Of a DNA stretch of 64,000 nt, positions 1 to 64,000 are shown one piece after another; positions within the stretch are counted from its first letter, which is position 1, and every line of letters begins with the position of its first letter. The position numbers and the translations under genes are program-made. The notes under the pieces were generated by a model. The model was not told where the DNA came from, made no database searches, and saw only the letters and a list, made by a program, of their open reading frames with translations. Origin of the DNA: Ulota crispa (Eukaryota; Streptophyta; Bryopsida; Orthotrichales; Orthotrichaceae); the NCBI GenBank assembly GCA_963920765.1, contig OY987246.1, forward strand, positions 10,536,868 through 10,600,867, read 5' to 3'.

Positions 1-178
1 GAGAGCTCAAATGAATTTGCATGGCATTGCATTCAGGCATTGTAATTGATGCCTAGATCTGCAAGGTAGTATCATAGTCGGCGAAGAACACTATGCGGTG
101 AGGTCAGGTCAGGTCAGCTGAGCTGTGAGCAAGAGGATAAAAACGCCAGCTTGGGGTAGAAACGTTTGGGGAGGGCTG

Positions 179-3100
179 TTAAAACGCCAGAGACGACCGG
201 TGCTTGACGCGGTACAAGAGCTGGTCGATGGTGATGTCGAACGCGTCTCGGTAAGGCGAGACGTCGCTACCGGGAGCGCTGTAAATCAAGCCCGGAACCA
301 CGTTGGTGATGATGTTCTCCCGCATGGCAGCACGCTGAGATACCGAGATCTGGTTCAGCGTCTCCACCACGTTTGCAGTGCCGTTGCGAATGGCGTCCTC
401 GGAGATGTACACCGACCACGAGGACTCGTTTGCAGGCAAGTGCCAGGGGTACTGCACATACGCCGTGCACGGGTGGAACAGAACCGGAATACAGCCCGCT
501 ATCAGCGAGTCGAATACCGAACGGCGAGTCGGCGAGTCGCCCACCGGTTGCATGCAGAAATGGGTCGCCATGAACGCCTTGGTAACGTACGCGGGTTGCA
601 GGCACTTCTCCAGGTCGCACTCCACGAAACGGCAGTCGGTCGAGTTCCGGCACTGGTTCACGAGCGCCGTGCGCACGTTCGCCAGGTCGTTCTTCCGTTC
701 TTTTCCGACGAATGTGACCAGGCTGGTGCGGTCCTGTGATCTGACGTGGCGGAGCCATGTGTCGATGTCCGCGGCGGACTGCGGATGGAAGTACGTCGGG
801 TGCGGCACGCCGATGTCGTTCGCCGCCCACGGGTCCCGCTCGATCATCACTTTCGTCGTCTCCTGCAGCTCCGGGAACTCTAGCAGCCGGCTCCCCCACA
901 TCCCGTCCGTTTGACGCCGAAAATCCCACGAGATTTTCCCCAACACCTGCCACACAACACCCCACTCAAATATGTCACAAATTTTTCTTACGTAAAAAGA
1001 TTATTTGGGTTTACTACACTACCATCACCACTTCTGAAAGTGGTAAAATCAGTATACTTCCCACTTTGCAAATTTTCCAAAGTGGTAATTATACTGATTT
1101 TACCACTTTTGGATGTGGTAATGGTAGTGTATAGTAAACCTAAATAGTCTCCTTGTGTACAGACTAAGGAACGCCGACTCTAAACACCAATTCATAGTAT
1201 ATGGAGAACTGCCAATTTGGCCATCCTAATCAAACTAAGGTACCTTGTGTTGTCGGTATGTGTACTGTTTGAATAGGGTCTAAAGCAAAAGTCTCGGCCT
1301 TTGGGACATGCGTTAACTTTTGTTGGAGGGAAAGTCAAGGCAGGTACTGAAAGAAGAAAACTTGCTCTAGAATGTGTTGCAAATGTACGTTGTAATCACG
1401 GAAAGGAAATGTTAATTTTACTCGAGGATTTGAACTGAATGGGTATTTCTTGGGAACACGAGAGTTGGGGGTTCGGTGGGCCTACCAAGACATGATCCCG
1501 TCCCCCGTTCTTCTGCCATGAAGCGTGCTGCTCGAGCCACCGGCAAAGACGCAACGCGAGCTCATCACGCTTCTCGTTCGTCGCGTTCGGGTGAAAATGC
1601 CATCGAATGACATCCAAACCTGCGTAATAAGGAATGTAAAACAACGACGCCTTCTGGGGATCGTCAGTGCGGCACTTGTACATGAGAATCCTGGCGTGGG
1701 AGACCATCTCCAAAGCGTACTGATGCGTGTTGAACCAACGATGGCCAGGAACGAAGATCTGCGTCCCGTTCTCGACCGCGTTCACGGGCACGCCTCGTCC
1801 CGACTCGACGAAGAATTCGCATAGGCTGAACCAGGGGAACAAGTTGTCGCATCGCGCGGCCAGGTCGGTATTGAACTCGCTCGGCAGGTCATACACGTAA
1901 ATGTACCTCCCTTCACATCTCTCGCTATCGATGTTGTCAAGAGCCACTTTTCGAGTGCGATACGGCAACTGCACTGCCCTCACTTCCTCCCATTTCTTCC
2001 AAATGGCGGTGTTCACCTCGTCATTGCGGTCCGCCGTGATGGTCGAGTAATCCACCACGGGCTCATTGTCCTTGCTCTTCGGCGTCTCGGTATTCACTAT
2101 CGCTTCATCTATACTCGTTTCCACATTTGCGCTCTCCCCGGCCTCTGCTCCAACTGGCACTGCGGAGAAAACTGCTGACGTATCTGCAGTTTGTGAGGGA
2201 GAATCTCCTCGTTCGAGTTGCGCTAAGCTCAATTCCACTTTCTCGCCGCTGCCAACAGATGCTGTAGGTTTTTCTTCTTTTACAACGGTTTCTTCTTCCT
2301 TTGACTCAGCTGCCTCTGGGTGAGCCTCTTCATCTGTGACACCAGCGCTGTGGGTCTCGTCGTCCTGTGTGATGTGAGCCGGCATCTGGCTCATTAAGCT
2401 GTCATATTGCGCACTAATACTTTTCTCTTGTGCGTTGGTGAGAGAGCGGCCATTGTCAGCATCACCGCTTTCCTGCCAAAAAGGTCCAATATCAGTCAAT
2501 GCAGCGACAGGGACCCACCATGACTACCTGGGACCTCCATGGCGGGAATGCTTACAAATATCAAACGTGAACATATTAATTCACAGATTCCTGCAATTTT
2601 GGAGCATCAATGCAAGCGAGCAATGGTACTCAATACGCTTTTGAACTGCCTAGTTTGGGACGACGATTCCACAGAATACACCATTGGCTCACCCGTCTCT
2701 GAATGTAAAGAATAAAGTGCAGGGCACTGAGAGTCCAGGAAACTGAGAGTCCAGGGAACTGAGCGCAAGTGACACGGTGTTCTCAAATCACGACAAAGAC
2801 CACCAACAGAACTGATATCCCTTGCAAAGATTCAAACCAGCCGTGACACACGAAACCTCGGAAGCTAACCCTCCTGATAACGAGGATCAGTTGTCAATCG
2901 GAGAAACAAAGTCAATCCATTGATTCGACTAAGCGAGGATAGTCCATGATTCAATATTTGGAAATAGAAGAAGAGAGAAGGTACCTCTTTTTTTACCATG
3001 GTGTACTGAGAGCTCATAGCTTCATGCTCGCCGGCTACCATGTCGTGCACAGGTCCACTGGAAGCGCCGTCAAACGGCTTTAGGGTTGGGGAGTTCCATA

Positions 3101-3203
3101 CAAACAACACCAGCAGCGCGCACAGAGGTAACACAATCTTGGCTTTTTGCTTCACGATGGCGCTCTTGTTGCCTACACCACGAACAGCGTACTTCTCCCC
3201 CAT
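179..3203 (-). CDS. GT47 xyloglucan galactosyltransferase (MUR3/KATAMARI-like), 3 exons
   Basis: Predicted Golgi type II glycosyltransferase that adds galactose (or a related sugar) to xyloglucan side chains in hemicellulose synthesis. Exons read on the minus strand: 3203-2985, 2472-1486 and 946-179, all joined in phase 0 with GT/AG borders; the product is 657 residues, close to the ~600-620 of known MUR3 proteins. Visible features: a short cytosolic tail, one hydrophobic anchor at about residues 22-36 (IVLPLCALLVLFVW), a long acidic Glu/Ser/Thr-rich stem to about 258, then the exostosin-type domain starting at RYIYVYDLP (about 262). Exon 2-3 junction rebuilds the family signature GRDHVLVLGKISWDFRR, and exon 3 carries the conserved PVGDSPTRRSVFDSLIAGCIPV block (about 537-557). 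Start chosen at MGEKYAV because an upstream in-frame region lacks family similarity and the anchor follows directly. The exact sugar specificity is inferred, not shown; other GT47 clade A members are possible. Confidence 0.9.
1004..1144. mobile_element. TA-flanked hairpin MITE inside GT47 intron 2
   Basis: Both ends read TTTRGGTTTACTA...CACTACCAT as inverted repeats, with further internal pairing (AGTGGTAAAATCAGTATA on both sides), so the whole 141 bp folds back. It is flanked by TA at 1002-1003 and 1145-1146, as expected of Tc1/mariner-type insertions. It lies within the intron 947-1485 and does not touch the splice sites. Confidence 0.7.
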
Positions 3204-5386
3204 TGTCTCTGCAACGTCGGTCTTCCCAGTTCCAATACATACACACAGAGGTGGTCCAAATTCAAAGCAATGCAAGTAGGTTAATACGACGACGACAGCC
3301 CCTGTCACTCGTCAACCCATCGCCAGTTCCCACTCCTCTCAAATCCCAAAACCGTCATCTTTCTACTTCGGGTCACCTCTCAAGAATCAAGACTTCGACA
3401 GCACCGACTGCAGAATGAATTACGCAGTCGTGGGAGGATTTATGCACATGCTCAATCCTTGTATAACAGATTGGTGCGTGTTTAAGCAACTACAGCTTTT
3501 CCTCTGAAGACAATGTCGACTGCAACAAACAACAGTGACTCTCACGTGAGTTCGCAATGCGTAACTTATCCCTCGTTTTCCTCTCTCTCTCTTCACAGCG
3601 TCCTCGTACACACACACACACTGGCGACTGCTACAACACCGGAACTGAACCGACCAATCGACCACGACTGCGATATCTCTCGACTCCTTGAGTCCTCCAT
3701 GGACCAATGCGACATCTTTCTCAAGAAGCTGCCTACAAGTACAGCACCATAATGAGAAGCGGGTACCTTTGTACCATGCACCGGTCCATGTCACCTGGTA
3801 AACAGTACACAACAAAAAAAATCCCTCCTTGCAATAACAGAAGATTTTCGAGGGGAGTTAGAGCCACCGTGAGTTGGTACACTCACACACCCGCTTTTTC
3901 TAAGAACCGAGACCTACCACCAGCTGTGCCCCCAGCGACAGAGCATTGGGCACATATGGGCACAAACGAGTGAGTCAACAACGACACAGTGTGTCGGGGT
4001 TCAATGCCAGGTTCAGGTAGGAGGGAAATCAATGCCCAATGCCTCAATGCTCAATGCATACCCAGGCGCAGTGCTCTGTTGCTCACGCGTGTGAACGCCC
4101 CAACACAGACACCGTCGTCTGCAAGTGTACATCAAAGTACTCGGCTCTGCAAAAGGATTATTCCAGCCCCAAAGGCCACAAGTCACTGCCCAGCAAGTCA
4201 GGGGTCTCTGCCTCGGGGCTCGAGTACGTAGGGTCCCAGGCTACTTGAGTTCACTTGAGTTCACGGTTGCCATAGGCAGCCCAAAACAGCTCTTCCTCGA
4301 CGAGTAAGCAACAGCGAGCAACAGCATGAGAGAAAGCCTGAAGTCGAGCTGAGCACCTGTCATGAGCCAACAGGTCTCAGTGCAAAGAAGCAATTACTAC
4401 AGCATTTACTACAGCACTTACTGCATTGCCATGAGAAACGAAGCAGCGTTCGGTTTAGGGTGAGGTTTTGGGAACTGCACCGATGGTACACAATTCCTTC
4501 ATATGCCATCGTCAACCGGTTTTTCCACGTACAACCGGTTCTCCACGTATAACCGGTTTTTGACGTACCTGCTGCAGTTGCTGGCACTTGGTGCCTCTCA
4601 ATGTGTACTACAATTAGGAATTTTTCTTGAAAATTCAGCAGTTCGTATCCAACAGTTTCCAAATGCAGTTGAATTTATTTTCATTTATTTTGATTGTCCA
4701 ATTTCTAATTGCATGTGTTATTTTGTTTACTTAAAGAGTTTTTGTATATGCTTCCAATGATAGTAATACACACATTCTAATTTTACACAAGGTAATAATG
4801 TATTTGCTGAGTCATTTAGAGTGCTGGATTGAGGATGCTCCCCAATAAAGCCATGAGAGCATCCCAAGAAATCTTGTCAGATAGTGTCTGACTGCGGCTT
4901 ACTTATAGGGTAGGGGCATTTCCCAACCCACCAGCCCCCAATGCACACAAACTTTTGACACTTTGTGAACACAATTATTTATTTTTTATGCCTTTTTTAA
5001 GTGCTTATGTGAGGAGATTCATGTCGAAAACATTTGAAATTGTGTCAGGATCAGAGAATCAGACACTCTAGAATGGTATTTAGGACTCTTCAAAGAGTGC
5101 AAATATGTAGGGGAAGGGCTCTTGTGTGGAGAACCTTGAAAAATTCAATTGCAAGTAAGTGTTGCACTAGAGCCCTGATTTCAATCAAGCCTTGTTTAAC
5201 AATCTGTACATGTTTTTCCGTGTTGTGTTACAGCTACATTGGGGATGCTCTTAGCTAATTATGACAACAGTTCTTCCCAGAGTATAAATTAGACATCATA
5301 GTGAAAAATCAAGGGACATCTTTCTTCTGACATTTGGTTTTCAAAAGAACAACTTTCAAAAAGATTGGTTGCAAACTATGTATATA
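3204..5386. other. 5' flank of the GT47 gene; no gene seen
   Basis: About 2.2 kb upstream of the minus-strand GT47 start. It is GC-richer than the DNA beyond 4.7 kb down to roughly 3.2 kb, so it probably holds the promoter and 5' leader. It contains a short CT then CA run near 3583-3622, short tandem copies of TTACTACAGCA near 4394-4422, and the AACCGGTT cluster listed separately. The reading frames here resemble no family I recognise. Confidence 0.5.
4514..4562. promoter_or_regulatory. Triple AACCGGTT / CACGT cluster upstream of GT47 gene
   Basis: Three palindromic AACCGGTT octamers occur at near-regular 18-19 bp spacing, separated by CCACGTA-type ACGT cores, about 1.3 kb upstream of the GT47 ATG. 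The even spacing suggests a small tandem duplication or a clustered protein-binding site. Function is inference only. Confidence 0.3.
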
Positions 5387-5388
5387 TA

Positions 5389-5764
5389 GGGAATTACTAA
5401 AATGACACCCTAAATTGCTAACGGGACACCCCCTCTGAGCATGAAAATGTGCTTTTTAATGCTGATTTTATTGATTTTTTTACTAGGATCAAAAGATTTA
5501 TTTCACCTTTGTCATTCTAAGGCTATACAAAAAAAAGTGTGCTTAAATTTCAAACTAAGAATATGGGACATTTGAGTTGCTTAAAGCAAAAATACATCAA
5601 AAAATAGTATTGGTGCAATAATATTTCAACAAAAATTTATGTTTGTCTTTTTTTCTTTAAAGGAGATGATAATGTTGTAATTGAATGAATGATGGACCAT
5701 TCAATAAATAAAAAATAGCACTAAATTATCAAATTTCATGCTCAAAGGGGGTGTCCCGTTAGTA

Positions 5765-5768
<4 letters not shown>
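5389..5768. mobile_element. TA-flanked fold-back MITE
   Basis: Ends are inverted copies of GGAATTACTAA(..)CGGGACACCCCC(T)..GAGCATGAAA; the left end carries an extra ~30-bp near-duplicate of its own tip. Flanked by TA (5387-5388 and 5769-5770). The interior is AT-rich and codes for nothing I can see. Confidence 0.65.

Positions 5769-5815
<47 letters not shown>
5769..5815. repeat. (TA)n microsatellite
   Basis: About 22 uninterrupted TA units starting at the right-hand TA of the adjacent fold-back element, so the element's target site may have seeded the array. Confidence 0.95.
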
Positions 5816-5819
<4 letters not shown>

Positions 5820-6174
5820 TGTCAATTTCATAAAACTTGGCTTTACAGAATTTGATTATCAAGAAATTTTAGATTTGAGTTGCGATTTTCTATAGAACAC
5901 ATTGGGTTTTTATCATTTTATCTGAAAGTACAAGGACCACCTTCGCTTTTTTGGTTTTCAAAATGAAAACTTCTAAAAAGAATTGGTTTCCAAATTTCAT
6001 TCATGTTGAGAGACACCCTAGAGTGCAAAATGTGTAATTGTGACCATGCTCCAATGTGGTATATGACATGGCAAGTGGGTTATGTCTCAAACCTTTGAAG
6101 GTTATAGGTTGCTCCCATGGGTGTATAATCTTTATAATAATTAGATGTTGGAAGGGAATAGTGAGGACATTTAA

Positions 6175-6400
6175 CCCTTAAATGTTTGAAGGATCCTTTG
6201 CGGCAGGTATAATACAAGGTATTTTTTGTGTGTTTGTAATGAATCCAGACCTTTACTATATTTGAGATTAACAAAGAAGCTAAAATACATATCAATGCGG
6301 TTCTAGTGAGATGTTTGAGATCCCAAATTAAAACTTCTTGTTGGTAGTAAATGTCAATTTTATGACAATGTATCTACTATCCCCATGAGACATTTAAGGA
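6175..6400 (+). mobile_element. TTAA-bounded MITE, family 2, copy a
   Basis: Flanked by TTAA at 6171-6174 and 6401-6404. Ends are CCCTTAAATGTTT and, inverted, TCCTTAAATGTCT. The 226-bp body shares blocks with the elements at 42361-42586 (opposite orientation) and 43916-44142, for example TTTGAGATYAACAAAGAA and GAGATCCCA..TTAAAA, so this is a true dispersed family of constant length. Non-coding. TTAA target specificity is known for piggyBac and Sola3 type transposases; no transposase is present here. Confidence 0.8.
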
Positions 6401-6404
6401 TTAA

Positions 6405-7362
6405 ATTGCATTAGGAGAACAAGATCATTTACCCATTGCAAGGGTGGGGTCACTTTGTTCCATGTTCACCCCTCAAATATTACATCTCCCTCTTTTGTGT
6501 GAATGTGCTCTTGACTGTGGGGGTGTACATACTATTGCATGGATTATATTTTAAACTTCTTTGGTACTAAACTCCAAGACACCATAAATCAACAAATTAT
6601 TTGCCAAAAATGTCAAAAAATTGTTGACTTTGAATGCGAATCACTTGCTTTTGGCAAGCAATAATTCCAATTTGATTTTGTAAATTTCATCCTAAGACCT
6701 TTGTACCTATTGTTATAAATAATTTCAACTTTTTAAAGGGTACTCTGAACAGCTTGTATAGTCGTTAGGTCTTTCATTTATGTTATCTTAGCACCGTAGC
6801 AAGGTTATGTTTTATACCTCACGTTTTCATTCACCCTTGGTGTGTGAGTGTACCCATCTTGAGGATCCTCAGGAAAGGGTGTGGCCATCTCTGAAATCTC
6901 CTCCTCTGGTGATGAAACTGATGATGATGATGATTTGGTAGATCTGGAGAGAGCATGATTCATGAAAACTGTTCTGTTTAGTACTGGTTGTGCCTGAGTG
7001 TGCAATTATGCAGTCACCTGGCCAGGGCTAAGTGGACACAAATTGACACAGAAGCGGCGTTGCGGAGGCCGAAACGAGCACCGCAGTCCGTCTCCTTTGT
7101 CGGTCGCTGTGGGGAACAGGCAAGCTAATATTAGTGTCATGAAAAGAGCGTGGTCTCTACTCTAAATAATGCATTTAGGTTGTCTAAACAATGAGGTTGC
7201 CTTTGCCTTAGAAATGTTGTCACATGACACAATGTTTGACCACTTGGAGGCGTATGGGGCTCTTAAGAAATCAAAATTTCACATGCTTTACAGTCTAGAC
7301 ATCATTAGTTTATTAGTTTATTTTTTCATAAAGTAGTTGTTATTGTCAAATCTTTATTATAG
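6405..7362. other. Gene-free AT-rich DNA
   Basis: No gene or clear repeat boundary recognised. A minus-strand frame near 6805-7005 has a short acidic Ser-rich stretch but no family resemblance. Confidence 0.4.
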
Positions 7363-7576
7363 TTAATCCCTAAATACCCAAGGCTGATTTTCTTGTTTTT
7401 GGAAGGTAATTTTGAAGCTTTTGAATTGTGGATGTAAGATCATTCTTAAACATCAAAACAAAATAATAGCCGTAGGATCTTTCACTTCAAGGCTTGTAGA
7501 CAATGTTGCCAAAAAAAAACCCCCAAATACGCCATGCAGATTTTAAAATATTTGTGATTGAATGTGAGTGAGTATG

Positions 7577-7854
7577 AACCTCATATTTAGCAAAATGGGA
7601 GTTTTCCATGGAAATGAGAGGTAATGTAAAGGAAAGTCAACGAAAGGTTTTATGTCAATTCAACTTGATTTGAGTTGAATTGACATAAAACCTTTCAAAT
7701 TTTACCTAAAATTAGAAGGTTTTACTGCAATTTAGGTCGACTTGACCTAAATTGCAATAAAACATTTCAAAACAAACTTGAAATTTAAAAGTTTTATGTC
7801 TCCTTTGGTTATTTTGGGAGGTGTCCAATCTCCCATTTTGTTGAATATGAGGTT
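7577..7854. mobile_element. Fold-back MITE with 4-bp TSD (TATG)
   Basis: Ends AACCTCATATTTAGCAAAATGG and, inverted, AACCTCATATTCAACAAAATGG. Direct TATG flanks both sides (7573-7576, 7855-7858). The interior contains a second near-perfect palindrome around GGTTTTATGTCAATTCAA. Related in end sequence and TSD length to the element in PRODH intron 1 (55326-55645). Confidence 0.75.
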
Positions 7855-8368
7855 TATGGAATTTTTTGGTTTTTTTGAAGCTGCCCAAAACTTCTAATCA
7901 TGATTGTTGCATTGGACTGCCCATCCATCCGCTTGCTCATATGCCCAAAGTGCTCAGTTGAGGTCATGATCTAATGAAGTCAAGTCATAGTTGATTTCAA
8001 AAAATGGTACAAGATGATAAAAAAACTTACTTTGTACATGCTAGAGACACTTATTGTTACCAATATGAACTCAAAATGTGGATTCAAAGCCATATTACGT
8101 AATAAAAATGGAAAATGATAATTTGACTCTTCTATTTTTAGGCCCAAAACCTTTTAAAAATGCCTTAAAAAACACATTGTAGCAACATGTCCGTTTGTGC
8201 TATCTTTTTTGTGCTTCCTCCTATGTTGTCCAATAGCCAAAACTCTCTTGAAATAACAACCACACTTTTGATAGAAATTAGTAACTTTTGGATACAAAAT
8301 TGGGTTATAACCACTTATGATGGTTTAATGTTTCTTGTTGTTACTTGAAAACTAAAGGCTTCCCTTCC

Positions 8369-8532
8369 CACAAGAAGATAAACATGCAATAAATAAGTAG
8401 GTCACAATAATTGCACAACAATTGAACAACTATACAATGTCTATGCAACAACTACAAAATGACTCAATTACAGTCATGTAGATGTTCACAATTGTTGTGA
8501 CCTAGTCATTTTTGCATGTTTTTCTTTTAGTG
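8369..8532. mobile_element. CACTA-like MITE, TSD TCC
   Basis: Begins CACAAGAAGATAAACATGCAA and ends with the inverted partner ...CATGTTTTTCTTTTAGTG, flanked by TCC on both sides (8366-8368, 8533-8535). CAC..GTG ends plus a 3-bp TSD fit CACTA (EnSpm/CMC) elements; at 164 bp it is non-autonomous. Confidence 0.65.
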
Positions 8533-8869
8533 TCCAAATCCATGACCAAAATTTCACAAATGAGCCTGCAATGCAATTGTCAAAGCTCAAGTGCCTAATA
8601 CAAAGAAAAAAATTGAGTTCCAAGTATTGACTAAAAATCAATATGAAGGAAAGAAAAATTCAATTGTGAATGAACTCTAGTTTGTGTCTCATAAACATTT
8701 CGAGTCAAATTAATGCAAAAGCACATTTGGATTTTATTAGACAATGGATATTTGGGAGAAGGGCCCTTAGTGCTCAAGGAAGTGCCTAAGGGAAATCTTC
8801 ACTTCATTCTCAATTTGTTGCTCACCTTTCCAATGTGACATCTTGTCATAAGCTCTTTACACTAGAAGA

Positions 8870-8998
8870 AATCTTGCATTAAACGACTGGTTCACAACGA
8901 CTAAAAATGTCCTAAACAACTCAATTTGAATGTAATGTAGTTGTTGTTTAGTTGTTTAGGACATTTGCAGCCGTTTAGGACATGGTTTTCTTCTAGTG
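8870..8998. mobile_element. CACTA-like MITE, TSD TTA
   Basis: Perfect ends CACTAGAAGAAA and TTTTCTTCTAGTG with TTA duplicated on both sides (8867-8869, 8999-9001). Internal short repeats of the type TTGTTTAGGACAT recall the sub-terminal repeats of CACTA transposons. 129 bp, non-coding. Confidence 0.75.
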
Positions 8999-9441
8999 TT
9001 AATTAGTGACACTATTCATCACATTTTTGGTGCGTAAGAGGTATCCTAGTTTAGCTTCCACCAAAAACAACTGGAATAAGGTATCGAGGACATTAAAATT
9101 GAACATTAAAGCTAACTTTAGCTTGAAAACTCTCTAAAAAAAAGACCTCAAGATAGTCAAATCTTTGCCTTTAGCATGGTTTCAAAGTTTCTTGAATACT
9201 CAAATTGGGTGCTTTGGGCATTTAGGGGTTAAATTGTTTTTATTGCAATAATTATTGATTATAATTATTTTGATATTAGTAAATATTTATTTTGTGAAAA
9301 ATGTCAATAAATTAGTGTGGGGCTTGTGGAGTTGTTGATTGATACAAGTGGCGTTGGAATTTTGTAAACTAATGAAAATAGCTTCTTTTTAGAAAATTGC
9401 TTTTCATTTTCTATTATTATTGAGAATGTCAGATTCAACTA

Positions 9442-9660
9442 AGGTAGGAGCACCCAATACCAACATTGTATCTAATTGCGTCATTCTATACACAAGGTGG
9501 TCATTCTAGAACTTCAATCTAAGTAAACCAGAGACAACTTATTGATGTTAACCAAAATGCTAAGCTATCTATGATTTACCTAGATTCCAATTCTAGAGTG
9601 ACCGCCTTGTGTAGAGAGTGATGCCATTAGGTATGTTGTTGGTATTGGATGCTCCTACCT
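9442..9660. mobile_element. TA-flanked AGGTAG-end MITE (copy a)
   Basis: Ends AGGTAGGAGCAYCCAATACC in inverted orientation, flanked by TA (9440-9441, 9661-9662). Shares its body with the more decayed copy at 16972-17191. Confidence 0.75.
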
Positions 9661-9662
9661 TA

Positions 9663-10725
9663 TATATGTACACATATTTTGGATGAGCCTTTGCCATAAT
9701 CTTATCCCATTCAAACACCGCTTGCTTGACGCATTAAGAGTATCTTTTGCCATCCATGAAATGAGCTCTAGAAACAGATTTATTGTCAACCCATAACGGC
9801 TTGCAAATTTTGAGTTGTTGATGTGCAAGTGCTAGGCCTCCAAAATCAGACATAGCCACATCAAATTCTAGCCTTCAACAAGCTTCCTTCACAACCCTCT
9901 CACGCACTATTCACGCATGTGAAAGCCACAAATTGTCACAACATAACTCTCCAACCAGGTGTACTTTTGTGGCATGTTCTAACTTAGGTGCAAGCCATGA
10001 ACTTTCTAGGCTGCATGAGAGTTTCAAGCCATGCCCCACCACTTCATGCAAGTTCACGCTACTATCCCAGCCTTTGGAAACTCATTTGATGTGATTTGGT
10101 GAAACCAGTGACATGAGATGCTCTAAGTGCATCCTCAACCTACTTGGTAAACAAGCCCAATGGCTAAACTTGATCAATTACCAAACATATAACAACATTA
10201 TGAAAAGAATTTTTTTGAAGGGATTTGAAATTTTTATTAAAAGAAAGCAAGAAAACTTGGATTTAGATATTGGTTGATTTAGATATATCCTATCAAATTG
10301 AGAGCTCTCCAAATCTAGCCCAATAAAAGAAATTCAACTAGAGGGACATCATAATTGTCACATTTTGTTGTGTTTTCGGCTAATTTTTTTTGTTCTTGGT
10401 CTTGATTTGGAGAGCCCTCAAATGTTATTGAAAGTTACTTAACATATGATGGGATGTATCTGAATCACCTAAAGTCAAAACTCAAGTTCCCTTACGATTT
10501 TGCAATGAAAATTTCAATGCACCTCAAATTATGATAGTTTCACATTACAACTTTTTTTCTACTAAAAGATGAAGTATAGCAAATTGGGACCAATTACCAA
10601 TTGTTTTATGGATGCTCAACACTATGAGCACTATTAAAATCGGATGGGAAAATGGCAGAAAAATGGTAAATTACCAAATTCCTCTAAACAAAACACTAGG
10701 TTTGCCAATACTTGATATGAAGTTA
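9663..10725. other. Gene-free AT-rich DNA
   Basis: About 1 kb with no recognisable gene, tRNA or clear repeat boundary. Confidence 0.4.
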
Positions 10726-11034
10726 GGGAAAATCTCATGGACATCCTTGTAGATTGCAATATTTACCTAGGTTATTCTGTTTTTTCAAAAATCACACAAA
10801 TAATCTTGGACCAAAATTTTCAAGCATTTGTTCTATTGTGCATGTCACTTCCCTTCTTCCTTTATGTGCATGCAAAACAAGAAAAAATAGTATGCAGACA
10901 AAGGGAGAAGGAAGTGACATGCACAATAAAACAAATCTCTGAAAATTTTGATCCAAAAACATTTGTATAATTTTTGAAAAAGCAGGGATATCTATGTAAA
11001 TATTGCAAACTATAAGGATTTCCAAGTTCCTAAA
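10726..11034. mobile_element. Decayed Mutator-like fold-back MITE (relative of 30234-30521)
   Basis: Begins GGGAAAATCTCATGGA and contains, inverted at its far end, the same TTTGCAATATTTACATAGATATCC(C)TGC block as the element in the oxidoreductase intron at 30234-30521. A nested palindrome GCATGTCACTTCC...GGAAGTGACATGC fills the middle. The flanking duplication is no longer clear. Confidence 0.55.
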
Positions 11035-11348
11035 ATTTAATATAATAGTTATGCCTAGTACTATGGATGAACATGCAAGCATAGATGGTTCAATCCGGTG
11101 AATTCTAACTTGCATTCATTTTGGGATGCATGGGCCTTGAATAATGAGGGTTGCTTTACAGTAGGTGTAGAGGCTGTTTTAGAGCCATATCAGGTTCCAG
11201 TCCTTGCCACTCATTTCTTCAAATTCTCCAACAAGTACCAACGTTTTACACAAACAGTCCAGGCCAAATTTTTTGGAAATTTGTATTTAATATTGAAAAG
11301 ATAAAATCTTGACAAGGTCCCAATACCAAGTGTTGGGTTTCTCCAATA

Positions 11349-11662
11349 AGGTAGCCACACCCATAACCATCATTGTATCCATAACCACCACCTTTGGAAT
11401 TTTCAAAAATTTGTGGGAGTAAATAGATGCAATGACAAGGATGTACAATATGTGAACGTGGAACCTTAGTGTTGGTTATGGGTGCAATGGCAGTTTGTTT
11501 TTTAAAAATTCACAGCTTATTCTCACAATATCCAAATAATACATTTGAAAGTGCAAACTTGTTATTTTTTTGTTGCTAAAAGGATCTTATAATTTGCTAA
11601 ATGTTTATTAATAATCATCATGTTCAAAACCCTTAATTTGATGGTTATGGGTGCTGCTACCT
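11349..11662. mobile_element. TA-flanked AGGTAG-end MITE
   Basis: Inverted ends AGGTAGCCACACCCATAACC / AGGTAGCAGCACCCATAACC with flanking TA (11347-11348, 11663-11664). 314 bp, non-coding. Same terminal signature as the elements at 9442, 15336, 16972, 53420 and 61093. Confidence 0.75.
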
Positions 11663-12284
11663 TAATGAAATGTCAATTCATGACATTGGTGTCATTGTCA
11701 AAATTCATAGAAATTCAATTAGGTCAATAAAAGTATAATTATGTTCTATTAGGATGATCAACGCTAGATGATGGATCTGAAATCTTGATAGTTATACTTG
11801 GTTACCTTCTTCATTCCTTCCCTGCTAAGTTTTTTAAGGTTAAGAGCATCTTCTGTAACCTTGCTATTATCTAGGGCCCTTGAATTCCTCTTTGTCCATT
11901 TAAAAAGAGATGATCACTTGTATCTCCAATAGTGCAACTTGCTGAATATAGTGCCAAACAATCACAAGTCAGGGAATTTTCAAAAGCAATAAAGTAAGTT
12001 ATGACCACAAGAAAATATAGCTTATAGAGGGTTTAGAGACCCCTTCAAATATGGCTTATTTGAAGGGAGAAGGTAAATATAGAGGCTAATACCACTAAAT
12101 TGATTGCTTTTCATCATGATGTCAAAGAGGTCTGAACATTTGGAGGGTTGGAGGAGATGCTCTAATAATTATGGTCTCAAAGTTTTGGCTTGAAAATGTT
12201 TAAACACTAAAAAGAACCTTTGTTCTACTTTTATTTGAATGAATGCTTACTTTTATTTGAATGAATGCTTGAAGACATTCTTAA

Positions 12285-12507
12285 CCCTTGAAGGACCCTT
12301 GGACTTTGGAGCTACGGTACCAAATATGGTTGCAATTAATATTTAGAAGTTTGAATCAGTTAGAAATGAAGTGTTACAATCATACATATTGAAAGGTTGT
12401 ATGATGATGGATGCATAAAAAATTTGGAAAGCCCTCAGAACAGCTCAAAGACATACGTACATACAGCCGTACATACAGCTACAAAGGGCTTTCAGGCGGT
12501 TCAGGGG
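12285..12507 (+). mobile_element. TTAA-bounded MITE, family 1, copy a
   Basis: Flanked by TTAA at 12281-12284 and 12508-12511. Ends CCCTTGAAGGACCC and (inverted) CCCCTGAACCGCC. The body, with a CGGTACCAAATA block and a TACAATCATACATATTGAA block, recurs inverted at 35522-35773 and 44747-44970. 223 bp. Confidence 0.8.
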
Positions 12508-12675
12508 TTAAGATCTTCCGTGCTAAAAAAAATTGCGACTCTTGTGTAAAGTGGTCCTGAAGGAACAAAAGAACTTCTGCATTAGAAACCTTCAGCTGGC
12601 TGGCAGGTGGGATTTCTGCTTCTAGTGCTTATGTTTATTTCTATTTTTGGTTTGCAAATCGGAGGTGCTATGCGA

Positions 12676-12788
12676 TGGTAAATTTACTGACATGTCATTA
12701 TGTCAATCCCGCTAATTGTTTTGTGAGAGTCTTTAATTTACTGATATGTCATTATGTCTATTCCGCTAATTGTTTTGTGAGAGTCATT
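12676..12788. repeat. Tandem ~54-bp direct duplication
   Basis: Two adjacent copies of a block containing TTTACTGAYATGTCATTATG and CGCTAATTGTTTTGTGAGAG. A shorter ~23-bp tandem pair (TTTTATTTGAATGAATGCTT) lies nearby at about 12229-12270. Confidence 0.8.
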
Positions 12789-14213
12789 CTGTCATTCAAA
12801 ATTTGGTTTCCTTATCATTATAATTGACTGAAAACATAAATAAAATTGCCAAATCCCTCTCTGAACAACATCAGGCTTGCCAAACAAATCCTGACATCAA
12901 TCAGTCTGTGGTTTCTAAGCGCCCTTCCTCATAACAAATTAAAAAAAGTTAATCTCCTCTCGTGCTGCAGATCAAATCAATAAATCAGCAGAGCGTTGAT
13001 TTTTGGAAATTTTTGGAAAAATCCATGATTTCCAAGATACCAATGCGGTAGCGGTATTCAGCAAGTCAACACTTAGGACCGCTTCACACTATGGTTGACC
13101 AAGTGGAGAGGTTTTTTTGGAGTGTTGGATTACAAATCTTTTTTTAGTAGAATCTCTAGAAAACCTCCATCCATCACATTTTTACTATGGATTAATTTTA
13201 TTTTTAGAAGAAAGGCCTTGCAAGGGGTATAGGGGTCACTTCCCTATACCCGCTAGTGGTAGTTTAGAGGATTTTTTTGAGCAATCAAGAATGGTATTTG
13301 AAAAGTTGTCTTTTCAATTTGATTCCTTGCAACTACATTGATAAGGATTCAAATCAATACTTGATGATTTTGAGGTCTGAAATAAAGATTTAGACGTCTT
13401 ATTATAACATCAATTGCAGTACATCACTTTTCTTCATGTTTGGGCCCATTCATCACAAAGTCCATTCAACACCTTATCACAAAATTAGCTACAAGCGTTT
13501 GCAAGCTTGTATGAAGTTTCTTGTCATAGTTTCATTTGACCTTTAAAATTTATGAATTAAGGCACAAATACTTTTTGTTTTGAAAAAAAGATGGATTTGT
13601 ATAGTTATATAGGGTGTTTCTAATTGAGCAAACAATAGTATGGATTTTACACCCAATACATCACTATAGAAATATAAGGCTAGTCAAAGAACTGTACCAA
13701 CATAAATATCCAAAAAGCCTTTATTTTGGTGGACTTTAAAGGAGAAGTATGAATGATAGATATTGTTTTCAACAATCTTCTATTGAAAAAATACCAAATA
13801 TAAGACAAATTATCTTTTTTATCTCAAAGAATCTGAGCACAAACTCGAAGTTGGTCAAAATGAGTACTCAACAAGTGTAATTTGATTTTATATCACTAGA
13901 AAAAATACATATCATTGCAAGTACACCAAATCCAAATAAAAGCAAATTTTTGTACAAGGGGCACAGTCAAGAGCTCAAAGCTAAATAAAGAATGTTAAAA
14001 AAGAGAGGTTATGAATGAGTTTCACCACCAATAAAAATATAAAGAACAATTAAAGAAAAATGAAGAAGAGCTTATATATTTGTGTCCTAGAGAGAAGGAA
14101 TTTACTAATTTAAACTCTAATATACACATTTAGCATTTAATTTGACAACTTTTATAGTGTTTTGGACATTCTTTTGTCTATTGTTTGGGAAATATTTAAT
14201 CTACTCATATATA

Positions 14214-14249
<36 letters not shown>

Positions 14250-15333
14250 TGTATGTATGTATGTATGTATGTATGTATTTATGTATGTATGTATGTATGG
14301 ACAACCCATTTGTTTTTTGTCAAGAGTTCTTTTGCAAGATGTTGGTTCATATACCAAATTGAGAAGCACGCTTTTCACTAAATATAAATCCTTCTATGTG
14401 TCATTTCCAATGAGAGTTGATAAATGAAGATTTTAAGAAAAAAATAACATAATACCACATTAAGGAGTTTCCAAGTCCCTAGGTTCCACTTCATAATTAT
14501 GTCACAATATACTTTAGAAACAATAATGTCCACACTGTAAAAACCCTTTCAATCCCTTTATCCTAAGTTTAAATATGATGGAGATTATGATTCAAAGCAA
14601 TGTTTATGCCTATCTTGCAAGAAGTTGGAATCGAAAATGGTTTACAAATCATTTATACACGTCGTTAATCAAGTGAAAGAATGCAAATTTATTCTTTAAA
14701 ACAATTGTTTAGGGAATTTTAAGTATAGGTTTTCTCCACCGGGGTGATAGAAATGTGTTCATTTAGTTGTTTGTAAGTTTCCTACAAACAAAAAATGTGA
14801 ATGATAAAAGTCATATTTCAGTGCATTTTACATCATCAATATTCTTTGTTTTCCATTTCAATTTAGCTACAAATATGATTTCATTTGAGCCGAAGGTCAT
14901 GCAAAAGATAGATCCTAAAATTTCAACCCCTACTCCAGTTCTAAGAATTTGAGTTCCTTGTAAAAGGCATCATTCATTAGAATTTTAAACTTATGAGATC
15001 TAACCATGACGTTTTCAATTTCAAATTAGAGAGTGTTTTTCACCACTGTTTTTTTATCACAATTTGTACGTACGAAGTATAGGGGTTTCAAGGCCATGTA
15101 AATCCAGCCCTAATGCGACAAAAAAAATAATTCAATGGAATTTTGTATGAGATAAGTGGTTGTAATTGATTTTTTCTGTATAAGAATAGTCATCTCATGT
15201 TCTTACACTCATCCTTTCGGTCTGTTTATATACTAGTTGTTTTTAGTCTTCGAAAAAAGTGGTCTCTAAATTGCTATCCTTAGATGGTGGAGAAGTTATT
15301 TTTAGTACAACAATGCTTAGAACCTTGGAGACA
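12789..15333. other. Gene-free AT-rich DNA with a microsatellite
   Basis: No gene recognised over 2.5 kb. The only structured feature is the AT/GTAT array at 14207-14299. Confidence 0.4.
14207..14299. repeat. (AT)n(GTAT)n compound microsatellite
   Basis: About 7 AT units followed by roughly 19 GTAT units with one interruption; it keeps all plus-strand frames open as Met-Tyr-Val-Cys repeats, which should not be read as genes. Confidence 0.95.
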
Positions 15334-15335
15334 TA

Positions 15336-15562
15336 AGGTAGTGTGCTCTAATTGCATTTGTGCTTTAACTGCGTCCGGCTTTAGGAATGAGAGACATTTT
15401 AGATGGAATATCTATGACTATCATTGATGAGGTAGGTATGCTTAGCATATTGCTAAGCCTACCTCCATCATCAATGATAGTCATAGATATTCCATCTAAA
15501 ATGTCTCTCATTCCTAGAGCCGAATGCAATTAGAACACAAACGCAATTAGAATACACTACCT
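15336..15562. mobile_element. Near-perfect hairpin MITE, TA-flanked, AGGTAG ends
   Basis: The whole 227 bp folds on itself: the inner ~75 bp of each arm (TAGGAATGAGAGACATTTTA through TGACTATCATTGATGA) is identical, with mismatches only toward the tips and the loop at about 15444-15455. TA flanks both ends (15334-15335, 15563-15564). Confidence 0.8.
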
Positions 15563-15564
15563 TA

Positions 15565-16969
15565 GTTTGTTTTTTTAGCTAAATATTATCCTCATATGGT
15601 CACTGGCTACCATAACACTCAAAAATCATGGTGGAAAAATGGATGAAATCACCAAATCCTTCCCCAAGCCAACACCAAATTTGCCATATGTTGAATGAAT
15701 TTTAATAGTATTAGTATGATTTATGGATGAACATCCGCATGTCAACAATTCTATCCAACTTTGTCCATTTTTTCTTTACCTGCTTGCATTGTTGGACGCG
15801 GGTCGCTCTACCCTCGTAAAATGAAACAAATAACCTTGCTTGGAGAGCACTGAAACTCAAGTTGTTCTTAATTGTTACAATAGATTTTTTTTGAAGGTGA
15901 GAAATCTTTGCTTTTTCATATATTTGAAAATGTGAGAGTTTGGTAATTTACCATCAAGAGTTTGAAATTGGGAATTTTTGAATTCTCATTTAGATTCCAT
16001 AAAAAAAAATTGTGAATTACAAGGACCAACTCCAAATTTGGAACAAAGTCTTACTTTTACCCTTGCTTTGTAAAATAGCCGAGTTTTTCCAACATAGCTC
16101 CACAAAAAGGCTGAGAGAGCACTTGAAACCGGCATGAGTTTCACTGAAATCCTAAAACCTGAAATAAAGTGATTATTCCTCAATACTTCAAAAAATACAT
16201 TATAATTGTTCATCCGTTTGGCCTGTGTGGCCCTTGGCATCAGGAAGGAGTTGCAGAGACATACAGACTGCAATGAGACCCCCTTTTCAAGAGGCAGTAC
16301 CAGAGAGTACAGTTTCGTAGATTCTGATTATCTGGCCCTGTTTGAAGCCTATGGCGCCAGCCAGAATTTTATTCTGAGAATCTTCCAGAGTTCCACCAGA
16401 CCCTGGTTTCGCACACATTCATTCGGGGGCGACGGTTAATCATGCGTGACAGGCGTGGGACTGGGACACCGTGGCTGGACGAGAATTCTGATTTCTGAGT
16501 TTCTCACAATTCTCAAGGCAGTTGTTTCCTCTTGCTCTTATGGGATGTGTTAGGTGAGTATTAGATGGTTAATTTTAATTGGCATTTCTATTTGAGCTAG
16601 TAACTAAGAATTGAATCTAGTTGGTTGGGTTGGTGGTAGATAGTATTGGTTTTAGTACGTAGAAATTGTAATAAACTATGACCTTATAATTGATTCTTTG
16701 TTAAAATTTCTTAAAGTCCAAAATCAAGGAACACAAAGATTTGATAGTACTAACTAGGGTATTATGTAAAGTTGGTGAGGATGGTGGATTGACTCATACT
16801 ATTGGCTTTAACTTTGTCAACAGAGTGAACAACAAGTACCAAAAGTACTATTCATCATTGCTAAATGGAGCTTACAACATTTGCAAGTTGTAAGTACCAT
16901 TTGTGCACCTATTTGATTATTTTTAACAAAAATCATAACTTTTTACTATAATCAAGTGGAAACATGTCT
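15565..16969. other. Gene-free DNA with a GC-richer patch
   Basis: A GC-richer patch at about 16200-16490 stands out from the AT-rich surroundings and holds a 70-odd codon frame, but I do not recognise the product. It may be a gene relic or element fragment. Confidence 0.3.
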
Positions 16970-16971
16970 TA

Positions 16972-17191
16972 AGGTAGGTGTATGCCCAATACCAACAATG
17001 TACCTAATGATGTCACTCTTTATACAATGTGGTCGTTTTAGAACTTAAAGCTAGGTTTACCATAGATAGCTTCTTGTTTGCTAACCAAAATGATAATCTA
17101 TCTATGATATACCTATATCTAAGTTCTAAAATAACCACCTTGTGTAAAGAGTGACGCTATTAGATATAGTACTGGTACTGGATATTCCTAT
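16972..17191. mobile_element. TA-flanked AGGTAG-end MITE (copy b, decayed)
   Basis: Diverged copy of the element at 9442-9660: the order CCCAATACCAACAATGTACC, CACTCTTTATACAATGTGGT and the inverted right half are all preserved, but the right tip has mutated. Confidence 0.6.
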
Positions 17192-17199
17192 TTTAGTGG

Positions 17200-17511
17200 T
17201 AGTCACAGGTTAGGGTTAGATGACATGCACTTTTGTGGGGCTAGGGTGGAATAATCTTAGCCATTTTACAAACCAAGGTAAATGTAATCATCTATCCCCT
17301 ATTTTGGAGCTGTTTAATTAGTGGTATTCTCTTTTAGGAAATTAGACAAAATCAAAATCTCTAAATCAAAATGTAAATTCAAATTTTCCGAATTTAAACT
17401 TTGAAAGGTAAATATCTCTTATGTTTCTTAGCTGATGAAAAAGTTGAATTTTTACCTTGTCCCCACATAAACAGCATGTCATCTAACCTTAACAATTGTC
17501 ACACTGACTTC
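17200..17511. mobile_element. Fold-back MITE
   Basis: Left block TTAGGGTTAGATGACATGC pairs with the inverted right block (GCATGTCATCTAACCTTAA), with further pairing of GTGGGG/CCCCAC and of the GTCAC tips. No clear TSD. Confidence 0.55.
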
Positions 17512-20500
17512 TTCACCTCATTATCAATCTTACCAATTATATGAGGACTCTTGTATACATTGCTCATTGCAGTTACTTTGGACTTGGTAGTATCTAAAGA
17601 TCATGAAAATATGTTACAATGTTTGATTACTCTTGAGCCCCTAAAATTGAGTTTTAAGAAAAAAAAGAGAAAATAAAAATAAAAAACTAAAATTGCACCA
17701 CTAGTGTGTCCAATTAAAGATCCTGGAACAACATGTTTAAAACAATCTATTGATGTGTTATCACAACCTATGAATTATTTGAATAAAAAGGATTGAATCC
17801 GTTTTTGAGATGTTGTCATATTTATGTTTATGAAATGTGCCACATAAAACCCATCACATCTCTTGAAATACACATTGAGCTTGAAGGTCATGCCATATGT
17901 GATAGAATCCTATGGTAGAATTGTGCCAATGATATAAATGAAAAAGTCATCAACTTTTTTTATTGCAATTATTAATTGCTATCTTCATTACAAAAAGCAC
18001 AACTATATGCAAGTTAAACATCAATTTTTAGTAATTTAATTTTGGCTTTGGAAATGTTTCACTTTGTAGCTCAACTAGATATTTTTACTTTTTCTTTGAC
18101 AATAACTACAAATGGGTGACAATTGTCAGTCAAATATACAAAAGTGGAAGGCCACCAAATCCTACAAGAGAGTTGGTAGAAGCAATTCCTTTTTGAATTT
18201 TTTTTGCCACTAAAACTTCAAAAACGTTATATACTTTATTATTTATGGAAATGGCATAAAAAGAAAATGTGCAGTGAGAACTTGATTTGAATTGCTGTAA
18301 AAAAACAAGAATGTTAACTTAAAGGACCACCAAACTTTCCTTCACCTTTAAGATATAAAGTTTTAAAAATTTGGTTGCTAGTTGCAAACCCTCTTTGTAC
18401 GTTTTTAGAAACCTATAAAGGATTGAAAACTGCATACATGTACTTGTTTTGTAGCCAAACTTCCAGATTAAAATAACTTATTGTTTTATTATAGTCTTAG
18501 GTTATAATTTCATAATTCAAAATTTATATTAGTAACAATCTCCTCTCTTTTCAAGGATAGCTTGTATGCTTTGTCATGAAAAACTACAAGCATGTTGTAT
18601 ATGTCGATTCATTTATGAAACAAAAGGTTACAAAACTCTACAAGGAAGTTGGTAATCACAAACTCTTCTTTGCAAATATTTTACACTTAGGTATCTTAAG
18701 TATAATTTCAAGTTTTGGTTTGTTTGTTTCTCCAAATTATTTTAATTATTAATTGGAATAATACCACACAAATTATTCCAACTATTGCTCCATGCACTAA
18801 CAACACTAACTTGCACTAATTTAAGAAAACAAATGAATTTGCAAAGATACTTGTAAATTAATTCACTATAATTTAGGATAAGTTTAATACACCGTTAGTA
18901 ACAATGTTTAATACCATCTCAAATATTGTGATATAAGTGGCCAAAATGGCATAAAGATTTTGACATTGAGCTCAATTAGAAAAGAATGCCATGTTATGAA
19001 AGCTCCCTTACCAAATTACTACTTGGTTGCAAAAGGTTGTGACCAAAATACTACATAGAAAACAAGCGTAATAGGCATGCCACGTTTTCATACTAATTGG
19101 GCAAAATTTACCCATATTACCGGTATTTCAAAGGGGCTTGGCACTATCGAAAGTCTCCCACCAATTGAAACAAATTATGTGCTTTAAGAATGTCGAAATT
19201 CCAAAATTATTTATTTGCAGTAAAGAGGGGTCCCCGACGACAAAAGCAACATGGTGGGCACCACTCATGGCCGCCTCTCAAATAAACTCTCCCTGGCAAA
19301 TCATTCAAACCCCAGTCCATGAGCTCATGATTTCACAAACCTAATTTTTTGTAACTATGTGCCTCAAAGTCTGCATTTTTGGTTTTATCCTGTGATTGCT
19401 GATCAAGACATGTGTCGCTCATGTTTGAAACTCAATCGATGGTTGAAGAAGCTTTTGGTCAATTATTGGAGGGACAAATATTTTGATAATGTGATTCGTC
19501 TCTCTTGAGTTGTAAGACTCAATGATTGTTATTGAAGGAATGGAGGATGCGTAAGTGAGATCTACAAAAACTGAATGATAGGAAACCTTTGTTGAAAGAT
19601 GTTCAAAATCTTGGTGGTTGTTGTGAAAAATTAGGTTATGCTTGATAGTGGCTTTTCATTGAAAGTAGCAGAGGATTTTAAAAAGAACTTAACCCCTCAT
19701 TGCCGGCTGTTCTCAAATAAGATAAGAATTATGGACAAAAATATCCATTTAGGCAATGAGGGATTCATTCCTAAATATTCAAGGTATCAAATTTTGTGTT
19801 CAGAAAATTTTAGGAAATTTTAAAATTCTGTTGAAGGCAAAGATTAGAATGTTTTAAGGGTTCTATTTTTTTTGGAGAAGTTGCAAGTTGAAGTGAGCTT
19901 CAACGTGTAATTTTAATGTCTTTCATACCTTATTCTAATTTTTTTAGTGGAAGTGAAATTGCAAAGATATTTCTTGCACACCGAATATTGTGATGAATAA
20001 TGTCATTGCAAAGCATATGACAATGTGCCACATTGAAAAGATGGGCATCAAATTGAGAATAAAGTGAAGATTTCCCTTGGGCTCTCCTTTAGGCAATGAG
20101 GGCTTGTTTACAAAAACTTTGTCACTTAACAAAATCTAAATGTGTTTTTGCGCTAATTTCACTTGGAATGGTTTTGTTATACATATTAAAATTCATTCAT
20201 CCTTAACCCATAAAGGCCCAAACATTGTTTTTTTTTGGCAACATAGCAATTTTGGGCAAGTTAGTATGTGTAGAATAATAAAAGTATTTCCAAAAATCTT
20301 AGAGGATGTGTGCTTGAGGAGTAGCTTTCCAAAGCAATAATTTTCAAACCATTTTGGTATGTAGAAAAAAAGTTATGATGGGATATGTGGTTTTGTTTGC
20401 TCAAGGGGCATCTTGGGTAGAATTTTTTACAAATTTTGGGATGTTGCCCTAAGCTTGAGGGGCAAAGAATCTTCCCTGTCAAATCTAACCCAATCTCATT

Positions 20501-21967
20501 CCATGAAGGCAAGTGTTTTTGCTTACTGCCTTTTACTTCCCCTTTGTTAGAAGTGGCCCTATGTTGATCAAGTTTGTCAATGCCATAGGTTTTGGCCAAT
20601 TTCCTCTTCATTTTCCCCTTTTTAAAAGCTAGCTAAGATCTAAACCTCCACCCTTCACATTTTGAAGACATTGTTATATGTGGAAGCTAAAAATTGTTGA
20701 AAAAATGGCTTTGTATGAGAATTTTCTTGAAGCTATTTTGTACTCTATTTTTTTTAGTATATGTTACCCAATTCAAAATGTTATGAAATTTTCTAGGCAT
20801 AAGACCAACTCTATTATGAAAATCAAATTGAAAAATTATAATCAAAATAGTGAAACTGATTGGTGCAAAAGCCTTCCAAAATTAGAGCTACCCAAAATTT
20901 GAATGCCCCTAAAAAAACTATTTCTCACTTCAAACCTTATAATCTCACAATCTATACGGTAAAAACATATCATCTCTTTACTACATCATATTAAACCAGT
21001 TTACTATTAGATCTTACAGTAAAGTGCACCAAGATTTCATTTTCAATTTTTTTTTCTTCTTTTGGTATCAAAACAACTCATTTTCAATGTTTTTGGTGAA
21101 ACATAGTCAAAAACCTCTAGGGGTTAAATTCTCTTTCATTCATAAACAATTTTTATCAATAGATGGAGTCAAACAAATATTTGTATTAGGTGGCAGCTCT
21201 TTGACAAATACATTCCAAAAAAAATTGAAATTTATACTTTATGTTTAATCAAAATGCCAAGCTCCTAGAATTAAAGAAGTTTGAGTTCATAATGATTCTA
21301 TGGTACATGGGTTGGTAGAAGTTTTGGTTGCACAAGGATAAGTAAACACAATTCTACCGCTATACTTTCCAATTGTGTGAATTACAAGCAATATGAGCAG
21401 TTTCATTTTGGTTTCTTTAGGTGGTATCAGTTTTTCTAGTGATTTTTTGATAAATATATACAAATTCTGATGTAAGGAGTATCCAATGAAGAATTCACCA
21501 TTATTAGTGGATGAAATAGTGAGAATATATTTAATTTTACAAATGGTCCCACAAAATGCTGAATGAATGTATAGTACATGAAACATGGAAGAATACAAGT
21601 ATTCATTAATATTTTACAAACTTTATTTATGCATATTCATTGCATATCATGCCAACAACCATAAAAAAAACAATAGATACAAAGCCAGGATCTTCAATCG
21701 GTAAACCTTTCAATTGTTCACAATGCATAAACCTTTTGGAATTAGAAGACAATTGTAGGTTTTAAAAAATTCTCTTGAGAAGTAAAATAAGATATAGTAT
21801 TTGATTGTTTGATTCTTTTATTTGAAGAAGGAATGTGCACAACATTGAGGGTCACATCTCCTTACTTACATGCTTGTATATGCAAGTTTTTGCTTGAATG
21901 ATTTTAAGTTGTAGGTTAAGACCCTACATGTCAACATGAGCACTTTGTATGATAGAAATATTCAGTG
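17512..21967. other. Gene-free AT-rich DNA with one short TTAA hairpin
   Basis: About 4.5 kb with no gene I can support; frames here are short and without family resemblance. Contains the hairpin at 19693-19763 and isolated CCCATAAAGG / CTCTAGGGGTTAA end-like motifs at 20203 and 21118 that may be remnants of TTAA elements. Confidence 0.4.
19693..19763. mobile_element. 71-bp TTAA-type hairpin MITE
   Basis: Left TTAA at 19689-19692 followed by CCCCTCATTGCC; right end is the inverted TTTAGGCAATGAGGGA followed by TTCA, a one-base change from TTAA. A further lone copy of AGGCAATGAGGG lies at about 20091-20102. Confidence 0.55.
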
Positions 21968-21970
21968 TAA

Positions 21971-22272
21971 GAGCATCCACACCCTTGTTTGCCAAATTTG
22001 ACTTACTAAGAGTTTATAACTATTTTTGAGAAATCCTCAAAAATCTTGTCCCACACCTTGCTCTTCAAATGTGGTCCTTAAATAGTCAATTGATCAATTG
22101 TTGAGCAAAGTATAGGATAAATCTCACTAAACATAGGATGGATAATAATTTTAAGGGTCACTGCTTCACAAGCTTGGTTTGAGTGTCACAAGAACATTTT
22201 GAAGAATTTGAAACACTTATCATCCAAATACTGCTTGTGTCAGATCCTTTGCATGTAAGGGTTTGGATGTTC
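21971..22272. mobile_element. PIF/Harbinger-like MITE, TSD TAA
   Basis: Ends GAGCATCCACACCCTT and (inverted) GAACATCCAAACCCTT flanked by TAA on both sides (21968-21970, 22273-22275). TWA target duplication and GAGCATC ends fit PIF/Harbinger elements. Its interior resembles the copies at 37212 and 59587 (a GTATAGGATAAATCTCACTA block). Confidence 0.7.
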
Positions 22273-22429
22273 TAATGACTAGAAGTATTTTGGCAATATT
22301 AATGAGACTTGGCCTCTCAAATATGACAAAGAAATGAAGTTGCTATCTTTTCCTACCCATCTTATGCTCCACGCACCCACATCCTTCATACTAGACTTCA
22401 ATTTGAACAAGATTCCAACCATACCAAAG

Positions 22430-22558
22430 ATATTTTCACTCTTGGTGTTAGGAGGGGTATTAGCAATATGAATATAGTCTAAATGTGTGTTCAAATGCAT
22501 CTAATTTACCTTTGCTAGCTACTAGCTACCACTCTTCACACCAAGTGTGGACATACCT
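22430..22558. mobile_element. Short fold-back MITE (CACTTGGTGTTA family, copy a)
   Basis: Inverted ends around TTCACTCTTGGTGTTA and GGTATGTCCACACTTGGTG; body shares CATTTGAACACACATTTAGA-like sequence (inverted) with the element at 48038-48159. Exact boundaries uncertain. Confidence 0.5.
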
Positions 22559-23237
22559 AAGAAGTAGAGCTAAGGTCTACATCCCCATTTTTAATCAAAT
22601 GGGAAAAACAATAAGGTATAGTCCATCTTTAAAAAATCAGATTTAAAAATTCCAAGTTTATCTCAGGAATTCAAAGACCCCCAATTTGTCAAAATTCTCA
22701 TAATATAATCCCTAAATGCTTGAGGCACCAAATTTTGGTGTTGGCAATACTTTGAAGTTCAATAAACCTAATTAAGCTACTATTTTTAGTAGTTTGTATT
22801 TTGGATTTATTCTTTGTGAAGTAAAATCTTAGGATCAAAGATCTGATTTTGAAAATGATTAATTACGAGTTTTCTATTCAAGCTTTTGTGCAAGGGTCTT
22901 GACTTTCTCTAGTGTTGAGAGCTCTTGGAAAAGAGCCTCAAATACACAAAATCTTGGGGAATATTTACACTAAAATTTCATTTGTCGAAGAGATTTTGAA
23001 AAGCTATAAAGTGATTGGGGTTATTTATGTTGTTTCATTTTAACCTTGTATTTTTTTGGTGATCATTTTTTAAGATCCAACATGTGAAAAGAGGATTTAA
23101 AGGCTTCAAGTAATTTTTGTAGCTTTAACACCCTCATGATTAAACATTATAATCTTTTGATCCATAAGTGACATTGTTGTGTTATTTTTTCCTATGTGAC
23201 CTTTAACATATCTAATTTGAATTTGCACAATTACATT
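22559..23237. other. Gene-free AT-rich DNA
   Basis: I see nothing I can support here. Confidence 0.4.
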
Positions 23238-23241
23238 TTAA

Positions 23242-23591
23242 CCCTTAAAGGACGGATGGATCACCGTGGCTTGCCTTGCCTGTGGTAGTTTATAGTGTTT
23301 TGCACATGGGCACTAGTAGTATTGCTTCAAAAAGTTGGAAAAGTCAACAATGCATGGTGCCCTAATGAAAATTGCAAGAAGGGTAGTTTGGGAGCTAACA
23401 TCATGTTTTTGAATCTTATCACAAATTGGATTACAAAAAAAAAATGAATACATCTCAAGAGGTAATTTTTTGTCTTCCATGTGTTTATGGTCACTTCTGA
23501 AAAAAAATCAGATGAAAACGACTTTTTTCAGAATCACATAATATTTTTTCAAAGCTAAAGGACGTTTTCTGTCCTCCTCAACATTTAGGGG
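23242..23591. mobile_element. TTAA-bounded MITE (350 bp)
   Basis: TTAA at 23238-23241 and 23592-23595. Ends CCCTTAAAGGAC and (inverted) CCCCTAAATGTTGAGGAGGA; an AAAGGACG block near each end pairs internally. Shares its right-hand TTAA with the next element. Confidence 0.7.
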
Positions 23592-23595
23592 TTAA

Positions 23596-23673
23596 CCCTT
23601 GAACGCCCAAGATTTTCAAAAAAGCACTCAATTGAGGACACTTTTAGTCCCAGTTGCTTGGGACGTTCAGGGG
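23596..23673. mobile_element. 78-bp TTAA hairpin MITE
   Basis: TTAA at 23592-23595 and 23674-23677, ends CCCTTGAACGCCCAAG and (inverted) CCCCTGAACGTCCCAAG. It abuts the preceding element with one TTAA between them, as expected when a second element targets the TTAA made by the first. Confidence 0.8.
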
Positions 23674-23860
23674 TTAAAAGAACTTGATATACTATAGCTT
23701 ATTAAAATGTTGCCTTTTTGTTTAGTTTGAAGCAAATTCCTAGAAGCTCAAAAAAAGGTAGGACATTAAATGTTGCCCTTGAAAATTGCCCAAGCCAACA
23801 TGGTGCGCGGGGCGGGGCAAGGGTATGGGTCTGACCTTGTCGCATGACTGGTCGACCTTG

Positions 23861-24006
23861 TCTTGCATCCTGCATCCTGCATCTTGCATCCCGTGTCCTA
23901 CATCCCGCATCCCGCATCCCGTGTCCTACATCCCGCATCTTGCATCCCGCGTCTTGCATCTCGGGTCCTACGTTTGGTGTCCTATGTTCGGCGTCCTATG
24001 TCTTGC
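23861..24006 (-). repeat. Minisatellite, left fold-back arm (short array)
   Basis: About 146 bp of imperfect GGGATGC/GGATGTAGGACAC units (read on the minus strand), degenerate toward the inner end. Confidence 0.9.
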
Positions 24007-24250
24007 AGTTTATACTAAGCCCGTTCTATTTAGAAAACCACTTGTAAGGGAGAGTGGGGGGTTTGTCCCATATTGTTTGGAGCTGGGGGTGAGTTACTTT
24101 GGGTACAAGAAGGGCCACTTGAGAGAGAAGAAATACACAACCTCATTTCTTTCTAAGTGAAAAATGTAGGGGAAATATCAAAAATGCCCCTCAATTCATC
24201 AAAAATATCAAATATAACCCCCAGAGATTTGAAATATATAAACACCCTTG

Positions 24251-24515
24251 AACACAATATTTGTTAATTTGGGATAAACACTTTCCCAAAATAGATTTTG
24301 GGATACTCAAATTTTGCATTTGTGAGAATATTTTGGAGATCTAAATTGAGTTTTTTGATAATTCCTTCAAGATGTTTCATCATTGATGTAAGGTCTCAAA
24401 GAAATTATAATAAAACTCAATCTAAATCACCTCAAAACTCTGAAAAATGAAAATTTCAAAAGTTCCAAAATCAAAAATATCTCCCAAACTAATGAATATT
24501 GCATTATGGCTTTGT
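24251..24515. mobile_element. AATATTTGTTAATTTGGG-family MITE in left fold-back arm
   Basis: Left end ACAATATTTGTTAATTTGGG and right end CCAAACTAATGAATATTG form a hairpin; the same element occurs inverted in the right arm (about 25168-25437) and as a solo copy in PRODH intron 3 (57304-57556), so it was carried into, or captured by, the large fold-back. Confidence 0.6.
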
Positions 24516-25675
24516 GTACAAATATCAAAAATACCCTTGAATTTTTGTAAGAACATCAATTATATCCTTAGTTGTCTTTGAGGATATCATCAACACCGCT
24601 TGTTTTTTTGGAAGAATATAAAAAAACGCCCCTCCATTAATTTGAAATATCAAATATGCCCTTGTGTTATTTGAAATTTGAAAAGCTGCTTTGGTTTATG
24701 TAAGAATTTAAATCTAATAAACTAGACTATACTCTTATTTATCTTTGTAAACATCACAAATACCCCTAATTTTTGTGTGATTTTTTATTGAACCTTTTTT
24801 TTAAGTAATGAAATGACAACAAAAAATTCTATGTAATATATGGAATGGCGTTGACTTCAATAATCTTACATGCAAAATTCCTTTATATAGCTCAAAGACC
24901 TTGCATTCAACTCTTGTCTAACTTTGTAATTTCCATATTTTTCCTAGTCACTTACTGAATTTGACAATAAGAGGCACAAGAGAACTAAGGGCATGTTTGA
25001 TATTTCAAATAACACAAGGGCATATTTGATATTTCAAATTAATGGAGGGGCGTTTTTTTATATTCTTCCAAAAAAACAAGCGGTGTTGATGATATCCTCA
25101 AAGACAACTAAGGATATAATTGATGTTCTTACAAAAATTCAAGGGTATTTTTGATATTTGTACACAAAGCCATAATGCAATATTCATTAGTTTGGGAGAT
25201 ATTTTTGATTTTGGAACTTTTGAAATTTTCATTTTTCAGAGTTTTGAGGTGATTTAGATTGAGTTTTATTATAATTTCTTTGAGACCTTACATCAATGAT
25301 GAAACATCTTGAAGGAATTATCAAAAAACTCAATTTAGATCTCCAAAATATTCTCACAAATGCAAAATTTGAGTATCCCAAAATCTATTTTGGGAAAGTG
25401 TTTATCCCAAATTAACAAATATTGTGTTCAAGGGTGTTTATATATTTCAAATCTCTGGGGGTTATATTTGATATTTTTGATGAATTGAGGGGCATTTTTG
25501 ATATTTCCCCTACATTTTTCACTTAGAAAGAAATGAGGTTGTGTATTTCTTCTCTCTCAAGTGGCCCTTCTTGTACCCAAAGTAACTCACCCCCAGCTCC
25601 AAACAATATGGGACAAACCCCCCACTCTCCCTTACAAGTGGTTTTCTGAATAGAACGGGCTTAGTATAAACCGCA

Positions 25676-26190
25676 AGACATAGGACGCCGAACATAGGAC
25701 ACCAAACGTAGGACCCGAGATGCAAGACGCGGGATGCAAGATGCGGGATGTAGGACACAGGATGCGGGATGCGGGATGTAGGACACGGGATGCGGGATGC
25801 GGGATGCGGGATGTAGGACACGGGATGCGGGATGCGGGATGTAGGACACGGGATGCGGGATGCGGGATGTAGGACACGGGATGCGGGATGTAGGACACGG
25901 GATGCGGGATGCGGGATGTAGGACACGGGATGCGGGATGCGGGATGTAGGACACGGGATGCGGGATGCGGGATGTAGGACACGGGATGCGGGATGCGGGA
26001 TGTAGGACACGGGATGCGGGATGCGGGATGTAGGACACGGGATGCGAGATGTAGGACACGGGATGCGAGATGCAGGATGTAGGACACGGGATGCGGGATG
26101 CGGGATGTAGGACACAGGATGCGGGATGTAGGACACAGGATGCGAGATGTAGGACACAGGATGTGGGATGCAGGATCCAAGATGCAAGAC
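25676..26190 (+). repeat. Minisatellite, right fold-back arm (expanded array)
   Basis: About 515 bp of the same units, with a higher-order period of ~28 bp (GGGATGCGGGATGTAGGACAC plus an extra heptamer) that is nearly uniform in the middle and degenerate at both ends, the usual pattern of recent internal expansion. Confidence 0.9.
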
Positions 26191-26293
26191 AAGGTCGACC
26201 AGTCATGCGACGGGGTCAGATCCAGGCCCTTGCCCCGCCCCGCGCACCACGTTGGCTTGGGCAAATTTCAAGGGCAACATTTAACGTCCTGCC

Positions 26294-26528
26294 AATCAAA
26301 GCCTCAGGCATTTAGGGGTTGACCAAGCACAGGGCCTGAAGTAGTCCTAAAATCCATGTCCACTCTGACGTGGCTTACGTGGCGGCGTACGAGAGCCACC
26401 TCGGCAGAATCTGCCACCTAGGATTTTAGCATCCATGCGCCAATGCGGAGCACCCAGCAGTGGTCTTCGTGAATTCTCTGTCCACAGTGCCCAGAGCATG
26501 TTGTGTGGGCAGTAGTTCCGTGGCAGCA
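26294..26528 (+). promoter_or_regulatory. Proximal upstream region of the FAD oxidoreductase gene with two ACGTGGC motifs
   Basis: TGACGTGGC (26366-26374) and TTACGTGGC (26375-26383) sit side by side about 150 bp before the ATG. ACGTGGC is the core of G-box/ABRE sites bound by plant bZIP factors, so light, stress or ABA control is possible but unproven. A CATTTAGGGGTTGA end-like motif at 26309-26322 may be a decayed TTAA element terminus. Confidence 0.4.
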
Positions 26529-29500
26529 ATGGAGCACCTCGTCTCCACCATGCCCACTCTCCACCGCCCTTCTCCGCTCTCAACTTCGTCTCTCCTCCTC
26601 CTTCAGCTGCCCCTCTGCCACGCCTCATCGATCTCCTCTCGTTTCCCAGGTTCTCCACAATTGAAAGCCAATTCTGTACAAAGTCTCGGAGGCAGAGGGA
26701 AAAGGATCCGGTTCCTCTCGAGCTTTACCGGATCCGACTCGAGTGGGGTTTGGAAATTCGACCGCACGGGTGCCGTAGACATAAATTTCGCCAATTCAAG
26801 CTCCAGTGGAAGAACCAGAATCGCTCGGAGCCGAATCGAGGTACGCCTGATGTATGCATTACAGCTGCTTTAAATAATTTTGGAGTATATTGAGTACTCC
26901 CTCCGTCTCAAAATGATCTTCCTGTTACACAAAATGTTATAGATTAAGTTAAAAAAGAACCATTTTTCAAATTTTTTTGACCTATGAATAGAGTTTGATG
27001 TCCTCCTATTGTTCTGAGATTTTGAGTTTCAAATTAGTTTTCAAAGTGTGGTTTCAAAGTGCTTGAAAACTGAATTTTTGAGGCATTTTTGAAGAGCACT
27101 GGTGGCCACTCACTTGATGGCATGGGATTAGTTAGCATGCCCATGCTTTCGGACTATGTGCAAGTGTCGCTAGCTCTCTTCCTCCTCCAACAAGAAGATC
27201 ATTTTGGGACACTAAATAAAGGTCAACATAGAGATCATTTTGGGACAGAGGGAGTATTTTATTCCAATGGAGAATTTTTATCATTGTTTTCTAATTCTCA
27301 TCAACTCCATATTTTGTGAGCTTGCATTTGAAAGCGAGGAATTGTCGTAGTCGTTTGCTTTTTAGATGAAGCGACGCTGCTCTAGAATGCGAAACTTGCA
27401 TCCTCCGTATTTGGAAGCAGCAAACGAATCATGACTGAGCAGTTCAGGTTTTTAGGGTTTAGTCACCTCGTCTGCAATCAAGCACAATATATGCAATGTA
27501 CTTGATTTTATCAAACATCTGGAAAAAATGATTTGGAAGCTCTAAATTCGTAGTATTCCTCACTTGTTAGCAATAGAGTTCCGATGTTGCTGTAAAATAG
27601 GAATCCATTTTCGTGTGTTTCGATTGGCTTCCATTTTTAAACTGGATTTCTTAGCTTATATCTTGGATGAAGGTTATAATCCTTGCACGAGGAGTTGATG
27701 TTGTTTTTGAGAATTTGCATCTTTTCAAGGCCTCACGTTATGTTATATCCAATAAGAATTTGAAATCTTACAGCTTCTGCCAAAAGGTATCCAACTAACG
27801 CATTCTCTGGTGCGATAAGAAGCTTTGATTTGCTAGTATTCAAAATTTCAGCTATTGTCATAATAGTAGAACATTATCATTGCTTATAAGTGTGGCTTTA
27901 TCTTGATGTTCTCAAGTTTCGCATCTGCTGCAGGCATCGATGTCAAGCGCTTCAGAATCGACCTCTGGCTCGGTGCAGAGCCATGCCGGAGGCGGTCGGC
28001 ATGTGATAGTATGTGGAGGGGGCGTCATCGGATGCTGCACTGCTTACTACTTGGGAAAGCTCGGGGCGAAGGTCAGTTGTGGTACCTCACTACTATTTCA
28101 ACCTGATTTTTGATATGCGCCTCCAAGACTTACATGTCGTGTGAAGTGCTTCCTTAAAAATTATTGACAGGTATTCTCAAGATTTTCTTTTGTTTTTTAC
28201 TTGTGCAATTTAATCTCGCCTGTTATTTGAGGGTTTTTGAGGAGTGACAGGTAAAGCTAGTAACGGGATATTAGGTAGATACGGAGTTATGCAACTATTT
28301 GTGTAGTGTTAACTATCATATTTTCAAGCTGGAGTAACGTGCCATCGACCTCTTTTTTCCATAACACTACAATAGACTCTTGTCATATTAAGCTTCTCAT
28401 CAGTTTGCTACAATAACTTCTAAATATTTTTCCCTCTCATGAAAAAGTTGATTTTGAATAAGACTCCATAAATAAGCACATACTCCATCTCTACGTAATA
28501 TGGGGTTTAGTGCTTAATATCCATCCTTGGTGAAGGTAACGGTGGTGGAGAAGACCGAGATTGCCAGTGCAGCATCTGGCAAGGCAGGCGGCTTCCTGGC
28601 GCTAGATTGGTGTGATGGCAGCGCAGTTCAAGGTCTTGCGCGAGCCAGCTTCGCTTTGCATGCGAAGTTGGCGGAGGAGCTCGGTGGCGAGCGCTACGGT
28701 TACCGACGAGTCGGTGCTCTCAGTGTGACCGTGGAAGAGTCGCGCAGCTCTCAAGACCGTGTTCCCAACGATGGCACTCTTGAATGGATTGATGGCCCCG
28801 TCAAAGGTGCTGTGTCATGTGCATTTTGTATATCATATTCTTTAACAGGAGCTTTAGTAAACTCACACTTCATGTATCCTTCCTTTGAACAATACTCTAG
28901 AATATCTTGTCATATTATCATTTACTATTATTACTGCAAGTATGGATTGCAGCACACTTTGTCACACGTTGAAAGTTTGCCATAGGCAGTCTTTTTGGGA
29001 CCCAAGCAGTCAGATTTAAAGGGTCAGATTGAAGATTGATTTAAGAAGTGTTTGAGATTTGACCTTCAAGATATTTCACAGGGTAGCCTTCAAGGATACA
29101 TTGGAAAGTCTTGCATGATCAATGCTAGGATTAGGTGAAGCAACAAGGTCAAAGCTTTATCTACTGGTCTTTCAAATTTGACTTGTTTCTTACCACTTTT
29201 AGAAACTTCGAATTCGAATTTGGAATTTTGGACTTGGAAAGAGTCTAGGGGAGTCCTGTTGGACATTTCAAACGTATTACAAGGAGGGGTTGGTTCTAAC
29301 AGGGTTTCCAGCAAATAGAAAAAAGAGAGCAAATTTTGGAACATATGATATCTCTTCTGGCCCTGGTCTCTATTCAATGTAACCACAGGGAGAGTTCCTC
29401 ATGATTTGTGGGAGCATTTCCTCATGAATCATATTTTGAAGTTCTCAAGACAAAATAAGTTTTACCTGTTATGATCTGTTCCATCGAGTGTCAGGTACTT

Positions 29501-31049
29501 TCGATCTCATGTGGGGGGTTTGGTGTGCTTTTCGTTACTTGCAGGGACGCCGTCTACAATAGGCACCCAATCAACGAACGCCCAGGTGCATCCTCAGCTG
29601 TTCACTCGAGCAATCTTCTCGGAAGCACAGAAGAAATACGGGGCTTCGTTGGTGCAAGGAGCAGTGCAGGAGGTGAAAGTGCAGGGCGAGAAAGTGACCG
29701 GGGTGGTAGTGGATGGAAAACTTCTCACTGGGGATGCCGTAGTGCTGGCAATGGGGCCATGGTCCAGCCGCAATCCACTCATCTCCTCTCTCACCACCAT
29801 CACCGGATTGAAAGCTCACAGCATTGTGCTTATACCGAAAGACGTTGACGCTATTTCAGCACACACTCTGTTCCTCAAGTAAGTCAGAGTACACTATTAT
29901 TCTAGAACCTTGCTTTCGTTTTTTATTTTGAATATGTTTGGTGCCAAAATGTAATATTCAAGAGCTCAGGAGAGGTTCTGGTTGCCCTCCTGAAACCTTA
30001 CAGCCTCAAGCTCTTGATCTGCAATGTCAGATGAACGTATCAAAACGCTCCGGTTCCTAGTGCAGATCCCTTTTCCAAAGCTCTAGGACATGTATTGATC
30101 TGGGATTTTGGATGAGTCAAATCCTTTCTAGTGTCAGATGAGTGTCTCAATTGTTCTAGTTCCTAGGTGAGAACCCTTTTCTGAATGCACTGATTTTGTG
30201 ATGTTGGACCGATGTAACGAGTATTTTCGTTTAGGGAAAATTTCATGGATACCCCTGAAGTTTGCAATATTTTCATAGATACCCCTGCTTTTTCAGAAAT
30301 ATCACTAACACCCTTGGGCCAAAAAATTGAGGCGTTCGTTTTGTTGTGCATGCCACTTCCCTTCTTCCTTTGTGCGCACGCATAACAAGAAAGAAGTATG
30401 CGCATGCATAATAAAACAAACATCTAAATTTTTTGGTCCAAGGGTATTTGTGATATTTCTGAAAAAGCCAGGGTATCTATGAAAATATTGCAAACTTCAG
30501 GGGTATTCATGAAGTTTTCCCTTTCGTTTAATGCCCAAATGACTGATGAATTTGTGGAAGGGCAGGTTCTTTTTGAAGTGGGGGTGAAACTGAAGGCTGT
30601 TGAGTAATGTTGGCTTCAGGTATAAGACGAAGGAGGGGAAATCCATGGACCCAGAGATCTACCCCCGGGGTACAGGAGAAGTCTACGTGTGTGGGATGTC
30701 GGAGGAGGTGGCGGTGCCGGACGATGCAAACCAAGTGGTTCCCAGAGACGAGTCTACGGCGATGTTGCAAAGAGTGGCAGCCACAGTGTCCAGCCATTTG
30801 GCCGATGCGGAGCTCTCGGTGGCGCAGGCCTGCTTCTTGCCTTGCTCTGAAGACAACGTGCCCGTGATCGGCAAACTGCCCAACTTGGAAGGCGCGTATG
30901 TGGCAACTGGACACAGTTGTTGGGGTATTCTTAACGCTCCTGCCACTGGGGCTGCTTTGGCTGAGCTCATTGTGGATGGAGCGGCCAAGACCTGCAGTCT
31001 GAAGCCCTTTGATCCTTCCAGATTTTCCAAGTTGAGGGCCCGTCGGTAG
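26529..31049 (+). CDS. Organelle-targeted FAD-dependent oxidoreductase (DAO family), 5 exons
   Basis: Predicted flavoprotein of the D-amino-acid-oxidase-like (DAO) family, most like the plant FAD-dependent oxidoreductases of unknown substrate. Exons: 26529-26840, 27934-28071, 28536-28806, 29545-29878, 30620-31049; all junctions are GT/AG and rebuild one 494-residue frame. Exon 1 (104 residues) is Ser/Arg/Leu-rich, poor in acidic residues, and reads as a transit peptide (plastid or mitochondrion). Exon 2-3 holds the dinucleotide fold: strand HVIVCGGGVIG with GxGxxG at 132-137, and the ribose-binding Glu at 155 (VTVVEK), followed by SGKAGGFLA. The C-terminal exon has the FAD-closing pattern PVIGKLPNLEGAYVATGHS..GILNAPATGAALAELI. 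Start: first ATG in good context (GCAGCAATGG). Substrate unknown. Introns 1 and 4 contain MITEs. The exon 3 acceptor has a weak pyrimidine tract. Confidence 0.88.
26897..27254. mobile_element. Stowaway-like MITE in oxidoreductase intron 1
   Basis: Ends CTCCCTCCGTCTCAAAATGA and (inverted) CTCCCTCTGTCCCAAAATGA with TA on both sides (26895-26896, 27255-27256): the classic Stowaway signature of plants. The right end carries a partial duplication of the tip (GATCATTTTGGGACA twice, near 27197 and 27233). Confidence 0.88.
30234..30521. mobile_element. Mutator-like fold-back MITE, 9-bp TSD, in oxidoreductase intron 4
   Basis: Perfect 9-bp duplication TTTCGTTTA at 30225-30233 and 30522-30530. The ends GGGAAAAYTTCATGRATACC continue as a nearly perfect inverted repeat for more than 80 bp. 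288 bp, non-coding. Nine-base duplications are typical of Mutator-like elements. Confidence 0.85.
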
Positions 31050-32525
31050 TGGTCATTTTCTCATCACCATCGTCTTGTGAAAACCTGAATCTGTCAGTAA
31101 AATCACGGTTCAGAAGTGTATTAAACATGTGCCTGTGTGTAATATTATGGTGCACAAGTGCATTGACCCTGTGCCTCTATTTCAAATTTTAGTTCAGAAC
31201 TGCACTGAACTTGTTTCTGTGTTTCAAATTAGGATCACAGTGACACGTGTAATGAAACACCACTTAAAATTGTGCACTTAAGCACCCGAGTCTGGTTCTT
31301 AATTTTGTCGAGTTTTGTTATGTAATTTTGGATACTGTATGATTCACATACAATTTTTTTACAGTATTGATCATAGTTGTGCCAAAAATCGACTCGTGGC
31401 TCTCATGTCTACGAGGTATAGATCTTATGCAAGAATTTTACATCTTGGTTTCTGCAATCAGGTGTAGTTACCTTACAACAATGTCTGCTTTGTGCAACGA
31501 AAAGTAGTTACATTTAGAATTCGTCATATTGTGGATGTCTGCAAGCAATGAATCCAATGTAGTGACTTTCAACTATTTTGAGTGATTTCTTACAAACGGG
31601 TTTTATACCGAGTGTCATCGAGTCTTATCCACAGTGGGAGGATTTTGATTCTTTGAAATTTCTATCACATAAACTTTGTACAAAGTGATGAATTTCACAA
31701 AAATCATGGGATGAATAAAACTGTTGGTAGACTTCGACACTCTCAATTGTTACACTACACTATGCAATGAATAGATCCTAGTTTTTACAATACATGTAAC
31801 CTCTTCATGACCAATGTCGACCCTCCGTCCCTTGAGAAAAGATTCACTAACTTACCTAAACCCTAAAAGTACATTCCTTTCTCCAAGCTTATTCTTTTTG
31901 ACCCATGCAAGCACATTCCTTTATGTCGCTGGACCATTCTTATTTGAGCCTGCAAGCATATTCTTGTTCAAATCGCGTTGTCATTTTCCTTCCTGTCGAA
32001 TGGTGACTACTGTTCAAAGCACGATGCCACGCATTCGTTGATATGAAATGGCTGAATAACAACGAGATTTGATGCTACCAACATACATGGCCGCTGGAGA
32101 AAGGAATCAAACCATTGGGGTTTTAGGGTTTAGGGTTTAGGTACGAGGGCGTAGTGCATCTGCAAAGAGAGAAAATCTGCAACCAAAAGAACGAGGACGA
32201 AATTGGATTTCAAAGTAGATACCGCTTGATACATTGAATGCGAATGAAGTGCGTCTACTTTCAAGTCTCAAGCTCCGGCAGTTTACTAAACAACACCCTA
32301 CACAAGAATAATTCCTTCGTCATAGCGCAGACCAGCTATTGCAAGGAAGGGATAATGCATGGTTTAGTTGAAGATGTACACAGAACTGCGCACCTCGTGA
32401 AAACAGAATTGTCAAAAGGGCCTGGAAATGGTTTCGGAGTTTCCAAGTATCAAAGAGCAGGCATGTTACAAAAGAGTGGGCTCCCTCCCTAAGAGTTACA
32501 CAACACCCAACTGATTCAAATCTAT
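31050..32525. other. Intergenic region between tail-to-tail genes
   Basis: Holds the 3' ends of the oxidoreductase (plus) and GIL1-like (minus) genes. A short telomere-type array is noted separately. No further gene seen. Confidence 0.5.
32121..32142. repeat. Short plant-type interstitial telomeric repeat
   Basis: Three consecutive TTTAGGG-type units (GGGTTTTAGGGTTTAGGGTTTAGG). This is the Arabidopsis-type telomere unit common in plants; short arrays near genes also act as telo-box motifs. Confidence 0.75.
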
Positions 32526-34073
32526 CTAGTTAACAGAACTCAGCTGCGGCGATCTCAGCGGTGATTGCAACAGCATTGATTTCTCCGCCCGCGGAATGTA
32601 TAATCGTTCATCGCCAGCTCCGCCCAAAGAAGTGGCAACACTGGATGGAGGCGCACAGGAATCAGTTGCCTCCACATTTGGAGGTTTAGGGTTTAGCGCG
32701 CTCAACAAATCTGCAGGGTTTGTCACCGAAATAGGGTTTAGTTCAGCATCATCATCGGTCGGTGGTGATGGCTCCTCTTCTAATGCTGCCCTTGATGGTA
32801 CCGACGCTTCCGAAAGCGGTGCTCCGTTTTCTATCGATGGCGCCGATTCTTCCAGCAGTGGTGCAGGTTCTCCACTTGACAGGACCTGTGGTGCTGGTGT
32901 TACCGTTGCGGCATTTTCAGCCATGGCGGTGCCCTTGACAAGAGTCTTCTTACGAATAAACTTGCTCTTAATCTTCTGAAGCACCCCACCCTTGAGGGAT
33001 TTCTGACTTGTCTCAACCGGTGTCTCCACAACAGGACCGGGGGTAGATGTGTTGATCTTCGGAATTACGGTTGGGGTTTCGACGATGTAGACCATGCTCT
33101 CTACAATGCTCTCGCTCACTCGAAACCCTGGAAAGACAGTGAGCGCAATCTCCAAGTCGCCATCATGCTCCGAATCTCCGATTCCGGGCACCACGGGCGC
33201 CATGAACCGCCGCTGAAACGCATCTCCTCGCGCGGGAACGATTAGAACAATCTTCTGCTCGAAAGAGAATGCCAGCCTCTGGAGCAACCATACCGACACC
33301 GCGGCGCCGAGAAAGCTCCTGTAAAACGGGGTGTCCGGGTGGTGCCCCTTTTCCAGAGCAAGGTGGTGACAACAATCACCTCCGAAGAACGCACCAGAAG
33401 GCACGATCGTCCGAAACTTTTTCATACAGAATTGGGACAGGAAGCTCAGCTCGGTCGACTCGTTTTCCAAGAGCGTTGCAACCGTTTGAGACTTCGTCTT
33501 GTACCTCTGGAATTGCGCAAAACAACGGCGCATGTGATCCTGGACCTCCCACGGCTTTTCCCCTGCATTGGGGACTCCGAAGGTCGCGTTCTCGAAGTCG
33601 GAGAAGAAGTGATGGGCGATGTACGCCTGGGCTAGGAACTTCAAGCCAACAGTCGGAGGAGGCGAGAGCAAGTGTTGCCGCATCTGGGATTCCATAGCCA
33701 GGAGGTCATCTGGATCCCCTGCTTTCATCTGTGCCACGAAATCCTTGGCGAAATCCTTCACCGCGTCGCGAGCTGCGCAGTTGGCAGTGACGAGGATTCG
33801 GGGCGAGGGTCCGCCATCGTCGTCTCGGTACAAACCTTGCACTACGCGGTGCGCCTGCGATGGCTTCACATCTTCCACCTCCAGATCAGAGGTAGGCTGG
33901 CTGGACTTGTTGCTCTTGAACCAGCTCTTCTTGTCCCCTTTCGGAGACTCGTTCATCTGCACGACGTCCTTGATCGGATCCAAATGCATTGGCGAGGTGT
34001 AATCTTCGATACTGGACTTACTGCGCTGGTGGAATCGTTTCCTCCTCACGTCGACCTTCTCTTCGCCCATCAT
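32526..34073 (-). CDS. GIL1/IRK-interacting (DUF641-type) family protein
   Basis: Single-exon 515-residue protein resembling the C-terminal GIL1 domain of plant GRAVITROPIC IN THE LIGHT 1 and IRK-interacting proteins, which act in growth and light/gravity responses; biochemical role unknown. Matching blocks: FSDFENATFGVPN (about 157-169), FLSQFCMKKFRTIV (211-224), HPDTPFYRSFLGAAVSVWLL (245-264) followed by QRLAFSF, and TVFPGFRVSESIVESMVYI (about 312-330). The N-terminal ~90 residues are basic/Ser-rich, and the last ~150 form a Pro/Ser/Ala/Glu-rich low-complexity tail not usual for the family. I do not see the long N-terminal coiled coil typical of DUF641 proteins. Start: the tandem ATGs at 34073; an upstream exon spliced at the adjacent TGTTGTGCAG cannot be excluded. 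Confidence 0.75.
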   Translation of the reverse strand: MMGEEKVDVRRKRFHQRSKSSIEDYTSPMHLDPIKDVVQMNESPKGDKKSWFKSNKSSQPTSDLEVEDVKPSQAHRVVQGLYRDDDGGPSPRILVTANCAARDAVKDFAKDFVAQMKAGDPDDLLAMESQMRQHLLSPPPTVGLKFLAQAYIAHHFFSDFENATFGVPNAGEKPWEVQDHMRRCFAQFQRYKTKSQTVATLLENESTELSFLSQFCMKKFRTIVPSGAFFGGDCCHHLALEKGHHPDTPFYRSFLGAAVSVWLLQRLAFSFEQKIVLIVPARGDAFQRRFMAPVVPGIGDSEHDGDLEIALTVFPGFRVSESIVESMVYIVETPTVIPKINTSTPGPVVETPVETSQKSLKGGVLQKIKSKFIRKKTLVKGTAMAENAATVTPAPQVLSSGEPAPLLEESAPSIENGAPLSEASVPSRAALEEEPSPPTDDDAELNPISVTNPADLLSALNPKPPNVEATDSCAPPSSVATSLGGAGDERLYIPRAEKSMLLQSPLRSPQLSSVN

Positions 34074-35517
34074 CTGCACAACATGAACATTCGTGCCCTA
34101 ATTACTCACTTCAGCCTTACCGACAAATTCTGTCAATACCGACGGAGCTATCCTCAGCTGGGTATGGACATGAATGCTTTCTCGTTATCCATGAATCCTC
34201 TAAACAGGTGCACTTGAATCACCGCACCCCTCGGTGATACGAGCTCCACAAGCATTGTTCATTATATCTTACAAAGCAGATCTGGATGCTACACACATCA
34301 GCGAACATCAATTCAAAAATCGGATTCGTAAGCAATCCTCACAAAACCTCGAGATCAGCGATCCATACCCCCAAAGTGTGAGTTTTGGTACCTCAAGACT
34401 ACCGACACCGCCGTGTCGGTTGATCGGTAGAAGTGGTTTCCGGATTGATCCAGTTGCAGGTCGCGCAGCATCACTTCAAGGAGGGGTTGAGGTTTCCTTG
34501 ACCTAATCCTCAGATCCCACACCATATCCAGCGAATCTCAATCCTGTAGCTTCTCTCATCACACCCGCAGCTCTCGCTCTACCAGTGCATCGAATTCATC
34601 TGCCTCCGACTCACTTGCCTCACGCACTACTTCACCAGATCTGCCATTTCCAACGCTCGCTACTGCAAAAGATGGCGGCTTGGCGTGGTTGACACCAATG
34701 TGTCACTGTGAACTGGCGAATCATGGTGACCGACCTGGAAGGCTGGAACCACTGGTGCACCCAATGACCCGCGCATGTATAGCAGTCGGTGCGGCGAGGG
34801 TTGAAGAGAGGATAGCTGTGGCTTTCTATATTTAGAATTTTCTAGTTCTGTCACTTTCGCAACATCCGATGTATCTGGAGTGAACTCTAGCAGATGCCGA
34901 ACGATGGGTCGCCTTCTACTGTTCCGGTACACTCCGTTGAAGTCCATCAACGTTGCAGAATGGCGATAGTGAGACGGTATTGTTATTTCTTCGTAGTGGT
35001 GTGCACAACAAGGCTCAAGATAAGCGTCCCGCAAAAGAGCACCACTGAATCTGCGGAGCGACCGTGTCTCAGGGGCAAGCGGTGATTTGCAGCAGAAGAA
35101 TCTTTGGTTGTTAGTGGAACACCAGTCGGCACTAGATTCCAACACTCGAAGCAGAGGACGGCATGTTTCACAGACTTCTGTTTATGGTACCGTGATTGCA
35201 ATTACCGTATATGCGCTTCTGTGCCTGCTTTTGTGATGAGGAAAGCGTGCAATCTAGGTCTTCCCTGCCTGAAAGTGCTGATGGTATGATTCGTGACCCG
35301 CACTTTGATAGCTAGCATCATCCATGTGGGGTCTTACAGGGCATTCATTGGCCCTACTTGCCACCGGGTGAAGAAACGTCCGTACACGGATGCAGTGCAG
35401 GGAGGGTGTGTTCTAATCTATGAAGCTTTTACCAGGCTGGAACTTTGGCTATCTTTCCTGCAAATATGATTACGCTAATGCCATTCGAGACATTCATTTG
35501 TTTGATTACAACATCCC
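34074..35517. other. 5' flank of the GIL1-like gene
   Basis: Moderate-GC upstream region of the minus-strand gene; probably promoter and leader. Frames present (for example 34660-35145, minus) match no family I know. An upstream non-coding exon is possible. Confidence 0.4.
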
Positions 35518-35521
35518 TTAA

Positions 35522-35773
35522 CCCCTGAACTTCACCAAAGCCCTTTGCGACCGTATGTATGGCCATATGTACAGACTGGCCATATGTACAGACTGGCCAT
35601 ATGTACAGACGTATTTGAGCTGCTCTGAGAACTTTTCAAAAAAAATTATGCACTTATCATTGTACAACCCTTCAATATGTATGGTTGTAACACTTAATTT
35701 CTAGATGATTCAAACTTCTGAATATTGGTAGTGACCGTATTTGGTACCGTAGCTCCAGAGCCCAAGGGCCCTT
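35522..35773 (-). mobile_element. TTAA MITE, family 1, copy b (right end damaged)
   Basis: TTAA at 35518-35521 then CCCCTGAACTTCACCAAAGC. Body is the inverted equivalent of 12285-12507. The other end stops at CCCAAGGGCCCTT without the final AGGGGTTAA, so it is truncated or mutated. It carries a threefold 17-bp tandem repeat at 35560-35610. Confidence 0.7.
35560..35610. repeat. 3 x 17-bp tandem repeat inside TTAA MITE
   Basis: Three exact copies of TGGCCATATGTACAGAC; other copies of this MITE have a single unit, so this is a local expansion. Confidence 0.9.
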
Positions 35774-36323
35774 CTGTATTCTTCATTTCATCAGATGTCG
35801 TTTTATCAAGTTTTCAAGCAGGTATGCAAAGGAGTTGAGCTGCAATATGCGTGTATATGTACATACATACATACTAGCACACGTACGTATATACATACAC
35901 AGGCTATATACGGATACGCGTATATAGACGCATACGCATACATGTGTATCTGAAAACTTACGAGAAAGACAAGGGTCTGCGGGAGTGAATGGGATGGATG
36001 TCTCGTCCGAGCCACAGTTCTGAATTATGACCCTTTCTTGACTGAGGAGTGAAGCCCCGAAAATTGAAGCTTGTGCAGATTTTTCGGCTCTGTAGCAGAA
36101 GATTAAATTTGGAATAAGTTTTTCGTTTATGTATGACAAATTCTATTCACATGCAATTACCAGGTCCCAGATCTGAGATTTGTGAAGATGTTCTGCAAAG
36201 GTTTAAACCATAAACCAAGATCTCTACTGAATTACCACACCAAGGGTATAGTCACTGACCTTGTTCGGTATTCTTTATTTCGATCTGCCCACCTCAGATA
36301 TAACTCCGTAGTTCAAGATTATT
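35774..36323. other. Gene-free DNA with simple TACATA/CGTATA-rich stretch
   Basis: A low-complexity purine/pyrimidine-alternating stretch spans about 35850-35945. No gene seen. Confidence 0.4.
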
Positions 36324-36498
36324 CATAACGTTCAGTAGCGCTTGGTGGCAGCGCCTCCCTCCAGATGAAATGGTGTGGAACATTTCACACCCATTTTTAG
36401 CTTGGGGACACTTGTCTGAAATTGTTAAAGAGTTTATAAAAGAAAGGCTCAATTTAGTGCACAGACGTCGATGTGAGGGCTAGCCATGTCAGAAAAAT

Positions 36499-36533
<35 letters not shown>

Positions 36534-36603
36534 CAAATGAAGTTTGTGGATGATACCTGAAGAGAGGGAAAGGCAGCCTCTCTTCAGGCTACTGAATGTT
36601 ATG
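36324..36603. mobile_element. CATAACRTTCAGTAGC-end MITE, copy a
   Basis: Inverted ends CATAACGTTCAGTAGC and CATAACATTCAGTAGC. Body shares GAAGAGAGGGAAAGGCAGCC and the GTGTGGAA..TTTCACACC hairpin with the copy at 50759-51051. Contains an (AT)15 run at 36502-36531. No clear TSD. Confidence 0.65.
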
Positions 36604-37211
36604 TAACTGGTGACCTAGATCAAGATTTACAGTCATTATTTGTCCAGCTAATGGAAATCATCGACAATGATGTGCATTTCCGAGGTATTGCTCTCCTGAA
36701 CTGCTACCAACAGAACCTTGACGGAACAAGAAAGACTGGTGCGACAAAGGCTGCATTAACAACAATTTAAAATCGTAAGACATCTCCTCGGCTACACCGA
36801 CGGTAGTCCTCAATGAACAAAGTTCTGAAGTAGGTATACGACTATACGTGCGATTGCTAGCATTTGTGGAGGACTTCTTGCAATAGGTTGACACGTCAGT
36901 ACGTAAGCAATGCCTTTGAGACCATGCCGTAGCCTTTTTCAAAGGCAATACATGTTTAGGATTTGAAGTGCGTTGGTGATGGATGGATTCACTTTGCAAT
37001 CTCCTGGCACTAGCTGATACAAGAAACCTACTGAAAAATCTAAGCTTCCCTTCCAAGCAAGGCATCCAACTTCAAGGGAACGTTGTCAATTTGGTTAATT
37101 TTTGTCGAATTAGACATGTCTATTTGGACGTTTTTTCCTCACTTTTGATGCATTTAGCCAATTTGGACGTGTCATTTCAAACACTGTTTCCTTATAGTAA
37201 AGGTAGCATTA

Positions 37212-37520
37212 GAGCCTCTCCACTGATTTGGACTCTTTCAAAGTTTTTCATTTGTTTTGTCCTTCCCTCAAGCCCCTTGATCTCCACCCATGCTCTTCAA
37301 AAAGGTGGCCTTGCACTTCAACAATCCCCATACATAATTCGTCAACCATTTATCAAAAAAAGTAGAGGATAAAGTTCACTAAACTTAAGATTAATGATTA
37401 GTGGCTTGAAGGGCCCTTACTAAACATGGTAGGACAAAATGTCTTGAAACGATTTTGAAGGGTTTTGAGATGGGCCTCAACACTTTACATCCAGTAGTGA
37501 AGTCACCGGTAAAGCCGCTC
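37212..37520. mobile_element. PIF/Harbinger-like MITE, TSD TTA (copy b)
   Basis: Flanked by TTA on both sides (37209-37211, 37521-37523). Body is homologous to 59587-59911: both contain GATCTCCACCCATGCTCTTC and CTTGAAGGGCCCTT. Ends GAGCCTCTCCAC / GAGCGGCTTTACC are diverged forms of GAGCATCTCCACC. Confidence 0.72.
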
Positions 37521-37807
37521 TTATGTGTCAAGGTCCCTTGGCAATATAAAACACAAAACAACATCTAAAAAACATAAATTATCAAAGAAACCACACTAAA
37601 ATTCAGGACAAAGAAAATGATAACATAAATCCTCCTTCTCTTCAGCAGAAAATATCAAACTGCAAACAAATTGCACACTGCGCTCGAAAATAGCGGAGGG
37701 CTCCCATCGCCGGTAGATTCACGCAAGTCACGGAAGTCCCTCGACCGAAATCAGCAGCAAAGCAACGAGGTCTCAGCCCCCGGAGGCCCGGAGTGATCAT
37801 GGCTGGC

Positions 37808-37813
37808 TATAAA
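37808..37813 (+). promoter_or_regulatory. Possible TATA box of secreted-protein gene copy 1
   Basis: TATAAA in GGCTATAAACGG, ~650 bp upstream of the ATG within the GC-rich conserved arm; the distance implies a long leader or a 5' intron, so this is tentative. Confidence 0.25.
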
Positions 37814-38455
37814 CGGACTCGTCGGATGCAAAACCTCACCTCACGTGGTCCACAGCGTCGGTCACGACATGCGCGGGTGCATGCCTTCCGTCCAGACTCG
37901 GGAGCTCTTTCGGCGGGACATGTCGCCGTTTCACATTCTCTCGTTTTAGATTTTGCGGCGCCCCAATATCAGGACTGCCTCGCGCGGAGTCTGTCCGTGA
38001 CCGTCCATCGCAGAGCGGCGCGAGTGGCCCGGCGGTCGCGCGACTCCGCCTCGTGCCAACCCGGCACCGATCGGCGAAATATCAACACCGTCGGAGTAGG
38101 ACACGAGCCACCCGGCCGCGGCGCGTTCCTCAATTCGGACCGCAAATCTCGCAACCGCGAGCTCGGATGTTCCGATGCGCCGTAGTCGACGAGGCATCGG
38201 CCCCTAACTTACAAAAGGCCTGGGCCGGCATTGCTCCTACACACTCCACAGTCGCTCTCCTTGCTATCATCATCGCCTCTCCGCTGCAGCTCTTCCCAGT
38301 GAGCTGGTGCTCGATCGTCACATCGCGGATCGACTTGGCACCTGCCGATCGCTCGCTCGCGGAATCGAAGCTCAGGTTCGGACCGGCATTGATTGTCTGC
38401 ATCATCGCCCGGTCGATCGAATTGCAGGCCCGGATCCACCACCACAGCTGCAGCC

Positions 38456-38773
38456 ATGGCGAACAGAGCCGGAGCGAGGAACGGCGCCGCGCTGGTGGCC
38501 CTGGCCGTGCTGCTGGCGGCGTCCATGCTCGCGGTGGGCGCGGACGCGAGCAGGTGGAGCCACAAGCACCACCACCACAGCCCTCCCGCACCGCCGGGCT
38601 TCGACCAGCCCGCGGCCGCTCCATCTCCGCCGTTCCTCGGCGACGGACCCGCCGCCTCCCCGTTCACTACGCAGAGCAGCTGGTCGGAGGGTCCCGTCGC
38701 GGCCCCGAGCTCTCCACTGCCGTGGGGCGGGGCGCCGGAAGCCGTGCCCTCTCTGGAGTCCGGACTCTACTAA
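38456..38773 (+). CDS. Small secreted His/Pro-rich protein, copy 1
   Basis: 105-residue protein. Residues 1-32 look like a signal peptide: a basic start (MANRAGARNG) then the hydrophobic core AALVALAVLLAASMLAVG, with cleavage likely near ADA-SRW. The mature part (~73 residues) has a His cluster (WSHKHHHHS), Pro-Ala-Ser runs (SPPAPPGF, AAAPSPP, AAPSSPLP) suited to hydroxyproline glycosylation, and no Cys. It could be an arabinogalactan-type cell-wall protein, a metal-binding wall protein or a peptide precursor; I recognise no named family. The ATG lies in excellent context (GCAGCCATGGCG). GC is far above the surroundings. The identical copy at 46302-46619 faces it across ~7.5 kb. Confidence 0.7.
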   Translation: MANRAGARNGAALVALAVLLAASMLAVGADASRWSHKHHHHSPPAPPGFDQPAAAPSPPFLGDGPAASPFTTQSSWSEGPVAAPSSPLPWGGAPEAVPSLESGLY

Positions 38774-39778
38774 GCTTCAACTGGAGGGACGTGCGGGAGT
38801 CGTCCTGTTCGTGGCGCATGCATGTGTCTCGTATCGTGTTGTCATGCAGCCCATGTCAGTTCGCCCGGATCCGATCTCCGACCAATTCGAGGAGGGAGTT
38901 GCGAGATGGGTCCAGAGGCGGGAGCGGCTGCCAACGTAACTTAGGTATCTGAGGAGCCGGCCGGCATCACCTGCGAAGGTATGCTCCGAGCTGGCGAGTG
39001 TTTAGTTTTCGAACATAGTGCGGCGGGTAACGTTAGCATAGACGGGCACCGGCGACGGTGCGTAGAGTAAGAAGTTAGAGGCGCAGAAGCAACGGCGGCG
39101 TGGGGCGGGCGGCTGGAGAGTCCTCCGATCCGCAATTCCGCATCCCGCGTGGTGCGGTGTTCTTGTTGGCTCGAAATGATATATAAATATGAACACCATG
39201 ATGCCTTCAGTTGGCATGTGCTTACCGGTATCATATCATGAACGTAGATGTCGGAATTGGGTGTCGTGAACTTAACGTGTTGGGCCTTGCACGCTGTGGA
39301 TGCTCTGCCTGTGTGTGTGTTGATGTGTGAGAGAGTGGGGCATGGAATGAGTCCGCCAATGTCACGGGCGTTGAATCCATTGGTGCATGAGGATGTCAAC
39401 CCAACAGTCGGTGGGAGTGCCGGACAGGAACGCCCGGCATGGGCGTGGAGGACACAGTGAGTAGTGAGTAGCCGCTGCGATGCCCTGGGACTTGGCAACA
39501 GGGTGAGGACTCCGGTGGGGTGGTGCAACCGCACGTGAACGGAACTGCGCAGAGGACCCATAAGGTTTGGCAGACTCGTACGGGACTGGTATACAAGCTA
39601 CCCTGCAAAATTTAGATGTCATGGGCTGTGATATGAACCAGGTGCGACCGAGAGCTTACCTGCTTCTCGACTCTCTGATCTTCAGATGCATTTAGTACCT
39701 CATGAGCCCGTATTGTCTCAAACTGAGAGCTGAATGTATTTTCATATTACTGATGTTTTTTTCATAGTTCACACCTAT

Positions 39779-39817
39779 TTCAAAACACTAGATTCTACTG
39801 CCTTGCACATTTAGGGG
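39779..39817. mobile_element. Half of a TTAA hairpin MITE (left arm)
   Basis: Ends CATTTAGGGG next to TTAA (39818-39821) and stops exactly at the hairpin loop; the complete 71-bp hairpin is present at the matching place in the right arm (45221-45291). Confidence 0.75.
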
Positions 39818-40022
39818 TTAATATTGTCAATATTGACCATATATAGTAGGATGTGATAGAATAGATAAAAAGGGGTGATACATGTATCAATTTCCATCAT
39901 CAAGAAGCAAAAATCTTTGAAGCTATGTGTTTGATATATTTTACAAAATTTCTATGAAGTTACCTTTGTTGCAAACATTGAAGTGACTTTAACATTCCAA
40001 CACTGCACTACCTAATATTATT

Positions 40023-40633
40023 TGTAGAATTATTGATTAAGGGTAGTCACAACACTTTCTTGGCCGGCTATGGTGAATGAGAACGCAAATGTGTTGCTTT
40101 GTTGTTGGTTGCCAGAGCTTCTATTGTGGTTAGCGTGCTAAACTTTGCACCGCCCCATTCTTCTCTTTGCGGGGTGAAGATTGGGGAGGTGAGAAGTTTA
40201 GCAAGAGAATTTTCACCTCTCGCAACCCACGTTTCACCTTGTTGTGCTTCTTTTTTTCGTCAATTGCATGCTCTTGTTGGTGGAGAGCGTAGTAAATACT
40301 ACATGTTCTGAAAGCAAGTAATCATTCCCCATTCTTATTCTCTAGAACAAACAAACAAGGTATCCCACCATCTTCACAAAGAATAAGCTCCTATTGGCTC
40401 CTCTTTTCTCTGCACAACTTCACAATCTCCTTTCTCTTTTCATTCTCCGAGGAGCCGTGACTACCTGTGTAAGCAAGAATTTTGATTAAAGAAATCCCTT
40501 TATGTTTAGTTGGAGTTTTGTTTGTTGCAATTAACACTAATTTTGTTATAGTATTAATAAGGGCAAGTAGCTTTCATAGTATATTGTGGTATTTTTAAGG
40601 CAATAAATGTTTAGATAAGTGCATTTTTTTTAA
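40023..40633. other. Spacer of inverted duplication, gene-free
   Basis: AT-rich with a GC-richer stretch near 40120-40260; nothing recognisable as a gene. Confidence 0.4.
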
Positions 40634-41043
40634 GGGAATTGATATGTGCACACCGGAGGGTTAATATTTGCACACCTCCTAGGGGTAAATTTTAGATTTC
40701 TACCATCAAAAAGCTGAATTTGAGATATTTGAATTCAGATTTTGGACTTAGAGACCATGCTTTAGTCTAGAACCATAAAAAATGTTGCAATTGAACAACA
40801 CTTGGTGAAAAAGCTTAGATAGGGGGAAAAGTGTTACTTTTACTTTTGTTTGTAAAAAAAGATGAGTTTTTTCATTAGAAGTTGTTCAATTGCATCATTC
40901 TTTATGGTTCTAGACAAAATCATGTTCTCTCAGTCCAAATCTGAATTCCAAATCCTCAAATTCAGCTTTTTGATGATAGAAATCTAAAATTTACCCCAAG
41001 GGGGTGTGCAAATATCAACCCCGGTGTGCACATATCAATTCCC
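40634..41043. mobile_element. Mutator-like fold-back MITE (GGGAATTGATATGTG family, copy a)
   Basis: Ends GGGAATTGATATGTGCACAC inverted; interior halves share ATTTCTACCATCAAAAAGCT. The flanks TTTTTTTAA and TTTTGTAAA could be a decayed 9-bp duplication. Homologous to 48354-48766. Confidence 0.75.
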
Positions 41044-41502
41044 TTTTGTAAATGAGAATGAGAAGAATTTTTCAAGTGTCATTCCAATTATACACAATAT
41101 ATATCCAATTTCCTTAATAATCAACCCCCGTCAGCATCTGAGGGGCCGCTTCCCTTCGTTTTGCGTACAATTTCAAGTACAAATTTAGAGAAGGGTTGAA
41201 GTAATATTGACATTAAACTCCTTTTAGTCACTTAACTTTGTTTTTCTAGTCTTTTTTTTAATTCATTTCATTAGGTAGAAAAACATTTTACTTAAAAAGT
41301 TTGAGTTATGTTCTGACTTTGAATTTAAGCTCGTGATTAAGTTTTATCTCATGTTACTAATTGTTACAAGAAACTTGTCAATTTTTTTTTATTATGCAAT
41401 AATTTAGTATATTAGTTGATGGATTTGTGGAGAATATAAATTTTGTAATAGCAGGTTGAAAGGTTATTTTTTAAGAATTTTGTGTTTCTTGCTCTAACTT
41501 AA

Positions 41503-42356
41503 CCCCTCAAAACTGCCATTTTCAGATATGAGATCCCAAGATAAATAAACTTATTTTTAGTACAAATCTAACTGCAGGATCTTACACAAGACTCATGCAC
41601 AAAGCCATCAACAAAATTTAGTGATTTCTGACCTTACGGATTGAGTGTTATTAACATAAGTTAGAGTATATAATCTTTTTGAACTTTGCCAAAAATTCTC
41701 AAACGCCTTTGACCACATATTATAATCATCATATGCAACATGAGCAATGTAGAGAATTGTTCAACATGCTCTAAATCATGTTAGGCATATTTTCACAAAT
41801 TTTCAATACCAACAAAGACATAGAACAAATCCTATGTGATCTTGCAGTGCAAACATGTCCTTGAGGTTCACATTATATTGGGATTTTTTGCAAACCAATT
41901 TTTTGAGGGTTAATTTTGAGTTACAAAACTTCAATTAGTACATTGGAAGAATTTACCTTTATTGGCAACCACAAATAATTTTGGTTAAAAATACCAAATC
42001 TCTAGTAGTTGTTGCATTTCAAATGACACCATATTTATCATAAACAATAATATATTTATCTAGTACACTATTGCTTTGGATGTACTCCAATGAAGGATCA
42101 TGCCTTCATTGTTTACTTTTGGGAGAAGTTAATGAAAAATGGTTTGCCCAAACTACCCCTTGAACAAAAAACCCTTAAAACACCAATAACTTTTGAATTG
42201 TAACTTTGATTTCAATATAAAAATTTATACTTGCATGTAGCCCTTGCAAAACTCTATTTCCAAAAAAATAAAAATAAAAAATGATCAAAAGTCCCAATAG
42301 AGTAAGCTTGCCTGAAAACTGTTTTGTCCTTTGTAGGAACTCTAGGCTTTTAGAGG
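41503..42356. mobile_element. Possible 854-bp TTAA element
   Basis: TTAA at 41499-41502 followed by CCCCTCAAAACTGCC, and TTAA at 42357-42360 preceded by inverted CCTCTAAAAGCCTAG. Ends match only loosely; the right TTAA is shared with the next element. No coding frame. Confidence 0.35.
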
Positions 42357-42360
42357 TTAA

Positions 42361-42586
42361 CCCTTAAACAACGAGAGGGCATTGTATATACACTGCCGTA
42401 TAATGGGCATTTGCTACCAACAAAAGATTGTAATTTGGGATCTCAAATAGCTCACTATGACCACATGGATCTATTCTCCAACTTCTTTGTTGATCTCAAA
42501 GGTAATAAAGGTGTGGATGCACTCCAAATACAAGAAAAATACATCATATTGTATTGATCGCAAAGGGCAGCCTCGTCCTTTAGGGG
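42361..42586 (-). mobile_element. TTAA-bounded MITE, family 2, copy b
   Basis: TTAA at 42357-42360 and 42587-42590; ends CCCTTAAACAACGAG and (inverted) CCCCTAAAGGACGAG. 226 bp, same length as copy a and in opposite orientation. Confidence 0.8.
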
Positions 42587-42590
42587 TTAA

Positions 42591-43915
42591 GAGAAGCCAT
42601 TCAATGAGCTTGAAAAGTCATTCTAAGATGCAAAGCCTAAATGTGATTTTATAAAAGGTTTCTTATTCACAATAGAAAAAAAAGCATGGTTCAAGTGTTT
42701 TTCTAAGTTTTCTATTGAATATCTATATTATTGCATCAAGTTTAAGGTGCATTATTTTTTGGATTTTTCATGACATTTACTTTCAAAAATTGTTGCACGT
42801 AATACGATTTGTCAGAACCTTCAATTTTTGGCAGAAAACTTTATTACAATGTCCATAATGTATAGTTGTCCTTTATAGACAACCAACAATGCAAATTTTC
42901 ACATTTTTTGTTTCTATTTAATTTTAAAAATTTGGAAAATATTAAAAAGTGAATGCTGAAGTTTACAAATACCACCAAATTTTTGAATGCATTGTGGCAA
43001 ACACAATTGTATTTTTAAACTGCACAGTCTTCACAAAAATCGAAAAATTAGAAAAGATTGAAAATTGCTAAGCTGGAAACTTGGAATCAATTATTATCTT
43101 GGTTAAGGCGTCAGAAATGAAGCATAAGTCCCTCAACAATGTAATCAAATTTTAAAATATGGTATTTTGCCTATGTAGATAATGGCGTATTATATTGTAT
43201 TACTTTGATTAGATACACTCCTTCTGTGTACCTTGTACTCAATGTACATAAATGAAAGTGATATTTTAATTCATAATTTAGATAATTTTTGTATGTCATT
43301 CTACTTGAAGGCCTACTCAAAAATATCCAATTCTCATTTAGACCTTTCTTGCACATACAATTTCTCATCAAATTTAACACTGACTACTTACAATAGTGCC
43401 TTGATATGATGAAGGTATTTGGACAACATATTCATTCCACGTAAAGAAAACATTCATTATAACTAAAAGATCTTTTGGAGCCTTCGGGGACAATCATTTA
43501 CTTCATCTTAATCAAGCATTTTTTCTTTTAAAAATTCATCTTAGCGAGGCACTATTGTATATGAAAGCCAACAAAGGGAGCCAAGAGTATTAAAATAAAA
43601 AATGTGTACAATCCACTATGCTTTTAATTCATGTTAGCACAATTTTCCGCCTACAACATTCCATGAGTGTGCCATGCCTATCAACGCCCATTGTCATCAT
43701 TTTAGTTGTGGACCACTCTTTGAAATTTGGAGAGTCTCATATTGTGGGAAGTGTCCTGTGGATTGCAAGAAGATTTTCAATGAATTGGTGATATACTTGC
43801 AGTGACATCAGGAGTCTTTCCATCATACAATGAACAATAACAAAAACAAATTGTCTCACTTCTTCAGTACACCTTCACAAGTAACATGTTTTGTTATTTT
43901 TTTTTCATCATGTAA
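42591..43915. other. Gene-free AT-rich spacer
   Basis: I see no gene or clear element boundary. Confidence 0.4.
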
Positions 43916-44142
43916 CCCTTAAAAGTCAAATAGGTCCTTTGCAACATGTACAATATGGGATGTTTTTCTTGTATTTGGAATATATCCACACCTCTACTAC
44001 ATTTGAGATCAACAAAGAAATTAAATATAGATAAAGGCGATTCTAGTGAGCTATTTGAGATCCCACATTAAAATTTCTTGTTGGTAGCACATGCCAAATA
44101 TACGGCAACGTATCTACTATGCCCCTTGACATTTACTAGGGG
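43916..44142 (+). mobile_element. TTAA-bounded MITE, family 2, copy c
   Basis: Right TTAA at 44143-44146; left side reads GTAA (43912-43915), a one-base change. Ends CCCTTAAAAGTC and (inverted) CCCCTAGTAAATGTC. 227 bp, body homologous to 6175-6400 in the same orientation. Confidence 0.75.
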
Positions 44143-44746
44143 TTAAATGTGTAGTTAGTTCAAAATATGGTGAAAAGTTGATTATGTGGGAAATGGCTGA
44201 GGAACAAAATATTCATGAAAACAACACTAGGCATGTGAAAATATCATAAGTGTATATTTTGCAAATACAATAGAACATTACCATAATTACACGCTACACT
44301 CATTGTCTTCTACTCTTTATGAATTAACTGCTTAATGTAACGTAAAAATTTGCTAACGTGATTATCAGATACGAAAGCTCACATCATGTGCAACCAATTT
44401 GTGCTCTTCTCAAAAATTAAGTTAACATGTTCTTGGAACTAATTAACTTTGTAGAGACACTTCCATAACAATGTTTACCAATATCAATCATGAAAAAGGT
44501 CAATTCTCACACCTACAGCTATTGAAAATTTACATGGAATAGCTAATTAGTGTAACTCAAATTTTGGTTAGCTTCAAAAATAAATATTAGAAAGGTGACG
44601 AATCATTATCCTGTTTTTACAAAAATAGTGTTCAAATCGATATTGTTCCCAACACATGTACACTATTTTACAAAAACAATGTACCCAAAAATGTCGTCAA
44701 CAAAACAAAATGCATAATACTTGGTAGTGGAGTGTTGGAAGGGTTA

Positions 44747-44970
44747 CCCTTGAATGGCCCAAACGCCCTTTGCTGCCATGTGTACGGTTGTATGTATAGA
44801 CATATTTGAGCTGTTTTGAGGGCTTTCCAAAAAAAATTATACACCCACCATCATACAACCCTTCAATTTGTATGATTGTAACACTTAATTTTCAATTGAT
44901 TCAAATTTTTGAATGTTGGTTGCAATCATATTTGCTACTGTATCTTCATAATCCAAGGGCCCTTTAGGGG
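44747..44970 (-). mobile_element. TTAA MITE, family 1, copy c
   Basis: Right TTAA 44971-44974; left flank reads GTTA, a near-TTAA. Ends CCCTTGAATGGCCC and (inverted) CCCCTAAAGGGCCC. 224 bp, same orientation as 35522-35773. Confidence 0.78.
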
Positions 44971-44974
44971 TTAA

Positions 44975-45045
44975 CCCCCAAGCGCCTAGGGTTGTCAAAT
45001 AAGATGGGAATCCGAACCATTTTGGTCCGCTTGGGGGCTTAGGGG
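44975..45045. mobile_element. 71-bp TTAA hairpin MITE
   Basis: TTAA at 44971-44974 and 45046-45049; ends CCCCCAAGCGCCTAGGG and (inverted) CCCCTAAGCCCCCAAGCG. Abuts the preceding family-1 element with a single shared TTAA. Confidence 0.78.
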
Positions 45046-45220
45046 TTAAAGTCACTTCAATGTTTGCAACAAAGGTAACTTCATAGAAATTTTGTAAAAT
45101 ATATCAAACACATAGCTTCAAAGATTTTTGCTTCTTGATGATGGAAATTGATACATGTATCACCTCTTTTTATCTATTCTATCACATCCTACTATATATG
45201 GTCAATATTGACAATATTAA

Positions 45221-45291
45221 CCCCTAAATGTGCAAGGCAGTAGAATCTAGTGTTTTGAACACTAGAATTTGGTATTGTGCGCATTTAGGGA
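45221..45291. mobile_element. 71-bp TTAA hairpin MITE (complete)
   Basis: TTAA at 45217-45220 and 45292-45295; arms CCCCTAAATGTGC and (inverted) TCCCTAAATGCGC continue through a CACTAGAWT stem to a TTTTGAA loop. Left arm of the duplication keeps only one half of this hairpin. Confidence 0.8.
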
Positions 45292-46301
45292 TTAAAATAG
45301 GTGTGAACTATGAAAAAAACATCAGTAATATGAAAATACATTCAGCTCTCAGTTTGAGACAATACGGGCTCATGAGGTACTAAATGCATCTGAAGATCAG
45401 AGAGTCGAGAAGCAGGTAAGCTCTCGGTCGCACCTGGTTCATATCACAGCCCATGACATCTAAATTTTGCAGGGTAGCTTGTATACCAGTCCCGTACGAG
45501 TCTGCCAAACCTTATGGGTCCTCTGCGCAGTTCCGTTCACGTGCGGTTGCACCACCCCACCGGAGTCCTCACCCTGTTGCCAAGTCCCAGGGCATCGCAG
45601 CGGCTACTCACTACTCACTGTGTCCTCCACGCCCATGCCGGGCGTTCCTGTCCGGCACTCCCACCGACTGTTGGGTTGACATCCTCATGCACCAATGGAT
45701 TCAACGCCCGTGACATTGGCGGACTCATTCCATGCCCCACTCTCTCACACATCAACACACACACAGGCAGAGCATCCACAGCGTGCAAGGCCCAACACGT
45801 TAAGTTCACGACACCCAATTCCGACATCTACGTTCATGATATGATACCGGTAAGCACATGCCAACTGAAGGCATCATGGTGTTCATATTTATATATCATT
45901 TCGAGCCAACAAGAACACCGCACCACGCGGGATGCGGAATTGCGGATCGGAGGACTCTCCAGCCGCCCGCCCCACGCCGCCGTTGCTTCTGCGCCTCTAA
46001 CTTCTTACTCTACGCACCGTCGCCGGTGCCCGTCTATGCTAACGTTACCCGCCGCACTATGTTCGAAAACTAAACACTCGCCAGCTCGGAGCATACCTTC
46101 GCAGGTGATGCCGGCCGGCTCCTCAGATACCTAAGTTACGTTGGCAGCCGCTCCCGCCTCTGGACCCATCTCGCAACTCCCTCCTCGAATTGGTCGGAGA
46201 TCGGATCCGGGCGAACTGACATGGGCTGCATGACAACACGATACGAGACACATGCATGCGCCACGAACAGGACGACTCCCGCACGTCCCTCCAGTTGAAG
46301 C

Positions 46302-46619
46302 TTAGTAGAGTCCGGACTCCAGAGAGGGCACGGCTTCCGGCGCCCCGCCCCACGGCAGTGGAGAGCTCGGGGCCGCGACGGGACCCTCCGACCAGCTGCT
46401 CTGCGTAGTGAACGGGGAGGCGGCGGGTCCGTCGCCGAGGAACGGCGGAGATGGAGCGGCCGCGGGCTGGTCGAAGCCCGGCGGTGCGGGAGGGCTGTGG
46501 TGGTGGTGCTTGTGGCTCCACCTGCTCGCGTCCGCGCCCACCGCGAGCATGGACGCCGCCAGCAGCACGGCCAGGGCCACCAGCGCGGCGCCGTTCCTCG
46601 CTCCGGCTCTGTTCGCCAT
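46302..46619 (-). CDS. Small secreted His/Pro-rich protein, copy 2
   Basis: Identical 105-residue product to the gene at 38456-38773, with the same leader sequence, ATG context and 3' flank; start and stop positions of the two copies sum to the same constant (85075), so no net indel separates them. The two genes point toward each other across the spacer. Same signal peptide, His cluster and Pro/Ala/Ser-rich mature region. Since the promoter-side ~770 bp is included in the duplication, both copies may be active. Confidence 0.7.
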   Translation of the reverse strand: MANRAGARNGAALVALAVLLAASMLAVGADASRWSHKHHHHSPPAPPGFDQPAAAPSPPFLGDGPAASPFTTQSSWSEGPVAAPSSPLPWGGAPEAVPSLESGLY

Positions 46620-47261
46620 GGCTGCAGCTGTGGTGGTGGATCCGGGCCTGCAATTCGATCGACCGGGCGATGATGCAGACAATCAATGCCGGTCCGAACC
46701 TGAGCTTCGATTCCGCGAGCGAGCGATCGGCAGGTGCCAAGTCGATCCGCGATGTGACGATCGAGCACCAGCTCACTGGGAAGAGCTGCAGCGGAGAGGC
46801 GATGATGATAGCAAGGAGAGCGACTGTGGAGTGTGTAGGAGCAATGCCGGCCCAGGCCTTTTGTAAGTTAGGGGCCGATGCCTCGTCGACTACGGCGCAT
46901 CGGAACATCCGAGCTCGCGGTTGCGAGATTTGCGGTCCGAATTGAGGAACGCGCCGCGGCCGGGTGGCTCGTGTCCTACTCCGACGGTGTTGATATTTCG
47001 CCGATCGGTGCCGGGTTGGCACGAGGCGGAGTCGCGCGACCGCCGGGCCACTCGCGCCGCTCTGCGATGGACGGTCACGGACAGACTCCGCGCGAGGCAG
47101 TCCTGATATTGGGGCGCCGCAAAATCTAAAACGAGAGAATGTGAAACGGCGACATGTCCCGCCGAAAGAGCTCCCGAGTCTGGACGGAAGGCATGCACCC
47201 GCGCATGTCGTGACCGACGCTGTGGACCACGTGAGGTGAGGTTTTGCATCCGACGAGTCCG

Positions 47262-47267
47262 TTTATA
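47262..47267 (-). promoter_or_regulatory. Possible TATA box of secreted-protein gene copy 2
   Basis: Exact mirror of the TATAAA at 37808-37813; the same caution about the ~650-bp distance to the ATG applies. Confidence 0.25.
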
Positions 47268-47392
47268 GCCAGCCATGATCACTCCGGGCCTCCGGGGGCT
47301 GAGACCTCGTTGCTTTGCTGCTGATTTCGGTCGAGGGACTTCCGTGACTTGCGTGAACTTTACCGGTGATGGGAGTCCCGTGCTATTTTCGA

Positions 47393-47989
47393 CTCCAGTA
47401 TAGTATACATCCAAACAGAAACACCACGTTTTACGGGTTGTCGAACCAGATGAATTTGTTACAACGTCAGGAAAGAATGTGTCTGTATGGGAATGATAGC
47501 AAGGCTGGAAAAATCTGGGATATATAGTTCAGATTCTCCGTTATTCTCTAAAAATATTCTTCTCTGTTATTGCGTTACGAGCGCGCGCTCAGTGTGTGGC
47601 GATGTAGGGGATACCCCGCTCTGCGTCGTCGTTCCGTTTGTTGCTTACTTGTCAGTTCATTGTTGCTGGTATTCGTTACAGTTTCCTGTAGATCAACATC
47701 CATGCCAGGTTGCCATCGATCCCCAAGTTGTTCTAAACCTCATTCCGTAGTCACGCAGTTTGCTTTTCATCGTGATGGGTCTCTCTGCCATCGTCGGTAC
47801 GAGATAATTCCATATATGCTTTAGGCTCTTTTTGATATTCGGCTAGTGGCTGCAGACTACTCTTCAGAACTTTGGCTTTGAATCTGATTCTATCTTTTAG
47901 GGTTATCCTTACATGAAGACCTTTGCGGTTGTAAATAATCAGAGAGATTGAGGGGGTGGTTCACGCTATGTCCCACTTCCCACAAATCC
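47393..47989. other. Gene-free flank of inverted duplication
   Basis: Moderate GC, short frames only; nothing recognised. Confidence 0.4.
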
Positions 47990-48037
47990 TACATTGAATA
48001 TTGCATTTAGGTTGCCTTGACAATTAGGTTGCCTTGG

Positions 48038-48159
48038 GGTATGTTCACACTTGGTGTTATAAGTGGTAGTAGCAAAGGAAAATTAGATGCATTTGGACAC
48101 ACCTTTAGATTTCACTCATATTGCTCATATCTCTCCTAACATCAAGTGTGAACATATCC
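48038..48159. mobile_element. Nested short fold-back MITE (CACTTGGTGTTA family, copy b)
   Basis: Inverted ends GGTATGTTCACACTTGGTGT / GGATATGTTCACACTTGATG. Sits within the element 47990-48825. Confidence 0.65.
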
Positions 48160-48353
48160 TTACCCTAGTAGGTTACCTCAAAACTCATCACTTGATCACT
48201 TGGAGGTGCATATAATTCTTTATATACTTAGATTTCACATGGTTTATGATTTGGATGCTGCTAGTTTGGGTTTGTGCAGCTTCATTATTGTTTCCATGCC
48301 CTTCAAAAATGCAGTGATTTTGATGAAAATTGTTGTAGCAGTAATTGTTTATT

Positions 48354-48766
48354 GCAAATTGATAAGTGTACCACACCCTTTCAATTACTTTACCACACCC
48401 TAAGAGTAAATTTTAGATTTCTACCATCAAAAAGCTGAATTTGAGAATTTGGAATTCAGATTTGGACTTAGAGACCATGATTTAGTCTTAAACCACAAAA
48501 AAAGTTGCAATTCAACAATACCCAATGAAAAAGCTTATCTTTTTTTACAAACAAAAATAAAAGTAACACTTTTCTCTCTAGCTAAACTTTTTCATTGGAT
48601 ATTGTTGAATTGCAACTTTTCTTTATGGCTCTAGACTAAATCATGGTCTCTAAGTCCAAATCTAAATTCCAAATTCTAAAATTCAGCTTTTTGATGGTAG
48701 AAATCTAAAATTTACTCTAGAATGAGGTATAGTAATTGAAAGGGTGTGGTACACATATCAATTCCC
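48354..48766. mobile_element. Nested Mutator-like MITE, perfect 9-bp TSD
   Basis: TTGTTTATT is duplicated at 48345-48353 and 48767-48775. Ends GCAAATTGATAAGTGTACC and (inverted) GGGAATTGATATGTGTACC. Body is homologous to 40634-41043 (shared ATTTCTACCATCAAAAAGCT inverted block). 413 bp. Confidence 0.82.
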
Positions 48767-48825
48767 TTGTTTATTTTGTTTGAAATGTCAAAAAACTAAT
48801 GTGGGGCAACCTAAACGCTTTATTC

Positions 48826-49443
48826 CGTTTCAAAATCTGGGAGCTGGAAATCCTAAAAGTGGCAATTCACACTGAGTACGTCTAAAGTTCATGAGAGATG
48901 CAGACACGGCAGTGTGTTTTGGAAGGTTTGGTATCATGTCGGTAGGGCTTTTCCCAATAGATGGTCAAGCATAAACAGAAACCCAGCTATAAGCCCAAAT
49001 GTCATTGAGTTTTTTGCTCAAATTCTTCAATGTTTCTTTAGTATATCTTACAGCTTTTTATAACCCAAAAAATAGCTACACTATGTGAGTATTTTGTCTA
49101 TATAGCACAGGCTTTCTTTTTCAGTGCAGCACCTAAGTAAACAACCCTTGGGTAGTTTCTCCGTATGAAAATTCTTCTTCCCCTGCTGTCCAGAGCCAAC
49201 AAAGCTGAGATCTCAGTTATACATGACATTGTGGAACTTGCATAATTGGGACGCGGGGCATAACTTGAACTGCCCCCTGAAATGGCTCCCTGGGACGCAG
49301 GTTATCGTTGCGGACGACATGGGAAGTTCTCTAGCAAAACTGCCTCAGACTACCGCGTACTGCCGCAGACTGCCGGCGACCTCGTTACTAACCCGAGAAT
49401 GCGCAATGCGAGAATTGGCTTTTCGAATCAAGACCAAAGTAGC
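48826..49443. other. Gene-free DNA with a GC-richer patch
   Basis: A GC-richer patch at about 49190-49440 holds an ~80-codon frame with no family resemblance; possibly a relic. Confidence 0.3.
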
Positions 49444-49445
49444 TA

Positions 49446-49747
49446 CACTGAATATTGCATTTAGGTTGCCTTGATAATTAGGCTGCCTTACCATGGCAAG
49501 TTACCTCATGACTCATTACTTGGTTATTTGTAGGCACATGCAACTCATTAAATATTTAGATTTCACATGGTTTATGACTTGGAATCCACTAATTTATCCT
49601 TTTACAGCTTCATTGTTGTTGATAAGCCCTCTAAAAATGATTTGTTGCAGTAACTTTTGATGGAAAATATTATAGCAGCACTAAATATTCATATACTATG
49701 AAATGTTGAGAAATTAGAGTGGGGCAACCTAAACGCAATATTCAGTG
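49446..49747. mobile_element. TA-flanked CACTGAATATTGC-end MITE (intact copy)
   Basis: Ends CACTGAATATTGC and its inverted partner, extending to ATTTAGGTTGCC, flanked by TA (49444-49445, 49748-49749). Reference copy for the disrupted element at 47990-48825. Confidence 0.75.
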
Positions 49748-49749
49748 TA

Positions 49750-50758
49750 CAACCAGTGAAAACATTTTGTGCTAATTATTGTTTTTGGCTACACCAAAAT
49801 TGGTGTGGCTAATTGCTCTATAGTATTTTTTTTTAAATGTAAAATATTTAACCAACTTTTATACATGGGTTTGGGAGTAGGAGCCTAATTTTTAGGGTTC
49901 CAATTGATGTTGCCTCACCTTACTAGTGCAATATTCTAATTTCTCACAAAGCTATTATGAAATTTAGCTTTGATGAAAGGTTGAAAGCATCCAAATTTAC
50001 ATTTATAAAAAAAATTAACCATACTTGTTGCTCAACCATTTTTTGGTAAGAAAAAAAGCTAGAGCCACTTCATCCAAAACATTTTCACTGGCTACAACCA
50101 TGGCAGCTCAATTCTCTCAATTTGGCTGATTTCTCCAAAACAAAAAATAAAAATAAATAAATAAATAAACAAAAAATCGAAAGATTTATGACAAAATCGT
50201 TACATAATTAAGTATTTTTACCACTCTCTTCAAGTCTACTCACCCGTTATCCTCAAATACAGCGCGAACCAAAGAATGAACGTAAAAATGTCTCACATAT
50301 GAAAACATGATTTATTTACATATAGGTTATTAGATTTCCAGGTTAGATTAATAATATCTGTGCTGTGTATGTTTCCAAAAAAACTCCTCAAAATGTTTTA
50401 TATTTCAAGGAAATATAAATACAGTCCACCTCATAACCGCCTTTTCGTTTCAAAAGATGGCCCATAAAAATTACTTGAAAAGTGATATGATGATAGAATC
50501 TTAAATATTTGTATCACAAATCAAAAGCATAGTCTTAAAGGATTTTTGTCCAATTTTGGATGGCAATCACTACAATGATTATAAAATCTAGTGTTATACT
50601 ACATTTAGTGTAATTACCCCTCCTAGGCATGCAACACTAATTGCCAATTCAGGGAAAATTAGTGTATATAGTAATGTTAATGGTAAGGCATTAAAACTAG
50701 TAAAACTAATTATGTCTTTTTAGCTTGTCTGTACTCTTATCATTTTAAAGTTAGTGGT
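49750..50758. other. Gene-free AT-rich DNA
   Basis: Nothing I can support apart from short A-rich runs near 50140-50170. Confidence 0.4.
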
Positions 50759-51051
50759 CATAACATTCAGTAGCTTGAAGAGAGGCTGCCTTTCCCTCTC
50801 TTCAGGTATCATCCCTAAACTTCACCTTGACAAAATAATGATAATAGTAATAACTAATTAATTAAGTATTATTATTTCTTTTCTAACATGTCTAGGCCCC
50901 CACATTGACATATGTGCATTAAACTCAGCCTCCTTTTCATAAACTTTGACAAATTCAGCCAAGTGTCCCCATAGCTAAAGGATGGTGTGGAATATTCCAC
51001 ACCATTCTATTGGAGGGAGGGCGGCCTCTTGTAATGCTACTAAATGTTATG
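50759..51051. mobile_element. CATAACATTCAGTAGC-end MITE, copy b
   Basis: Homologue of 36324-36603 in opposite relative order of its internal blocks: the GAGAGGCTGCCTTTCCCTCT block lies at the left and the GTGTGGAATATTCCACACC hairpin at the right. Confidence 0.65.
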
Positions 51052-51102
51052 GTGCATGCTAGAGCACCCCAATCAACACTATTTTGGAAAGGCCTTAACT
51101 TT

Positions 51103-51366
51103 TAAATGCCATATTTGTTAAATTGGGAAAAATGGAGGTACCATTTTGTACTCCACCTTAAACCCAAAAAGTTACTTTAAACCAGATTCAAAGGTATTAG
51201 ATTCAGCCTGAGCCACTAAGATTTTTTCCCTTGCAAATTCCTCCTCTCAAGTGAGGGCATGTGTACCAAAAAAAACGCTGGAGCTCGGATTAAGGTGACC
51301 ACCTTAATCTTTCAAAAGTCCCAAAATGTACTCTTTTTCCCAATTTAACAAATATGACATTTTTAA
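51103..51366. mobile_element. ATATTTGTTAATTTGGG-family MITE
   Basis: Hairpin with ends AATGCCATATTTGTTAAATT and its inverted counterpart (CCCAATTTAACAAATATGACATT). An inverted relative lies at ~52700-52944, so the 1.8-kb interval is bounded by inverted copies; sub-blocks such as TTAAGGTGGAGTACAAA are shared. Confidence 0.6.
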
Positions 51367-52434
51367 TGTAGTTTCCTTCTATTGTAGTTGACTACCCTTA
51401 TTTTGTACTTTTGTCCATTTTGGATTTGAAACCATATATCGAGCATAGTATTATGGATGGCCATGTAGACCACAATCTGTCTTTCCACAAAATTGTACAA
51501 AATGCAATATTAAGTAATTTGGAAAATAAACACAATTTTGGAACCTTTGGATTTTATGTTTTTGAAAGAGTATTCAATAAAGACTCCCTGAAAGCCATAG
51601 AGGACCAAAATAGTCCTCATATGATTCACATGCATGTTTGAGGTATTGGATCTAATTTTTTGACTTTGCTATAAACTACAATTATCAAGGACTTCAAGTG
51701 GTCCATGCAAGTGGAGGAAAGGCAAGGCAAGTAAAGTCAAATGTCATACAAGTGCCTCTATAGTCTCAATTGGGCAAAACACCATAAAGGGGGGTGATGG
51801 CAAGCAATGTCTTACAAGTTACAACTAGTCAATACTCATTAATTTACAAGGTTCTTTGCATGTGCTTTGTGGTTGCACTAAATTCACTAGCAAGGTTTCA
51901 AGGATGTTCTAAACCCCTTTCATGGCAACCCTCACCAATTGTGTCGGTCACTGTTTTCCGTGCAATAGCAATTTAAAACCCTAAAACTTAACATAAAAAG
52001 AAGTAAAATCTCCAATAATTTGCAAGTGTGTGCATTCACATCTAATCTTGGTACTCAAAAAATTTGAGATGAATAAGGCATTTATAGAATTTTGTAAAAA
52101 TCATTGAATAGCAACTACCTACCAAAAAGTGAGATTTTGCCATCACATGTTGTTTGATCAAATGTTATGATCTCCCATCTCTCATGGTCAATTAATCCCA
52201 AAGTTTGCAAGTTGTTTTTTGAGTAGGTTTTCCACTATTTTCAATGGTTGCTTTTTGTGGATCATTAGAATGACTAAGATACAATGCATCAAAGTTTAGT
52301 AGGTCTCCCAAAACTTTGATTTTGGTGTAAATGGCATGGGCGCTCAAGGGATTATAGTAGATTCCCTCCTCATATCACGCAAGGGCTTTTTTTTCTAGCA
52401 TTTAAACTATAGATTAGAAATTTTTAGATTTGAT

Positions 52435-52668
52435 GTTAGGGACATTACTTTGGAACCTTCAGTTTTCTTTTACTTTCGACTTTAGAATATATTTTATTTT
52501 AGATTTATTTCACTTTAGATCAGAGTATATATAGAGGTCAAGGCTGAAGAACACTTCAGCCTCGACCTCTATATATACTCTGATCTAAAGTGAAATAAAT
52601 CTAAAATAAAATATATTCTAAAGTCGAAAGTAAAAGAAAACTGAAGGTTCCAAAGTAATGTCCCTAAC
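52435..52668. mobile_element. 234-bp near-perfect palindrome, hAT-like MITE
   Basis: Two 115-117-bp arms match with a single mismatch (GGTCAAGGCTG against GGTCGAGGCTG) around a ~4-base loop. Ends GTTAGGGACATTACTTTGG; ATTTGAT is duplicated on both sides (52428-52434, 52669-52675), or 8 bp if the adjoining G is counted, which fits hAT-type insertion. Non-coding. Confidence 0.8.
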
Positions 52669-52699
52669 ATTTGATGTCAGTCAACAAACTTCCATCAAT

Positions 52700-52944
52700 T
52701 TCATATTCATTAATTTGGGGAAAAACAGTACATTTTGGGACTTTCAATTTTTGATATGAAGGTTTTCTCAGCATTTTTTTTGTACACAGGCCCTCACTTG
52801 AGAGGAAGAATTTGTGAGGGAAAAAATCTTAGTGGCTCAATTTGAATCAGATACCTTTGAATTTGGTTTAAGGTAACTTTTTGGGTTTAAGGTGGAGTAC
52901 AAAGTGGGCCACTTGTTTTTCCCAAATTAACAAATATGGTGTTT
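52700..52944. mobile_element. ATATTTGTTAATTTGGG-family MITE, inverted relative
   Basis: Left end CATTAATTTGGGGAAAAACA, right end CCCAAATTAACAAATATGG; pairs with the element at 51103-51366. Confidence 0.55.
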
Positions 52945-53026
52945 AGTCCTCTAAAATTTCTCCTTACCTAAGAGGCCACCTAGCATTTTTTTGCTCATCT
53001 ATAGTACTAAAAAAAAAAAAGCCTAA

Positions 53027-53414
53027 GAGCATTCCCACCCGGCCCCCTAAAATGGATGTCCTTCTGGGAAGAGGCTAGCCTTTTCCCAAAAAAGAGCCCC
53101 ACCCAACCCCAAAAATGGATGACCTTTTGGAAAGGGTGACTCCAAAACTTTGCCATGGCTTGAAAAATTGCTTTGTTTCCAAGCCACCCTCTTGGCCTTC
53201 AAAACCTAAGTAGACAAGAGGCCCACCTTTTGCTTGGACCGTGATTCGCTCACAATTTGTTCCTTTTGAGCACAAAATGAAGGAGCCAATTGGGGCCAAG
53301 ACTCCTTGGCATTGTAACATGCCATGACAGTGGCCCATAACCTCCAAATTGGATGGCCCCTCCCATTTGCAAGCTAGAAACTAGCCTAGTTTTTGGGGCC
53401 AAGTGGTGATGCTC
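53027..53414. mobile_element. PIF/Harbinger-like MITE
   Basis: Ends GAGCATTCCCACC and (inverted) GAGCATCACCACTTGGCC; flanks TAA (53024-53026) and TGA (53415-53417), one mutation from a TAA duplication. The C/G-rich homopolymer-like interior frames are not credible genes. Confidence 0.65.
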
Positions 53415-53419
53415 TGATA

Positions 53420-53741
53420 AGGAGGCTTGAACTCCGTTAGGACACTAAAATGGCTCAACTCCCCAAATGAACTTTGCCAATACATGTTCTTATTCATAAC
53501 CTTTCAATAATGTATAGTAGCCGTACATTTGAGGAGGTGGTTAATTTTAGAGCCCTATGGCCTTTCCACTTCAAAAATTCATAAATAATTCCATAAAACT
53601 CCAAAAAATATGAAAAAACTTGGATTAGATACCAATTCCTCTTGTCTTTTGAGTAAGTTCTACTGAAAACTACTTCAAGAAGTTCCACCTCCCCAAAATT
53701 CAGTTTCAGCCCTTAGATGGTCGGTTTATGAGCCTCTACCT
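53420..53741. mobile_element. TA-flanked AGGTAG-end MITE (copy c)
   Basis: Ends AGGAGGCTTGAAC / AGGTAGAGGCTCATAAACC with TA flanks (53418-53419, 53742-53743). Right half is homologous to 61093-61420, including GAAGTTCCACCTCCCCAAAA. Confidence 0.7.
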
Positions 53742-54150
53742 TATTGCGCACCGGCTTATCCAAACAGTGATGAGAACATTGAGTGTACTAGAGTTTTTTT
53801 CCCATCAAGCATTAGAGCCACCTCGTGATTAACGAAAGTGATTTGCCAGTGTGCTTTCCTCATCTGTTTTCTACGACAACTTTCATCCACCGTCACTTTC
53901 GTACATGCTGCCTCTCGCCACTTGCTTGTTTGTTGTACATGGAGATTCCGTTTCTACGTTTCTTCAGAGTCCTCATGTTGCCAATTTTGTGAACTTTGTT
54001 TTTTCTTTCCACACGATCGATCCCAATTGTGTCCTGCTTGCACAGATTTTCTATTATTTCTCCTGTTCATCTTGTTTTTACAGATTTTGAAGCTTATTGT
54101 AAGTTAGACAAATTGTCTGCTTGAGACGTAGATGGTGCGAAGTCATGTTT

Positions 54151-54522
54151 TTAACATAAATCCTTAGCTTTACACCTCATAGGTGCATCGTAGGAACTGT
54201 TTCGGCGATAATTAGAAATCACTTTGCAGCTGGGCTTTTGTTTCTTAATTTGAGGACCTCCTCTCGAAATTTGCTTCAGTGCCCTTGCTTTCTGTTGACT
54301 TGAATTACATGAAAGATCGAAAACGCTTAGTTTAACTCCTGAGCCTAATCTTCTTGTTGAACGAGACGATTTCATGATTTGATTAGTTGCATCGGAAGAA
54401 AGATTTCGCTGAGGAACAGGATTTTTTGTTTTTTGCAAAAACTGCGAGTTCGTTTCTTGATTGACGCCCTGCGTGCGAAAGCTGCTTCGGTGCCTCGCTC
54501 TCTGTGAAGAAGAGCGCTCCAT
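54151..54522 (-). CDS. Possible small basic protein divergent from PRODH
   Basis: A 123-codon ATG frame, Ser/Arg/Lys/Gln-rich with no hydrophobic segment, ending KAKDLC. It starts 137 bp from the PRODH ATG in the opposite direction, so the two could share a promoter. I recognise no family; the region may instead be the PRODH 5' leader, and the frame chance. Composition is not AT-skewed like the flanking repeats, which mildly supports it. Confidence 0.3.
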   Translation of the reverse strand: MERSSSQRARHRSSFRTQGVNQETNSQFLQKTKNPVPQRNLSSDATNQIMKSSRSTRRLGSGVKLSVFDLSCNSSQQKARALKQISRGGPQIKKQKPSCKVISNYRRNSSYDAPMRCKAKDLC

Positions 54523-54659
54523 TACACGAAGAACTGTATTAAATAGTTAGATTGCTGCTCTATCTAATTTTCTTGTTTTGAGAGAATTCAACTGGTTTTT
54601 TATAGATTAACTTAGTTCGTTGTGAAAGTATCGATTCACTGTTCGTGTATCTACCGAAG

Positions 54660-57600
54660 ATGGCAGGGCACAAGGCTCGGACACTCGTGCAGCTCTGCTC
54701 CTCGTACAAACGATTGGTGGAGTCTCGATTTGTTGTCAGAGCGGTAACTACAAAGGCCGATCTTTTCACGACGCAAAACAATTCGGACGATATTGTACTG
54801 GACAACAGAGGGGAAGCGTTATATGCAAAATTGACATCGAAGGAGCTACTCAATTCGCTTCTGAACCTTCAATTGGTTGCGTATGAGCCCGTGGTGGACT
54901 TGAGTATCAAGACTCTCACATCAGACTCAATAGATTCTCCTTTATTTAGGGCGGCGGTTTTACCCGTTCTCAAGAGAACCGCTTACTCCCATTTCTGTGC
55001 TGGAGAGAATGTTGAAGACGCCTCGAGAACATTGACTAGAATGTGGGAACTAGGCTTACGTGGCATCATGACCTACGGTCTTGAAGATGCAACAGACAGT
55101 GAATCTTGTGACCAAAATCTTGCGAAGTTTTTGCAAGTCGTTCTGCAGACCAGTCAGCTGCCGCCGGAATCTGTAAGACCATGCGTTACTCGTTTGTTAG
55201 CTTATATTGTAATTTCTAGCTAGATTCTAAGTCTAAGGTTATTTTTTTTCTATTGTTTTAGTTGCTACAGTTTAAATGAGCCTAGCATGAACACAGTTAC
55301 CTACAAGGGTTAACTTTTCAATCAGAACACCATATTCATTATAATGAGAGTTTTCCAATAAAATGAGAGGTAATGAGAGGTAATTTACTCAAAATTCGAA
55401 TTTTATTTTTATCAATTCAAGAAAAGATTTTAGGTCAATTTAGTTCAAATCAAGCTAAACTAACATAAAACCTTTTAGATTTAACTTAAAATTAAAAGAT
55501 TTTAGGTCAATTCAACTTAATTTGAGCTGAAAACCCTCATTTTAATGAAATATGTTAATTTTGGATGAAAATTGGTGATTTTGGTCAAAATCAACATGTT
55601 TATTTTGTGAGGTCTCCATTCTCTCATTAAAACAAATATGGTGTTTCAGGTGAGCAGTGCTTGTGTGAAGATTTCGGCCATTTGCCCCATTCAGATTCTC
55701 GAGCGCGTGAGCAGTTTGTTACGGTGGCAGCATGGCAATGAGGATTTTCATCTACCATGGAAGCAAGATGTGATCCCCGTCCTTGCAGAAGGCAGTCCAA
55801 TGCATTATGTACGATCCCCTCCACAACCATTAACAGAAGAGGAGGAGAAGGAGTTGCTTCTTGCCCACGCCCGTCTTGCAAAGCTCTGCCGAACTTGTGA
55901 ATCGGAAGGTATTCCTCTGTTAGTAGATGCTGAATATTCTCTCGTACAACCAGCGATTGACTACGTCATCAATGTAGCTGCAAGCGAATTCAACAGAGGA
56001 CACCAACCTGTGGTTTATGCAACCATGCAGACTTATTTGAGCGACTCGTTTCCCCGTCTCATTGTGGCAGTGCAAGGCTCACATCACAGGGGGTTGTCAT
56101 ATGGTGTGAAGATTGTTCGCGGAGCCTACATTTCTAGAGAGACTGCGTTAGCAGCTTCTTTAGGGGTTCCTTCTCCAGTTCATCCTAACATTGAAGCAAC
56201 TCATCGATGTTATGATACTTGTGCTGCCTTCATGCTGGAACAGGCAGCTTCAGACGATGGATCGGTGGTGCTTGCAACTCACAATCTGAACTCAGGTGAG
56301 TACTAGTCACTCTATAGCATACTACAATTAACACCATACTAGGTAAATTGGGAAAAACAGAGGGACCGTTTTGTACTCCATCTTAATCTTACATAGAGTA
56401 AATATAGGCATAGCTGAAGCTCAAAGTTGTAATTATTTGATCTTCTTGGAGGCATTCACTGAGATTTCACTATGGTACAAGAAAGTACACGCTTGTTTTT
56501 TTGTAATATCCTAAATTATACATAATGGCAAAATAGTGAAAGTCCCAGACTGTATTGTTTTTCCTAATTCACCTAATATGGTGTTAATTACTATAATTCG
56601 CTAGGTGCGTCATGTTTACTCACTTTCTTCTTCCCTCATTCACCGGTATCTGTGGAAGCTGGTGAATGTAGAGTAGAATTGCATAATGATTACCTATTTC
56701 CAAAGGTGCACAATAGATTCACGTATTCGTGTAAGAGTTTCAGATTTCTTTTCTGAGGATCACCACATTGCAGACTTTGATTTACAAATAAGGATACACT
56801 GGATACGAATGGGAATGCACTTCATTAGTCAATTGCAAGTATCTGTCATTACTATAACATAAACTCAATATGAACCAGAACTGTTTTGCTGGATTACTTT
56901 CTATGATGGTGGATCGTGGTGTTTCATATCTCTTGTAGAACGTCAAATTTTTTATCTTTGTTGAGAGTTTACGATCGGTGATTTGCAGGTCGGGCAGCAG
57001 CTGCTAAAGTCCAAGAACTGGGTTTGTCACGAGACAATCCACGGATACAGTTTGCACAGCTCAAAGGAATGGCCGATGTGCTGTCTTTATCCCTAGTTCA
57101 TGCTGGTTTCCGAGTGAGCAAGGTACTACCATTTGGATCTGTTCCCGAATTCATTCCATTCATTGTCAGACGTGCGGAGGAGAATCGTGGTCTTCTCGGC
57201 AAGACTGTCATTGATCGTCGGTGCCTCAGGTGCGATAATGTCCCACTTTTCTGATTTTATCTTGCATTTCATTATTTCTCATGTTACGTTGAATTGGACG
57301 TAAAGCGATATTTGTTAATTTGGGAAAAATACTTTCCCACAATGGATTTTGGGATACTAAATTTTGTATTTCTAAGACTATTTTGGTGATTTAAAGTGAC
57401 TTTTTAGATGATTCCTTCACGATATTACATCATTGATGTAAGGTCTTGAAGAAACCATCATAAAAGTCATCTTAAATCTCCTAAAAACTTGTAAAAATGA
57501 AAAATTCAGAAGTTCCAAAATCAGGATTTTTTCCCAAATTAACGAATATTGCGTTATTCATTTTGATACTGTAGTTGGTTATCATTATTATTTAGTCTTC

Positions 57601-57778
57601 TACCACTTAGAGGAGCAATAATCCGACCTTGCTAATGGGATTTCCTTATGTATGCTCTGTGGAAATTTACGCTTTTAGCGAGATCTAACTTAGTCTCTCT
57701 TGTTTTAACTGACATTTTAACGCATTCGGATTCAGGGTTGAGCTGACAAGACGACTACAGAAAGGCTTCACTTTGTGA
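54660..57778 (+). CDS. PRODH: Proline dehydrogenase, mitochondrial, 4 exons
   Basis: First enzyme of proline catabolism: FAD-dependent oxidation of L-proline to pyrroline-5-carboxylate at the inner mitochondrial membrane, feeding electrons to the respiratory chain. Exons 54660-55172, 55650-56295, 56989-57229, 57736-57778 give 480 residues (Arabidopsis enzymes ~500). Residues 1-~35 are basic/Ser-rich and read as a mitochondrial presequence. Landmarks: RGIMTYGLEDA (134-144), LLVDAE (261-266), KIVRGAY (325-331), ATHN (380-383), QFAQLKGMAD (407-416), and the substrate-binding Arg pair in FIVRRAEENRG (447-448). Junction phases 0, 1 and 2 all reconstruct family sequence. Start: ATG at 54660 (AAGATGG); a frame upstream has no ATG. 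All three introns contain fold-back MITEs; intron 1 is unusual at its acceptor. Confidence 0.95.
55326..55645. mobile_element. 4-bp-TSD MITE at the 3' splice site of PRODH intron 1
   Basis: Ends AACACCATATTCATT and (inverted) AACACCATATTTGTT. TCAG is duplicated at 55322-55325 and 55646-55649; the right copy is the splice acceptor used by exon 2. Interior has repeated TTTTAGGTCAATT palindromes like those of 7577-7854. Confidence 0.78.
56331..56583. mobile_element. 4-bp-TSD MITE in PRODH intron 2
   Basis: Ends AACACCATACTAGGTAAATT and (inverted) AACACCATATTAGGTGAATT, flanked by AATT on both sides. About 253 bp. Same end signature as the element in intron 1. Confidence 0.72.
57304..57556. mobile_element. 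AATATTTGTTAATTTGGG-family MITE in PRODH intron 3
   Basis: Hairpin with ends GCGATATTTGTTAATTTGGG and inverted GCAATATTCGTTAATTTGGG; shares its length and internal order (CATCATTGATGTAAGGTCTT, GTTCCAAAATCA) with the element in each arm of the large fold-back. Confidence 0.68.
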
Positions 57779-59586
57779 TGGACGTGGGAGAATCTTGATG
57801 CTCTAGTTCGCATCTGAGTTGGTGTGCAACGTTGTTCTCATCATCGAAGTGACTCTCTGAATTCCGTGAGAAGATTTGCTTCGTCTGCCATGCTTTTAAT
57901 TATACTTATTTAGATTTCCTGGTGTTGGGAGATACTTGGGGAGGTTGGGGAGGGACAGCCACCCCTAATGTATATATATGATGGCCAGTGGCCACCTCAG
58001 CCACCTAAAACCATCCCGTCTATTTCTACCTCATTGTTTGGGGGAGGCTTCGTGAGCTAGTTACTTTTTGGATGATGCGTGTCTCGTGTTGTTGTTGGGC
58101 AGCATTGATATAAACACCGTATCAAGACAATTCTTTGTTATCACCGTATTGTGCCTCTGCCCGTATTCCGCTCATTTGCCGGAACCGGGTCTTGAGATTT
58201 AACAAGCAGAAAATCCTGCCGTTTTTTTCAAGATTATGTATTGCTGAGATCGGTGGTACTGCATTAGTTATTTTGGATATGCCCAAAGACATCCCAGTAG
58301 ACTCTAAAATTTATTCTTCGAACCTGAACCAGTTGTGAAAACGTTTAATGTCCATATCAGGCAGCATATGAAAGCGTTTTGTGGGGAATCCATACTACGC
58401 CACCCACATGACACGGAAATGCAAACCTGGTCTTCAATTGATGACAAATAATCGCATCTGCATTCATTCGAAAACGCCAAGAGAAACATACGTCTGAGTC
58501 TTTTAGCACAGGCCATTGTCAAAGTGTGAGGATCATCAGAACTGATCGCTTCCATAAAATCTTGTACGACTCGGATCTCAAGGAATCATCTAATGTTCAG
58601 AATTGCGAACTTGTCCAGGTGTGTGCGAAAATATTCTCCATCAATCACAGAGCTGCAATTTAGAAACGGTGTCCCTAATGTTGTGCCTTGGAAAATGAAT
58701 GTATGTCCATTTGTTAGTCCCCACTGCCCGTATATTCTACAATACTTTTAGCAGTCGAAGTTCGAAAATCTCCTCCATGCATTGCCATGATTGAGTCGAT
58801 TTTGGCGCACATAAATTCTTGCTCTTGCGGAGGACTATTTTACTTCTGCAGGCTTTCCTCCCACAGGGAGCTCTGACTAGTAAATTACATCTAACGGTTG
58901 ATCAGGTTGGAGGAAGGTATAAATAAAGTGCATCTCCGACAATGCTCAAGGGTCAAAGGTGCCATGAATGCCTAGTCTACATCGGAATCTCGATCTCCCC
59001 CAGTGTAAGGGCCGCTTAAGGGCCGCTTCACAATATAGCCGATCAAATCGAGGGGCCATGGGATTGGGTGTCCAAACTTTGTCGAGAGACTAAAGAAACA
59101 GGTTGAATATAGGCAATAAAATATATTTTTTGAAACTTTTGACTGGTCTTAGTGCGGAGCTTCCAAATGTGAAGCTTAAAGTCCAAAACTCATAATATTT
59201 GTTTCATCTTTCAATCTAACAGCCAAGGTCTTGTTAGTTTTTGATTATTTTAGGGAGAAAAATTGACAACCTCTTGAGCATAGTTTGGGTTTTCATTTTT
59301 GCTTGACCTAAACTTCTTTTGAGAGGTCATTGCTTTAGATGAAAAAGTGATGGCATGTAGACAAATTTGAGGATGACAAATTTTGGACTTTGATTTTTAG
59401 TGAGAAGGGTTGAGAAGTCAAATCCTTGATTTCTTGCAATCTAATTGGTGAAAATTGACAACCTTTGGACCTTTGGCCATGGTGTGAACTAACCCTAAAA
59501 GTATGTTACCATTTGATTAAATATATTAGTGTTTGTTTGTCTGTACAAAGTACAACGGGGAAGGTGTCGGTAAAATAAACCTCTTA
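57779..59586. other. 3' flank of PRODH and gene-free DNA
   Basis: The PRODH 3' UTR probably occupies the first few hundred bases. Beyond, moderate-GC DNA without a recognisable gene to about 59000, then AT-rich DNA. Confidence 0.4.
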
Positions 59587-59911
59587 GAGCACCTCCACCG
59601 GTCCAAGCTCTTTCAAAGTTTTCCATCTGTTTTGGCTAGCCCTCAAGCCCGTGGATCTCCACCCATGCTCTTCAAAAAGGTGGCCTTGCACTCTAACACG
59701 CCCCATAAATAAGCAGTTAACCATTTATCAAGGAAAGTAGAGGATAAAAGCTCACTAAACTTAGGGTGAATAGTGAATGAATAGTGGCTTGAAGGGCCCT
59801 TGCTAGACACAGCAAGACACAGCAAGACACAATGTCAAGAGAGAGTTTTGAGAGGCCCCATAGCACATTTCATCCACTTTGAGCGTGTTGGAGTCATCGG
59901 TGGAGCTACTC
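59587..59911. mobile_element. PIF/Harbinger-like MITE, TSD TTA (copy c)
   Basis: Ends GAGCACCTCCACCGG and (inverted) GAGTAGCTCCACCGA, flanked by TTA (59584-59586, 59912-59914). Homologous to 37212-37520. Confidence 0.78.
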
Positions 59912-60493
59912 TTAAGTCTTAATGTGCATAAGATCTACCTCAATGTTTTACATATATCTCCCAAAAAACATTAAAGGAAAAATGAGCTCAAGAGAAGGCC
60001 CCTATGGGAAGTGGTTGGAGGGGTCAAAAGCATTTAAATGTAATGTCCTATTTTAAATAAAAAGAGACTAATACCCTATACCGGCTTACAAGTACTTTGT
60101 GAGAGTAATTTTTTTTACAATATCATATGCTTTTTGTTTGATGAGTGTCCTTGTTTGATTGGGAATTCTAGTCCTAGTTTATTCTTGTGTCACACTAAAG
60201 GTCCTTGCATTTGTCATTGTCATGTTATAATATTGTTTTCCATCATCAATCCTTTTGTTGTGTACCATGGTACATTTGAGTACTTCACACAAGGTAGAGA
60301 CCCTTGTATAGGTACCTTACCTATGCTTCTCCTACCTTAATAAATAGAGTGGTTTGTCAAGGTGTAGGGGCCTTCTCTTGAGCTCATTTTTCCTCTAATG
60401 ATTGGAGTATATGGACTTTAGAAAGAACATTTTTGGTGAAATACTTCATGCACAGTCACAATGCAATCAATTTGCATAAAAGCTGGTAAATAG
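59912..60493. other. Gene-free AT-rich DNA with a partial fold-back
   Basis: GAGCTCAAGAGAAGGCCCCTA (59975-59995) pairs with the inverted block near 60365-60385, so ~410 bp may be another hairpin MITE; no gene seen. Confidence 0.4.
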
Positions 60494-60495
60494 TA

Positions 60496-61067
60496 CTCCC
60501 TCTATCCCTCTAAAAAACTCCAAATGAGACACATTTCTTGTACCACTAAAAACACAACTAAAAAGCTCCCTTTTGCTAATTTCAAATGCTAAAAAAGTGT
60601 TTGCAATGTTGAATGATCTCATGGGGCAAGTTGAGCTATTAGAGAGCATTCCTCCCCTTGCAAGCTTGGCCTTGCCCATATGATGTACTAATTAATAATG
60701 AGGAGCTAACAACATGCACAAATATGGTACTTTTTGCATGGAATTTGGGTGCCCAAACAACAACATCAATAGTTGGAGATTTTGCATACATTTGGTAGAT
60801 GATATATTGATTCTAGAATGCATGTGTCACTAGCACAAAGACTAAACTAATAAGGAGATGGTAGCATTCACAAACTATGCATAAATATGGTACTTTTTAC
60901 ATGAAAATTGGGTGTTTAAATGGCGACATCAAAATTGGAGATTTTACATACATTTGATAGATGGTAGATTGGTTCTAAAATGCATGTGTCCTTAGCACAA
61001 AGACTAAATACACAGTTAATGACTCCACAAGTAAGCTTTTTGGACGCTTTTAGAGGGACAAAGGGAG
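60496..61067. mobile_element. Stowaway-like MITE with internal duplication
   Basis: Ends CTCCCTCTATCCCTCTAAAA and (inverted) CTCCCTTTGTCCCTCTAAAA with TA flanks (60494-60495, 61068-61069). 572 bp, long for Stowaway because of a ~150-bp tandem duplication at about 60717-61012. Confidence 0.78.
60717..61012. repeat. Tandem ~150-bp direct duplication inside Stowaway-like element
   Basis: Two diverged copies share AAATATGGTACTTTTT, TTGGAGATTTT, ATACATTTG and AGCACAAAGACTAAA in the same order. Confidence 0.75.
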
Positions 61068-61092
61068 TAAGTTATGTAGTGAACATCCAATA

Positions 61093-61420
61093 AGGTAGTC
61101 AGCTCATAAACCTACTAAAACTGTGCACCTTCTAAAATGTATCTCGTAGGTACATGTTGTTTTTCAGAGTTATCAGTAATGTACAAGCAGTGTTACCAGT
61201 GTACATTTAAGAAGGTGCACAGTTTGAGAGCCCTATGACCTTTCCACTTTAAAATTTCATATCTAATTTCACAAAGCTCCAAAAATTTTGAAACAAATTA
61301 GGTTAGATGTCAATTCCTCTTATGTTTCAAGGAAAATTTACTTAAAAATATTTCAAGAAGTTTCACCTCCCCAAAATTCAGTTTCAGCCCTCAGATGCCC
61401 GGTTCTTGAGCCTCCTACCT
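61093..61420. mobile_element. TA-flanked AGGTAG-end MITE (copy d)
   Basis: Ends AGGTAGTCAGCTCATAAACC and (inverted) AGGTAGGAGGCTCAAGAACC; TA flanks 61091-61092 and 61421-61422. Homologous to 53420-53741. Confidence 0.75.
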
Positions 61421-61660
61421 TACACGCATTCCGGGGTTTCGAGCTTGTCTGCAGTCGGTACCATTCTGCACTAATTTAGCCTGCACCCTTGATTTGTTTA
61501 GGAACAGCAATCCCAGGGATTTCGCCAAAATTCACCACTTTTAATGACTTTGACAGTCTGACACCTTGTTTTTGAGGACAGGGTAGAAACAGCTCCATTA
61601 TTTTAGAGGTGAGGGTAAAATAAGAATCTTTTCCTATTTTCGAGTTGGTGATTTCTATTT

Positions 61661-62096
61661 GGGGAAACTACAATAGGGGCATGAAAATGAAAAATACTGT
61701 AGATAGGGGCACAGTGTCAAAATTATTACAATTAGGGGCACAATTTCAAACTAATTTTTAAATTTTTGTAAATATTTTTGGTTTGGACATTGGTTGATTT
61801 AGACACATCACAATAAATTTAGCTAACGTCCAAAAAACTTAAAGGCCTTTCCAAATCAAGCCTAAATAAATAAATTTTAGTAAAGGGGATGGCAATGTTT
61901 GGAAAGATCTGTAATTTTTTTTAAAGTTAGCTAACATTTAATGGTGAGATATCTAAATTAACCAATGTCCAAACCAAAAAAAAATTACAAAAATTTACAA
62001 AATATTTTGAAATTGCGCCCTTTTTTGTAATTATTTTGAAACTGTGGTGCTATGTGTAATATTTTTCATTTTCATACCCCTATTTGTAATTTCCCC
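61661..62096. mobile_element. Mutator-like fold-back MITE, perfect 9-bp TSD
   Basis: TTTCTATTT is duplicated at 61652-61660 and 62097-62105. Ends GGGGAAACTACAATAGGGGC and (inverted) GGGGAAATTACAAATAGGGG; the repeat continues inward with further AGGGGCAC-type blocks. 436 bp, non-coding. Confidence 0.85.
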
Positions 62097-62105
62097 TTTC
62101 TATTT

Positions 62106-64000
62106 GCTACCAGGGTTCCTATAGTAACCAAGTCTTTGAATCCAATTATGAATTAAAATTCCCAGATTTAATCTCTTGATGGTAAATTCCTACACTCTTA
62201 CATTTTCTGATTTGCGAAAAAGCGAAGGCTCTTCACCTTGACCATACAAACTAGGTGCCAGTCATTAAGTCTAGCATGAGATTTAGTGTGCTTCCAAGCT
62301 CAATGTTGTCCTCATTTCAAGGGAAATTGGGGTTTTTAAGCCAAGGAGCTGCTATATTCGGGGAGATCTAACAAAATTTGAGTTTGTAGTACAGAATAGG
62401 TCAATAGGTAGAAACACTTTTTAAGTTACATTCTAGCCAATTTTTCTGGCAATTGCCTAACAAAATGAAAGATAGTGGATGCACGCTCAAACATAAAAGC
62501 ATGGTTAACCAAACTTGTGCTTGGAGATGAAGAGATGGGCTATGTACATAAAGTTTAAAATGTTGAAATTAACCTATGAACTTGTTTGTGGTAAGGAAAT
62601 TTTCAACTCTCTTAGTAGAGATCAATAGTCTAAGCATGTGAGGAGAACAAACCTCGGAGAAAAAACCTTGGCCATCAGAGGTTATCGCACTGTACAAACA
62701 AGTTCATTCACAATGGTACTGTCACGTTCTTTCTTCCTCAAAAAATCTGCCAAAAAATTACCCTATTCAAATAAATCAACTCTTGATAGACTTATAAATC
62801 TTTACTTTTGAAGTTTGTAACATCCTTGTGAATGAAGTAAAAAATCAAGAACCTCAAATGTGGAGCAAAACTCAAAAGCAACCAATCAGAAATCTTGAAA
62901 AACAGCCAATAACAACCACTTAAGCAACCTAACAATTGTCAAGCAATGTTGCACACTATTGGCATTTGTAACCCTATTTTAAAATTTCCAGAAATCACAA
63001 TCACATTTGATTATCATTTCTCTTTGCATCGTTTGTATGCTCTAACTTCGTGCTCTATCTTTCTGTTCCTCTTATATGCTTCATTGTTTGTCTGTAAGTG
63101 ATGATGCTTGGGTCGGTTAACCCCTAAAGGATCAAGCAAAGTTTTCACCAAAAACTCTTCAAAATTGCCATTTTTAGAGCATCAACCAAACTTGAAATCA
63201 AAAGCATTTTTATGCATATGTGACCGTAGGATCTTGTAAAAGAATGGTTATAGAAGATGACAAAAAAAATTCAGAGTTTTCCACCACATGGATTGGAAGT
63301 TAGAATGGTTTGAATATTCAAAAACTTCTTGTGAAAAACGGGGCAGCTACCCTTTAGAAGGTGAAATTCCTAAGGAAAAAAGGACATGTGGGTGGTGCTT
63401 CTCTAAATTCCTTATTCCGCCTCAACAAAGTACATGTCAAAAAAATTTCAAATCATTTGGAGTTGTATAACATATGGAAAAAAATTAGTAAGTAAAAAGA
63501 GTAGAGAATGATTCAAAACACCAAATTGTTAAGAGTTTAATTATGGAAATGAAAAATGCCAATCCCAATGGTCATAATATTTTCATAAACAATCTTCATA
63601 CTTTGGTTTTGTTTTTTTTCCAAAATGTTGAAAATTGAGTAAAATAAAGGACTTCAAAGTTTATTTTGGAGTAGAGAATCCATAATTGCCCGCAAACAAA
63701 AAATCCTCATAACTTTCATCTTGTTAATCCAAATGGAACAATTCAAAGCTTCCTACATTCACATAAATCTCCTAAACCAATTTTATTTTTATTTTTAAAT
63801 CTGAAAAAAGTGATTTTTAAAAATCTGCCCAAGCTGCCCAACGAAAATAAAAACAACATATTAAGCCATAACTTTTTACTCATAATTCCAAATGTCATGA
63901 AATTTAGTGCAAATGAAAAATAAACCTTATCCCCACATTCTATTAAAATTTCAGCCTAAAATATGAAAAGCTCCAAGCCCAGGTACCTGCCCAAAATCGC
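62106..64000. other. Gene-free AT-rich DNA to window end
   Basis: No gene recognised. TTAA followed by CCCCTAAAGGATC at 63117-63133 looks like the left end of another TTAA element whose partner is lost or lies beyond the window. Confidence 0.4.

Follow-up and report, generated by a model that had tools for sequence, protein, structure and literature searches.

TTAA-ended repeats in the window

The DNA analysed here, referred to as the window, is a 64-kb stretch of a 274.8-Mb plant genome. The genome is apparently that of a moss, as indicated by its LEAFY domain, in which 104 of 106 residues are identical to PDB 4bhk. Two MITE families in the window, A and B, have three copies each; these copies, three hairpins of 79-86 bp, an element of 358 bp and a deletion derivative of 1.87 kb are listed below together with one doubtful stretch.

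6171-6404, + strand: family A copy, 234 bp; TTAA at both sides; right end AGGATTAA
42357-42590, - strand: family A copy, 234 bp; TTAA at both sides
43912-44146, + strand: family A copy, 235 bp; GTAA at left, TTAA at right
12281-12511, + strand: family B copy, 231 bp; TTAA at both sides
44746-44974, - strand: family B copy; outer TTAA eroded; TTAA at 44971-44974 common to the adjoining hairpin
35518-35774, - strand: family B copy; one end eroded, TTAA retained at 35518; short internal expansion
23238-23595, no strand: TTAA-CCCTTAAAGGACGG element, 358 bp; L048 and L039 have elements resembling it in length and ends
23592-23677, no strand: hairpin element, 86 bp; TTAA at both sides, the left one common to 23238-23595
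44971-45049, no strand: hairpin element, 79 bp; 26 matches genome-wide including itself
45217-45295, no strand: hairpin element, 79 bp; sits inside a repeat
7363-9232, - strand: non-autonomous derivative of the L067 element, 1,870 bp; both ends retained, TTAA-ended
41499-41913, no strand: doubtful stretch, 415 bp; ends TTAACCCC / GAGGGTTAA; weak inverted repeat

Other kinds of long inverted repeat were plentiful in the window. Neither an Rfam scan of the window at the gathering threshold nor a tRNA scan of it gave any match.

The original prediction had described MITEs of the structure TTAA-CCCY...RGGG-TTAA as abundant, and the counts agree with it. After two stretches had been masked, TTAACCCY was found 23 times on both strands of the window, as compared to a mean of 4.3 and a maximum of 10 in 30 first-order Markov simulations. 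TTAA-flanked inverted pairs of the CCC type, 60-700 bp in length, numbered 7, against a mean of 0.03 and a maximum of 1 in 100 simulations. These elements are real and occur beyond chance. When the CCC criterion was dropped, TTAA pairs in the window were not in excess (10, versus 21 for AATT and 25 for ATAT).

The two fixed-length families and the hairpins of that prediction were recovered with altered dimensions: counted with both TTAA sequences, families A and B measure ~231-235 bp rather than ~223-252 and 226-227 bp, and the three hairpins 79-86 bp rather than 71-78 bp. The claim of TTAA at both ends held for most ends, one end being eroded in three of the six family A and B copies (43912-44146, 44746-44974 and 35518-35774). 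The TTAA-ended element at 7363-9232 was missing from the prediction. Relative to L067, it has lost the transposase region, and unmatched stretches separate the matching blocks.

Element ends and target site across the genome

A first genome-wide pattern, TTAACCCYT with a second TTAA within 20 bases, was found 2,350 times and was rarer than its reversed control (4,444); it fails to describe the element ends. The exact end TTAACCCYTRAANGNCC had 21,742 occurrences genome-wide as compared to 2 for the reversed control. TTAA preceded 83% of 26,134 end cores genome-wide (core control, 252). The end consensus of families A and B is CCCCTAAAGG / CCCTTGAAGG, and their inverted repeats match imperfectly (11 and 9 of 14 positions). 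Of 65 near-full-length copies from the two families, 54 have exact TTAA on both flanks. Column conservation was 0.86-1.00 over TTAA and at most 0.46 in the four columns outside it; conservation of the element copies ends at TTAA. Full-length copies are dispersed, with flanks unrelated to one another.

Six elements have paralogous empty sites, and for four of these at least one empty copy contains a single TTAA. For the hairpin at 45217-45295, two empty paralogues in L055 and one in L008 contain a single TTAA, and those in L025 and L002 read TTAT; over all empty paralogues, TTAT, TTCT, CTAA and TTA- also occurred in place of TTAA. Within the window, the inverted duplication 37684-39993 / 45045-47392 contains one TTAA in its left arm, and the 27 bp after it match the far flank at 24 of 27 positions. 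This arm may represent a natural empty site for 44971-45049 and 44746-44974, which we regard as suggestive only, because the homology past TTAA is short and weaker than that within the arms. The target duplicated on insertion is TTAA, as in piggyBac, in line with the strict TTAA use originally proposed.

piggyBac transposase genes and the elements that carry them

Classification by profile, which the original prediction had proposed, identified piggyBac: PF13843 (piggyBac transposase) gave 120 matches on contigs C1-C11, some of which are two pieces of one locus, with a best E of 1.3e-73, and had matches in none of 14 control genomes. The profile was confirmed by hmmscan in all five frames submitted, and phmmer matched one 476-aa frame to the piggyBac transposase 6x67 at 4.1e-20 and to piggyBat 9c0f at 5.8e-17. 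Most of the transposase lineages compared share ~24-50% amino-acid identity.

In a motif pattern scan of 15 transposase loci, all four motifs were found in L067, across one stop, and in L073, across a frame change. VDEMM and MDNFF precede the stop in L067, and GVDVADQ and a cysteine-rich tail follow it. The other 13 loci have one to three of the four motifs, the missing ones being degenerate or beyond the scan patterns. In the excerpted text of PMC7351741, the catalytic aspartates of Trichoplusia ni piggyBac are D268, D346 and D447, and the protein has a cysteine-rich C-terminal domain; judged by their motifs, L067 and L073 share both the DDD aspartates and this domain.

Inverted TTAA-CCCYT ends enclose three of the 15 loci read (L067, L070 and L072), in elements of 5.2-5.7 kb. 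A piggyBac transposase gene of the PF13843 type lies between the same ends as those of the MITEs, an arrangement that the original prediction had proposed looking for. The L070 (5,230 bp) and L072 (5,308 bp) elements are homologous: over their whole length, the terminal TTAA included, they share 89-93% identity, and their flanks differ; the left end of L072 reads CTCCT, with one mismatch. L067 spans 5,746 bp; its ends form a perfect inverted repeat of 19 bp, TTAA included, and another MITE is nested inside the element. The inverted ends read CCCCTAAATGCCTAA in L067 and CCCCTTGAGG in L070. A convincing TTAA-CCCYT end pair was absent at the remaining 12 loci, 5 of which had only ~1.5 kb of flank; L073 has one homologous end, and no clear pair was seen at the other 11, some of which have isolated TTAACC-like motifs close by. 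The first five loci, read with ~1.5-kb flanks, showed no TTAACC end pair.

The last 563 bp of L067 gave 1,877 first-look candidates genome-wide, of which 40 were scored. Searching the genome with 1,343 bases of L070 returned only L070 itself, L072 and one 65-base fragment, and so revealed no young subfamily from this stretch. A duplication of the repeat nested in L067 was sought by comparison with L073, which gave no alignment. The transposase frames of all three bounded elements are interrupted, and the transposase genes of this genome appear mostly broken.

Origin of the MITE families

The repeats of the window are very probably non-autonomous transposons of the piggyBac superfamily. We propose that a piggyBac-type DDD transposase, encoded by the 5.2-5.7-kb CCCYT-ended elements, would excise elements at their ends and that these would insert into other TTAA sites, duplicating TTAA. 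Short derivatives retaining just the ends could then have been mobilised in trans, giving rise to large families. By analogy with the cabbage-looper enzyme, excision may proceed through hairpins and be seamless. The transposase lineage responsible for moving families A and B is an inferred part of this proposal: comparison with four transposase-bearing elements revealed no internal sequence of either family, so that their putative link to piggyBac lies only in target site and end consensus.

That missing internal homology would also fit a Sola3-type transposase moving the MITEs, with the piggyBac transposases as unrelated residents. Sola3 is reported to duplicate TTAA, as seen here, and its transposase is different from that of piggyBac. 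We nevertheless consider this improbable, since PF13843 proteins are encoded within elements that share the TTAA-CCCYT ends and 7363-9232 in the window derives from one of these elements (L067). Satellite or foldback hairpins and short repeats that have TTAA ends by chance would suit a window rich in other long inverted repeats, where TTAA pairs are not in excess once CCC is disregarded. For families A and B this origin is contradicted by the excess of CCC-type pairs, the dispersed full-length copies with unrelated flanks and the empty sites, and it has a negligible probability; it may still apply to the weak stretch at 41499-41913.

Tourist-like MITEs are common in plants, and PIF/Harbinger elements duplicate 3 bp (TWA), whereas Stowaway and Tc1/mariner elements duplicate 2 bp (TA). 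Tourist-like elements with a TAA or TTA duplication might lie within TTAA by chance, a case that the original prediction had named as counting against it. However, the base before TAA at ends genome-wide was T in 21,742 cases and non-T in 944 (95.8% T), which contradicts and rules out a 3-bp duplication; the flanks are also symmetrical, with TTAA on each side. The partner found, in the search with the piggyBac profile, was piggyBac, and a PIF/Harbinger origin is extremely unlikely. Tc1/mariner or Stowaway-like elements with ACCC...GGGT ends would likewise give a symmetrical TA-ACCC...GGGT-TA, TA being contained in TTAA. In that case the outer T and A should be free, yet the left T is conserved at 0.89 (family B) and 1.00 (family A) and the right A at 0.86 and 0.94, which rules out a 2-bp duplication and leaves this origin scarcely credible.

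The piggyBac assignment also agrees with known systems. Terminal inverted repeats in the superfamily are ~12-19 bp with CC[C/T]T, according to passages of PMC2872659, and the moss ends, by their sequence, conform. Like piggyBac of T. ni and its superfamily, the moss elements have TTAA as target and duplication, CCCYT-type inverted ends and a PF13843 transposase (matching 6x67) with DDD motifs and a cysteine-rich C-terminal tail. They differ from T. ni piggyBac in their host, in the length of the bounded elements (5.2-5.7 versus ~2.5 kb) and in the very large number of MITE ends. The CMITEs of Acropora corals, as described in passages of PMC2872659, are likewise piggyBac/TTAA MITEs with CCCTT-type ends, accompanied in the same genome by full-length piggyBac elements, tandem arrays and an element-free allele; they are 96-108 bp long, each family being estimated at 18 to 737 copies, whereas the moss has MITE families of ~230 bp and more than 21,000 exact ends in one genome. 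Sola3 shares the TTAA target and has a different transposase. Tourist-like (PIF/Harbinger) and Stowaway-like (Tc1/mariner) MITEs are similarly short, non-coding, high in copy number and inverted at their ends, with duplications of 3 and 2 bp instead of the 4-bp TTAA.

For families A and B, recent activity was not supported, because sampled MITE copies differ from one another by at least 5% and the bounded elements have interrupted transposase frames; the suggestion of an active or recent transposase is therefore not upheld.

Among the transposons used in genome engineering, piggyBac is a leading one; most of what is known of it comes from animals, and descriptions from plants are few. It had been considered to lie outside the usual repeat annotation of land plants, from which it is not wholly absent, being listed in a fern table and a review; our literature searches gave no paper describing such piggyBac elements in mosses. 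The moss elements are new and very abundant members of a known superfamily. The 120 transposase matches and more than 21,000 ends show that piggyBac has had great success in one lineage of land plants at the least. We raise, tentatively and as somewhat less than an even prospect, the idea that many piggyBac lineages radiated long ago within plants and reside in mosses, perhaps including a still active member or domesticated transposase genes, and that this radiation has supplied one of the main MITE loads of the genome. The genome offers a naturally occurring set of piggyBac sequences resident in a plant, with which vertical versus horizontal descent in mosses can be tested, and our results suggest that annotation of plant repeats may overlook or misclassify TTAA MITEs.

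TTAA-flanked elements and their target site

The window had been predicted to carry inverted TTAA-CCCY elements, and this held: we found seven TTAA-flanked inverted pairs of the CCC type at 60-700 bp, whereas 100 simulations averaged 0.03 and never gave more than 1. The motif TTAACCCY itself occurred 23 times on both strands (with 24996-26300 and 45050-47392 masked), against an average of 4.3 and at most 10 in 30 simulations. It is the combination of TTAA and CCC that is special, because TTAA pairs alone were fewer (10, with the CCC criterion dropped) than AATT (21) or ATAT (25) pairs. Self-comparison and alignments gave an inventory of two families, A and B, with three copies each, three hairpins and one 358-bp element.

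DNA searches of the genome returned at least 44 matches to family A (best 40 of 3,381 first-look candidates scored) and at least 42 to family B (best 40 of 1,977); both counts are lower bounds because only 40 candidates were scored for each. From 60 fetched loci, we kept the 65 copies whose match stopped no more than 4 bases short of either end of the query and dropped the others. Exact TTAA stood on both flanks in 54 of them (A, 29/32; B, 25/33), a figure that takes in both window copies used as queries, and the remainder mostly deviated by a single base. Across 34 aligned copies of A and 35 of B, each set counting its query copy twice, conservation was 0.86-1.00 in the TTAA columns and at most 0.46 in four outer columns.

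Genome-wide, the end core with TTAA, TTAACCCYTRAANGNCC, occurred 10,873 + 10,869 times (reversed control, 1 + 1), and the core without TTAA 13,006 + 13,128 times (control, 119 + 133). Thus, TTAA precedes 83% of cores, and the end consensus adjoins TTAA across the genome as the original prediction had proposed. The proposed 4-bp TTAA, rather than a 3-bp duplication, was likewise upheld, since a base other than T preceded TAA at 457 + 487 ends (control, 2 + 2) versus T at 10,873 + 10,869. A single TTAA was common to two such ends at 175 places (control, 0), by rough estimate the order given by random TTAA targeting if TTAA makes up ~0.56% of tetramers. An earlier pattern, TTAACCCYT with a second TTAA within 20 bases, was rejected as a descriptor of element ends, being rarer (1,172 + 1,178) than its own control (2,295 + 2,149).

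Element flanks joined by one TTAA were also compared with 339 kb of collected sequence. Twenty-eight rows spanned the junction and 16 pairs were inspected, the rest being mostly self-locus or further L036/L046 matches. The inspected pairs covered 10 filled elements; loci L013, L036, L046 and L054 were dropped, the match running into the other copy's own end or being unclear. For four of the six remaining elements, one or more paralogous empty copies carried just a single TTAA, a pattern that fits TTAA duplication followed by mutation of some copies.

Empty copies of the six elements (L numbers, genomic loci)
Window hairpin 45217-45295: five empty copies; TTAA in three, TTAT in two
L006: one empty copy; TTAA
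L017: two empty copies; one TTAA, one TTCT
L052: two empty copies; one TTAA, one CTAA
L024: no single-TTAA empty copy; reads TTA-, TTCT
L047: no single-TTAA empty copy; reads TTAT

piggyBac transposase genes and their ends

The window lies at G000:C5:10536868-10600867 in a genome of 274.8 Mb and 157 contigs. The piggyBac transposase profile PF13843 had at least 120 matches on contigs C1-C11 (best E 1.3e-73; 116 of 528 first-look candidates scored), all exceeding the family cut-off, and none in 14 control genomes. Many matches were near full length and some loci were split into two pieces; 10 matches were stop-free within the matched stretch, and all others had at least one stop. All five frames submitted to hmmscan were confirmed, and one 476-aa frame matched the T. 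ni piggyBac transposase 6x67 (E 4.1e-20) and piggyBat 9c0f (5.8e-17). Amino-acid identity between loci, summed over tblastn pieces, was ~24-50% in most pairs and 51-81% in closer pairs.

The original prediction had pointed to a transposase gene bounded by the same ends, and inverted TTAA-CCCYT ends did enclose PF13843 at three of 15 loci read.

Transposase-bearing elements with inverted TTAA-CCCYT ends
L067: C5:10867266-10873011; 5,746 bp; 19-bp perfect repeat, TTAA included
L070: C2:24506994-24512223; 5,230 bp; inverted TTAA-CCCYT ends
L072: C1:30793800-30799107; 5,308 bp; one mismatch in the left end

L070 and L072 were 89-93% identical end to end and had unlike flanks; therefore, the whole transposase-bearing unit has moved. 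L073, a relative of L067, had kept a matching right end, its left end being eroded, and no clear TTAA-CCCYT pair was seen at the other 11 loci, five of which came with just ~1.5 kb of flanking sequence. The three catalytic motif patterns and the cysteine-rich one were all present in L067, where one stop divides them, and in L073, where a frame change does; a pattern scan gave one to three of the four at the other 13 loci. Upstream of the transposase, L067 and L073 had Q/E/R-rich frames of 430 and 464 aa at similar positions, candidates for an N-terminal exon or for a second gene. L068 (G000:C1:1180709-1181995), a candidate for a domestication check, had two piggyBac-like transposase pieces with stop-free matched stretches and no TTAA-CCCYT end pair in the flanks read.

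The first 105 bases of L067 matched window 9232-9136 and its last 563 bases matched 8752-7363; the matches formed five blocks on one strand, in order, with unmatched stretches between. At its two ends, window 7363-9232 reads TTAA and then CCCCTAAATGCCCAAAG and TCCCTAAATACCCAAGG. The ordered matches and TTAA-bearing ends thus make it a non-autonomous piggyBac derivative. The last 563 bp of L067 showed 86-100% identity in the best 40 scored of 1,877 genome-wide first-look candidates. Families A and B appear to be tied to piggyBac by target site and the common end consensus CCCYTRAANGNC, not by internal homology.

Host genes and neighboring repeats

Pfam matched five of eight frames submitted: GT47 exostosin (two pieces), FAD-dependent oxidoreductase, GIL1/IRKI C-terminal domain (which we take to be from a plant gene) and proline dehydrogenase. 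A SAM_LFY family search of the genome found a LEAFY gene (locus L078), whose DNA-binding domain was 104/106 identical to PDB 4bhk ('FLORICAULA/LEAFY homolog 1'), presumably from the moss Physcomitrella patens, and less similar to four other matched LEAFY sequences. We take the Asp in 'KMRDYVHCYALHC' to be moss-type for LEAFY, and together this evidence points to a moss host. L077 (G000:C1:33973746 region), one of five weak LEAFY SAM domain matches besides true LEAFY, had an upstream frame resembling, by eye, a BED-type zinc finger.

A ~2.3-kb inverted duplication in the window (37684-39993 / 45045-47392; 98% overall, 2092/2099 in the main block) halts at its inner end at the TTAA of element 44971-45049, possibly because gene conversion ran as far as the boundary of the insertion; half of the 45217-45295 hairpin is missing from its left arm. 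A further MITE family, which has ends GGGAATTGATATGTGCACA, was present at 40633-41043 and 48394-48767 and nested within the L067 element, where the flanks, by eye, suggest an 8-bp duplication (TATATTTT). An 828-nt inverted repeat (23856-24683 / 24996-25823; 99% complementary) adjoins a short-period repeat at ~25500-26300, open in three frames, and 52433-52670 forms a near-perfect hairpin, its 117-nt arms joined by a 4-nt loop.

Precedents, age and mechanism

The titles and abstract openings found on piggyBac with plants or mosses, a set mostly outside subscription journals, described no piggyBac transposons of a moss. A Niphotrichum moss paper was rejected as such a report, both matches in it being the word 'piggybacking'. 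A fern repeat table gives 1,230 PiggyBac copies (PMC6890710), a review counts PiggyBac as a plant superfamily (PMC10794571), a mining paper refers to piggyBac isolated from plants (PMC10813416), and piggyBac is among the superfamilies in all groups surveyed, land plants being named (PMC4438587). By these accounts, piggyBac in plants is itself not fully new; a moss host and the present scale had no earlier description among the papers listed. The nearest parallel among them is the coral CMITEs (PMC2872659).

Active or recent transposition, also raised in the original prediction, was not borne out for families A and B, whose closest non-self pairs among the sampled copies differed by 5.4% and 10.5%, respectively. 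Median divergence from the family consensus was 7% (A) and 11% (B) among the best matches to the window copies, and these sampled copies gave no sign of very recent bursts. Activity may lie elsewhere than in these families; stop-free PF13843 stretches exist. In the known mechanism, piggyBac transposase nicks the ends, TTAA hairpins then form, the excision gap can be repaired without a footprint, and the ends join a new TTAA (PMC7351741). The anatomy of the elements in this moss genome is consistent with that mechanism.
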